Below, in pieces: positions 1-64,000 of a stretch of 64,000 nt of DNA; positions within the stretch are counted from its first letter, which is position 1; each line of letters opens with the position of its first letter. The notes beneath the pieces were generated by a model. The model did not search any database, had not been told where the DNA came from, and saw nothing but the letters and a program-made list of their open reading frames with translations. The position numbers and the translations under genes are program-made. This DNA comes from Crambe crambe. Lineage: Eukaryota; Porifera; Demospongiae; Poecilosclerida; Crambeidae. The DNA lies in contig OZ004583.1 of assembly GCA_963924555.1 (NCBI GenBank), positions 9,004,582 through 9,068,581 of the forward strand. The letters are read 5' to 3'.

Positions 1-1557
1 GACAGTGTTTCTAGTGAATACACTAACACTGACATGGAGTCCAGCATAGACACATCTAGCCCCCAGCAGGCACCACCTCTCAACAAACCTCTTGAAAATT
101 TAAAGAGCACGCTGAAGAGTTTACCTGATCTTGCAAACAAAAATAAGTCAAAGTCGAAGAAGAAGGTGACTCTGAATCACAAAGTGCAGGATGATTCGAA
201 TATTGTCGATGAAGAAGAGGAGGACCAGTTGAACGAATTGGAGAGCTTTGAGATGAACGTTCGCTCGCGTACGCAGACACTTTCTGCTCTCACAGGAGGA
301 AAGAGGCGTGTGGAGATGGGACGTAAGAGACCCAAGGTTCATCGGAGAGAACAGATGAAGCGAGCGAACAGTACTTTTGTGACCAGTCCATCGTCAGAGG
401 AGGTCGAATCAATCCCACTGGACAGGACCAAATTCAGAATGGAGCTGGAACTCTTTTCACCTCTGCTGGCTACAAAGATCAAAACCATGACCCTGAAGCG
501 AATCTACATTGAGTATGGTGGGAAAGACGTGGTCACGAGAGCTGTTAAAGTGATTGAGGATGCCTACCAGACATACAGGCTTAGAAAGAGGTTCTTAGAA
601 CGTTTGAAGGAGTCCAAGGAGAATCGTACAATGAAGCGTAAGAAGGAGAGAGCTCACTCCATGCGTCACCCGAACAGACGACCGAGCATTATGAACAAGC
701 AAGGACGGTATGGGAATAGGCGGGGCTCAAATGTCGATCCCATGGCCAAGTCAAAGGAGACAGTTGAAAGGATGGCAAAGGAGAGGCTGCCACATGCCCA
801 CTCTGGTTCACGCATGCAGCTGGTTGAGAGGAGAAGGAGTGCAAACAGCTTGAGAGGCGAAAGTGTTGGAGAAGATGAAGAAGAAGAAGAAGAAGGAATA
901 AAGACTTTGAAGGTGAAGACTGAAAGCAAAAACCTGGTGAGTCAATGAGTTTGTGACAGGTTGGCAGGGGATGTGTAATGTACAGGTGTAATTTCCTGGA
1001 CAGGTACAGGCTAGTCATGTGACATAAATAAATCACTCTAGGAAAGCAAAACTGTTATATCCACAAACCACTGACTCCTGCAGCTCAGTGGACTAGGTTG
1101 AGAAAACTTCCTGTAGTGTAGGTGTGTAAGCCACAGTGGGTGTGTTAAAAACAACACTTCTTTGAATTTATTTGTTTATTTCCTGTGAGTGTGAGTTGAT
1201 GCCATGCACCTCTAGGTTTATTGTTTTAGCTGAATCTGGGTATCCTTTAAAAACATGTTATCTAGTCGTCTTGGCCACTGTTGTGTTTATTGTACCAGTG
1301 CAGATGCATAATAGTTTGGTTGAATTAATGCTCTGATTGCATTCCAGGGGCAAAAAACAACGGGAGAGTCTTGTAGCTAACACAATCAGAAAGTGCTTGG
1401 ATGAGTAGATGGAAGATCTAAGCTGTCATGTCAATTTTCCAAACCATTTAGAGAAAGAGACTAACCAGATTTCAGTATTTAATTACAGAATACATCATGA
1501 TCATTCTAATTGCAGGACCAAAAGAGCCATATCTGCTCTGATATTATGCTATTTTAT

Positions 1558-1633
<76 letters not shown>

Positions 1634-2509
1634 CCCCCCCTCTCTCTCTCTCTCTCTCCCCTCTCTCTCTCCTCTCTCTCTCTAGCTTCCTACAATATCA
1701 GTGAGTCAGATTGAGTTTAAAGAGGAGGAGGAGACTTGTGAGGTGAAAGGGGAGAAGGATCACATCCTGTACACTTTGAAGAGCATCCGTGATGATGTGT
1801 GTGATAATACGCCCCCTGACATAGTCACCACCACCACCGTTGCTGTCAACCAGGAGGAGAAAAGAGATGAAATTGATGGAATTGCTGGTAAGATGAGATG
1901 TTAATAGGGTCTTTAATTAGCAGGATTTCACCCTCAATGAGAAGGATGCTTCAGCGATATCTGAGCAATTAGTGCATAAAGGAGCATTACTTATCGTGAT
2001 GTTGCCTTCAAAGAGAACTGATGTTTCATCCATATCCAGTACAAGTAGTAATTAGGATTACCTCATAATAATTGGTAGGATTTAGCCCCAAAGAGCTTTA
2101 GTCTGTGCCATTCATATTTAGCGTTAAGTTGGATTGTGAAGTTTGTGGAATTATTTATGAATAGTTTATGAAGTTGGGTGTTAGTAGTCCCTCTATGGAC
2201 GCATGACGGGAGGCTACTAGGAGCTTCAGGCCTTTTAAGGACTTTTCCTATAAATTTTGCTAATGCAAACTACTCATCTTGATTATGATGGAGGCGCTTG
2301 AGGGGTTGTCCCTGCTGCTCTAAGAATATGGATAAGGACTATGAAGTCACTCAGTACTTTTATCTGAAGGGGGAGTCTCCTTACATATCACTCCTGTGTA
2401 TGTATGTATGTATGCACTGGATTAGGGTACAGAACAAAGATTGATCCCATTTCCATCCTTCATCCCTACCCTTATTTCCTTACGTTTTTCGAGCAATGGT
2501 CATCCCTAC

Positions 2510-2549
<40 letters not shown>

Positions 2550-5500
2550 TTTTATATTATAATCTCTAGCTATATTATTTATTTGTTGCAGGTTCAGATT
2601 CCACACAGAGTTTCATCTCCGTCCATCGTCCTGTGTCCATCTTCTCGGCCACTTCCAATGCGTCGAACACGAGTTATGACTCCAGGGAGTTTGAAGTCTC
2701 GAAGTCCTTCACGTTGCCACACCCACATCACCTTAGCAGGACGCAGGACCAGAAGAGGGAGTTGGACATGGCTCTCATGACAGGCATTCATCACTTTAAC
2801 AGGTGGGTGTGGCACTGAGGGTGGGTGCATAATTATTTTTCACATGTTTAGCCAAAAGGCACTGATCCATTAGAAATGTGAGATCCAATTTGATAGATCA
2901 TAAGAAAAATGGTAGAAAATGAGTAAGAGCTCTGCAGACTTCCCCACAAGCATACATACATGCATACATACATACATACATGCATACATACATACACATG
3001 GCTTATGTATGTGCTTCTACATGGCTTGACCTTATGCACATATTATGTACATGCATGTGCAGTGACATGTTGTCTCAACAGTGGAGTGTGACTCGATTAT
3101 CTAGAAAGAACTCACTCTCTTAGTTTTGGGAAATAATCTGCTTCTGTATTCAAAAACTTCAGATTTTAAAAAACAAAGTAACATTATGATGATGCACACA
3201 ATGCGGAGCATGCACTCACTGTCCACTTGGAGCGGAGCCATCATTATGATTCTACTTTTGAAATCGAAACAAGCTCATAGGTCTTAGACTAGTTTCATTA
3301 GTGGAGTGCATTATTGTAATCAATTCATGGTGGGGAAGCCCCTCTTCCCTTCACATTAATTAATTAATCTGGTGTCCTCCCTTCCACATTAATTCATCTG
3401 ATTGTGGAGCTCATTTCAAATAGCCTACCAACTGATGTGTGAGGGAAGGCCACATCACTAACACATCATTGGGCCTTATAAGGGAGTCCTTATGACATCA
3501 TCCGTCACTTCTCTCCCTGTAGGAAGCCAACTAAAGGCATCCAGTACCTTATTGGGAAGTCACTGCTGGAGGACGACCCCAGGAAGGTGGCCGACTTCTT
3601 TCTGTGCCAGAAGGAACTGAGTAAGGAGAAGATCGGCGAGTTCCTTGGAGAGATCAACTCTGAATTCAACATGGCAGTCCTAGAGTGAGTTAAGGCATTC
3701 TAATCGAAGATTCTAATATTTAATGTTTCTATTCGATCTTTCAGATCTTTGGTAGAAAGGACTCACATGGGAGACAAACCCATCGACGAGGCTCTTAGAG
3801 AATTCCAGCAGCTCTTCAGAATGCCTGTGAGGCTTGATATATTTATATGCAATGCACGTTGAACCAGCTTACTACGTTCACATCACATTTCAGCTCTGTC
3901 CAATAGTAATCCTACAATATTTATTGTAAAGTACATGGCAGAATTTTAGTTATCAGGGCCATAGCAAGATGCAGATAGGTTACTGTAGGATTACTAGAAG
4001 ATGCAGATAGATTACTGTAGGATTACTAGAAGATGCAGATAGATTACAGTAGGATTACTAGAAATGGTGACGTATGTATCTAGTTACTAGCTGATGCTGT
4101 TCTCACAGTGTTGAACATATCATTTCTCCTTGAATTCTGTGTAGGGAGAAGCTCAGAAGATAGATAAGATTATGGAGGTATTTGCGTTGGAGTTCTACAG
4201 AAGACACAAGTGTGAGGGGATCTTCAAATCGGAGGACGCAGCCTACATCCTCTCATTTGCCATCATGATGTTACACACCTCCCTCCATAACCCCAGCGTC
4301 AAGACAAGAACCTCCAAGAAGCAGTGGATCTCCATGAACAGAGGTGTGTGGAGTGTGTAGAGCTCAGCCATTTTGTAGTTGGTGGGACTTCTGAGTAAAG
4401 GATGCTTTAGGATCAGCCACTTTATCCTTGCAGAGAGGTTGTCCTTTTCTTGGAAGTTAAAAAATGTACTAATGCTATGGGAAAGGGGCCCAAAAGAGCA
4501 TTCTTTGTTGGGAGGTTGTCCTTTTCTTGGAGGATCCTTATCGGAGGTTTCACTGTACATACATACATAATACAGATATCATAGTACCAGTAATTACATG
4601 CATTTGCTATGCCCTCAGGCACTAACGATGGTGAGAACTTCCCAGATGACGTCCTCCTGGACATCTTTGATAGAATCCAAGCGGTGAGTGTGTCCCACAC
4701 TTCTTGTTTTGCTGCAAATGCAACATACTCAACACAATATGTAATTGGACCCGATCTTTTAATGATATTCATGACCACTGGAAGCTATTCATTGCATGTG
4801 TTTATACAGTGCATATGTAATTAATATGGCAGTAATGCAGACCTTAAGCATAATCATTATGCGACTCCCACAGTCGGCATGGTTATAAGTGTACGATTCC
4901 ACCACTGTATTGAGAATGACAATGATTTTTTTCCCCTCTCCTATAGACCGAATTTGAAACTGGAAGAGACCACACCCATGTTGTAGCCGATATCGAGAAG
5001 CAGATCACAGGATCAACAATTCAAGTGAGTCTACACAGTCTCCCAGTACTGAATACTCGGTAGACCTTTGCAGTTATCCAGAATGTAACACATCCTTACT
5101 CCTGAGTGAGACAGTATTGGGTGACTTATTTATCTGTTTATTTTTCTGGCCTGCAGAAGTTGTCCACTCCTCAGCGTTATCTGGTGCACCGTTTAAACGT
5201 GACGGAGTTACAGGAGTTGAACACGCGACCAAGCTTCAGGACAAAACACAGACGAACAATCTTCTTCTTCAACGACATCATGGTGGTCTGCAAGAGAAGA
5301 CATCATCAAGAATACGCCTTCAAGGAGTCCTTCTCTCTCCTTGGCATACTCCCAGTCAAGTTTGAAACACACTGTAAGTACTTTTAACAGGAGCATCCAT
5401 ACCCCAATAAAGAAGGTAAACGAAGGACAATCCCTACACAAGAGAACCTCTCTACAAAGGACAAAAGCCTGGGTCCCAAGTGTGTCCATTACAGGGTCCA

Positions 5501-7699
5501 AAGTGCATACATATATATCTATATGGGATAGATACAAATTGACCTTGATCAACAGGTGTGCATATTTTGTTATTGAATAATGGCCCTGGCCTTTAACTGT
5601 TCTGTTGCACCTTTTTTTACTCAGATTACAAGTGTGGTATTCAACTGCATGCTGTGGACGGAGATACCCCTTACCAGTTCAATTGTGACTCTTCCAGCGA
5701 TAGGGAACACTTGGTCCAATGCCTCGAGACAATCATAATGCAGGCAAGTTCAAAGTTCAAAGTACAACTTAGTGCAAACCTCTCAGCAAAGGACAATCTA
5801 AAAGTACCTTTGTATTTACACTCTATTCAAAATAACCTCCAAAAGAGGACAACCTCTCCATAGAGGACAAAGGCCGAGTCCCAAATGATTATTCCAGTGA
5901 CAGTAATAGTGCTTGGAATATGAGATTTTATGTTTTAAATCTGTTCTCTTCTTTATCGAACAGCTCAAAGTGTTGGACAGTGAGAGAATCGCTGAGCTGG
6001 GTAACACCCTCTCTACCAACACCACCAAGCAGGAACTGGACGCAGGTGGTCACACACGAACGAAAAAGCACACCCTGTCATGTGACGCTGGTGACCTCAT
6101 TTCCTCCGTAAACCTCACACTTCCTGACTCCTCCCCTTCCTTGCAACACAGAGGAGACTTCGGTAAGTATGTGTCCAAATCAATACTGCATTTTGGAACT
6201 GAGATTTGGAATGGAATTTTCCGTAGTTTGATTCCTGATTTCTTGTGACTTTAGTTCCAGGTGTTGGGGATCTGGCATTGAGTACCACTGTTTCCAGTTC
6301 AGTCATGACACGACACATGTCAGAGGTACATAATCACATACTATTGTAGCTAAAGGCACTTAGTACCCTGTGGTGGGCAGCAATTAGAAATATTGTTATG
6401 AATCCATAGTAACCAACCAACGTTCAACCCCACCTGGTGGGCATGTGTTAGAAGACTTGTCAATAAACCATTATGGTGAAAGCTAGTTTCTCGCCTCCTG
6501 ACGCTAGTGAGTACCAACTAAAGCCTAGAAAAGAGTAACAAGGTAGCAAAGGTAGCGTAGTTAGTTTTCAAGCGTATAAGCTAGAAAGCCTACCTTAGTT
6601 ATGGTGATTTTTCAGCTGCTGGATTTTCCATGCACAAAGCTTTCATGGCTGACTAGCTAACTTTAGCAATTCATTTGAAGCCTTTCTACTTTAGTCTAAG
6701 TTCCAAAACTATGTTGCTAGTGTTCTAAATAAGTTAGGCAACTTGACCAACAGGATCTAAGTTATTTAGAGACCCTCGGGTCGCTACAGCCCAGGGCCCT
6801 CGGGTCTCTAAATAACTTAGATCCCTAGGTCTCGTTGTCTAACTATTATATCCATCAGGTTAACTAACTGTCTATTAGACAAAGAGACTAGTAGCCCCAG
6901 GACAGTGGAACCTCCGAGTAAAGGACATATTGGATCAGCCACTTTGTCCTTTGCAGAGAGGTTGTCCTTTTCTTGGAGGTTAAACTGTACTAATGTAATG
7001 CTTTAAGAAAGGGGCCCAAAAGAGCGTCCTTTGTTGAGAGGTTATCAGGGTTGTTTAACTGTGGTGTCAGAGGCCAGTGGATATATGTAGAAATTTTGAG
7101 CACAGTCAAGTTAATATTTTTATACACTATTTCCTCTCCTATGACAGAATCGGATATCTAGAGATTCCGGTTTTGACTCTCAGCAACTGACTCCCACCCC
7201 GCCTCCAAGTCCTAGTCCCTCCCCCAGCATGGAACTGGACGCCCGCACCACGTCCCCTTCCTCCCCCTCCTACCAAACCTCCACACAGTCCCCGTCCACC
7301 TCACTCAACACACTGACCCCCTCCACCCCCCCTCCTCGATCAAAGAGCTCTGACACCATCAAGAACCTTGCCGTGAATCCTTCCTCACCAAGCAGATCTC
7401 CAAGTCTAGACTTCAAGAAGAAGAAAGGAAGAGTTAATCCACTCTCCTCAAATATGACCAACTCTCCTCAGTCGGACGGCTCTCCAAAGGGTACAAGAAA
7501 GAAGAACGAGAAGAAGACTACCAAGGGAGGGTTCTTTGGTCGCAAGAGAGGCAGTGCCGATCAGATCCAAGGGAAGACGAGGATCCGTGCTACGCTCAGT
7601 TTGAATAGGGACGGGCCCTCCTCACCACAGCCACATAGAAAGTCACTGACTGGTAGTTATGAGAATGGTTCTGATCGTAACTTAGAGTTGAGTGTGTGA
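1..7699 (+). CDS. IQSEC: IQSEC/BRAG-family Arf guanine-nucleotide exchange factor (5' end outside window)
   Basis: Arf-GEF of the IQSEC (BRAG) family, which loads GTP on Arf GTPases, notably Arf6, at the plasma membrane and endosomes. Exons I infer from GT/GC-AG borders and reading phase: <1-936, 1686-1887, 2592-2802, 3523-3684, 3745-3826, 4145-4343, 4619-4683, 4947-5024, 5157-5373, 5625-5743, 5964-6162, 6255-6325, 7148-7699. Frame is open from base 1, so the start lies upstream. Exon 1 holds an IQ-like segment (IYIEYGGKDVVTRAVKVIED, near 510-570). Exons 3-8 encode the Sec7 domain, including IGEFLGE, which carries the catalytic glutamate finger (near 3640). A PH domain follows (KLSTPQRYLVHRLNVTELQ to the exon ending at 5743), then a Ser/Pro/Lys-rich tail ending ELSV. 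The intron after 5743 starts with GC instead of GT. The 3' half recurs in decayed form at 13186, 26830 and 39127. The family call is firm; which vertebrate paralogue it matches is not resolvable here. Confidence 0.9.
1561..1685 (+). repeat. (CT)n microsatellite forming the 3' splice-site polypyrimidine tract
   Basis: About 125 bp of nearly pure CT, with one C-run, ends directly in the TCTCTAG acceptor of the second IQSEC exon. The microsatellite therefore serves as the polypyrimidine tract. Translations across it give only Ser/Leu strings and are not genes. Confidence 0.85.
2508..2552 (+). repeat. (TTTA)n microsatellite in IQSEC intron
   Basis: Ten or more tandem TTTA units (ATTTATTTATTT...) lie in the intron before the exon at 2592. 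A second simple repeat of CATA/CATG units lies near 2948-2998 in the next intron. No coding content is seen in either. Confidence 0.8.
4380..4557. mobile_element. pogo/Tigger-like MITE in IQSEC intron
   Basis: The segment begins near GGGACTTCTGAGTAAAGGA and ends TATCGGAGGTTTCACTGTA. Its middle carries AGAGAGGTTGTCCTTTTCTT and GGGGCCCAAAAGAGC. The same sequence recurs at 6901-7063, 13700-13830, 15875-16010, 26915-27075 and 39607-39735, often starting CAGTGGAACCTCCGAG. Termini of the form CAGTGGAACCTC are typical of pogo-like families. I see no transposase, so it is non-autonomous. The family call is inference from the termini. Confidence 0.6.
5400..5510. mobile_element. reverse-oriented copy of the same MITE
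   Basis: ACCTCTCTACAAAGGACAAA is the reverse complement of the MITE core seen at 4380. A further partial reverse copy lies at about 5770-5885, in the intron after the GC donor. The segmental copies of this intron (14640-14770, 15005-15110, 40560-40670, 40915-41000) carry the same pieces, so insertion predates the duplications. Confidence 0.5.
6901..7063. mobile_element. pogo-like MITE in last IQSEC intron
   Basis: It starts CAGTGGAACCTCCGAGTAAA and contains the AGAGAGGTTGTCCTTTTCTT and GGGGCCCAAAAGAGC blocks. The right part is shortened compared with the copy at 4380. It is retained in the duplicates at 15875 and 26915. Confidence 0.6.
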
Positions 7700-7984
7700 G
7701 CTTTTCGTTTGTTCTCTCTCTGTGTTGTGATTGGTGATTTCATGTGGTGCACTCTCTCTATGTATCTAGTTTATGCAAGACTGTGTTATTATTTGTGATC
7801 AAATCCTTTTATCATCAAGTGGAGCATAAACACCTATTACTATGCTTGCTTCAGATGTACCCTGTACATATTATAATACATAATAATATTATCAGCTAAT
7901 ACAAATGCTAGGGCAATGTGCAAACATTTGACAGTGAGCAAGCTAGGCTCATTATGCTTTTGCTGTTGAGCTATACTGTGTAGG

Positions 7985-8123
7985 CTCATTATGCACATGC
8001 GCACGAGAAATAGTGGGTGGGACTGGTTCTGTGAGCATGCGCACGAGAAATAGTGGGTGGGGCTGGCTCTATGAGCATGCGCACGAGATAGTGGGGTGGG
8101 GCTCTTCCTTTTTTGTAGCTAGG
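7985..8123 (+). promoter_or_regulatory. Repeated upstream element of NLR1
   Basis: Three imperfect copies of a unit of about 40 bp, each with GCATGCGCACGAGA followed by GTGGGTGGGGCT, lie directly upstream of the leader exon. GCATGCGC resembles the core of the NRF1 palindrome and GGGTGGGGC a GC/CACCC box bound by Sp/KLF factors. The same block precedes the leader exons at 17883, 26445, 34065 and 44835. Which factors bind is inference; the repetition is seen directly. Confidence 0.55.
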
Positions 8124-11100
8124 ATGTTGTCGTTTTGCTTTGCTTGGCTTGTGTTTGTCTCTGCTGTATCAGTGTAGTGGTGATGGGTGGAAGGAGGGAG
8201 AGGAGACACAGGCAAACAAGACCAGCTCTAATCTAGCTGTCAAACACCTCCTGCTCGGCCATTTGAGGAAGACGAGACTATGGAGGAGAGTAGTGGGAGA
8301 AACTCGCCACTCCAGAGGAAAGGGCAGACCAGCTTGGTTCCTGTTGGGCATCCTGTTACTCTCTGGGGATGTGGAGTTGAATCCTGGACCCAAGACTGGA
8401 GCAGCTGATAAAAAAGGTATTATAACAGCTGCACCACACATACTTTGTTTTGACAATAAATTATGCAGTACCCAAAATCAGTGATATAAGTTTCCTTCCA
8501 ATCCTGAATTGGTTTGAAGTGGGTGTGGCTCTGGATTTAGAGGAGTACGAGTTGAAAGTGATAGAAGTAGATCACAAAAGTGTGAAGAGGCAGAAGATGG
8601 AGATGTTGCAGTTATGGCTGGACCAAGGAGAAGATGTCACTTATGAGGCTCTAGCCAAAGCACTTGTGATTACTAGTAACATACAAGCTGCACTCAAGTT
8701 GTATCATACCAGAGGTAAGCTACCATTTTGTTACTATAGTTCCAGTAGCTGTTTACAGTCATAAAAATCTAAGACCAGAAACTAATGATCAATAAAAAGT
8801 GGCCTAACTAGATGAATGCAATGCATTGTGGGGAGAGCCTGAGCTAAATGTGATGTGTGTTCCTTTAGCATGAGTGAAACAGTGAGAATGGCCTCTCTTT
8901 TCTGAAGACAAACTCTGGTTTGCATTCTCCCTCAGGATTTGGAGCCTGGCCTCTCTTTCCTTAGCTGTCTCTGACATCAATAACCGCTGACTTGCACTCT
9001 CCCTCAAGTGCTCCAACATAGCCATCTTTTCTCTGTAGCTGTGTTTTGAGCTTACCTTATCTTGTACCCTTCGTTTTCCTTCTTCAAAAGCATGCTGAGC
9101 TCTCTCCCACTCCCTTTTGTGTCTGGCTTTAAGAGGGGGTTCCCTGGCTAAAAATTCTGCACTAAAAAAAAATTGGATTACTCATTAAGCGTAATGTGTA
9201 TTGGCATGAAATTAAGTATGCTATTTCAATGATAGTTGGAGTACTTACACACCAAAAAGTGGGCGTGGCTTAAGAATTGAGGCCCCAAAATATTGCGTTC
9301 AAGCAAAAATGAAGACCACTGTTAGGGCCAGTAATAACTCAGGAAAAAATTGTGGTAAAATTTCATCACTTTACACAGTGCTAATTATGTAAAAGGATGT
9401 GGCTTTCCTTTTTCCATAGCAAGCAACACACACTAAATCATTTTTTAGTAATTCACTAATGTTTCAATGTACCTTTCAGTACTTTAGAGAGCTACATACA
9501 GAGCTTGTAAAGATTGATATCTTAACTTTAAAAAAATTTTTTTATAAAGTTATCATTGCCCCAAGAAGCCAATTTTTCACCCTTTAGGGTATACAGCTAC
9601 TATCATAGCGCTTCACAAGTGGTCATTAATTAAAAATTTAATAGTTTAATTATGTAATGTAGAGGCTTCAAATTTGGCTTCAACTTAGCTATAAGATGAA
9701 ACTAAGCAATGAATTCTTTTATCTGCATTGGTATGGAGGAAGGGAAGGGCTAAAACCAGAATGCTAATACAGAGCAAGTTTTGGACCCAGGGAATTCTTT
9801 AGTAGCTAGCTAGCAAATGAAAATTTATCTAGCGAGCAAACGATGGGCACACATGCACAAGGATTCACCCGAGGGTAGCAAAAACCACGTTATTAGAACA
9901 TACAACACCAACCCACTAGTGTGGGGCTTGCTCAGGCTCGAAATCTTTGCTTGTTATCATATGTCTAAAGAATGTGTATGGAAATGCATAATTCATGGTG
10001 AACAGTGCACAGGAGAAAATTACCTGCTAGCTAGCCATTAAAGTATCTACAGTTTTGTATTTTGTTGTTGTTGTTTTTTCATAAATGCAACAGGTTGCTT
10101 TGAATTGGAAATAATATTGGATTATTTTTATAACAACGCTTCTACCAAAAGTCTCGATTCACTCATAACTGAAAGTGAAGGTTCTATTCTTGCGAGAGAA
10201 ATTGATCTGAAGAAGAAAATCGTTCTTGGTCTGACTGAACTGGAAAGAGAAGAATTATGCAAAGGCTATGGTGGCAATGAAATGATTAAAAAATCACAAA
10301 TCATTGAAAAATGGAAAGAGAAGAAAGGAAAGTGTGCCACATATAGAGAACTTATCAAAGATGCTTGCAAACATCAGCAAATTAAAGTAGCTGAAAAGGT
10401 AAGAGAGATATCTAGTTTGGACATGGACTCTGAAGTTTTTGATACGTACCGTAGCTACCTTTCTGAAGCTTACACTGAAGAATCACATCCTTCCAAGCAT
10501 CAGTGGCCTGGAATCCATCATGATTCTTACGTGGACCAAGTTCTATACAAATTGAACGGAGCAAAAGAATCCGAGGAATCACAGGGACATCAGGTTCCAC
10601 TCAAATTGGATGAAATTTTCGATGAAACTAGAAGAGTTATCCTTATAGAAGGAGTTGCTGGTTCAGGTAAGACCACTCTCCTCTGGCACGTCTGTAAGCA
10701 GTGGGCACTTGGCAAACTATTCAATCAGTTCAGCCTGATGATTCACATTTCTTTGAATGACCCTGCTTTAAAGGAAGTGAATGATCTAGCTGACTTCATA
10801 CCTTATCCAGATGAACCCCTACAGCATGCAGTGGCAGAGAGTATCATCAAATGCAAGGGTAGAAATGTGTGTTTTGTTCTTGATGGTTGTGATGAGGCAC
10901 CAAATTCTTTATGGAATGGATTCCTAAAAAAATTCCTACAAAATAAAGCCATGCTTCCTCAGTGTACAATTTTACTAACTTCAAGGCCATCAACTCGACT
11001 CAAGCAGCATCACATTCCTCATGACAAAGTATTGTTGAAAGGTTGCATATCTGGTGATATTTTCAAGATTATTCTGCAAAAAAATGTAGAGAAAAGGAAG

Positions 11101-12798
11101 AGAATTGAACGCTTATTAGAGATGAACCCTTACCTCTGTGCATTGTGTGACCTTCCCATTAATGCTATCATACTGATATTCATCCACGAGATGGTGAATG
11201 AAGAGAACACACCTAAGACTCGCACAGACCTCTTCAATATGTTGGTCTGCAATTTTATAGTGAGACATTTACAGACACGAACTAAATATGAGGAAAAACA
11301 GATACAAAATTTGGACCGTGATTTGCCACCAGACGTAAAGGATACTCTTAATGAACTCTGCCTTCTAGCTTTCAACGCTTCTGTTTCTGGCAAGAGAAAA
11401 ATGAGTTATCATGATTTAGAAGAATTTGGTATGAAAAAACCTGATGAAAGTTTTGGATTACTTGAGATTATTCATGAGAAAACAGTGTATGGTCCAGGTT
11501 TTTACTACAGCTTCCCTCACTTGTCAATCCAGGAGTTCCTGGCTGCACTTCACATCAAGAGGATGAGAAATGACTCTAAATGGGATGAGAATAAAGAAGC
11601 TTCGGCCATCGAGAACTTCTTGAATGAAGACCCTCTTAATCCTATAATAACTTTCCATGCTGGCTTAACCAAACTTAAAAATGAGAAAATTCGAATTCTT
11701 CTTTTTAAGGTAGCTGACTTAGAAGATTTCACAAGATTCGAACATGTGACAAGTAAGTCCAATGACACCAGGCGTCTAATCCTTACATTATTGAATTGTA
11801 TGTATGAGTGCCAAGATGAAAACTTGGCCAAGGAGTTCAATCCACGAAGAAATAAATTTTTGCAACAGTATGAAAATACTATTGTACAAAAACCTGAGGA
11901 CAGATATAAATATAAAGCCATTTCTTTTGCATATCTTACTTTGTATCCATCAGATTGTCTATCCATTGGCTACTATGCCAGACTCATTTTAGAGAAAAAA
12001 GAAGTGGATGTTATATTTCAAATTGATCTGACTCACTGCAATATTAATAGTCTTTGCATCGAAGCCTTTTCTGAGGAAATTAAGAAAGTTTCTGAGCCTG
12101 TCGACCCACGCATTAAACTGGACTTATGTAGAAATTTTCCTTCAGTTACCTCTAGTAATAGAGTCATTTCATCAGTTAAAACCTTGCTAACACAACCACC
12201 CCACATAGTAGACGTTCTTAATTTAAACGGAAACGTTCTTGACATACCTGCTACTTTGAAATCAATTATAGAAGCATTGGCTAATGGCTCATCTCTGAAA
12301 GTTCTTCGTATAGAAGATTGTGGTTTTAATTATACTCACATACACTATTTGATTCTTCTCTTACACATTGATCGCCTTGAGGTATTAAGCCTAGGTGGTA
12401 GCAACCTTGGATGTGCGGCTACTCTTCTTAGCGAAGCAGTAAGGCTCAGTGATCAATTACAATCACTAATTCTACACAATTGCAATATCGATGATGAAGG
12501 TCTCAATTCCTTAGCTCAAGCAATAAAGGAAAGCAGCTTTTTTATTCAATTGGATATTTCACGTAACCCAAAAATGACAGTTTCTGGAGTGCATAAATTT
12601 TTGGAGACAATTGCTATCTGCACATTGCGAATAGTTCATATCGATAAAATACTTTTAGATGAGAATAATAAGACTTTAATTGCAAGCATCAACAGTATCA
12701 GAAAAGGGCCAAAACTTTATGTTGATAGTTACCGTGATGATGAACATTTAATACGTGGTACAGTGGTTAATATCAAACCAAGTGTAGTTCAAAGGTAG
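8124..12798 (+). CDS. NLR1: 2A leader - two death folds - NACHT - LRR receptor (leader start frameshifted)
   Basis: Innate-immune receptor of the NLR class. Exon 1, 8124-8416: leader, with GDVELNPGP at 8365-8391. Exon 2, 8469-8714: a death domain (NWFEVGVALDLEEYELKVIE to MLQLWLDQGEDVTYEALAKA). Exon 3, 10094-12798: a second death-like fold, then NACHT with Walker A GVAGSGKTTL near 10651 and Walker B VCFVLDGCDE near 10864, then RI-type LRRs from about 12010 (LNLNGN, LEVLSLGGSNL, LQSLILHNCNIDDEG), ending KPSVVQR. The phases fit (1 into 2, 1 into 3). Compared with NLR4, 8 nt are missing just after the ATG at 8124, so this ATG runs into TAG after 17 codons and the 2A frame has no upstream ATG before a stop at 8116. 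The receptor exon is intact. Either translation starts elsewhere, for example in the death-domain exon, or this copy is silent. An intron of about 1.4 kb (8715-10093) separates exons 2 and 3. Confidence 0.85.
8804..9175 (-). other. Reverse-strand coding-like fragment inside the NLR1 intron
   Basis: On the minus strand an open segment reads MLEHLRESASQRLLMSETA then REARLQILRENANQSL, and upstream AEFLAREPPLKARHKREW. These Arg/Glu-rich repeats resemble the N-terminal repeat region often found in Helitron and other transposon proteins of invertebrates. It is short, has no partner domain and recurs unchanged at 34753-35125 in the NLR4 intron. Probably a transposon relic carried along by the duplication; the family call is weak. 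Confidence 0.3.
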
Positions 12799-13185
12799 AT
12801 TGCTATATCTTCTTTTTTTTTTTTGATGTTTTACGTAACCTTTAGTTGTTATCATTTCCCAGTAGCTAGTAGCTATCACCTTGTGCAATTATTCTGTAAA
12901 TTATAGTGTTTGCCATTGGTAAATTTTGTCTGTCTATGAATTGTTGCCATTGCGAACAGGGTCTGGAAATGAAAATGTGGGAGGTGAACATAATATCTAT
13001 TAGCAGATGTGATCACAATAATGTTCTGACTAGCTGTGTGCACTAATTACTTTCATGGTAAAGATCCTTGTTTATTATTTGGTGCTTCTTTCACTTTCAA
13101 ATCAATATCATAAGCAAAATTAATGTACTAGTCCTGAAGACCAAACAAGTGAGTAACTGTTATGTTTCAATAGGCTGCTATGATC
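12799..13185 (+). other. NLR1 3' flank, no gene seen
   Basis: AT-rich flank with a T-run just after the stop. The block GGTCTGGAAATGAAAATGTG (12960) and the following sequence recur after NLR4 (38925), near 26190 and near 41770, so they mark the 3' end of each NLR unit. The flank joins directly to IQSEC sequence at TGATCATGGCAGTCCTAGAG (13182). Confidence 0.6.
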
Positions 13186-15182
13186 ATGGCAGTCCTAGAG
13201 TGAGTCAAAGCTTGAAGATTCTATGTTTCTATTTGATCTTTCAGGTCTTTGGTAGAAAGGACTCACATGGGAGACAAACCCATCGACGAGGCTCTCAGAG
13301 AGTTCCAACAGCTCTTCAGAATGCTTGTGAGGCTTGATATATTTATATGCAATACACATTGAACCAGATTCAAATCACATTTCAACTCTGTCTAATAGTA
13401 ATGTTACTTTATTTATTGTAAAGTAACATGGCAGAATTTTAGTCATCAGGGCCATAGCAAGATGCAGATAGATTACTGTAGGACTACTAGAAGATGCACT
13501 GTAGGATTACTAAAAGATGCAGATAGATTACAGTAGGATTACTGATGTATGTATCTAGTTACTAGCTGATACTGTTCACACAGTGTTGAACATCATGTCA
13601 TTTCTCCTTGAATTCTGTGTAGGGAGAAGCTCAGAAGATAGATAAGATTATGGAGGTATTTGCGTTGGAGTTCTACAGGAGACACAAGTGTGAGGGGATC
13701 TCAGCCACTTTGTCCTTTGCAGAGAGGTTGTCCTTTTCTCAGAAGTTAATATGAAAGGGGCCCAAAAGAATATCCTTCGTTGGGAGATTGTCCTTTCTTA
13801 GAGGGTCCTTATCGGAGGTTTCCAGTAATTATATGTATTTGCCATGCCCTCAGGCACTAACGATGATGGGAACTTCCCAGATGACGTCCTCCTGGACATC
13901 ATTGATAGAATCCAAGCGGTGAGTGCATCCCACATCTAAATATCCTTCTTGTGTTGCTGCTATGCAAAATACTCAAATGAAATATGTAATTGGACCTGAT
14001 CTTTTAATGATATTCATGATCACTGGAAGCTATTCATTGCATGTGTTTATACAGTGCATATGTAATTAATATGACAGTAATGCAGACCTTAAGCATAATC
14101 ATGATGTGACTCCCACAGTCAGCATGGTTGTAAGAACACTGTATTGAGAATTTTTCCCCTCTCCTACAGACCAAATTTGAAACTGGAAGAGACCACACCC
14201 ATGTTGTAGCCGATATCGAGAAGCAGATTACAGGATCAACGATTCAAGTGAGTCTACACGGTATCCCAGTACTGAATACTCAGTAGACCTTTGTAGTTAT
14301 CCAGAATGTGATTAAAAATTTCACATCCTTACTCCTGAGTGAGGCACTATTGGGTAACTTATTTATCTGTTTATTTTTCTGGCCTGCAGAAGTTATCCAC
14401 TCCTCGGCGTTATCTGGTGCACCGTTTAAACGTGACGGAGTTACAGGAGTTGAACGCTCGACCAAGCTTCAGGACAAAACACAGACGAACAATCTTCTTC
14501 TTCAACGACATCATGGTGGTCTGCAAGAGAAGACATCATCAAGAATACGCCTTCAAGGAGTCCTTCTCTCTCCTTGGCATACTCCCAGTCAAGTTTGAAA
14601 AACACCATAAGTACTTTTAACAGGAGCATCCATACCCCAATGAATAAGGTAAACGAAGGACAACCTTAAAGTACCTTTGTATATACATAACAACCTCAAA
14701 AAGAGGACAACCTCTCTACAAAGGACAAAAGCCTGGGTCCCAAGTGTGTCCGTTACAGGGTCTGAGGTGTGCAAATTGACCTTGATCAACAAGTGTGCAT
14801 ATTTTGTTATTGCCATGGCCTTTAACCGTTCTATTGCACCTTTCCTGCTCAGATTACAAGTGTGGTATTCAGCTGCATGCTGTGGACAGAGACACCCCTT
14901 ACCAGTTCAATTGTGACTCTCCAGTGATAGGGAACACTTGGTCCAATGCCTTGAGATAATCGTAATGCAGGCAAGTTCAAAGTTCAAAGTACAACTTAGT
15001 GCATGAAAGAAAACCTCTCAGCAAAGGACAATCTAAAAGTACCTTTGTATTTACACTCTATACAAAATAACCTCCAAAAGAGGACAACCTCTCTACAAAG
15101 GACAGTAATAGGCAGTAATAATGAAATATGAGATTTTATGTTTAAATCTGTTCTCTTCTTTATCGAACAGCTCAAAGTGTTG

Positions 15183-15624
15183 GACAGTGAGAGAATTGTC
15201 GAGCTGGGTAACACCCTCTCCACCAACACCAACAAGCAGGAACTGGACGCAGGTGGTCACACACGAACAAAAAAGCACACCCTTTCATGTGACGCTGGTG
15301 ACCTCATTTCCTCCGTAAACCTCACACTTCCTGACTCCTCCCCCTCCATGCAACACAGAGGAGACTTTAGTAAGTATGTGACCAGATCAATACTGCATTT
15401 TGGGACAGTGAGAGAATTGTCGAGCTGGGTAACACCCTCTCCACCAACACCAACAAGCAGGAACTGGACGCAGGTGGTCACACACGAACAAAAAAGCACA
15501 CCCTTTCATGTGACGCTGGTGACCTCATTTCCTCCGTAAACCTCACACTTCCTGACTCCTCCCCCTCCATGCAACACAGAGGAGACTTTAGTAAGTATGT
15601 GACCAGATCAATACTGCATTTTGG
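15183..15624 (+). repeat. 221-bp direct tandem duplication containing an IQSEC exon
   Basis: GACAGTGAGAGAATTGTCGA starts at 15183 and again at 15404, and everything between is repeated with essentially no change. The unit covers the exon, its donor and part of the next intron (ATCAATACTGCATTTTGG). It is absent from the original locus (5978) and from copy D (41078), so it arose only in copy B, and recently. Confidence 0.9.
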
Positions 15625-16022
15625 AACTGAGATTTGGAATGGAATTTTCTGTAGTTTGATTCCTGATTTCTTGTGACTTTAGTTCCAGGTGTTGAGGATC
15701 TTGCATTGAGTACCACTGTTTCCAGTTCAGTCATGACACGACACATGTCAGAGGTACATAATCACATCATCCATCAGGTTAACTAATTGTCTATATATTA
15801 GACAAAGATTCTTGCATTTGTGGACTAAAGGCCACACTAATATCAAGCAGAGACCACAATAGTAGCCCCAGGACAGTGGAACCTCCGAGTAAAGGACATT
15901 TTGGATCGGCCACTTTGTCCTTTGCAGAGAGGTTGTCCTTTTCTCGGAGGTTAAAATGTACTAATGGGGCCCAAAAGAGCATCCTTTGTTAAGAGGTTTT
16001 TGGAGGGTTATTTAACTGTGGT

Positions 16023-16849
16023 TAGGCCCTGCCAATTTCTTCCCTTTTATTCTATTCTTTTATTCCCAAAAAGTTGATAATTATTCCCCCCAAACCTCTA
16101 ATTATTCCAGCAAGAAAGGCTATTATTCCATCAAATTCTATAGTGTTTGTGACACAGTAAAATCATGTTGCGTTATTATTGTAACATGACAGATGTTTCT
16201 ATATAGTAATGCAGTGAGGATGCTTAAAATTGTAGGAAAAAACACGTTTTAGGGACAGGAATTCTCTGCATGCATTGCAAGAGTTCACCCTTATTGATAG
16301 AAAGATGTTGATCAGTTTAATTCTAGATGAGAGAGAAACATTCTGTGGTTCAAAAGAAGCAGCACCTTTACTTCTCTTGACTCCCTTACATGGATTGGTT
16401 CGTACCTTTCTTTTATGTGCTAAATCAGATTCTCTTGGGTATTCAATCTATCCAGAAGGCAAACAACAGCTCTTGAACTGGAATATCTTACGGAGCCATT
16501 GCTACTATCCAGCAGGCCAAGCTATGCAAGCTCAGCTATACTAATTGCCTAAATTGCTTACTACATCATCTACATGTAAACATTACCTGTGAAGATGATC
16601 CAACAAGATAATATCAATAGCCAAGCCAATTTATACTGTAAAAATGAAAGTGTGTACTGCACACTAAAATTAATTGTCCCAATACACACACTAAAAACAA
16701 AACAGTGTGTGCATTGGGACAAAATGGTGTGCAGTAAATACTTTTGTTTTGCAGTGTAGCTAATTATTCCCCCAAACTTCCAATTATTCTAGAATTATTC
16801 TATTATGCTACAAAGGTCAAATTATGCTGGAATAATATGGCGGGGCCTA
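16023..16849. mobile_element. hAT-like non-autonomous element with 8-bp target duplication
   Basis: The ends are TAGGCCCTGCCA and TGGCGGGGCCTA, near-perfect terminal inverted repeats. ACTGTGGT flanks both ends (16015-16022 and 16850-16857), while the uninterrupted site at 7056-7068 has it once. An 8-bp target duplication and short TIRs beginning TAG are hallmarks of hAT transposons. An 89-codon open frame inside (16275-16544) shows no transposase feature I recognise, so the element is non-autonomous. It inserted into the last intron of IQSEC copy B after the segmental duplication. Confidence 0.85.
16634..16759. mobile_element. Hairpin MITE nested in the hAT-like element
   Basis: About 125 bp form a long imperfect hairpin: GTGTGTACTGCACAC near 16650 pairs with GTGTGCAGTAAATAC near 16729, and TTGTCCCAATACACACAC pairs with GTGTGTGCATTGGGACAA. 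TA lies at both borders, compatible with a Tc1/mariner-type MITE. Confidence 0.6.
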
Positions 16850-17744
16850 ACTGTGGTGTCAGAGGCCAGTGGTGAGCACAGCAATATTTTTAACCACTAT
16901 TTTCCTCTCCTTTGACAGAATCGGATCTCCAGAGATTCCGGTTTTGACTCTCAGCAATTGACTCCCACCCCGCCTCCAAGTCCTCCCCCAGCATGGAACT
17001 GGACGCCCGCACCATGTCCCCTTCCTCCCCCTCCTACCAAACCTCCACACAGTCCCCGTCCACCTCACTCAACACACTGACCCCCTCCTCGATCAAAGAG
17101 CTCTGACACCATCAAGAACCTTGCCGTGAATCCTTCCTCACCAAGCAGATCTCCAAGTCTAGACTTCAAGAAGAAGAAAGGAAGACTTAATCCACTCTCC
17201 TCAAATATGACCAACTCTCCTCAGTCGGACGGCTCTCCAAAGGGTACAAGAAAGAAGAACGAGAAGAAGACTACCAAGGGAGGGTTCTTTGGTCGCAAGA
17301 GAGGTAGTACTGATCAGACCCAAGGGAAAACGAGGATCCGTGCTACGCTCAGTTTGAATAGGGACGGGCCCTCCTCACCACAGCCACATAGAAAGTCACT
17401 GACTGGTAGTTATGAGAATGGTTCTGATCGTAACTTAGAGTTGAGTGTGTGAGCTTTTCGTTTGTTCTCTCTCTGTGTTGTGATTGGTGATTTCATGTGG
17501 TGCACTCTCTCTATGTATCTAGTTTATGCAAGACTGTGTTATTTGTGATCAAATCCTTTTATCATCAAGTGGAGCATAAACACCTATTACTATGCTTGCT
17601 TCAGATGTACCCTGTACATATTATAATACATTATTATTATAATTATTATCAGCTAATACAACTACTAGGGCAATGTGCAAACATTTGACAGTGAGCAAGC
17701 TAGGCTCATTATACTTTTGCTGTTTGAGCTGTACTGTGTAGCTC

Positions 17745-17882
17745 ATTATGCACATGCGCACGAGAAATAGTGGGTGGGGCTAGTTCTATGAGCATGCGCA
17801 CGAGAAATTATGGGTGGGGCTGGCTCTATGAGCATGCGCACGAGATAGTGGGGTGGGGCTCTTCCTTTTTTTTGTAGCTAGG
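17745..17882 (+). promoter_or_regulatory. Repeated upstream element of NLR2
   Basis: Three copies of the GCATGCGCACGAGA plus GGGTGGGGCT block, as upstream of NLR1, end about 25 bp before the ATG at 17883. Confidence 0.55.
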
Positions 17883-18533
17883 ATGTCGTCCTTCTTTCGT
17901 TTTGCTTTGCTTGGCTTTTGTTTGTCTCTGCTGTGTCAGTGGAGTGCTGATGGGTTGAAGGAGGGAGAGGAGACACAGGCAAACAAGACTAGCTGTAATC
18001 TAGCTGTCAAACACCTCCTGCTCGGCCACTTGAGGAAGACGAGACTATGGAGGAGAGTAGTGGGAGAAACTCGCCACTCCAGAGGAAAGGGCAGACCAGC
18101 TTGGTTCCTGTTGGGCATCCTGTTACTCTCTGGGGATGTAGAGTTGAATCCTGGACCCAAGACTGGAGCAGCTGATAAAAAAGGTATTATACTACACATA
18201 CTTTGTTTTGATAAAGAATACAATTCATTATGCAGTACCCAAAATCGGTGATATAAGTTTCCTTCCAGTCCTGAACTGGTTTGAAGTGGGTGTGGCTCTG
18301 AATTTAGAGGAATATGAGCTGAAAGTGATAGAAATGGATCACAAAGGTGACCAGAAGAGGCAGAAGATGGAGATGTTGCAGTTATGGCTGGACCAAGGAG
18401 AAAAGGCCACTTATGAGGCTCTGGTCGAGGCACTCTTGAAAACTGACAATGTTGGAGCTGCACTAGAGTTGTACCACACCAAAGGTTAATCAACACTGGC
18501 CAATAAATTCTAGCCATTAGGTGTATAGGTCAC

Positions 18534-18572
<39 letters not shown>

Positions 18573-21500
18573 GTAAGTTCATAATGTATGATTTCAATAA
18601 TTATTTTTGTAACGGACTGCATGGCTGTTAGGCCACAGTGAGGGAGGGAGGGTGCTGGAGGGGGCACACCCCTCCCACATGGAGTACAAAGCAAAATTAT
18701 ATAATTTATTTCCAAAAGTATTGTACTCTTCTGGTTAGCTAGAAATATGGGACAGGGGGGAGGGGCTATAGCCCCCTCAGCCTCCTGGTTCCTACACCTA
18801 TGGAGCTACGTACACATGGATAAAACATAGCTAGTGGTCACCGTCACATGCCTTGTGAACTCGAAGCAGGGTAATTCCAAGTGGTTCAAAATTTGAAACT
18901 CTTTCATGAGCTCTATTTCAAAAGATAGTAACTTTGAGCTCAAGTCTTAGATTGAACTGTTCAGACTGTGACAATAAACTATTTTCATGTTGCAGGTTTT
19001 TTTGAATTAAAGTTAATATTAAACCATTTCAGCTGCAACATTTCTAGTGAAAGCCTTGACCAACTTATAGCAGAAAGTGACCTTTCCATTCTCTCAAAGG
19101 AAATAGTTTTAAATAGCAAAATTGTCCTTGGTTTGACCAAGCAGGAAAGAGAAGAAGCGTGCCGAAGTTGTAGGAAAACAATACAAAAACTACAAATCAT
19201 AAAAACCTGGAAGAAGAAAAAAGCTGAACATGCAACATATAATGATCTTATTAAAGATGCTTGCGAAAATCAGCAGATTAATGTTGCCAAAAAAGTAAGA
19301 GAGATTCTCCTCAAGGGTATGACTTTTGAGAACGAAGCTGTGGAAACATATCGCGAACACCTTTTTGAATGCTACACGGAAAATTTGCGTCCATCCAGTA
19401 GCCATCAATGGCCTGAATTCCATCATGAATTTTATGTAGATCAAGTCCTTTACAAACTCAAAAAAACAAAAAAGGTTGCACTCAAACCAGAAAATATATT
19501 TGATGAAAATGCTGATAAAGGCATTTCTAGGAAAGTTATCTTTATAGAAGGGGTCGCTGGTTCAGGTAAGACCACTCTCCTCTGGCATATCTGTAAGCAG
19601 TGGGCACTCGGTAAACTATTCAATCAGTTCAGTTTGATGATTCACATATCTTTGAATAATCGTGCTTTAAATGAGGTGAAATGTCTAGCTGACATCATTC
19701 CTTATCCAGACCAAAGCTTGAAATGTACTGTGGCAGAGCACATAATCAATACTAAAGGCAGAAATGTGTGCTTCATTCTTGATGGTTGCGATGAAGCTCC
19801 AGACTCTCTCTGGGAAGGTTTCTTAGGAAATTTTCTACGAGATAAATCTATGCTCCCTCAGTGTACATTTTTACTAGCTTCCAGACCATCAACCAAAGTC
19901 CATCGTTACCGCATTATGCGTAGTGGTGAAATATTATTAAAAGGTTGTGTATCTGATGACGTTTTTAAGATTATTTTGCAAAATGACACCGAAAAAAGGG
20001 AAAGAATCGATCACTTGTTGGAGATGAACCCTAACCTCCGTGCATTGTGTGACCTTCCCATTAATGCTATCATACTGATATTCATCCACGAGATGGTGAA
20101 TGAGGATAACATGCCTAAGACTCGCACTGACCTCTTCAACTTGATGCTCTGCAATTTCATGGTGAGACATGTGCGGTTACGCACTGAACATGAGGAAAGA
20201 TCAATACGAAGTTTGGACAGTGATTTGCCACCAGATGTAGAGCATTCTCTGAGAAAAATTTGTCTTTTAGCTTATAATGTTTCCATTTCTAGCAAGAGAG
20301 AAATGACGTATAATGAATTAAGAGAATTAGGAATGGAAAAACCGGATGAAAATCTTGGCTTACTTGAAATCACGCGTGATGTGACAGTCTATGGCCCAGA
20401 GGATTACTACAGCTTCCCTCACTTATCAATCCAGGAATTCCTGGCTGCACTTTACATCAAGAAGATGAGAAATGACTCTCAATGGGATGAGAATAAAGAA
20501 GCTTCGGCCATCACAAACCTCTTGAACGAAGACCCTCTTAATCCTATTATAACCTTCCATGCTGGATTAACCAAACTTAAAAATCAGAAAATTCGAAATC
20601 TTCTATTAAAGTTTGTGGAATTTGATTATATAACATGTAAGTCCAATGACCCCAGGCGTTTACTCCTTACATTATTAAATTGTATGTTTGAGTGTCAAGA
20701 TGAAAACTTGGCCAGAGAGTTCAATCCAAATTATTCTCTACAGCCGTATGATAATAAACCTAAGCTCAGTCGAAAAATTACATGCATTTCCTTTTCCAGT
20801 CTTACTTTGTATCCATCAGATTGTTTATCCATTGGCTATTATGCCAGATTCTTTATACAGAAAAAAGAAAAGGATATTATATCTTTTGAAATTAATCTGG
20901 CTCGCTGCAATATTAATAGTCTTTGCATTGAATCTTTTTCTAAGGAAATTAAGAAGGTTTCTGAACCTGTTGAATCATGTATACAACTGGATTTATGTGA
21001 AAACTTCTCAGCTACCTCTAGTAATAGAGTGATTTCATCTGTTAAAACCTTGCTAACAGCACCACCCCATGTAATATACTGTCTCAATTTAGACATGAAC
21101 ATTTTTGATATACCTGCTACTTTGAAATCAATTATAGAAGCATTAGCGAGTGGCTCATCTCTGAAAGCACTTATTATTTCATTTTGTGGTATTAATCATA
21201 CCCACATACACTATTTGATTCTTCTCTTACGCCTTAATCGTCTTGAAGCCTTGTCCTTAAATGGTAGCAACCTTGGAAGTGTGATTCCTCTTCTTAGTGA
21301 AGCAGTAAAACTAGGTGATCAATTACAATCACTAAATCTGCATAAGTGCAATATCGATGATGCAGGCCTTGTTTCCTTAGCTCAAGCAATAAAGGAAAGT
21401 AAGTCCTTTGGTGAATTGGATATTACATCTAACCCACATATAACAGCTTCTGGAGTGAATAGATTTTTGAAGACAATTAGTAACTGCACACTGCAAGCAG

Positions 21501-21676
21501 TTTATATAGATAAGGACCATTTAGATGAGGAAAATGTGTCTTTAATTAAAGCTATCAACTTGTTTAGAAGAAATATTCGGGAAATTCCAGACCTTTCAGT
21601 CGATACTTATTCGGATGATGAAAATTTAAGATATGCTAAAATGAAGAATTATAAACCAAGTGTAGTGCAAAGGTAG
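17883..21676 (+). CDS. NLR2: 2A leader - two death folds - NACHT - LRR receptor
   Basis: Exons 17883-18183 (leader), 18236-18484 (death domain), 18996-21676 (second death-like fold, NACHT, LRR). The leader begins MSSFFRFALLGFCLSLLCQW, a signal-like hydrophobic start. At residues 84-92 comes GDVELNPGP (18132-18158), so 2A-type skipping would separate G91 from P92. NACHT: GVAGSGKTTLLWHICKQWAL near 19555 and VCFILDGCDE near 19769; the LRRs include LEALSLNGSNL and LQSLNLHKCNIDDAG. It ends KPSVVQR like NLR1 and NLR4. The donor after exon 2 is the weak AAAG|GTTAAT, where paralogues have GTAAGC or GTAACC, so this junction is less sure. The intron holds a G-run of about 35 bases. In-frame and undamaged as far as I can read. 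Confidence 0.88.
18536..18571 (+). repeat. Poly-G run in NLR2 intron
   Basis: About 35 consecutive G. Other homopolymers in the window are G at 32935-32956, T at 41657-41680, C at 52927-52950 and C at 60187-60200. Lengths of such runs are often unreliable in assemblies. Confidence 0.8.
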
Positions 21677-22187
21677 AGTTAAGAAAGAACTAGCTTTTAT
21701 TTATGCACTTTATGTAGCCATCATAGTAGCTACTGTTACTGTCTGTCACACAAAGTTATTTATTAGTTTCTCAAGCACCGCCCGCTTCAGTTTCTCCAAA
21801 AATTGTATTTTGAATTTTATTAATTAACATTTTTGTGGTTTAATAATAATAATAATAATAATCTATTACGCATGCGCAATAGCTACACAATTAACAAAGG
21901 CATGCATTGTTCATTGACTCCTCACCACGCGCGCCGCTGCTTGGTCAGCTGTTTTCGGTTGGTGTGAAGTGCTGCGAATAGCTATGCTGGTGTCAACTCT
22001 TATCCTGCTGCAGTTCTCCAACAAAACTAGCGCAGCCAGGGAGTGGCGAGTAGTTACAATACCCAGTGAAGATACTGAAGTGGACATCGGCACCTTTTTC
22101 CAGCGCATCATTGATCATGTGTACGATCCTTTAGAGCCATTTCACCCTACTCCTAGGGACAGGAACTCTCCTCTACGAGCTTCAGTT

Positions 22188-22589
22188 GCATAGTTCCCAA
22201 CTGTCCCGAAACGTCCGGGACAGTCCCGGATTTTTTAGCTCTGTCCCGTCCCGCCACGGAAGTGTAAACTGCCTATTGTTTGTCCCGGAAGCTTCTTTTT
22301 AGCGCTACAGACTATGGTAGTTTGTTTACTTAACAGCATAACCAGAGTCACTAATGAATGCACCACACTGACTGCACAGCACTCAGACAATGCAGTAAGC
22401 TAAGACAGCTGCACGTATCAATCAACAGTGCACAAGGTCAATGTCCAGTTCATGAAAACTGTCAGTTCTTGAGTCCTTCTGCAGTGGCCAGAATATGGGC
22501 GTGGTACAGGGGTGGGACTTCAAAGTAGGTGTGACTTGTGGTAGAATTTAGTGTCCCTGAAGTTAGTTTCTCAAAGTTGGGAACTATGC
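22188..22589. mobile_element. MITE inserted in the DDE element
   Basis: The termini GCATAGTTCCCAACT and AGTTGGGAACTATGC are perfect 15-bp inverted repeats about 400 bp apart, flanked on both sides by AGTT. Sub-terminal sequence is rich in GTCCCG (CCCGAAACGTCCGGGACAG). The insertion interrupts an open segment whose two halves continue on either side, so it came in after the host element. Confidence 0.8.
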
Positions 22590-22810
22590 AGTTGGCACTA
22601 CCCAGAAAGGTGATTTTCAGGAGATCCCCCTCATTGCTTCACTTGCAGAGGTGGCAAGGACCTTTGGCATCTACCTGAAGTTTTTATTATTCTTGAAGAT
22701 CAAACTGATGACAGTTCCACAATCAGAAGTAGTAGAAATGCCTTTGAGGCAAAACAAAAAACTTAATAACTGACCTACTTACCTAGGTACCATTTTTCTT
22801 TCAGGTCCTA

Positions 22811-25800
22811 ATGGCATCTAGCAGGAACCACTCTTGCTTGCCAACCCCTCCTTCAGATCGAGCCATGGAGCGGAGCAAAAAATTTGCATTGAAAGATGAC
22901 ATTTTGAAATGGCTACAAAGCAAACAGCTCGGCTGGTCACCAGATGAAGCAAATTCTGTTGGCAATCAATTTGTTACAGCCTTGACAGACATTTTGTGGT
23001 ATATAGATGGACATGTCCCTACTTTCTTAGCCCGTGTTTGCCCCATCCCAGAAGAATTCCAGCAGTTCTCAGGGTACAATGATCCTATGAGAAGCAAGCA
23101 CAGAAAAAGAGAAACTGATAATTTGAGTACTCAAATGCTGGGCTCCCACTCCACCGTTCTGAATGGATTCCTTTTACATCCCTGGCTGAACTCTGCTTGC
23201 TGGAAACATATGAAGACTTCGCTCACTACTCTGGCTGATTTTTTACTCAAGTATGCCAACTATCTTCATCACAAGAGTCAGGAAGTACAAGAAAATCACA
23301 TGATGTCTACACCCATTCGTTCCAGAAGTCAAGCAGAGAGCTTTCTGTTTATCAAGAAGTCTATTTGGGTTAAACCAGAATTAGCTGCTCGTTATGGATC
23401 TTTTTAAACAGCGAAGATTTGTTTGTGCCGATTTTTCTCAATGATTATGCACCTAGAAATCAAAGGTAACTTGCTGAGTTTGTTCTGTGAGTATGTGCAT
23501 GTGTTAATAATATCTGTGTACAGAGGATTGCAAGTTGGTTGTCTAAAGCAAAAGAGCTAATCCAAACTTTTCTATTCATCTAATTGGCCTATCACAACCA
23601 TACTCTGCATTTGCAACCTGACAACCAACTTCCATGTGTGTGTAAGTTTGGGCTATGTGTGGGCAGGTAGGGGGTCACAAGGAAATATGCAGTGAGCGAA
23701 ACGGTTTCTATTACATTTCAGACAGCGACGCTACTACATTGATACCTTGAAGACTGGAGAATGCCTCACATGTGATTGTGTGCTGTATGACCATGCCACT
23801 GGAAACTGCATGGGGACTATTCATTTCGTCTGGAAGGCTCCTAGTTCTCCCAATCCTACTGTGCTCGTGTCAGGCAATGCAGCCTGCATCAGGAAAATTG
23901 AGCCTTCTCTTCCGGTATACCACACCAGGGTCATGAAAAGGCATTTCTTTGATCAAGTCTCCTACCTCAGATGTGGAAAACCTAGTGCACTGAGAGGCAT
24001 CTACAGGCTATTGACAGGTATGTGTGTGTGGTTAGAGGGGTTGGACTTTCACTTCTTTTGTGATCACACAGGTGACATGTCAAGTAGTGAGAACTTGTGT
24101 GAAGCTCAAGTGGATGAGAGAATTGATGCCATCATCAACACTCAAGATCCTTCCATAGTTGATGACCTTCGCCATCACAACAGAGGTCACCCAACAAAGT
24201 ATGAGGATTTCTGGGAGCAGTGTAAGAGGTTTCTGGAGGATGAAACAGCTGCAGATGATAGAAGGCACGATCAGCATACCCATTTAGCCAAAGCTATTTC
24301 AGTTCGTGATTTGCTTGAACAGGTCACTCAGAGGTGCCCAGAAGGTTGTCCAATTCCCAGCAAGCAATGGCTCAGGTTACAATTCTGGCCCAAAAATCAA
24401 ACAAATAAGGCTGCCTTGCAATACACTGGGAGACTGGATGTTAAGTTCATGATCCAAGTCCGTCAGCTTCGCAAAAGCCATGAAGATTCACACTACTGTG
24501 CTGCAATGTTCAAGTACTTGAGGGAATTTGTGGTTCGATTTCATCAACATGCTGCTCTTCTTTGCTTAGATGATAAACATTGTTGTAAAGTTGGAGAGCC
24601 AGGGCTTCCAGTAGCTGCCGTGGAGCGAGGCAAGAGTGTAGTTGTAACTACAAGTGGAAAGCGATTTTCAGTTGCCGATCATGACTTTACGAAATTTTCC
24701 ATTATTCCTAGTGTGGTTTTGTTGTGTGATGTTCCTGATGACGCAGAAAAGTCTTTCTATCGTGGCCAAGTGTACGTTGGAATCAAGGACTCGGCTTTGG
24801 AGCCTTCTAGTGCACTCAGACAGAGCACCGAATTGTCCAAAATCTTGCTTCAGAATCAGATATCCTCTCCTATTTTAGTTCTGTTTACAGATGGGGGACC
24901 AGACCATAGTAACACGTTCTTGAGTGTGAAGTTGGGTCTCGTTGCTCTGTTCCTTCAGCTCGATTTGGACATGTTGGAAGCAGTTAGGACAGCACCCTAC
25001 CAGTCTTGGAAAAACCCCTGCGAACGTGTTCACTCCATCTTGAACTTGGGGCTACAAGCTACTGGACTGATGCGAACAGCCATGGAGCTAAGGTTTGAAT
25101 CAGCTATATCAAAATGTAGCTCCGTCAAGGATGTCAGAGACGCAGTCAAAGAGACACCAGGCCTTGAAGAAGCTTTGAAGGATTCTGTGGAGCCCGTCAA
25201 AACACTGTTGCATTCTGTTTTCAGCCGCCTGAACTTGAAGGATAAACCCATTTCAAGCTATATGTCTGCATCTCAGCATGAAATAGATGCATTCTTCAGT
25301 ATTCTGCAAGATATTGAGCCAGAAATCAATGTCTTAGCCAAACGTCCAGCCTTATCAGCTTTCATGAAACACTGCTGCTATGAAAGGAAGTACCTTTTTG
25401 GAATCAAAAAGTGTGGCAAATTGGATTGTCGAACTTGTAAAGCACCTCGCCTAGCAGAGAATGTCTTCAAAGATTTACACCACATACCTGATCCAGTGCC
25501 AGACACTTCTTTAAAGTACAAGTCATTTGATGAGCTCTACGGCACTATTACAACAGAACAGTATCGACCAAGCAAGAGCAAGGCCATAGCATCAACCCAT
25601 GGAATCCCTTTTAGCCCTAATGCTCAAACTGCCCGAGAGTTGGTCTGTTGCACCGAGTGTTTAAAACCTCGTGTCATCTACTCACAAAGGAAGTTGACTT
25701 TTGCTGAAACCAGTGTTTTGTTCAGAAGTTTGGAAAGCTTGCTCTATTCATGTGGCAGTACATTGAAGGGGGTTGAAGTGGAGTGTAGAGATGGTGAAGA

Positions 25801-25900
25801 TTTGTCTCTTTTAACACTATTTGAGCGCCTTTTCGTGCGCCAAAATCTTTCCTGTGATGATCCAGTGGAAGTCCCTTATTATTCCAGTGACACGTGGTAA
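22811..25900 (+). CDS. Transposase-like protein with a candidate D-D-E triad, probably damaged
   Basis: Exon 22811-23407 (MASSRNHSCLPTPPSDRAME...), an adjoining segment to about 23466, and a long exon from 23722 (acceptor TTTCAG) to the stop at 25900. The long exon has LCLDDKHCCKVGEPG near 24567, LFTDGGPDHSNTF near 24880 and NPCERVHSILNLGLQ near 25015. Their spacing and context fit the Asp, Asp and Glu of an RNase-H-fold transposase. A C-terminal Cys cluster (CGKLDCRTCKAPR, CCTECLKP) may bind zinc. At GGATCTTTTTAAACAGC (23398) the frame meets TAA; one more T in that run would keep it open into the segment ending AATCAAAG|GTAAC, so this copy is probably frameshifted. Likely role: transposition of the surrounding element, or an inactive copy. 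Similar DDE proteins are familiar from cnidarian and sponge genomes, but I cannot assign a family. Confidence 0.6.
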
Positions 25901-26339
25901 CCACAAAGTCATTAATAAAAAACCACAGAACGTAATTAGCACAAAAAGGTAAAAAATACATTTCACTACTTCTGCACCATCTTCCTTTTTCTTTTTAGCA
26001 CTGGATGCTTGCCTTCATGCTTGCAATGGCTGCAGAGTGGGTATTGACCAGACTCAGATTCGGCACACAGCCAAAATTGGTTGTGGTTTCAATAAAAAAA
26101 TTTTTTTAAAAATACCGCTTCCCGTTTGCTTTTTCAATGATAATTGCCTGAGAAACTAAGAAGTGACTTTGTGTGGCCTTAAAATTGTAAAAAGGGCCTG
26201 GAAATGAAATGACTTTTAGCATAACAAAAGATGTGATCATTATAACATTGCGAGCGAGCAAGTGCTGATAGAGCCTATCAGCAATGAATAGAACCTGATA
26301 GGCTCTATTCATTTATGCTTCAAACCTTGATAGCTGTTG

Positions 26340-26444
26340 AGCTGTACTGACAGCATGCACGAGACATACTCAATAGTGAGTGGGGCTGGCTCCCTATGAG
26401 CATGCGCATGAGGCAATGGGTGGGCTCTTGCTTGGTTTAGGAGA
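26340..26444 (+). promoter_or_regulatory. NLR-type upstream region before the orphan leader
   Basis: Diverged version of the repeated block: CAGCATGCACGAGACATACT, then GAGCATGCGCATGAGGCAAT and GGGTGGGCTC, just before the ATG at 26445. Less regular than upstream of NLR1, NLR2 and NLR4. Confidence 0.45.
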
Positions 26445-26829
26445 ATGTTATCCTTCTTTAGTTTTGTTTCGCTCGGCTTTTGTTTGTCTCTGCTGTATCA
26501 GTGGAGTGGTGATGGGTGGAAGGAGGGAGGAGAGGAGACTAACTGTAATCTAGCTGTCAAACACCTCCTGCTCGGCCACTTGAGGAAGACGAGACTATGG
26601 AGGAGAGTAGTGGGAGAAACTCGCCACTCCAGAGGAAAAGGCAGACCAGCTTGGTTCCTGTTGGGTATCAGGTTACTATCTGGGGATGTGGAGTTGAACC
26701 CTGGACCCAAAACAGGAGCGGCTAATAAAAAAGGTCTGTACCACACATAGAAATACTGTTTTGATCAAGAATGCAATAAATTATGCAGTACCCAGAATCA
26801 GTGATATAAGTTTCCTCCCAATCCTGAAC
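26445..26829 (+). pseudogene. Orphan NLR leader exon with 2A motif, receptor lost
   Basis: Exon 1 (26445-26733) is open from MLSFFSFVSLGFCLSLLYQW to GDVELNPGP (26682-26708) and GAANKK. It lacks the ACACAGGCAAACAAGACC segment near codon 30 in frame, and the residue before LLSG differs (GIRLLSG). The death-domain exon starts at 26789 but after about 40 bp (CCAATCCTGAACT) the sequence jumps into IQSEC intron sequence at TAGATCCCTAGGTCTCG. So the death fold, NACHT and LRR were deleted by this junction. If transcribed it could still encode the leader alone, about 100 residues. Confidence 0.85.
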
Positions 26830-27717
26830 TTAGATCCCTAGGTCTCGTTGTCTAACTATTATATCCATCAGGTTAACTAACTGTCTATTAGATAAAGAGA
26901 CTAGTAGCCCCAGGACAGTGGAACCTCCGAGTAAAGGACATATTGGATCAGCCACTTTGTCCTTTGCAGAGAGGTTATCCTTTTCTTGGAGGTTAAAATG
27001 TACTAATGCTTTAAGAAAGGGGCCCAAAAGAGCGTCCTTTGTTGAGAGGTTGTCCTTTTCTTGGAGGGTTGTTTAACTGTGGTGTCAGAGGCCAGTGGAT
27101 ATATGTAGAAATTTTGAGCACAGCAAGTTAATATTTTTATACACTATTTCCTCTCCTTTGACAGAATCGGATATCTAGAGATTCCGGTTTTGACTCTCAG
27201 CAACTGACTCCCACCCCACCTCCAAATCCTAGTCCCTCCCCCAGCATGGAACTGGACGCCCGCACCACGTCCCCTTCCTCCCCCTCCTACCAAACCTCCA
27301 CACAGTCCCCGTCCACCTCACTCAACACACTGACCCCCTCCACCCCCCCCTCCTCGATCAAAGAGCTCTGACACCATCAAGAACCTTGCCGTGAATCCTT
27401 CCTCACCAAGCAGATCTCCAAGTCTAGACTTCAAGAAGAAGAAAGGAAGAGTTAATCCACTCTCCTCAAATATGACCAACTCTCCTCAGTCGGACGGCTC
27501 TCCAAAGGGTACAAGAAAGAAGAACGAGAAGAAGACTACCAAGGGAGGGTTCTTTGGTCGCAAGAGAGGTAGTACTGATCAGACCCAAGGGAAAACGAGG
27601 ATCCGTGCTATGCTCAGTTTGAATAGGGACGGGCCCTCCTCACCACAGCCACATAGAAAGTCACTGACTGGTAGTTATGAGAATGGTTCTGATCGTAACT
27701 TAGAGTTGAGTATGTGT
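26830..27717 (+). pseudogene. IQSEC duplicate C (last intron and last exon)
   Basis: Matches IQSEC from about 6817 to 7691. The last exon begins at 27165 (TTTGACAG|AATCGG). One extra C in the C-run near 27342-27350 shifts the frame, giving the TGA in GAGCTCTGAC; the downstream part is otherwise well kept. The copy stops at GAGTTGAGTATGTGT, where the Mutator-like element begins; its continuation, including GAGCTTTTCGTTTG, lies at 33628. Confidence 0.85.
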
Positions 27718-28056
27718 ATGGCAATCCATTCATGACAAAAATATCAAATATTGCAATATTAAGTGCAAATTAAGTATCAAGTGCAAACTGTGTAAGTCTT
27801 GACTTCAAATCTAAAGTATCAAGTCCAAATCAAAGTTCAAGTTCAAATTCACCAGTCTCAAGTCCAAATTCACCAGTCTCAAGTCCAAATTCACCAGTCT
27901 CAAGTCCAAATTCACCAGTCTCAAGTCCAAATTCACCAGTATATCAAGTCCAAATTCAAAAAGGTCAAAAGTTCAATACGCAGTAGCTATCAAGTATCAA
28001 GTTCAAAAGTAAAATCTCAAGTGCAATCATGGAGTCCAAGGGGCATCCATAAAGGG
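27718..28056 (+). repeat. MULE left terminal inverted repeat, outer part
   Basis: After the unique tip come five back-to-back copies of a 21-bp unit containing CACCAGTCTCAAGTCC (27848-27948), then AAAAGTTCAATACGCAGT. The arm is interrupted by a nested element and resumes at about 29106 with GGATTGGAATCTGGAATGG repeats. Translations through the repeat are not genes. Confidence 0.85.
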
Positions 28057-29052
28057 TCAAAGTCAAGCACGAACAAACTCGGTATCTTGTTGTTGTTGTT
28101 ATTGTTCGTTATTGTTGTTATGCATAAAACTAATGGACACACTGCGCATGCGCCCCCAAGACTAAAGAGGAAGATGATGATGATTTTGTAGCCCCTCCAC
28201 AGCGTCGTACGACAGGGGAGGTACCTTCAGAAAAATGAAGCTGCATAAGCAAGCAATAAAGTAGCTATAATACTCATACTCGACAACTAGGTTTTTGTTA
28301 TGCTTGATACTTGGCTTGCTATTATTTGTGCTTGGCTGCAAAATCCCTTCATCCATCACTCTCCTTTTATTCCACACAGAATTAATATCAAGTATTCTTC
28401 CAGCCTCGTACAATTCTATCCTCCTCCCTCTTGGAACTACTTGTCCTAATCAACAAGGATGATATCCCTGGTAAATCCTGCTGCAGTGCTGCTTCTTGCA
28501 TGGTGGCTGAGTTACTGGTCTAGTATAAGGACATACGGGGTTCTCCTTCTTCAGGCTGTAGGAAATCTCCCAGAGAGCTCATTTCTTTAAAAGAAAATAT
28601 TATCAATGCAAGGGTAGAAGATAGTCTTGCGAGACTATTTGCAAGTGTAAACACAGCTAACTAAGTGAGATGGACTCCAAAGCTAGCCTCATTCCCAGGC
28701 CTTCCTCTCTCCCATACCGGCACGTGAGAGAGAAAGGCCTGGGAATGAGGCTACTCCAAAGCTGCAGCTCTCACTGTCCTAGACTCGACTGCAGCAACTG
28801 TCGCACGACCTCCTCTGTCGTACGATGCCGTGGAGGTGCTACAAAATCATCATCATCATCTTCTTCTTCCATCACTGTCTGATATCTGATTGTATCCTCA
28901 TTATATCTTAGTCTTGGGGCGCATGCGCAGTGTGATCGCGCATGCGCAGTGTGCCTATTAGTTTTATGCAAACAACAACAACGACAACAACAAACAATAA
29001 CAACAATAACAAGACACCAAGTTTTGCAGTTTGATTTCGTGCTTTCCCTTCC
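28057..29052. mobile_element. Element with long inverted arms nested in the MULE left arm
   Basis: Sequence at about 28060-28225 (AAGCACGAACAAACTCGG, TTGTTGTTGTTATTGTT, CATAAAACTAATGGACAC, GCGCATGCGCCCCC, TCGTACGACAGGGGAGG) reappears inverted at about 28800-29047. The inter-arm region holds no gene I recognise. The matching right arm of the MULE has no such insert, which shows it is a later arrival. Confidence 0.65.
28685..28752. mobile_element. 68-bp hairpin micro-element with 11-bp target duplication
   Basis: AGCCTCATTCCCAGGCCTT pairs perfectly with AAGGCCTGGGAATGAGGCT, leaving a loop of about 30 bp. ACTCCAAAGCT stands on each side (28674-28684 and 28753-28763), a good target duplication. 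Confidence 0.75.
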
Positions 29053-29103
29053 TAGTCTGGCGTAGCGGCGACCCTTAGTAGGGGTCGCCGCTACGCCAGA
29101 CTA
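29053..29103. mobile_element. 51-bp perfect hairpin micro-element with 8-bp direct repeat
   Basis: The arms TAGTCTGGCGTAGCGGCGAC and GTCGCCGCTACGCCAGACTA are perfect complements (22 bp each with the adjacent CC/GG), with a loop of 7 bp. TCCCTTCC lies on both sides. The GC-rich stem is very unlike the surrounding AT-rich DNA. Confidence 0.75.
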
Positions 29104-29301
29104 ATCCCTTCCATGGACTCTATGATTGGGAAGTACTATTTCCTGGATTGGAATCTGGAATGGACTGGATTCTGGAATGGATTGGATTCTGGACTGGACT
29201 GGACTCTGGTTATTATGTATTAACAAAGTTTTTAGATTCAAGACCATAGAAAAAACAAAACAAAGCTAAAGTTATAAAACTGAGTTAATTAATAGCTAGT
29301 G

Positions 29302-32300
29302 TTATGTTTGTGAGGGAGAAATAAACTTGATACCAAATTCCTTTTGAATATATGTCTTATGTTCTCCAGAAAGCTTTTTTAGAGTGTCCAAGTCAATACG
29401 AATATGTGCACTAGGTCGAAACAATGGAAACTTCTTTGTAATGCAGGCTAAGTGAGCATGGTAGTAGACATTGCGTAAATCATGGGAGAGTTGGAAAATA
29501 CCAGTCCTTGGATTTTGAAACATCACCTGCTCCTTGTGTTGTAAGACAATGTCATCAGGTGGAGGCAAAGGTTTACCATCAGTACCTCTCACTTTTCCAG
29601 CACATCCTTGACAACGAGAAATGTTTCCTGAAACTCTAAGGATCCAAAATAAATGTTGGGGATCAATCACATTTGAATGAGCACCAGCCAAGGCCTGAGA
29701 AAATAATGATGAAAGAGTACTGTGGGTTGATATAGACTGTGGTAAGGAAACCTGTGAGGGTGAGGACTCTCGACCAAGCAATGAAGATACATTAATAACA
29801 GGAAGTTGCATGACAGATGAAGTAGATTGATTCTGAAAGTTAACTGCACTTTGTGCAAATGGTGCTTGGGAAATATATACTCTTGGATCAGATATTGGCA
29901 GAGGAGTATTCAGTTCTGTACAGGCAGTATGAGACTGAAGTGTTGGAGCCATACTTTCATTACAAGTAACAGAAGGGAGGGACTGTACTGATGTAGTGCT
30001 TGATAAAGCAGGAATACTAGTAATAGCTACACCTGTTTGCAGCTGACAAGAAGGTAATGAAGGTGTGTTCTGTACTGGCACAATCTCCTCACGTACTTTT
30101 GAGATTACCTTTGTTGCTGCCTTTGTAGATGCTTTGCGCTTACTAGGTTTTTTTCCAGCTCTTTCCACTGTCCCACACTTAGACAGAGAATAAAGATTAG
30201 GCTGACCTGTAATATGTGATATAAACTGCTGAAGGTTGCCATCTTGAAAAGCACAAGCAATGGTGTGTGAACAGAGTTTTGAGCACCTCCACATAGGGCA
30301 GTCTGAGTCACAGCAATATCTATTTGATGTCTTCTTCTGAACAAAATGTGGTCGTTGTCCAGACTTGCTCACCACAAGCTTTGAAGTAGCCGAGCCTGGA
30401 GAAAGACAAATGTTTTCTGGAACATTAACAAGCCTCTCAGCTTTAATAAACATGTTAGCAAGAATATCATTAGAAAGCTGACATCCAGAAGCATCAAATG
30501 ATAGATTATTAATGCTAAAAACCTTACAACCTGAAGAAGAGGGAGCACCTGGAGGGTTGGAAGACTGTGGAACTTGCTTCCTGGGTTGATCTACTTCATC
30601 CATGGAAATAGCTCTTACTCTCTGTAATTGTTTTTCCCGCTGCAGCTGTGACATGGAAGACCATTTTGAAACAGGAATCTCAAGATGCTCATAGCCATTG
30701 CTAAATTTATACTCCCCAACACCTATTATAGCTTTCTCAATTTCTGCTTCTTGATCATCTACAATCTCTCTGGCAAGCTTGCAGAAATCAGGCCAATCAG
30801 AGGTTTTATAGTTGGTCTTCCGCTTAATCACTCGATTAACACTTTCTACATCATTTGTATAAAAAGGTTCAGGGGGATTGCCAAGACCTGATGCCTGCCT
30901 AATAGACTTCAACATTGATGACTCCAATGCTTGCAATTTATTATTAACAAACCACTCAAAAAAACCAGGAGCATGTGACTCCCATACTGTCTTCAACGAC
31001 TGAAGCTGGCAATGAAGATCATCTACATCACAGGCATCTACAAGACCTTCCTTTCCTTTCAAAAAGCTTCCAAAAATATCTTGAATAATAATCAATGCTA
31101 CATCATTGGAAACTTTCATTTCCTGCAGTTTAGCCTTGCAGTTGTCTCTGAAGTGTAAAAAGCAACGAAGATGTCTAGCATTGGGAAACTGAGTAGAGAA
31201 AGCAGTATATAGACATTCCTCTCCATCAGTTCCAAAAGCTTGAAGGTGTGAAATAGCTGGTTTTAAACACACAAGTTGAGAAGCAAGAAAATGATAGCTA
31301 CTGAAAAGCTTCCTGCGATGGACAAGCATAGGTCCTAACATTACTGGATTTTTGCAAGTCCTGCGATTCTTTAATAAAAGATTGCGATAACTAGTAATTG
31401 TAACATTGAAGTCACCCAAATTAAAGGTGGGATCAATGCTCAAAGGACCAAACGTAACAGGGTCAGTGCAGAAATGTTCAATATCAAGCAACTGAGCATT
31501 AGTGCATAGTATACTCATGGGTTCAGGTGCTGATGTAACAATCCGCACAAATGGATCATCATCCTTACCCATACTCTGCTTACACATCACCATCACACTG
31601 AGTAATGCATCATTATTTCCACTGCCTTCCCTACAAGAGATGTTATAAACTTGCTTTCTGTTTCGGGGTATAGTTCCAACTGAGTTTACCCTTAAAACAC
31701 CACCCTTCTCAGTAGTAACTTTAGAAATAGCTTGCCTCGGAGGTAAATCTTTGCTGCAAGCTTTTAACTTCTGCAAAGTACTGGGAGTGGTCCGAATAAA
31801 AGGCTTATGGGCATGCTTAGAATTGCCATGAGGCTTTTGAATAATACGGTGAGGCTTTCCAGAGAAAACATATTGTACAAATGCCAAATTGAGCTGGTCT
31901 CCAGATGGATCTATGAAATAATACAATAAAAATATACTTCACACAGCTAGCTAGTATCACAACTCACCAAATATTTCAACAATCACTCGTTTAAAATCAC
32001 CAGCAGTGGCATGCTTATAGTAGCGCTTCACTAGGCGGTAATTATTAGAAAAACGAGACTTATATCTGGTAGTAATCTCTATAATATCTCCATCTTCATT
32101 TAGTACAGACCAGGAGGAACGTTTCCCATTACAAATCCATGAGCCAAGGTCATCTGCACGGATATCTTCAGGTTTATCCAATTTACTAAGGTCCACAATA
32201 AACACCAAGTTTTCCTGCACACTGACTGGTTGTCCAGTAGCAATTTTATTCTGTGGTAGATGTTCATCTAGCAACAACTCAACAATTGATCTGGTTGTAA

Positions 32301-33045
32301 AACTCTCAGCTGTCCGAGCAAAAATAGGGATGTTAATATTTCCATGTAGATATTCAATCTTCCTACAAAATTAATAATCAGCTATGCATCATCCCATCTT
32401 TTTTAGATAGGCACAAGAAAATAAGTATGTGACGAGGTATAGAGGTTACTAAAATCATACTCTTCTTGCTTACTGCTTAACTGGTGATGACAGTTCACTG
32501 TCTGATGCAACTCTCCCTCTTGGTTTCTTCAACGGGGTCCCAATTTCACTATCTGATGTGGTGGTTCTAGCTCTATAATAGTACAGTCACAGTAAGCTAA
32601 CATTTAGCTCATGCAGTCACCTTGTAGAGTAAGACAATTTCCGCCGTTTGACTGGCTCACCGATATCACTCTCAGATGATGAGAAAAACCTGAACAATAA
32701 TATCAACAGTTTCTACCATGACTTTTAGCTATTATCTTATTATACCTATGATGCCTTTTTGGCAGCTGCTTGGTTTCAAACACACTAAGAAGTCATACAA
32801 ACGTATACAGCTGATGACACCAAACAATAGTAATAGTTTGCTGTAGCTAGAGAGCCGGCAGCCAGCATCCATAAAATTTGCTTAAAGATGGCCCTAGCCC
32901 TAGCCTCTAACTGCTACTTTTATTGAGAGTTTCGGGGGGGGGGGGGGGGGGGGGGGATGAATTTGCTATCTCTAACTAGACATTTTGTACCTCTCTTTGG
33001 TAGATTCACTAGAATCACTTGAAAGGACAATTACATCAGCAATCT
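29302..33045 (-). CDS. MULE-type transposase with SWIM zinc finger
   Basis: Catalyses cut-and-paste movement of the surrounding MULE. Main exons read 32362-31968 and 31910-29302; the junction ATATTTG|GTGAGT to TTTCATAG|ATCC keeps frame. Further upstream, short Ser/Asp/Glu-rich coding segments with splice-like borders (ADVIVLSSDSSESTK near 33020, RFFSSSESDIGEPVK near 32670, TTTSDSEIGTPLKKPRGR near 32545) are likely N-terminal exons. In the large exon, DPTFNLGDFNVT, AFGTDGEECLYTAF and FYTNDVESVNRVIK fit the D-D-E of MULE transposases. CDSDCPMWRCSKLCSHTIAC fits a SWIM-type zinc finger, usual in this class. A long Ser/Thr/Pro-rich linker precedes a C-terminal segment with CQGCAGK. The frame is fully open for 869 codons, so this copy may be intact. 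The exact start is unresolved. Confidence 0.75.
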
Positions 33046-33179
33046 GTCACAAGAAAATTATCATCTATTATCATCTAGTAGCGGGAGGGGAGGGGGACAC
33101 ACACACACACACACTCAGCTAGCTTAGATAGATAGCTACTTACTACACTGCTTGCCATTTTTCATTTTTTTGACGGCTC

Positions 33180-33618
33180 TACCCACGTGGGAGTCCAAAG
33201 TCCAGTCCAGAGTCCGGTCCAGAGTCCATTCCAGAATCCAGAGTCCAATCCAGTAAATAGTACTTCCCTCTATGATTGGACTTGAGATTTTACTTTTGGA
33301 ATTGATACTTGATACTGCGTATTGAACTTTGACCTTTTTGAATTTGGACTTGAGACTGGTGAATTTGGACTTGACACTGGTGAATTGGACTTGAGACTGG
33401 TAAATTTGGACTTGAGTCTGGTGAATTTGGACTTGACACTGGTGAATTTGGACTTGAGACTGGTAAATTTGGACTTGAGACTGGTGAATTTGAACTTGAA
33501 CTTTGATTTGGACTTGATACTTTAAATTTGAAGTCAAGACTTACACAGTTTGCACTTGATACTTAATTTGTACTTAATATTGCAATATTTGATATTTTTG
33601 TCATGAATGGATTGCCAT
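33180..33618 (-). repeat. MULE right terminal inverted repeat
   Basis: Inverse of the left arm. It contains about eight units of the 21-bp repeat (GAATTTGGACTTGAGACTGG) against five on the left, so the arms have expanded unequally. The inner part has GGACTGGACTCTGG-type repeats in reverse. A G-run (32935-32956) and a CA-run (33099-33113) lie inside the element next to this arm. Confidence 0.8.
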
Positions 33619-33934
33619 TATTATATGTGAGCTTTTCGTTTGTTCTCTCTCTGTGTTGTGATTGGTGATTTCATGTGGTGCACTCTCTCTATGTATCTAG
33701 TTTATGCAAGACTCACTGTGTTATTTGTGATCAAATCCTTTTATCATCAAGTGGAGCATAAACACCTATTACTATGCTTGCTTCAGATGTACCCTGTACA
33801 TATTATAATACATAATAATATTATCAGCTAATACAAATGCTAGGGCAATGTGCAAACATTTGACAGTGAGCAAGCTAGAGCTGATAGGCTCATTATGCTT
33901 TTGCTGTTGAGCTATACTGTGTAGGCTCATTGTG

Positions 33935-34064
33935 CACATGCGCACGAGAAATAGTGGGTGGGACTGGTTCTATGAGCATGCGCACGAGAAATAGCGGGTG
34001 GGGCTGGCTCTATGAGCATGCGCACGAGATAGTGGAGTGGGGCTCTTCCTTTTTTGTAGCTAGG
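33935..34064 (+). promoter_or_regulatory. Repeated upstream element of NLR4
   Basis: Three units of GCATGCGCACGAGA plus GGGTGGGGCT lie upstream of the ATG at 34065, almost identical to the NLR1 upstream region. The frame of the leader is open back to 33930, but the ATG at 34065 is chosen because it matches the start in NLR2, NLR5 and the orphan leader and is followed by the hydrophobic segment. Confidence 0.55.
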
Positions 34065-37000
34065 ATGTTTTCCTTCTTTCGTTTTGCTTTGCTTGGCTTG
34101 TGTTTGTCTCTGCTGTATCAGTGTAGTGGTGATGGGTGGAAGGAGGGAGAGGAGACACAGACCAACAAGACCAGCTGTAATCTAGCTGTCAAACACCTCC
34201 TGCTCGGCCACTTGAGGAAGACGAGACTATGGAGGAGAGTAGTGGGAGAAACTCGCCACTCCAGAGGAAAGGGCAGACCAGCTTGGTTCCTGTTGGGCAT
34301 CCTGTTACTCTCTGGGGATGTGGAGTTGAATCCTGGACCCAAGACTGGAGCAGCTGATAAAAAAGGTATTATAACAGCTGCACCACACATACTTTGTTTT
34401 GACAATAAATTATGCAGTACCCAAAATCAGTGATATAATTTTCCTTCCAATCCTGAATTGGTTTGAAGTGGGTATGGCTCTGGATTTAGAGGAGTACGAG
34501 TTGAAAGTGATAGAAGTAGATCACAAAAGTGTGAAGAGGCAGAAGATGGAGATGTTGCAATTATGGCTGGACCAAGGAGAAGATGTCACTTATGAGGCTC
34601 TAGCCAAAGCACTTGTGATTACTAGTAACATACAAGCTGCACTCAAGTTGTATCATACCAGAGGTAAGCTACCATTTTGTTACTATAGTTCCAGTAGCTG
34701 TTTACAGTCATAAAAATCTAAGACCAGAAACTAATGATCAATAAAAAGTGGCCTAACTAGATGAATGCAATGCATTGTGGGGAGAGCCTGAGCTAAATGT
34801 GATGTGTGTTCCTTTAGCATGAGTGAAACAGTGAGAATGGCCTCTCTTTTCTGAAGACAAACTCTGGTTTGCATTCTCCCTCAGGATTTGGAGCCTGGCC
34901 TCTCTTTCCTTAGCTGTCTCTGACATCAATAACCGCTGACTTGCACTCTCCCTCAAGTGCTCCAACATAGCCATCTTTTCTCTGTAGCTGTGTTTTGAGC
35001 TTACCTTATCTTGTACCCTTCGTTTTCCTTCTTCAAAAGCATGCTGAGCTCTCTCCCACTCCCTTTTGTGTCTGGCTTTAAGAGGGGGTTCCCTGGCTAA
35101 AAATTCTGCACTAAAAAAAAATTGGATTACTCATTAAGCGTAATGTGTATTGGCATGAAATTAAGTATGCTATTTCAATGATAGTTGGAGTACTTACACA
35201 CCAAAAAGTGGGTGTGGCTTAAGAATTGAGGCCCCAAAATATTGTGTTCAAGCAAAAATGAAGACCACCGTTAGGGCCAGTAATAACTCAGGAAAAAATT
35301 GTGGTAAAATTTCATCACTTTACACAGTGCTAATTATGTAAAAGGATGCGGCTTTCCTTTTTCCATAGCAAGCAACACACACTAAATCATTTTTTAGTAA
35401 TTCACTAATGTTTCAATGTACCTTTCAGTACTTTAGAGAGCTACATACAGAGCTTGTAAAGATTGATATCTTAACTTTAAAAAAATTTTTTTATAAAGTT
35501 ATCATTGCCCCAAGAAGCCAATTTTTCACCCTTTAGGGTATACAGCTACTATCATAGCGCCTTCACAAGTGGTCATTAATTAAAAATTTAATAGTTTAAT
35601 TATGTAATGTAGAGGCTTCAAATTTGGCTTCAACTTAGCTATAAGATGAAACTAAGCAATGAATTCTTTTATCTGCATTGGTATGGAGGAAGGGAAGGGC
35701 TAAAACCAGAATGCTAATACAGAGCAAGTTTTGGACCCAGGGAACCCCCCTTAATTCTTTAGTAGCTAGCTAGCAAATGAAAATTTATCTAGCGAGCAAA
35801 CGATGGGCACACATGCACAAGGATTCACCCGAGGGTAGCAAAAACCATGTTATTAGAACATACAACACCAACCCACTAGTGTGGGGCTTGCTCAGGCTCG
35901 AAATCTTTGCTTGTTATCATATGTCTAAAGAATGTGTATGGAAATGCATAATTCATGGTGAACAGTGCACAGGAGAAAATTACCTGCTAGCTAGCCATTA
36001 AAGTATCTACAGTTTTGTATTTTGTTGTTGTTGTTTTTTCATAAATGCAACAGGTTGCTTTGAATTGGAAATAATATTGGATTATTTTTATAACAACGCT
36101 TCTACCAAAAGTCTCGATTCACTCATAACTGAAAGTGAAGGTTCTATTCTTGCGAGAGAAATTGATCTGAAGAAGAAAATCGTTCTTGGTCTGACTGAAC
36201 TGGAAAGAGAAGAATTATGCAAAGGCTATGGTGGCAATGAAATGATTAAAAAATCACAAATCATTGAAAAATGGAAAGAGAAGAAAGGAAAGTGTGCCAC
36301 ATATAGAGAACTTATCAAAGATGCTTGCAAACATCAGCAAATTAAAGTAGCTGAAAAGGTAAGAGAGATATCTACTTTGGACATGGACTCTGAAGCTTTT
36401 GATACGTACCATAGCTACCTTTCTGAAGCTTACACTGAAGAATCACATCCTTCCAAGCATCAGTGGCCTGGAATCCATCATGATTCTTACGTGGACCAAG
36501 TTCTATACAAATTGAACGGAGCAAAAGAATCCGAGGAATCACAGGGACATCAGGTTCCACTCAAATTGGATGAAATTTTCGATGAAACTAGAAGAGTTAT
36601 CCTTATAGAAGGAGTTGCTGGTTCAGGTAAGACCACTCTCCTCTGGCACGTCTGTAAGCAGTGGGCACTTGGCAAACTATTCAATCAGTTCAGCCTGATG
36701 ATTCACATTTCTTTGAATGACCCTGCTTTAAAGGAAGTGAATGATCTAGCTGACTTCATACCTTATCCAGATGAACCCCTACAGCATGCAGTGGCAGAGA
36801 GTATCATCAAATGCAAGGGTAGAAATGTGTGTTTTGTTCTTGATGGTTGTGATGAGGCACCAAATTCTTTATGGAATGGATTCCTAAAAAAATTCCTACA
36901 AAATAAAGCCATGCTTCCTCAGTGTACAATTTTACTAACTTCAAGGCCATCAACTCGACTCAAGCAGCATCACATTCCTCATGACAAAGTATTGTTGAAA

Positions 37001-38758
37001 GGTTGCATATCTGGTGATATTTTCAAGATTATTCTGCAAAAAAATGTAGAGAAAAGGAAGAGAATTGAACGCTTATTAGAGATGAACCCTAACCTCTGTG
37101 CATTGTGTGACCTTCCCATTAATGCTATCATACTGATATTCATCCACGAGATGGTGAATGAAGAGAACACACCTAAGACTCGCACAGACCTCTTCAATAT
37201 GTTGGTCTGCAATTTTATAGTGAGACATTTACAGACACGAACTAAATATGAGGAAAAACAGATACAAAATTTGGACCGTGATTTGCCACCAGACGTAAAG
37301 GATACTCTTAATGAACTCTGCCTTCTAGCTTTCAACGCTTCTGTTTCTGGCAAGAGAAAAATGAGTTATCATGATTTAGAAGAATTTGGTATGAAAAAAC
37401 CTGATGAAAGTTTTGGATTACTTGAGATTATTCATGAGAAAACAGTGTATGGTCCAGGTTTTTACTACAGCTTCCCTCACTTGTCAATCCAGGAGTTCCT
37501 GGCTGCACTTCACATCAAGAGGATGAGAAATGACTCTAAATGGGATGAGAATAAAGAAGCTTCGGCCATCGAGAACTTCTTGAATGAAGACCCTCTTAAT
37601 CCTATAATAACTTTCCATGCTGGCTTAACCAAACTTAAAAATGAGAAAATTCGAATTCTTCTTTTTAAGGTAGCTGACTTAGAAGATTTCACAAGATTCG
37701 AACATGTGACAAGTAAGTCCAATGACACCAGGCGTCTAATCCTTACATTATTGAATTGTATGTATGAGTGCCAAGATGAAAACTTGGCCAAGGAGTTCAA
37801 TCCACGAAGAAATAAATTTTTGCAACAGTATGAAAATACTATTGTACAAAAACCTGAGGACAGATATAAATATAAAGCCATTTCTTTTGCATATCTTACT
37901 TTGTATCCATCAGATTGTCTATCCATTGGCTACTATGCCAGACTCATTTTAGAGAAAAAAGAAGTGGATGTTATATTTCAAATTGATCTGACTCACTGCA
38001 ATATTAATAGTCTTTGCATCGAAGCCTTTTCTGAGGAAATTAAGAAAGTTTCTGAGCCTGTCGACCCACGCATTAAACTGGACTTATGTAGAAATTTTCC
38101 TTCAGTTACCTCTAGTAATAGAGTCATTTCATCAGTTAAAACCTTGCTAACACAACCACCCCACATAGTAGACGTTCTTAATTTAAGCGGAAACGTTCTT
38201 GACATACCTGCTACTTTGAAATCAATTATAGAAGCATTGGCTAATGGCTCATCTCTGAAAGTTCTTCGTATAGAAGATTGTGGTTTTAATTATACTCACA
38301 TACACTATTTGATTCTTCTCTTACACATTGATCGCCTTGAGGTATTAAGCCTAGGTGGTAGCAACCTTGGATGTGCGGCTACTCTTCTTAGCGAAGCAGT
38401 AAGGCTCAGTGATCAATTACAATCACTAATTCTACACAATTGCAATATCGATGATGAAGGTCTCAATTCCTTAGCTCAAGCAATAAAGGAAAGCAGCTTT
38501 TTTATTCAATTGGATATTTCACGTAACCCAAAAATGACAGTTTCTGGAGTGCATAAATTTTTGGAGACAATTGCTATCTGCACATTGCGAATAGTTCATA
38601 TCGATAAAATACTTTTAGATGAGAATAATAAGACTTTAATTGCAAGCATCAACAGTATCAGAAAAGGGCCAAAACTTTATGTTGATAGTTACCGTGATGA
38701 TGAACATTTAATACGTGGTACAGTGGTTAATATCAAACCAAGTGTAGTTCAAAGGTAG
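34065..38758 (+). CDS. NLR4: 2A leader - two death folds - NACHT - LRR receptor, apparently intact
   Basis: Exons 34065-34365 (leader, GDVELNPGP at 34314-34340), 34418-34663 (death domain), 36054-38758 (second death-like fold, NACHT, LRR, ending KPSVVQR). The leader starts MFSFFRFALLGLCLSLLYQC. NACHT motifs: GVAGSGKTTL near 36611 and VCFVLDGCDE near 36824. Over the 897 residues of the large exon I find only five differences from NLR1 (S/T, V/A, R/H, Y/N, N/S); even the intron is nearly identical. Unlike NLR1 the start region is complete, so this is the likely functional member of the pair. Probable route: cytosolic sensing with death-fold signalling after 2A skipping, or secretory targeting without skipping; the function is inference from the 2A and NLR families. 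Confidence 0.9.
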
Positions 38759-39126
38759 ATTGCTATATCTTCTTTTTTTTTTGATGTTTTACGTAACCTT
38801 TAGTTGTTATCATTTCCCAGTAGCTAGTAGCTATCACCTTGTGCAATTATTCTGTAAATTATAGTGTTTGCCATTGGTAAATTTTGTCTGTATGAATTGT
38901 TGCCATTGCGAACAGGGTCTGGAAATGAAAATGTGGGAGGTGAACATAATATCTATTAGCAGATGTGATCACAATAATGTTCTGACCAGCTGTGTGCACT
39001 AATTACTTTCATGGTGGCAAAGATCCTTGTTGGTGCTTCTTTCACTTTCAAGTCAATATCATAAGCAAAATTAATGTACTAGTCCTGAAGACCAAACAAG
39101 TGAATAACTTCAATAGGCTTGCTGTG
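38759..39126 (+). other. NLR4 3' flank, no gene seen
   Basis: Nearly the same as 12799-13185, with small indels, and with the same junction TGTGATCATGGCAGTCC into IQSEC sequence. Confidence 0.6.
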
Positions 39127-41216
39127 ATCATGGCAGTCCTAGAGTGAGTCAAAGCTTGAAGATTCTATGTTTCTATTTGATCTTTCAGGTCTTTGGTAGA
39201 AAGGACTCACATGGGAGACAAACCCATCGACGAGGCTCTCAGAGAGTTCCAGCAGCTCTTCAGAATGCCTGTGAGGCTTGATATGCAATACACATTGAAC
39301 CAGCTTGCTGCATTCAAATCACATTTCAGCTCTGTCCAATAGTAATGTTACAGTAACATGGCAGAATTTTAGTCATCAGGGCCATAGCAAGATGCAGATA
39401 GATTACTGTAGGATTACTAAAAGATGCAGATAGATTACAGTAGGATTACTGATGTATGTATCTAGTTACTAGCTGATACTGTTCACACAGTGTTGAACAT
39501 CATATCATTTCTCCTTGAATTCTGTGTAGGGAGAAGCTCAGAAGATAGATAAGATTATGGAGGTAGCTATTTGCGTTGGAGTTCTACAGGAGACACAAGT
39601 GTGATCTCAGCCACTTTGTCCTTTGCAGAGAGGTTGTCCTTTTCTCAGAAGTTAATATGAAAGGGGCCCAAAAGAATATCCTTCGTTGGGAGATTGTCCT
39701 TTCTTGGAGGGTCCTTATCAGAGGTTTCCAGTAATTATATGTATTTGCCATGCCCTCAGGCACTAACAATGATGAGAACTTCCCAGATGACGTCCTCCTG
39801 GACATCTTTGATAGAATCCAAGTGGTGAGTGCATCCCACATCTAAATATCCTTCTTGTGTTGCTGCTATGCAAAATACTCAAATGAAATTGGACCTGATC
39901 TTTTAATGATATTCATGATCACTGGAAGCTATTCATTGCATGTGTTTATACAGTGCATATGTAATTAATATGACAGTATTAAGCATAATCATTACGTGAC
40001 TCCCACAGTCGGCATGGTTGTAAGAACACTGTATTGAGAATGACAATGATATTTTTCCCCCCTCTCCTACAGACCGAATTTGAAACTGGAAGAGACCACA
40101 CCCATGTTGTAGCCGATATCGAGAAGCAGATTACAGGATCAACGATTCAAGTGAGTCTACACGGTATCCTAGTACTGAATACTCAGTAGACCTTTGCAGT
40201 TATCCAGAATGTGATTAAAAAATTCACATCCTTACTCCTGAGTGAGGCACTAGTGGGTAACTTATTTATCTGTTTATTTTTCTGGCCTGCAGAAGTTGTC
40301 CACTCCTCAGCGTTATCTGGTGCACCGTTTAAACGTGACGGAGTTACAGGAGTTGAACGCTCGACCAAGCTTCAGGACAAAACACAGACGAACAATCTTC
40401 TTCTTCAACGACATCATGGTGGTCTGCAAGAGAAGACATCATCAAGAATACGCCTTCAAGGAGTCCTTCTCTCTCCTTGGCATACTCCCAGTCAAGTTTG
40501 AAAAACACCATAAGTACTTTTAACAGGAGCATCCATACCCCAATGAATAAGGTAAACGAAGGACAACCTTAAAGTACCTTTGTATATACAAAACAACCTC
40601 AAAAAGAGGACAACCTCTCTACAAAGGACAAAAGCCTGGGTCCCAAGTGTGTCCGTTACAGGGTCTGAGGTGTGCAAATTGACCTTGATCAACAAGTGTG
40701 CATATTTTGCTATTGCCATGGCCTTTAACCGTTCTATTGCACCTTTCCTGCTCAGATTACAAGTGTGGTATTCAGCTGCATGCTGTGGACAGAGACACCC
40801 CTTACCAGTTCAATTGTGACTCTTCCAGTGATAGGGAACACTTGGTCCAATGCCTCGAGATAATCGTAATGCAGGCAAGTTCAAAGTTCAAAGTACAACT
40901 TAGTGCATGAAAGAGGACAATCTAAAAGTACCTTTGTATTTACACTCTATACAAAATAACCTCCAAAAGAGGACAACCTCTCTACAAAGGACAGTAATAG
41001 GCAGTAATAATGCTTGAAATATGAGATTTTATGTTTAAATCTGTTCTCTTCTTTATCGAACAGCTCAAAGTGTTGGACAGTGAGAGAATTGCCGAGCTGG
41101 GTAACACCCTCTCCACCAACACCAACAAGCAGGAACTGGACGCAGGTGGTCACACACGAACAAAAAAGCACACCCTTTCATGTGACGCTGGTGACCTCAT
41201 TTCCTCCGTAAACCTA
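39127..41216 (+). pseudogene. IQSEC duplicate D (Sec7 end and PH exons)
   Basis: Starts at the same breakpoint as copy B (ATCATGGCAGTCC). Exon copies at about 39190-39271, 39529-39600, 39762-39825, 40073-40150, 40293-40509, 40757-40875 and 41064-41216. The large Sec7 exon is again truncated and joined to MITE sequence (GACACAAGTGTGATCTCAGC), as in copy B, so B and D share a damaged ancestor. The copy ends abruptly inside the exon at TCCTCCGTAAACCT, where it joins an NLR LRR fragment. Confidence 0.85.
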
Positions 41217-41437
41217 TTTGGTTCTTCTCTTATGCCTTGATTGTCTTGAGGGATTATACCTAAGTGGCAATCTTGGAAGTGTGATGCCTCTTCTTAGTGA
41301 AGCAGCAAGGCTCAGTAAACGATTACATATACTATAATTACAAGTATTAAAAAGCTCAGAAAATTCCAGAACTTGGTTGCTGTGATTTAATGCATCCTAC
41401 TACAGTGTTGTATATTGAACCAAGTATTGCTCAAAGG
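41217..41437 (+). pseudogene. NLR LRR-end fragment
   Basis: ATTTGGTTCTTCTCTTATGC and GGCAATCTTGGAAGTGTGAT match the LRR part of NLR2 near 21215-21300. The fragment has deletions and ends with a KPSVVQR-like tail (CCAAGTATTGCTCAAAGGTAG). The 3'-flank block follows (CCTGGAAATGAAAATGTGAA at 41770). It marks a deleted NLR after copy D. Confidence 0.8.
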
Positions 41438-42369
41438 TAGAATTTTTGAAGGTTTAATTTTATTCATCTAGTACTGTTATAATCTTTTGTCAAGCTGTTT
41501 ATCTGTGTACAGAAGTTTTTTTCTATGAATTTTTCCATAGCAATTATACTATTGCCATGAGCTAACACCTGCTGAACCATAAAGAGGAAGTACCAGCTGC
41601 ATGTATAGGAGTGTAATCAGACTCCCAAACAACAATTGCAGCTACTAGCTGCATTTTTTTTTTTTTTTTTTTTTTTTTTGCAAAACATCAAGTGGGCATG
41701 TCCAAAGGGTGTAAAAATTTTTCTGGCATGCAAGTGCGCTGCCCTACTGAAGATAGAACCCTGAAGAGGCCCTGGAAATGAAAATGTGAAAGACATACTT
41801 ATCAGCATTAAAGGAACACCATCTTATGCAATGTTCTGACTAGCTGTGAGCACTAATTAGTTTCATGGTGGCAAAGATCTTGTTTCACTTTCAAGTCAAT
41901 GTCATAAGCAAAATTAATATACTAGCTATAGTCCTGAAAACCAAACAAATATTAATAGGTTTGCTGTGATCACATCTGGAATTAGTCTGCGAGGTGCCTT
42001 AAAAGGGATGACTGCATGTTGGGCCAGGTCCCACTCAACTTCAAATGGATATTATGGATAGCAATACGGAAGTAAATAATGCAAAATTAATATTGAAAGG
42101 TACTATGGTCTAGCTATGATGAGTCATTGACTCGTTAACTAACAAGCTGTATAGAGCTAAACATATACAATAACATGTACATGACACTATACATAGAGTT
42201 CACTCCTATAAAAGTCTAAGACCAGGTTTATAATGGGTGACACCCATTATGAGTTGGTCACCCATTATATAGTTAGCTGGTCTGATAATTTCACTTGATA
42301 TAGTTATTGACTCTTTCTCTTTCTTCATGAAGTCAATTCTAAAGGAGAGACTGTTTGTATCTCTGGTTT
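41438..42369. other. Gene-free stretch
   Basis: NLR-type 3' flank to about 41965, where the flank runs on past TGCTGTGATCACATCTGG without IQSEC sequence, so it shows the unduplicated state of that junction. A T-run lies at 41657-41680. Near 42205 the block CTATAAAAGTCTAAGACCAG matches the TATA region of the Cys-rich genes. No coding region is supported. Confidence 0.5.
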
Positions 42370-42925
42370 CCAAGGTTTTGGCGATGAGAACACACCCTCA
42401 CACAGAGGTACACAGAGGTGCTTCAGTGGAATAGTCTGTCAATCTCTCTGCGGCAGTCGATGTTATACTCGTTCCACTCAAAGATGCTTCATGTTTGCAG
42501 ATCCGGGCAGGCCTTGTGCGTTCATCAGTGTTACACTCCTTCTTCACAGAGATGCTTGAGTGGTACAGTTTGTCCATCTGGTCAACTTTTATGCAATTAT
42601 CGCTGTTACAGACCCACCACTCAGAGATGCTTCAGTGGAAGGATAGTGAGTGCATCCAATCAGCTTTTATGTGGCAGCCGATGTTACAATCCTCATTTGC
42701 AAAGATGTCTTGGTGGAGGGTCTTGGTGGAGGAATTATCTGTGCATCCAATCAACATTCACAGAGATGTCTCGCTGGAGGAAGAGTTTGTGCCTCTGGCC
42801 AGATCTTGTGTGGTGGTCGCGTCGGTGTACACTCCATCTACACAGCTACAGAGATGGGAGTCTCACCAGCATTTGTATTGTCGTCAGTGCTACAATCCCT
42901 TGACTCAAAAATGTTATCCATGATC
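42370..42925 (+). pseudogene. Broken copy of the cysteine-rich repeat gene
   Basis: In shifting frames this stretch matches the modules of the intact gene at 43461 (AATCTCTCTGCGGCAGTCGA, GGCAGGCCTTGTGCGTTC, CAGAGATGCTTGAGTGG). About seven to nine modules are recognisable, the signal peptide is missing and frame is lost repeatedly. Its TATA-like block survives near 42205. Confidence 0.75.
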
Positions 42926-43385
42926 ATCAACAAGGTGCATTATTTCGCGCATGCGCGTGAGGACTACTCTAGCTAGCTAGCTAGCTCTTTGCTCAGCCCA
43001 AAATTATGCTCAGCCTTTTGTTGTCAGTGGAACGGCTGCGTCTACCAGGTTCCAACAGTACGGAAGTACCTAGCTAATATTGCAATTCTTGAAAAGCCAC
43101 TGGCGGTGAGGGGCGGCCCCTCCAGACTTTTGATGAATCTGCCTTCTCAGCTAGCAATACGGAAGTAGCTTATTGCAAATTAATCTTTAAAGGTGCGAAG
43201 CTACCTGGCGACTCCACGACTTCAATGTAGTCTAAGCAGTAAGGAAGTAATAGTGTCAATAGTGCGAATATTGAAAAGGTGCTAGTACATGTGGTCTGTG
43301 CTGATAACTTCCTTTATGCTATATTGTGGTTTGTGATGTCCAATTGATTTTTAAAACTCTTATCATGATGTCATAGCATTCATAC

Positions 43386-43420
43386 CACTATAAAAGTCTA
43401 AGACCAAGCTCAATTTCTTG
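43386..43420 (+). promoter_or_regulatory. TATA-type core promoter of Cys-rich gene 1
   Basis: CACTATAAAAGTCTAAGACC lies about 70 bp before the ATG at 43461. The same arrangement (CCACTATAAAATAAGACC, then AATTTCTTGCAG) precedes gene 2 at 49314. Conservation of the TATA box and the next 25-30 bp supports a core promoter. Confidence 0.6.
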
Positions 43421-43460
43421 CAGAAAGTTTCATCAGTAAACGTCAAGCTTTGAAATCAAG

Positions 43461-44693
43461 ATGAAGAACATCATCACATTTTCACTCCTTGTGTTTGGTG
43501 TGCTGTTATTGCATGGACAGACTTGCACTGCAATAGTTTGTGGGTCTCAGCAGCAATTGTGTGGTTCTCGTTGCTACACTCCCTCCACACAGACATGCTT
43601 CAGTGGAATAGTCTGCACACGTGGTCAATCTCTCTGCGGCAGTCGATGCTATACTCGTTCCACTCAAAGATGCTTTGCTGGAGGAATTGTTTGCAGATCT
43701 GGGCAGGCCTTGTGTGTTCGTCAGTGTTACACTCCTTCTTCACAGAGATGCTTGAATGGTCTAGTTTGTCAATCTAGTCAACGTTTATGCGGCTCTCGAT
43801 GTTACAACCCCCTCACTCAGAGATGCTTCAATGATAGGATAGTGTGTACATCTGGCTACCTCTTGTGTGGCAGCCGGTGCTACAATCCTCGTTCGCAGAG
43901 ATGTCATGGTGGAAGGATAGTCTGTGCATCCAGTCAACTTTTATGTGGCAGTCGTTGCTACACACCTCGTTTGCAGAGATGTCTTAGTGGGGGGATAGTC
44001 TGTGGAGCCAGTCAACTTTTATGTAATGGTCGATGCTACACACCTCGAACTCAAAGCTGCTTCGTTGGTGGAAGAGTTTGCTCATCTGGTCAGGATTTAT
44101 GTGGCAGCAGGTGCTACAACCCTTCTTCACAGAGCTGCTTCGTTGGTGGAAGAGTTTGTACATCTGGTCAAGCTTTATGTGGTAGTCGATGCTACAATCC
44201 TTCTACACATAGGTGTCTCAGTGGTGGTTTGGTGTGTCTATCTGGTCAACAATTGTGTGGATTTCGATGCCACAATCCCGCCACTCTGACCTGTTTTAAC
44301 AACCAGACTCTCTGCAGCGGTAGTCGACGTTTATGTGGTAGCCGATGCTACAGTCCCTCCACTCAGAGATGCTTCAATAACAGGATCGTATGCAGCACTC
44401 GTGAACGTTTATGTGGCAACCGATGCTACAACCCATCCTCACAGAGATGTTTTGGTGGAGGGATAGTGTGTTCTTCCAGTCAGCGTCTATGTGGAAGTCG
44501 GTGCTACACGCCTACTTTACAGAGATGTCTTGCTGGAGGAAGAGTTTGTTCCTCTGGCCAGCTCTTGTGTGGTGGTCGGTGTTACACTCCTTCTAGACAG
44601 AGATGTTTCCCTGGAGGAGTGGTTTGCAGTTCTAACCAGCACTCGTGTTGTCGTCAATGCTACAATCCCTCAACACAAAGATGTTTTCCATGA
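43461..44693 (+). CDS. Secreted cysteine-rich 15-module repeat protein 1
   Basis: 410 residues in a single exon. A signal peptide (MKNIITFSLLVFGVLLLHGQ, then TCTA) is followed only by about 15 tandem modules of some 26 residues. Each fits C-x6-C-x3-C-x7-C, as in VCTSGQALCGSRCYNPSTHRC, with GG(I/R/L) linkers. The last module has CC instead of CG and ends RCFP. Expected product: an extracellular, disulfide-rich, repetitive protein, possibly matrix or mucus-like, or a secreted defence protein. The CGxxxYxP pattern recalls galaxin-like repeats of coral skeletal matrix, but galaxins carry paired Cys, so this is a resemblance only. NLR5 lies 142 bp downstream on the same strand. Confidence 0.85.
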   Translation: MKNIITFSLLVFGVLLLHGQTCTAIVCGSQQQLCGSRCYTPSTQTCFSGIVCTRGQSLCGSRCYTRSTQRCFAGGIVCRSGQALCVRQCYTPSSQRCLNGLVCQSSQRLCGSRCYNPLTQRCFNDRIVCTSGYLLCGSRCYNPRSQRCHGGRIVCASSQLLCGSRCYTPRLQRCLSGGIVCGASQLLCNGRCYTPRTQSCFVGGRVCSSGQDLCGSRCYNPSSQSCFVGGRVCTSGQALCGSRCYNPSTHRCLSGGLVCLSGQQLCGFRCHNPATLTCFNNQTLCSGSRRLCGSRCYSPSTQRCFNNRIVCSTRERLCGNRCYNPSSQRCFGGGIVCSSSQRLCGSRCYTPTLQRCLAGGRVCSSGQLLCGGRCYTPSRQRCFPGGVVCSSNQHSCCRQCYNPSTQRCFP

Positions 44694-44769
44694 TTAGAAG
44701 GACATTATACGTATGAACACTGATATTGATTCTTACATTTTTGCTTTAATAGATTGCTAATTAATCAAA

Positions 44770-44834
44770 AATGGGTGGGGCTCATAATTTCTGAGCATGC
44801 GCGTGAGAAATGCGGGGGCGAGATTCAAGCCAAG
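44770..44834 (+). promoter_or_regulatory. Upstream element of NLR5
   Basis: AATGGGTGGGGCTCATAATT then GAGCATGCGCGTGAGAAATG, a single unit of the block that occurs three times before NLR1, NLR2 and NLR4. A matching copy survives at 50785-50850 before the NLR remnant. Confidence 0.5.
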
Positions 44835-47800
44835 ATGTCTTCTTTTTTTCGTTTTGTTTTGCTCGGCTTGTGTTTGTCTCTGCTGTATCAGTGGAGTGGT
44901 GATGGGTGGAAGGAAGGAGGAGAGGAGACACAGACCAACAAGACCAGCTGTAATCTAGCTGTCAAACACCTCCTGCTCGGCCATTTGAGGAAGACGAGAC
45001 TATGGAGGAGAGTAGTGGGAGAAACTAGCCACTCCAGAGGAAAGGGCAGACCAGCTTGGTTCCTGTTGGGTATCCTGTTACTCTCTGGAGATGTGGAGTT
45101 GAATCCTGGACCCAAGACCAGAGCAGCTGATAAAGGTATTAAATCAGCCATGCAACACAATATAGCTGACAACTTTTATTACACAGGACCCAAAATCAGT
45201 GACATAAGTTTCATTCCAGTCCTGAACTGGTTTGAAATGGGTGTGGCTCTGAATTTAGAGGAGTACGAGTTGAAAGTGATAGAAAGTGATCACAAAAATG
45301 ACTTGAAGAGGCAGAAGATGGAGATGTTGCAGTTATGGCTGGACCAAGGAGAAGAAGTGACATATGAGGTTCTGATCAAGGCACTCTTGAAGACTGACAA
45401 TGTTGAAGCTGCACTACAATTGTACCACACTAGAGGTAACCTATTCAGAGTGTATTTTCAAACAGGGTGCTTAAGTATTTCATGAGATAATCCAGCCCAA
45501 GTTTCTTTTTCTAAACAGGGCCCTGTATACTGGGGAAAACACTGCTATTGGACGAAATTATAGGGTCATGATTTTCTCTTTAATGTTTCAGGTTCTTTTG
45601 AGCTAACTTTGATATTGGACTATTTCAGCTGCAACATTTCTAGCGAAAGCCTTGACCAACTTATAGCAGATGACGACCTTACTATTCTCGCAAAAGAAAT
45701 CACTTTGAGTAAAGACACTATCCTTGGTTTAACTCAACAAGAAAGAGAAGAAGCATGTAGAGGTTGCTCAAGCAGAAGAACAACACAACTACAGATCATG
45801 GAAAGATGGAAGAAGAAAAAAGCCGAGTGTTCGACATACAATAATCTTATTGAAGATGCTTGCAAATATCATCAAGTTGGTGTCGCTAAAAAAATCAGAG
45901 AGATTCTCCTCAGGGGTGTTATTTTTGAGAATGAAACAATGGAAACATTTCACGAAGACCTTCTTGACCGTTATACAAGAAAGTCACATCCTTCCAACAC
46001 TCAATGGCCTGGTTTTCAGCATAAGTATTATGTAGACCAAGTACTGGAGCTGAATATAGGTGGAGAAAAAGTCAACGTTCCGCTTACTTTACAGAAAATC
46101 TTCAACGGAAACACGCAATCTTCTAGAAGAGTTATCCTTATAGAAGGAGTTGCTGGTTCAGGTAAGACCACTCTCCTCTGGCACATCTGTAAGCAGTGGG
46201 CACTCGGCAAACTATTCAATCAGTTTCGACTAATGATTCATATTTCTCTAAGTAACCCTGATCTAGAGGACGCCAAATATCTAGCCGACATTATTCCTTC
46301 TCTTGACAAAAATGTACAACGTACTGTGGCAGAGCATATCATCAGTAGCAAAGGTAGAAATATGTGCTTTGTTCTTGATGGTTATGATGAAATATCAGAC
46401 TCTCTCTGGAAAGACCGTCTCTTGAAAGGCGTATTAGGAAAGTTCCTACAAGATGAAACAATGCTCCCTCAGTGTACACTTCTAATCACTTCAAGATCAT
46501 CATCTAAACTTTCACAATATCATATTCCACATGATAAAAGGATATTATTGAGAGGTTGTGTGCCTGATGACATTTTCAAGACTTTACTGCAAGATGATGT
46601 TGAAAAAATGAAGAAGATCAAAAGTTTACTGGAGATGAATCCTAACCTCCATGCATTGTGTTCTCTGCCAATTAATGCTATCATACTGATATTCATCCAC
46701 GAGATGGTGAATGAAGAGAACATGCCTAGGACTCGCACTGACCTCTTCAACTTGATGCTCTGCAATTTCATAGTGAGGCATTTACAGACTCGCACCAAAC
46801 ATACAGAAAGATCAATTGAGAATTTGGATGATTTGCCACCCGATATAAAGAGCACTCTTAATGAACTATGTCTTTTAGCCTATAATGCTTCAATTTCTGG
46901 AAGAAGAAAAATGAAGTATTGTGAATTGGAAGAACTTGGTATGCAGAAACCAGATGAAAACTTCGGATTACTGGAAATCTTGAATGATAAAACTGTTCGA
47001 GGCTCAGACCTTTACTACAGCTTCCCTCATTTATCAATCCAAGAATTCCTAGCTGCTCTCCATGTGAAGAGTATGGGAGATGAAGAGGAGGCCTTGGTTA
47101 TTAAGAAGTTCCTAGATAAAGACCCTCTGAATCCTATCATACCCTTCCATGCTGGATTGACTAAACTCAAGAACATGAAAATTCGAAACCTTCATTTGAC
47201 ACTTAATGGTTTCACATACACTTCTAAGAATAACGAAATTTTTGGTTCTTTTAAGGCTTGGTTGGTAGTGCTATTTAATTGTATCTATGAATGTCAGAAT
47301 GATGAATTAATCCAACTCTTCGATCCTCGAGAACACCATTTAATTCATCTCAATGTACTATCGTTCAACTATATTACATTGCACCCATCAGATTGTCTTT
47401 CCTTGGGTTATTTTGCTAGAATCAAGTCACAGACCATTGAGAAGCAGCAAGATATGCTTCGTATAGGTATGGTGCATTGTTCTATGAATGCTCCATGTAT
47501 TGAAGCTTTAGCAAGAGAAATGAAGAGAGGTTTGTCCTCAAACTGCAGACCACGTGTTGGTCTGGTTTTCAATCATTTCGACTATACATCAGACAGAGGT
47601 AGGACATCCATAAAGACACTGATAGAAGGACCATTCAATATTTTAGCTCGCCTCAAATTGCCCAGTTCAAATACCGAAAATATACCCGCAGTTTTGAAGT
47701 CAATTATTGAAGGATTGGATAATAGCTCTTCTTTGCAAGAGCTCAGTATTTCTTATTGGGGGATAAATTCTACCCACATTCATCATCTGATTCTTCTCAT

Positions 47801-48254
47801 GTATATCAAGAGTAACCTGGCATCATTGGATCTGTCCGGAAATGACCTTGGAGGAGCAATTCCTCTCCTAAGTGAAGTGGTGAGGGTCACCAAAAGACTA
47901 CGATCACTAGTACTTAGCAGTTGCAATATTGATGACAGAGGACTCAACTACCTTGGCAAAGCACTAGCAGTACAATCTTTCTTTACTTTAGTTATCGACC
48001 ATAATTCATTGCTAACAGCTGCTGGTATGAACAAGTTCTTGTTCAAGATTAGCATTCTCTCACTATCTACACTAATTACGGATGAAAATCTTTTGGATGA
48101 AAGGAACAAGATGGTTATTGAACGTATGAATCAACAGAGGAAGTATTACTACATTCCTCCTCTCCAAATCAATGAAAGCCAGCTAACAAACATGAGAGAA
48201 AGACTTATTGCACGCCTCAAAGAAACCAGGGAAAAGGAAAAATCTTCTATATAA
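44835..48254 (+). CDS. NLR5: 2A leader - two death folds - NACHT - LRR receptor (diverged)
   Basis: Exons 44835-45135 (leader MSSFFRFVLLGLCLSLLYQW..., GDVELNPGP at 45087-45113), 45187-45434 (death domain), 45592-48254. The first intron is only 51 nt, a multiple of three and free of stops, so unspliced and spliced mRNAs both keep frame. NACHT: GVAGSGKTTL near 46153 and MCFVLDGYDEISDSLW near 46363. The LRRs (LASLDLSGNDLGG, LRSLVLSSCNIDDRG) are followed by a different C-terminus rich in Lys/Arg/Glu (ARLKETREKEKSSI) in place of KPSVVQR. The receptor exon is clearly diverged from NLR1, NLR2 and NLR4 while the leader exon is almost the same. Confidence 0.9.
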
Positions 48255-48619
48255 TCTTTATTTACTTAAAAGATGATGTAAATACTGATTAGTGATTTTT
48301 GTTACTTAGCTTAACATTGATTTCCTCCATACTATAATATTATTTCCCATTTTAACTCTATTTTAGTGATTGCATTGCAGTGTTTTAAATAATGACGGCA
48401 GTATTTTGATTGACATATGTGGTAGACTAACACTATAACTATTATTAGTGATATTGTAATTATGTAATCATACATCACTACCGGTATTTTACTCCAGAGT
48501 CATTGCTTTTGTCATTATGTCAGTTGTGGAGTTGTCTATTATTACAATACATTTGACATTATTATTATGTGAGTTATTACAACATAGACAAAAGAGGCAA
48601 ACCCAGTATCTGCCTGGGG
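48255..48619 (+). other. NLR5 3' flank, no gene seen
   Basis: AT-rich. TTGCATTGCAGTGTTTTAAA and AGGCAAACCCAGTATCTGC recur at 51325-51395 after the NLR remnant, which defines the end of the duplicated Cys-rich/NLR module. Confidence 0.5.
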
Positions 48620-48716
48620 GGGACATTTATTGCCATCATGGGTAGCATTTCCTCTGATAGAGACGGTGTATCCCTGACACACTCTCCTCCATAATAATCC
48701 CCTGTACCCAACCCCT
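48620..48716 (-). pseudogene. Stray fragment of an AHCYL exon
   Basis: GGACATTTATTGCCATCATG, GGTAGCATTTCCTC and GTATCCCTGACACACTCTCC match, with small changes, the AHCYL exon at 54868-54975 on the same strand as that gene. It lies 5-6 kb from the parent gene, between the Cys-rich/NLR modules, and is too short to act. Confidence 0.8.
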
Positions 48717-48719
48717 TAT

Positions 48720-49135
48720 ACCAGTCCCTGGCAGCCAATGCTACAGTCCTCATTCACAGATGGAGGAAGAGTTGGTCAGGCTTTGTGTGGCAGTCGATAT
48801 TACACACCTTCTTCATAGAGGTGTTTCAGTGGAGGTGTGGTGTGTCAATCTAGTCAACTTATATGCAGTTATCACTAGCTACAGGCCAGATGCTTTAAAA
48901 ATAGGATAGTCTGCAGTACTCAACAACGTTTATGTGGCCACCGATGTTAGTAACAGTTACACTCCTTCCTCACAGTGATGTTTTGGTGGAGGAATAGTGT
49001 GTGCATCCAGTCAGAGTCTATGTGGCAGTCGGTGCTACACACCTTTCTGGAGGAAGAGTTTGTGTCTCTGGCCAGATCTTGTGTGGTGGTCAGTGTTACA
49101 CTCCATCTACTTTGTAGCTCTCGCCACAGCACTCG
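48720..49135 (+). pseudogene. Second broken copy of the Cys-rich repeat gene
   Basis: Recognisable module pieces (TTGTGTGGCAGTCGATATTA, TCTATGTGGCAGTCGGTGCT, CTCTGGCCAGATCTTGTG) in shifting frames, with deletions and no signal peptide. Like the copy at 42370 it sits just upstream of an intact gene. Confidence 0.75.
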
Positions 49136-49313
49136 ACACAAAAAAAAGAGGAAATTATTGCGCTATTATTTCCGAGCATGCGCGTGAGAAATTCCAATGG
49201 TTAGGATTGTGGCTTGTGCTGTCCAATTGATATTTGAACTTCGTGGTTTGTGCCGTCCAATTAATTGATTTTTTTAAAAAATTCTTTAATATATGATCTC
49301 ATAGTATTCGTTC

Positions 49314-49350
49314 CACTATAAAATAAGACCAAGCTTAATTTCTTGCAGGA
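49314..49350 (+). promoter_or_regulatory. TATA-type core promoter of Cys-rich gene 2
   Basis: CCACTATAAAATAAGACCAA followed by AATTTCTTGCAG, about 60 bp before the ATG at 49377, as in gene 1. Confidence 0.6.
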
Positions 49351-49376
49351 AGTCCTAGCTTTTCATTGAAATCAAG

Positions 49377-50690
49377 ATGAGGAACATCATCGCATTTTCA
49401 CTCCTTGTGTTTGGTGTGCTGTTATTGCATGGACAGACTTGCACTGCAATAGTTTGTGCATCTCAACAACGTTTGTGTGGTTATCGTTGCTACACTCCCT
49501 CCACACAGACATGCTTTAGTGGAATAATCTGTGCATCTGGTCAATCTCTCTGCGGCAGTCAATGCTATACTCGTTCCACTCAAAGATGTTTCACTGGAGG
49601 AATTGTTTGCAGATCTGGGCAGGCCTTGTGTGTTCGTCAGTGTTACACTCCTTCTTCACAGAGATGCTTGAATGGTCTAGTTTGTCAATCTGGTCAACAA
49701 ATATGCGGCTCTCAATGTTACAACCCCCTCACTCAGAGATGCTTCAATCATTGGAGAGTGTGTACATCTGGCTACCTCTTGTGTGGCAGCCGTTGCTACA
49801 ATCCTCGTTTTCAGAGATGTCATAGTGGAAGGAGAGTCTGTGCATCCAATCAACTTTTATGTAGCAGCCGATGCTACAATCCTCGTTCGCAGAGATGTCT
49901 TAGTGGAGGGAGAGTCTGTACATCCACTCAACGTTTATGTGGCAGACAGTGCTACAATCCTTATTCGCAGAAATGTCTGAGTGGAGGAATAGTTTGCGCA
50001 TCTAGTCAGGATTTATGTGGCAGCTGGACATGCTACAATCCTCTTTCACAGAGCTGTTTTGTTGGTGGAAGAGTTTGTACATCAAGTCGGGCTTTATGTG
50101 GTAGTCGATGTTACAACCCTTCTACGCAGAGATGCTTTGTTGGTGGAAGAGTTTGTAGATCTGGTCAAGCTTTATGTGGTAGCCAATGCTACAATCCTTC
50201 TTCACAGAGGTGTCTCAGTGGTGGTTTGGTGTGTCCATCCGGTTATCAGTCATGCGGCTTTCAATGCCACAATCCTGCCACTCTGACCTGTTTTAACAAC
50301 CACACTCTCTGCAGCAGTGGTCGACGTTTATGTGGCAACCGATGCTACAGTCCTTCAATTCAGAGATGTTTTAACAGCAGGATCGTCTGCAGCACTCGTC
50401 AACATCTATGTGGCAACCAATGTTATACTCCTTCCTCACAGAGATGTTTTAGTGGCAGGATAGTGTGTGCATCCAGTCAGCGTTTATGTGGCAGTTGGTG
50501 CTACACACCTACTTCACAGACGTGCTTTACTGGAGGAAGAATTTGTTCCTCTGGCCAGCTCCTGTGTGGTGGTCAATGTTATACTCCTTCTAGACAGAGA
50601 TGCTTCCCTGGAGGAGTGGTTTGCAATTCTAACCACCACTCGTGTTGTCGTCAGTGCTACAATCCCGCTACACAAACATGTTATCCATGA
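49377..50690 (+). CDS. Secreted cysteine-rich 16-module repeat protein 2
   Basis: 437 residues, single exon, paralogue of the protein at 43461. It has the same signal peptide (MRNIIAFSLLVFGVLLLHGQ) and about 16 modules on the C-x6-C-x3-C-x7-C plan, one more than gene 1. Modules correspond in order (RSGQALCVRQC in both, HNPATLTCFNN in both), so the pair arose by whole-gene duplication followed by gain or loss of a module in the middle. One module carries an extra residue (CGSWTCYN). It ends QTCYP. Remnants of an NLR follow downstream, mirroring the gene 1 - NLR5 order. Confidence 0.85.
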   Translation: MRNIIAFSLLVFGVLLLHGQTCTAIVCASQQRLCGYRCYTPSTQTCFSGIICASGQSLCGSQCYTRSTQRCFTGGIVCRSGQALCVRQCYTPSSQRCLNGLVCQSGQQICGSQCYNPLTQRCFNHWRVCTSGYLLCGSRCYNPRFQRCHSGRRVCASNQLLCSSRCYNPRSQRCLSGGRVCTSTQRLCGRQCYNPYSQKCLSGGIVCASSQDLCGSWTCYNPLSQSCFVGGRVCTSSRALCGSRCYNPSTQRCFVGGRVCRSGQALCGSQCYNPSSQRCLSGGLVCPSGYQSCGFQCHNPATLTCFNNHTLCSSGRRLCGNRCYSPSIQRCFNSRIVCSTRQHLCGNQCYTPSSQRCFSGRIVCASSQRLCGSWCYTPTSQTCFTGGRICSSGQLLCGGQCYTPSRQRCFPGGVVCNSNHHSCCRQCYNPATQTCYP

Positions 50691-50779
50691 TCACCAACTT
50701 GGATTTGAAAAGAAAAACATATATGTTACTTGTCTTACCATACATTAGCTGATAGGAATGATCTTTGCTGCTTAATAAT

Positions 50780-51235
50780 CAAAAGTGGGTGGGGCTCATG
50801 ATTTCTGAGCATGCGCATGAGAAATGGAATTATGCGGGGGCGAGATTCAAGGCAAGTGTGTTCTTTTGGATAATAGCTCTTCTTTTGCTATTTCTTACTG
50901 GGGGATAAATCTACCCACATTCATATCTGAACCTGACATCATTGGATCTCTCTGGAAATGTCCGCTCCTAAGTGGTGAGGGTCACTAGCACTTAGCAGCT
51001 GCAAGATTGATGACAAAGGACTTGACTACCTTGGCAAAGCACTAGCAGTACAATCTTTGTAGTTATCAACCATAATTCATTGCCTCACTGTCTACACTAA
51101 ATATTTGGATGAAACATACATATGAATCAACTTACTACTTTCCTCCTCTCCAAATCAATGAAAGCCAGCTAACAAACGTGAGAGAGAGACTTTTTGCACA
51201 CCTTAAAAAGACCAGGGAAAAGGGAAAATTATGTT
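50780..51235 (+). pseudogene. Gutted NLR copy (promoter plus LRR tail)
   Basis: GTGGGTGGGGCTCATGATTT and GAGCATGCGCATGAGAAATG match the NLR5 upstream region and GGGGGCGAGATTCAAGGCAA its 5' end. The sequence then jumps to the NLR5 LRR end (TTACTGGGGGATAAATCTAC, GACATCATTGGATCTCTCTG) and to the tail CAAATCAATGAAAGCCAGCT. The leader, death folds and NACHT are gone and the rest carries deletions. Confidence 0.85.
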
Positions 51236-51399
51236 AGTTGATTTCCTCTATGTAGCATTATTGATAACTGTTTTCATTTTTTAAATAAATGACTCTGAGA
51301 GTCTGAGTTCTATATTTAACTCTATTGCATTGCAGTGTTTTAAATAATGACAGCAGTAACTTGATTCACATAGACAGGCAAACTCAGTATCTGCAACAG

Positions 51400-53381
51400 G
51401 AGAAGATATAAAAAAATACAACAACATGAATACATACGTATGGCAACCTGTTTATGTGGTTATCATCAATACTCTGACAGGTGTACAGGTCAAAGGTTAT
51501 CAACTTAACACTCTATGACAGGTGGGCCTCTTTATTATTCTTATTTATTGGGCAAGAGATCAGGGAAATCATATCTTCCGCCCTCAAAATTGCCATAATT
51601 ATGAGTACACTGTTCCAGCACACCGTATAGCACTTAATTTTCGAGGGATTTATATTTCATGAATTTAGTGAAAATTGTAATCTTCAAATTACATACAAAA
51701 AAAAAAGATCTGTAGAATGAGGTAAGGTGTGGCCAGCTAGCTAGTCTCGATCTCATGAAACCTCTCTTAGCGGACCCTCCCAGAAGCGGACAATCTCCGT
51801 AAAACGGACAACCATCAAAGCACCGATTGAACTACTGAGAAACAGACTACCTCCAAACTCCGGACAGCGGACACTGCTCGATGTCCAAACCAATCAGAAT
51901 CAATATAAAATTGCTTCCGATAAGCAGACATTAGACCACACCTACAAGCCACACCCACAGACTACTTGCTAAACGAGCACGCAAATGAAATTCTTGAGCT
52001 GTCCAGTAGCAGATCTTCTTAGAGGCAGATGAACATTTGGAGCTTTAGAGAGACAGTAATACCTGCTAAATCCACCTCCTTCACTGAGTTGTAAGACTAC
52101 TTTCTCATCAGCACTCATTTTTTGCATGGAAATAATACTTTGTTTGTAAAATCTCCAAGATAAGGACAACCTCTGAGATAAGGACAAAGGTCTTTTTCCC
52201 CAAGTATCCTCTTTTCGGAGGTTCCACGATCACCTAACTACCAAACTAATTTAGCTAGTGATTTGTGATGGTGCTCCATTCATCAAGCAAGTTTAGCACA
52301 TCTCAACTTCACAACCCCCCAGCTAGCTAGGCCTGGCAGCTACGAGCTAGAAGTAAGTTGTGTATTCAGAAACCAATAGGTGATGGATGGCAGGGGAATG
52401 GAGTGCAAAGACTGACTGATAGGTGTGGCTTTATTGCTGGCATTCGTGAAATTAGATTCCGTAAAAAGAAAATTGAGCCGATCTGTGAAATATGAATCCC
52501 TGGAAAATTAAGTGCTATGCGATACTAGGCCTGAGCCATCCCTAGCTGCATAACATGCTAATTGATTGTGCATGTAGCCTCATCCCCTCAGGCCAACTAT
52601 GATCGTGGAGGACCTGGTATGCGAAGTCACGGGGGGATAGAACTGGGGTAGAACCGTCTAATTGGGCATGCGAGAGCATTGTGACCCTGCTGCTAGGCTT
52701 GTAAAACGTAGCAACACTCAAATTCAGTGGCAGCTCAACGCCTCTTCTTTTTTTCTTAGGCCTGGCCACATGCTCATGCATGGTTGTAGCACCAATTTGT
52801 CATGGTGACCTATGTGCGTTTCCTTGGTCATACCACACTATGGGTTTCTATGAAATTTTCATATACCAAGCCCTCCACAATCATAATTTTTAAAAAAGGG
52901 GGCCTGAGACAGAGGCTGCGTGCATGCACAAGCCCCCCCCCCCCCCCCCCATTGATAACCTTTGATCTGTACAGAGAATTGTTGTATTGATAACCTTTGA
53001 CCTACATATATACATTTTCAAATGAGAATTGATTTCTGCAGTCATAAATATGCACAATTCTATTCTCAAATGCCCTAGATCCTCATACAAATTTTTCTTT
53101 TACCCATAACTTTTCTTGGATACATTCTCAAAAGACAATATATTTCTTTTTTACACAAAATTATTCTCATTCGCCCATAACATTTCTCTATAAACAAACA
53201 CTTGAACACAATGTCATGTACATACATGCACTAGTAATGGAACTTCCATTTCCAGACACCCCTGAGAAATGGCCTTAAAATCTACAGAACTGCACAAGGT
53301 AACATTCCCCTCTTATTGTGGTTTGGATTAGTGGGTCTGGATTGTAGAGGTTCTGGGTTTTTGGTAAAGAAAGTACAGCAC
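51400..53381. other. Gene-free stretch between the NLR module and AHCYL
   Basis: No open frame here is convincing. It contains the pogo-like element at 51758-52230, a C-run at 52927-52950 and a repeated TTGATAACCTTTGA-type segment (52954 and 52987). AHCYL ends at 53382 on the other strand. Confidence 0.5.
51758..52230. mobile_element. pogo-like non-autonomous element
   Basis: The left end AACCTCTCTTAGCGGACCC and right end CTTTTCGGAGGTTCCACG are inverted relatives, both recalling the GTGGAACCTCCGA ends of the intron MITEs. Inside are repeated CGGACA motifs. No transposase frame. The classification rests on the termini only. Confidence 0.45.
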
Positions 53382-57518
<4,137 letters not shown>

Positions 57519-57955
57519 GACTTTATAGAAACAGGATTCAGTGGATTCTCAGGCTTTCTCTACTTCCAGTGGATATTAAACTAGCTATAGAATGAAAATA
57601 TTTTACTAAGCTGCACAAAGCAGAGAATATACCATTTCAAAATTAACTTTTATTAATTAAACTCACCTACCTCTAAAAGACAGCGCTAGTTTCTCTCCAC
57701 TTCTGTTCTGGAAGTAAAAAGTTCATTTCTACTTTATAGAACGAATGGGCGAGTAGCGAGCTTTTGATATCCTGCTGGTTTTCGAATATCCGCTGTCTGC
57801 AAACAGTGCACCGGGTGTGTATTAATTAGAAACTTTGGTTGTTATGATGGGCTCTTTTTAGAATATCTTACTGGTGGGCACTTTTTAGAATTTTTGAAAA
57901 GAGGAAAGGAACATTGAAAACCAGCAGGTTCAGACAGGAATTTTGACATGCACTT
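57519..57955. promoter_or_regulatory. Shared head-to-head promoter region of AHCYL and TBC1D19
   Basis: The two start codons are 437 bp apart and divergent. On the AHCYL side GAGGTAG|GTGAGTTT (near 57666, minus) could be a 5'-UTR donor. No TATA box stands out; GCGCGCAGAC lies near the TBC1D19 start. A compact bidirectional promoter is the simplest reading. Confidence 0.5.
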
Positions 57956-60793
57956 ATGGATAGGTGGGAGCGTCTGTGCTCGCGCGCAGACACGGAAAGC
58001 AAGATCCTTTCTCGATTTGAGGACAACGGTCTGTCTCTTCTCATGAAGCAGGCAGTGTTGAAAGAAGTAGTGAAGCCATCTGTAAAGATATACGACCTGG
58101 AAGATACAGTATACAATAGTGTTATCTCATCAAGTAAGTGTGATGACTATTATAATAGTCTTGCGCTGGCCCAGACTCTCATATTATAAAGTGTGCTCTT
58201 ATTAGAATTCATATTTCAGATTTGCATGTGCAGTTGAAGAATGCAGTGTACAAGGAGTTATTTGTGATTCAGGATGAAGTGGTTAATACTGTTGATGTGC
58301 CACCAACACATTTGAAGGAGCCAGTGGATTTCGTCCGTGAGGCTCAGGAGAAATGGGAAGACAAATTGAAACAGGCGATTAATAAGCTCTGTACCGACTA
58401 TAAAGTGGTCCTTTCCCAATTGGTAGGTGTGCATGCATGGAGGGGGTTGTACTACTATCTTATTGTGATATCACATTAAGGTGCATAAATATTGTATCCA
58501 CTGTTTGCAGAGACCTCGTCAAGAAGCAGAAGTGTTGAGAAAGAGATGGAATTCTATTGGAGCTGATTATCCAGGTACATACGCACACACGTACATACAT
58601 ACATACATACATACATTGTTCACCGCTACATACTGCCCAGATAACTCATCCAACATGCCACTTCCTCACATGTACACACACAAGGATCTCGTGATATGCA
58701 CCCTATCTACGGCCCTAAGGACTTTCTGGGTGTGATCTTACAAGTGAGAGATCCCAACTACACACCCATCATTCCTGAATCCTCCCTGGATGATGTGGGC
58801 AACACTGATGTGGCTGGAGGCAGTTTGCAGACCAGCATGAATGTCATGTCTCTTTATCGACTAGTAAGAACACTGGCTACATAAAGTGCTTCTCTCTTTC
58901 AATTCTCCACACATGCATGCACACACAGAGGGATAAGTTTAAGAGTTTGCACCCACTTGAAGTTCAAGTAGAAGCAGGTTTGTAGTGTGTTATAAGCATG
59001 CATGACACATGCATGACACATGCATGATACAGGCACATTATGTGCACATACAGAAACAGGTTCAATCCAGGTCATGTTTTTGAAGGTCACTGTTTATATG
59101 ATTAAGGTCATAGCATGTTGAATAATAATAATTGATCTCATCTTATGATCACTTCTTGGTGAAACTGTTATGTTTTGCTACATGCAGGTTCTGTTGAATA
59201 CATAGAGAAATCCAATAAAGGTTGGTGATAACATACATACATGAAACATGTTGGGATGCTTAATATCACCAGTGCTGAAGAATGGACTGTGGTCACTTGC
59301 CAAGGAGCTGTGCAAAACAGGCTGTCCTGTAGGTCATCGTAGAGAACTGTGGTGCAGGACACTAGCACTGGACACCACTGAACCAGAGGTGAGGTGTAAT
59401 GATTTCTATAAGGGTTAGTCTACGCATATTTTTCTTCAGCATGCTTTCCATTATGAAGATCTCAAGTCGGCAGTGTTGAAGTATGCTTTGATCTTTGAGA
59501 AAGTGATAGTCAATGTAATGTCTCACAATATATGCCCTGCACTTAATTCAATCACCAATACACATTATCAGGACGTGAAGAGGACAGCTGCTAATGATGA
59601 CAACTACTTTGTGTTTGAGGACGTCATGCACCAAACCCTCTTCTGCTTCCTCCATGATTCATCGCTGATTCAGCACTTTCAACACCTCAGTCCAACTCCA
59701 CTGGACACTCACTGCCAAGGTGCACATGCTCCATAGGTTGTCATGGTATCCATTGAATCAATATTTATAGTTACAGGACAACCCGAGACGCCAGATTCCA
59801 GGACAGTCTATCCCCCCAGTGGTAAATTCAAGTGCAATTGTATTCATCATCATGAATGTGTTTTTTGCCTTTACGTCAACAACAGGTGTAGTGCCTTTTC
59901 ATGGGTTCTCTCTCTATAGTGAGTCAATCTCTCACCCTCTACCCCCTTCTTCCCCCCCTCCCTCTCCCTCCCTTCACTTCTCTCCCCTCCCTCCAGTTGC
60001 CCCTCTCTGCTTCTTATTCAACAGACCTGACCACTTATATGCTCTCTTCAAACAATTATACTTACGGTACACACATTATCATTCTATCTCAATCCCCACT
60101 TTTTGCAACGCCTCTTCCCTATAGGTTCTTTGTCCACCTTCATTCACTGTCTTCCCACCCCCAGGTAAGTTGTGTGTACCAACACGCCCCCCCCCCCCCC
60201 CAAGTATATATAATGGATGGTTTATTGTTGCTGAAGTAATTTACTTTAATTTTTCAGGGAATTCTTAGCCTGTGTTGTCAGTTTGAGAGTCTCCTTCAGT
60301 GCAGAGAACCTGAACTCTTTAAGCACCTCAAACATATCAATGCCGAACCGTGAGTCCCTTCCCCCTCTCCTATTGGGGAAGCTTGCCAGTTTTATCCCCC
60401 TGCAGTGTTCGACTTGCTTTCTTGTGGCTAATGTCAGCCTTTTCTGGTTACCTTGACTCCCGTGAGGTGCTGTTGCTATGGGACAGGGTCATTGGTCACA
60501 ATTCTCTCACTGTAATAGCAGGTTAGTCCCCTCAGCATGATTGTTGTCTTGTATACTCCATGTTATCACTATAGTGATGGCTGTGGCCATATTCGAGTTT
60601 CGTGCTATGAACTTACTCAAGGCTACCACATACAGTGAAGCAGAGGTAAGAGAAACCAGAGAATTTTGAAACCCTTTTTGAGGAATCTCCTATCCACTGT
60701 CTTTAATAGCTAATATTTTCCCCATAGGATATTCTCACTGACCTTCGCTGTGTCAAAGTTCTCCCTCTCCTCCAACAAACACTGTTTTTATAG
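57956..60793 (+). CDS. TBC1D19: TBC1D19 orthologue (TBC-domain protein, putative Rab-GAP family)
   Basis: Seventeen exons with consistent phase: 57956-58133, 58220-58422, 58511-58574, 58685-58863, 58929-58977, 59188-59220, 59273-59388, 59440-59514, 59572-59719, 59777-59821, 59886-59918, 59997-60066, 60125-60164, 60258-60349, 60406-60521, 60575-60645, 60728-60793. Product 525 residues, against 526 as I recall for human. Matching blocks: HLKEPVDFVREAQEKWEDKL, IYGPKDFLGVILQVRDPNY, DVKRTAANDDNYFVFEDVMH, VVPFHGFSLYIAPLCFL, RFFVHLHSLSSHPQGILSL, FSGYLDSREVLLLWDRVIGH. The usual TBC YxQGMN motif is replaced by PFHGFS, as I recall it is in vertebrate TBC1D19, so classical dual-finger GAP catalysis is doubtful. 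It converges with the GTPase gene on the other strand, 103 bp away. Confidence 0.92.
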
Positions 60794-60896
60794 CTAGCAG
60801 TGAATATCCTAAGCTTCATGACAATAATTTCATATTATGAAATAACACAAAAGATCAAACTAAGAAAAATGCAATCCAAGAAAGAGAGAGAGCCCA

Positions 60897-63800
60897 CTAT
60901 TCAACAAGATACTTCTTTTCTATAGCTGAAGCGATCCCATTCTGACCAATATCCTTGAGTGCATCAACTAAACTGTTCCAACTGGGAGATTTGGTGACAT
61001 TTTTTTCTTTCCGTAACCATGCTGCAATCATGTCAGCAGGGAGTGCCTTCATCTTTTTAACTCTTGGGTAGAGTAATCCAAGGCTCGTGCCAAGACCTAT
61101 CACCTGTTCATTGTCTAATTCTTCCAAGAAGTTTTCAATTGTGGGATGATCAGTCATTGTTAGTAGTGTGGTTGGTTCTTCTTCGATTACATCAATTTCC
61201 TCAATTGCAAAAGTAACGTTAACGTCTCCAATTCTTTCCATAGCTGCTATCAAACTAGCCCAGCTTGGAGTGTCACTCTCTTCTTTTACATTGTCATCCT
61301 CGTTGAGCCATGCAGTAACCATATCTGATAAAAAGGTTTTTCCTTTCTTTTTCCTATGCAGTTTCAACAAGCCTAGTTCTGTACCAATAGCAACTAACTG
61401 TTCTCTCTTTAGATTTTTCAACAACTGAATAACTTTGGGTTTGTCGTCCTTTGTTAGACGCTGATGTGAAGTAGCCTTGAGATTTGGCACCTCATCAGAT
61501 GGAAATGAGTCACAATCTATATAATGATGATAGAAACAATGAACTTAAACCAATGCTAGTATTGGTGTTCCAATTAAATTTTATAACACCCTCCCTATAC
61601 CATCATTACTTACCTTCATTGTACCAGCATCTTGCACATTTGGGGATGCGAAAAGGTTTACGAGTTTTTCTGCAGTGCATTATGAAATAATCTCTTCCTT
61701 TTTCCACTTTGTGTAGTTCCTTGCAGTCTTCATTTTCACATTTGAAGCAAACGACAGGCTCTACTTTATCTTTATCATAATTGAGGTCATTCAAAGAGAG
61801 CATTACCAATTTCTTTAATTTGATACGTAGATCATTGCACAGTTCCTTCAAATCACGACTCGTACCTAGTTCAGGGTTGTCTAATTCAGGTCTGAACTTG
61901 ATTTCGATATGGGAGAAATGAGCTTTCAGAGATAATACATCCAGCTTGAAATTTGGTGAGTTATGAACCTCGAAACATACATAATTCTTGTGTATCTTCT
62001 CTTTTATAAGCTTGAATGCCATACTGGACTCGTCTCCTTCATTGAGGTCTGAGGACATGAGACGAGTGACCAAGACTCCAAAGAGGCCTTTTGGACAGTG
62101 ATGGCACTTGAAGCCAATAACCAGTGGTGAAATGTCAGTTTGTAAACACTCTTCACCTGAGATAGGGACATGATCGAGAACACCTGGAATGAAATATTTT
62201 TCATTGCTTATCTGAGCAACTATCCGAAGTCGAGTAAGAATTTTCAAGAAGTCTTCATGCTTAATATCCTTGCTATCAAGGACTATGTCAATGATCGATT
62301 TTGTAATAATGCCTTTCTGTACATCACGTGCATCAGAGCCAGCAAATTTCTCAAAGGGATTAGGAAAAGTTTTAATGACAAGCTGAGTAAGCTTCTTGAA
62401 AAGAATTTGAGGTTCTCTCACTACAATTTCCTCTAAGCCTTCAGTATTATAGTGTCTTATGACACCCATTCTGATATGGAGAAACTGTAAGAGCTTAAAC
62501 AAGGCAGCATTCCCAGTGATGCCATACCTGGCTGCCATAAGTCTACATTTATCGAGATCAATAACATTATCTTTAAGTCCCTGTAGCTCAAGATAGAACA
62601 GGAGATAACCCAAACGATACTTAATGCTGAACCAGTTGTAATTTTTTATCAGTTCATTGACTTTATTCCGAATAGAATCAAAATCTTTGGGATCATCAGA
62701 TATATTACTAACCGTAAACATGACAGTTTCTTTCTCTGGTCTATTGTCTGCATACTGAACAAGGTCTTGAAAACCATTTACTTCAATCAATGATTTCAAA
62801 TCTTTATTCAACTGGCTTATTCTCTCTTCAGCTGAGTCATGAAGACGATCTTTGTGCGTGCCAATGATGAACACGAGAGGTTGATGTGCCTGTGTTTCTA
62901 CTTTACCACCAACTGTTATGTCCATAGCATATACACTGGCCAGGCACTGGAGTAAGGCTTCTTTAATGGAAATGGACGATGTATAGCAATTACTAGACTC
63001 GTTGGCATTCATTCTGTACTTGATTTCGAATTTAGAATTTATGTCTTGATCCAATTTGAGGACAAAAAAGAATATGGATGGACCATTAATTAAGAGGGGC
63101 AACATTTCTTGAAACTCCACCTGACCTCCAGTGTCCCTGAGGTACACAATACCGTCACTTTTACAATTTAGAAATTTTTCGAAGCCATATTTTTTTATGA
63201 TACCTGCAGCATCAACAGGTTTATCAAAGGCCTTAGGTTCTTTCTTCATCATTGCACGAGTATGAATATTCTCATCTACTTCCATGCTCTCAGATGGCCC
63301 ATCATCTATTTCCATACTTTCAGCAGGCAGAGGTGTTGCACTTTCAGGAGTTTCATCTTCTGATGGTGTAAACGATGCAGTTTCTTCAACCCTTGTTATT
63401 GAAGCAGATTTAGAATCAAGATGCTTACTTTTCTTTTCCCTTTTTTTCTCCTGTTTTGGTATTGTACTCACTGTCTGTACTAATTGTTGTACAGCAGATT
63501 GATCGTGTTCCCTTTTATCCCATTTTCCATAGTCTTCTTGGATCAAAGCCATGCACAATTTTCCTTGACTGAGATCAAGGTTAACATGGACTGGAATGGC
63601 ACTATCACAAATATCAGTTGAACTGCTTCTACCCGTTTCATTTTCACCCTCTGAGTTCTTCCTTGGTGGTTCACCAAGAAGACGGTCCATTAACGAGCTT
63701 TTACCGAAGCCTGGGGGACCAATAAACATAAAATGTGCCATTTTCCTCACAAACTCTTCATCGTTAGCTTTAGCTTTTTCTATTTCCTGGATAAAACTGT

Positions 63801-63987
63801 TTGACATAGTGTTTAATACTATTTTGGGAATAGATAATTCAAAAATTGTAGCACTCTCTGAACTTAGCCCGGACAGATTTAACTGAGGTATATTTGGACT
63901 GTTGAAATTCTCATTGAAAAATATCACTATTACATCATATTTGTGAGCATTCAATCTTTCAGTAGGATGGATACATCTCGCCAAAAC
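60897..63987 (-). CDS. Roc-type GTPase with two C-terminal death domains (5' end outside window)
   Basis: Exons 63987-61614 and 61516-60897 (donor AATGAAG|GTAAGT, acceptor TTATATAG|ATTG); the acceptor CTTAACAG at the window edge shows more exons upstream. GTPase motifs in order: P-loop IGPPGFGKSSLMDRLLG near 63700, a charged Ser/Glu-rich insert, switch II YLRDTGGQVEFQEMLPLL near 63110, and GTHKD for base recognition near 62855. This order and the roughly 380-residue region after the G domain fit Roc-COR (ROCO) proteins. A Cys pair cluster (CFKCENEDCKELH) precedes the splice. The last exon holds two similar death domains (LGLLKLHRKKKGKTFLSDMV; LGLLYPRVKKMKALPADMIA with SPSWNSLVDALKDIGQNGIA). 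Likely a cytosolic signalling GTPase of an immune or cell-death pathway. The first visible residues VLARCIHP are not a start. Confidence 0.8.
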
Positions 63988-64000
63988 CTGTTAAGATAAT

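Follow-up and report, generated by a model that had tools for sequence, protein, structure and literature searches.

Probable StopGo-type (2A) leader exons at NLR and other genes of the sponge Crambe crambe

Described StopGo elements and NLR repertoires

Viral 2A elements carry a lead-in of the LLxxAG type, which is also found in the leaders described here. In a cellular genome, 2A was reportedly described by Odon in 2013, in non-LTR retrotransposons, and the NLR repertoire of the sponge Amphimedon is said to have been presented by Yuen in 2014. In the sea urchin, one N-terminal 2A of an NLR was recoded to ~ 80% in vitro, and part of a reporter stayed with the cells while part went into the medium; such elements, of 26 residues, are present in 14 of 87 NLR entries (Roulston 2016, PMC4981915). 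The original prediction for our locus had referred to such N-terminal 2A/signal elements of sea-urchin NLRs. StopGo is described as rarely used by cellular genes, and its activity takes more than the octapeptide, chimeric sequences often being inactive (PMC12846837). Among sponges, Dysidea avara has a large Death/NACHT repertoire with 126 NACHT+LRR genes; as far as that text was searched, it mentions neither signal peptide nor recoding nor StopGo (PMC12909245).

Leader exons and gene models in the window

The window, i.e. the whole stretch of 64,000 nucleotides analysed here, contains five copies of DVELNPGP, all on the + strand, with NPGP codons starting at 8380, 18147, 26697, 34329 and 45102. 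They are the sole D.E.NPGP matches in a six-frame scan, and the five GDVELNPGP copies of the original prediction are confirmed, positions included. All five are placed towards the 3' end of an open frame that has a hydrophobic stretch close to its start. Copies 1, 2, 4 and 5 continue, past a 51-52-nt GT..AG intron, into an exon with a Pfam Death match. The features are as follows.

8119..8416, + strand: leader exon frame of copy 1; frame opens at 8119, DVELNPGP at 8368-8391, no in-frame ATG
8469..8714, + strand: exon 2 of copy 1, Death domain, after a 52-nt phase 1 intron (8417-8468)
10094..12798, + strand: exon 3 of copy 1, NACHT body, 99% like copy 4
17883..18183, + strand: leader exon of copy 2; ATG at 17883, DVELNPGP at 18135-18158, 91 aa to G
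18236..18484, + strand: exon 2 of copy 2, Death domain
18996..21676, + strand: exon 3 of copy 2, NACHT body
26445..26708, + strand: leader of copy 3, from ATG to NPGP, orphan; GIRLLSGDVELNPGP
34065..34365, + strand: leader exon of copy 4; DVELNPGP at 34317-34340, leader of 91 aa
34418..34663, + strand: exon 2 of copy 4, Death domain
36054..38758, + strand: exon 3 of copy 4, NACHT (PF05729) body; NLRC4_HD2 match just below the cut-off
44835..45135, + strand: leader exon of copy 5; DVELNPGP at 45090-45113, leader of 92 aa
45187..45435, + strand: exon 2 of copy 5, Death domain (PF00531, E 9.6e-10)
45592..48254, + strand: exon 3 of copy 5, NACHT body

Copies 2, 4 and 5 are intact in frame from the AUG through leader, intron and Death exon to the NACHT exon, and their leaders of 91, 91 and 92 residues to the NPG glycine match the ~ 91 residues expected earlier; all three leaders contain an NKT site, where glycosylation could occur. 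The octapeptide of these copies is the canonical one of StopGo, stands in an LLxxSG context and is in frame with the modelled Death and NACHT exons, which bears out its reading as a 2A signature. In copy 1, which has an 8-nt deletion just past the ATG with which the other copies start, the leader frame is without an in-frame ATG and the receptor frame is still open. In copy 3, the similarity to the Death exon ends ~ 40 bases in, no Death match was found in the 1.5-kb locus (L005), and no NLR body follows downstream, there being no NACHT body before copy 4. Five leaders thus stand against four NACHT bodies. The claim that every NLR of the cluster has a separate first exon with a hydrophobic start and a 2A end was slightly too strong: hydrophobic start and terminal motif hold for all five leaders and the intron with Death exon for four, but only copies 2, 4 and 5 are intact, since copy 1 has lost its AUG and copy 3 has no receptor.

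According to Pfam, both Death and NACHT domains are present in the window NLRs, likely immune sensors, as in NLRD proteins; their bodies show an LRR-like pattern by eye and no Pfam LRR at E ≤ 0.001. All five members of their body family (at least 51% identity) sit behind a leader, the fifth, on C12, having two in-frame TAA.

Recurrence and genomic context of the motif

A genome-wide search gave 208 matches in the host genome for a 23-nt pattern of D[V/I/M]ExNPGP and none for the reversed pattern; with ~ 0.3 pattern matches expected in 143 Mb (our own arithmetic, equal base frequencies), a chance motif is ruled out. A protein query of the motif repeated three times gave no matches. The leader context was read at 74 of the 208 sites, where unlike leader sequences share a common end of hydrophobic stretch, LLxx[A/S/C]G and octapeptide, usually followed by a phase-1 donor. 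Although LLxx[A/S/C]G was not part of the search pattern, the 58 distinct leaders (identical ones counted once) have G at -1 in 57 cases, A, S or C at -2 in 58 and L at -5 in 55, i.e. the permissive upstream context of StopGo. A donor-like 9-mer scoring at least 7 lies within 30 nt past the motif in 38 of these 58 leaders, compared with 7.0% of control windows, and 44 of the 45 donors scoring at least 6 are in phase 1.

The leaders vary in length and sequence, and the hydrophobic end is constant. In the window's family the leaders run to 84-96 residues with the last Pro included, for those that have an M 70 or more residues from the end; this omits copy 1 and C5:6134655, a site represented by two loci. 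The family has two hydrophobic stretches upstream of the motif, one of them directly before it. A signal-sequence function was judged by hydropathy only: in family A leaders having the N-terminal part, the mean of the best N-terminal 12-residue window is 1.96-2.78. To judge from dN/dS with the octapeptide removed and only pairs of 0.05 < dS < 1.5 kept, selection is purifying in each of the three leader families tested, with medians of 0.40 in family A (161 of 161 pairs below 1), 0.43 in family B (25/25) and 0.27 in family C (53/53). Of the 80 family C homologues extending to the end, 79 retain the motif.

A Death-like exon often comes after the leader, and the bodies further on are of NACHT, NB-ARC-like, ankyrin-type or Ig kind. 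Ig exons stand behind family B leaders (Pfam, L061); the NB-ARC-like body (L073) and the ankyrin-type ones (L063, L065) were recognized by eye. These bodies rule out an NLR-only feature, and the leaders are a genome-wide type on several kinds of gene. The original prediction of a system of one NLR locus had under-called the scale of the 208 octapeptides. Death-like exons were found at 36 of 83 site occurrences (E ≤ 0.01, within the DNA read around the sites), so that the downstream gene is assigned for only about half. At 46 of the 208 sites a particular Death-like exon type occurs on the same strand 0-2 kb downstream (local null mean 5.3, maximum 15); at no site does it lie upstream or on the opposite strand. 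It did not reach E 0.01 against Pfam Death in the three cases tried (L070, L082, L087) and its own profile had no match among solved structures; it is tied to the Pfam-type Death exons only through a comparison of profiles (probability 95, E 2e-8), and the profile of the latter matches the Death domains of RIPK1, ankyrin and FADD. Among the 150 best of 965 Pfam Death candidates, only those of four window copies lie within 6 kb downstream of a motif (null mean 0.44, maximum 4), and one site has such a place upstream.

As a general feature of NLRs, the leader is ruled out by close paralogues without it and by 97 of 103 NACHT places, in an incomplete list, that have no motif site within 15 kb upstream. 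In both close paralogues examined, the Death exon opens with ATG, no 2A motif lies in ~ 0.84 kb upstream, and 75 and 76 of 82 Death-exon residues are identical to those of a leader-bearing one. Such leaderless paralogues, together with an NLGP copy and the copy with a lost AUG, are natural variants in the genome and could serve as natural controls for leader function.

Possible function and relation to known systems

Motif, context, exon structure, frame, selection and genome-wide recurrence, all read directly from the DNA, suggest that the leader exon is probably a real coding first exon ending in StopGo (2A). With splicing as modelled, ribosomes would let go of the leader once NPG is made and continue from Pro. 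The main product would thus be a leader-free cytosolic Death-NACHT receptor starting with Pro-Lys-Thr, while some ribosomes would form the Gly-Pro bond and yield a leader-tethered receptor able to enter the secretory pathway. What we infer here is skipping and how efficient it is, the targeting to the ER and the two locations; one gene may then yield both a receptor loose in the cell interior and a leader-attached one, and location may, as the original prediction proposed, be set by recoding and not by alternative promoters. The exon would be modular, joined through its phase-1 donor to several gene types, often Death-fold, and missing from some close paralogues. In favour of this explanation we count the sea-urchin recoding and reporter split (PMC4981915). 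Against it count the insufficiency of the octapeptide alone (PMC12846837), the AUG loss of copy 1, the missing body of copy 3, the TAA-bearing body on C12, the roughly half of downstream genes left unplaced, the Ig exons behind family B leaders and the 97 listed NACHT places without a site.

Skipping might also be near-complete. The receptor would then always be cytosolic, perhaps made beside the ER; the released leader would either have recruited the translating ribosome with its mRNA to the ER or be a peptide that is itself secreted or sits in a membrane. This would fit the purifying selection seen beyond the motif in three families and leaders that vary in length and sequence and keep their hydrophobic end, which is expected if the leader itself acts; Death-NACHT proteins are in general machines that work in the cytosol. 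Because ~ 15% of the sea-urchin reporter was in the medium, a leaky split is already known (PMC4981915), and we regard a near-complete reaction as rather unlikely. Still less probable, in our view, is a switch in which skipping depends on engagement of the leader with the translocon and ER stress or SRP load shifts the ratio of cytosolic to secretory receptor. The two hydrophobic stretches of the window's family would suit it, and stress has been put forward as a control on how the 2A reaction ends (PMC4981915). Some ER-translocated proteins inhibit the reaction, but this inhibition was seen in artificial polyproteins (PMC2978324). If transcripts started in or just before the Death exon, the leader would be decayed or unused and the receptors ordinary cytosolic NLRs; copy 1 and the two leaderless paralogues point in this direction, but selection on the leaders and the motif retained in 79 of 80 family C copies make it very improbable. 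Non-LTR retrotransposons are where cellular 2A is otherwise at home (PMC4981915), but it is extremely unlikely that the leaders are remnants of such a 2A lying 5' of genes by accident: they are multi-copy coding exons under purifying selection with donors mostly of one phase, and one of the 150 best RVT_1 places (of 801 candidates) lies within 6 kb on either strand at only 4 of 208 sites (null mean 3.3), i.e. without enrichment.

The favoured reading, a StopGo leader exon, has wider consequences. The 208 coded octapeptides in one animal genome, mostly at leader-exon ends in the 74 places read, would make cellular recoding routine in an immune-type repertoire and extend N-terminal 2A targeting to a second animal lineage. 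Tentatively, and with some doubt, we hypothesize that in this early-branching animal StopGo is a general heritable front-end of the innate-immune repertoire, on up to ~ 200 genes, in which many unlike leader families converge on the end of hydrophobic stretch, LLxxAG, DxExNPGP and phase-1 donor; exon shuffling would give receptors, Death-fold ones among others, a partition between ER and cytosol that is controlled by recoding, or take it away, and the leader's ER engagement might tune it.

Compared with non-LTR retrotransposon 2A, where a reverse transcriptase belongs to the same element, the leaders show no association with listed reverse transcriptases (the 4 sites above, from an incomplete list of 150 places). 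They share the identical octapeptide with viral StopGo/2A (PMC12846837), but it is encoded, as modelled, towards the 3' end of a spliced host-gene first exon, not within a viral polyprotein. The large Death/NACHT repertoire resembles that of Dysidea avara (PMC12909245). The leaders have in common with sea-urchin SpNLR2A a hydrophobic lead-in and a D[V/I]ExNPGP that stands N-terminally in an NLR gene (copy 1 being without an in-frame AUG); the sea-urchin NLRs are described as Death-NACHT-LRR, and the split between cytosol and secretion was shown there for a reporter (PMC4981915). Unlike the 26-residue element of the sea urchin (PMC4981915), leaders of the window's family are longer, 91-92 aa to G in copies 2, 4 and 5, and have an extra N-terminal hydrophobic stretch; they also form an exon of their own with a phase-1 donor, recur at 208 sites and stand before Ig, ankyrin-type and NB-ARC-like genes. 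By analogy, the leader is best read as a modular StopGo exon that would work like the 2A signal sequences of sea-urchin NLRs, with skipping and dual targeting as its presumed outcome.

Predicted leader exons and receptors in the window

The octapeptide DVELNPGP, a putative StopGo (2A) site, was found at the five predicted positions (8368, 18135, ~26682, 34317 and 45090; copies 1 to 5), and the six frames of the window contain no other D.E.NPGP match. A long conserved stretch common to all five aligned leaders ends in GRPAWFLLGILLLSGDVELNPGPKT (GIRLLSG at this place in copy 3), and a GT donor follows in the alignment within ~25 nt 3' of that end. With splice sites predicted from the sequence, copies 2, 4 and 5 yield models in which an ATG-leader exon is followed by an intron of 51–52 nt, a Death exon, an intron of 156–1390 nt and a NACHT exon; both junctions are in phase 1 and the models are stop-free throughout. 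Counted to the glycine, the leaders comprise 91, 91 and 92 residues, and the predicted receptors from the proline 985, 992 and 978 residues. Exon 2 of copy 5 matches Pfam Death (E 9.6e-10). The body of copy 4 matches NACHT (E 1.9e-18) and scores slightly under the cut-off for NLRC4_HD2; no LRR family was detected there at E 0.001 (Pfam), and the C-terminus is LRR-like by eye. The genome-wide Death search placed a Death match directly 3' of the motif in copies 1, 2, 4 and 5. The original prediction that every NLR of the cluster carries the leader goes slightly too far, intact models being obtained for copies 2, 4 and 5. In copy 1 the exons join in frame, and the leader frame opens at 8119 straight after a stop and contains no Met because of an 8-nt deletion after the ATG. 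In copy 3 exon 2 is interrupted early and no body lies downstream.

Other features of the window
7107-7627, 16871-17380, 27124-27645: repeated unit with Ser/Pro-rich ORF, 5' of leaders 1 and 2, 3' of leader 3
8035-8078, 17792-17835, 33976-34019: repeats with GCATGCGC, 40 bp spacing, upstream of leaders 1, 2 and 4
22787-25897 (+), 29302-31938 (-): long ORFs, transposon-like by eye
42388-44693 (+), 49359-50690 (+): Cys-rich protein in two copies, with 78-nt repeats and hydrophobic start

Compared with the first copy of the repeated unit (7107-7627), the other copies are 60 and 99% alike in the first part and 98% in the second; it is a possible marker of the cluster's duplication unit. The 8-mer GCATGCGC resembles an NRF1 site. 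Around the distinct leaders examined, this 8-mer or its reverse was counted 18 times in 43 kb of upstream DNA versus 5 times in 57 kb of downstream DNA. The second Cys-rich copy matches Pfam Carb_bind (PF10645, E 6e-11), and the two plus-strand long ORFs (22787-25897) match no Pfam family at E 0.001.

Leaders across the genome

A genome-wide search with the pattern GAYRTNGARNNNAAYCCNGGNCC gave 91 + 117 matches, compared with 0 + 0 for the reversed control. Three sub-patterns cover all matches (26 + 97 + 85 = 208 distinct sites), many of which lie in same-strand clusters (contigs C1, C5, C8, C9, C10 and C11). The DNA around 74 of the 208 sites was examined. After removal of the octapeptide and the six preceding residues, 58 distinct leaders fell into 19 similarity groups (single linkage, blastp E 1e-3), with some small groups seeming akin by eye; being related within groups, the 58 are not independent cases. 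At locus L030 (C5:6340769-6343954) two unlike leader-type 2A sites lie on the same strand 2.6 kb apart.

The leaders share a common end. Within the six residues 5' of the octapeptide, which lie outside the search pattern, G occupies -1 in 57/58, A/S/C -2 in 58/58, L -5 in 55/58 and L/I/V/M -6 in 55/58. Over the 22 residues 5' of the octapeptide, a 12-residue window reaches a mean hydropathy of at least 2.0 in 47 of 57 leaders and of at least 1.6 in 53. A donor-like 9-mer (score at least 7 of 9) follows the motif within 30 nt in 38/58 leaders versus 7.0% of random windows from the same loci, and 44 of the 45 scoring at least 6 are in phase 1.

Bodies behind leaders and genes without them

Scored with a profile of twelve exons, chosen by eye and partly from the same loci, 36/83 site occurrences, in which certain sites are represented twice, have a Death-like exon 3' of the leader at E<=0.01, within at most 3.5 kb and often 1.5 kb scanned; antisense ORFs of the same occurrences gave no match. 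Considering the best 150 matches to one exon, 46/208 sites have a same-strand Death-like exon 0–2 kb downstream (at 300–399 nt for 31 sites), compared with a mean of 0.4 (max 6) under shifting and 5.3 (max 15) under local jitter; there were none upstream or on the opposite strand. Conversely, most Death-like exons found have no leader site, because only 47 of these best 150 have one within 2 kb upstream. Pfam Death was also detected in two further tested downstream ORFs (loci L069 and L080). Other bodies behind leaders are NACHT (L067 by eye, L081 by Pfam), an NB-ARC-like body that includes a hydrophobic stretch (by eye, L073), ankyrin-type repeats (by eye, L063 and L065) and Ig (L061, Pfam); a further ORF follows at L064, and at many sites no body was recognised in the downstream stretch examined.

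The window (C5:9004582-9068581 of the 143-Mb assembly) holds four of the five members of its NLR body family at 51% identity or more, among the best 50 of 306 candidates scored; the remaining 45 reach at most 31%. The fifth, on contig C12, contains two in-frame TAA and is preceded by its own motif-bearing leader. Many window-type leaders are not 5' of this NLR body and are followed by Death-like exons or by nothing recognised in the stretch examined. A leader of the window's family (family A) lies directly 5' of PDZ-coding ORFs (L008:1889-2554).

For six of 103 NACHT places (of 232 candidates), a list incomplete in that the window's own NACHTs are absent from it, a same-strand site lies no more than 15 kb upstream. 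In a cluster on C9, three Death-like exons stand behind leaders (sites C9:7555891, 7565046 and 7574657). Two others, identical to the first of these (C9:7555891) at 75/82 and 76/82 residues, are opened by their own ATG, and no NPG was found in the sense frames of ~0.84 kb upstream. Both have short hydrophobic frames, and one shows marginal leader matches of 31–35 residues (E 0.004 antisense, E 0.008 sense), so a decayed leader may be present. The leader looks optional.

Selection and putative mechanism

Pairwise dN/dS (Nei-Gojobori, octapeptide left out, pairs not independent) was below 1 in all pairs: family A, 19 leaders, median 0.40, 161/161; family B, which precedes Ig exons, 8 leaders, 0.43, 25/25; family C, 11 leaders, 0.27, 53/53. 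Five pairs of the window's NACHT exons gave 0.25–0.38. D, E, N, P, G and P of the octapeptide are invariant in 20/20 family A leaders; since the motif itself was used to collect the leaders, this invariance is in part to be expected. Protein searches are less biased. The window leader matched 31 rows in the genome, and 23 of the 25 stop-free rows carry the motif; the matches of the two others stop short of it, at query positions 79 and 73. Among the six stop-containing rows are copies that read NPRP and a row whose motif is out of frame. At L024-L027 (C13:2951686-2955979), degenerate leader fragments stand in tandem and contain stops and NPRP. In family C, 79/80 rows reaching the leader end carry the motif. 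The lone exception reads NLGP for NPGP (L090, C11:7085760-7086160), a natural test of the motif.

By analogy with the precedent in sea urchin (excerpts of PMC4981915), we propose that StopGo most likely would free the leader and leave a cytosolic receptor beginning at Pro, with a leaky fraction that would remain leader-fused and may enter the ER. As a whole we consider this the best explanation and probably correct, slightly weakened because the C12 body contains two TAA and marginal leader matches lie next to a leaderless paralogue. In artificial polyproteins, the 2A reaction is inhibited when certain upstream proteins are translocated into the ER (PMC2978324), which suggests a coupled switch between ER entry and skipping.

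A literature search by title and abstract start returned no paper on 2A in sponge genes. PMC5890393, in which "2a-like" belongs to gene names, and PMC9925728 were returned through word matches. Rao 2025 (Cell Rep 44:115822), cited in PMC12846837 and based on profile searches of both viral and cellular proteomes, may already include these sites. Cellular 2A in NLRs is already known (excerpts of PMC4981915 and PMC11512398). In sea urchin, recoding was estimated at ~80% in vitro, and ~15% of a reporter was recovered in the medium versus ~44% for its Pro-to-Ala form (PMC4981915, excerpts).
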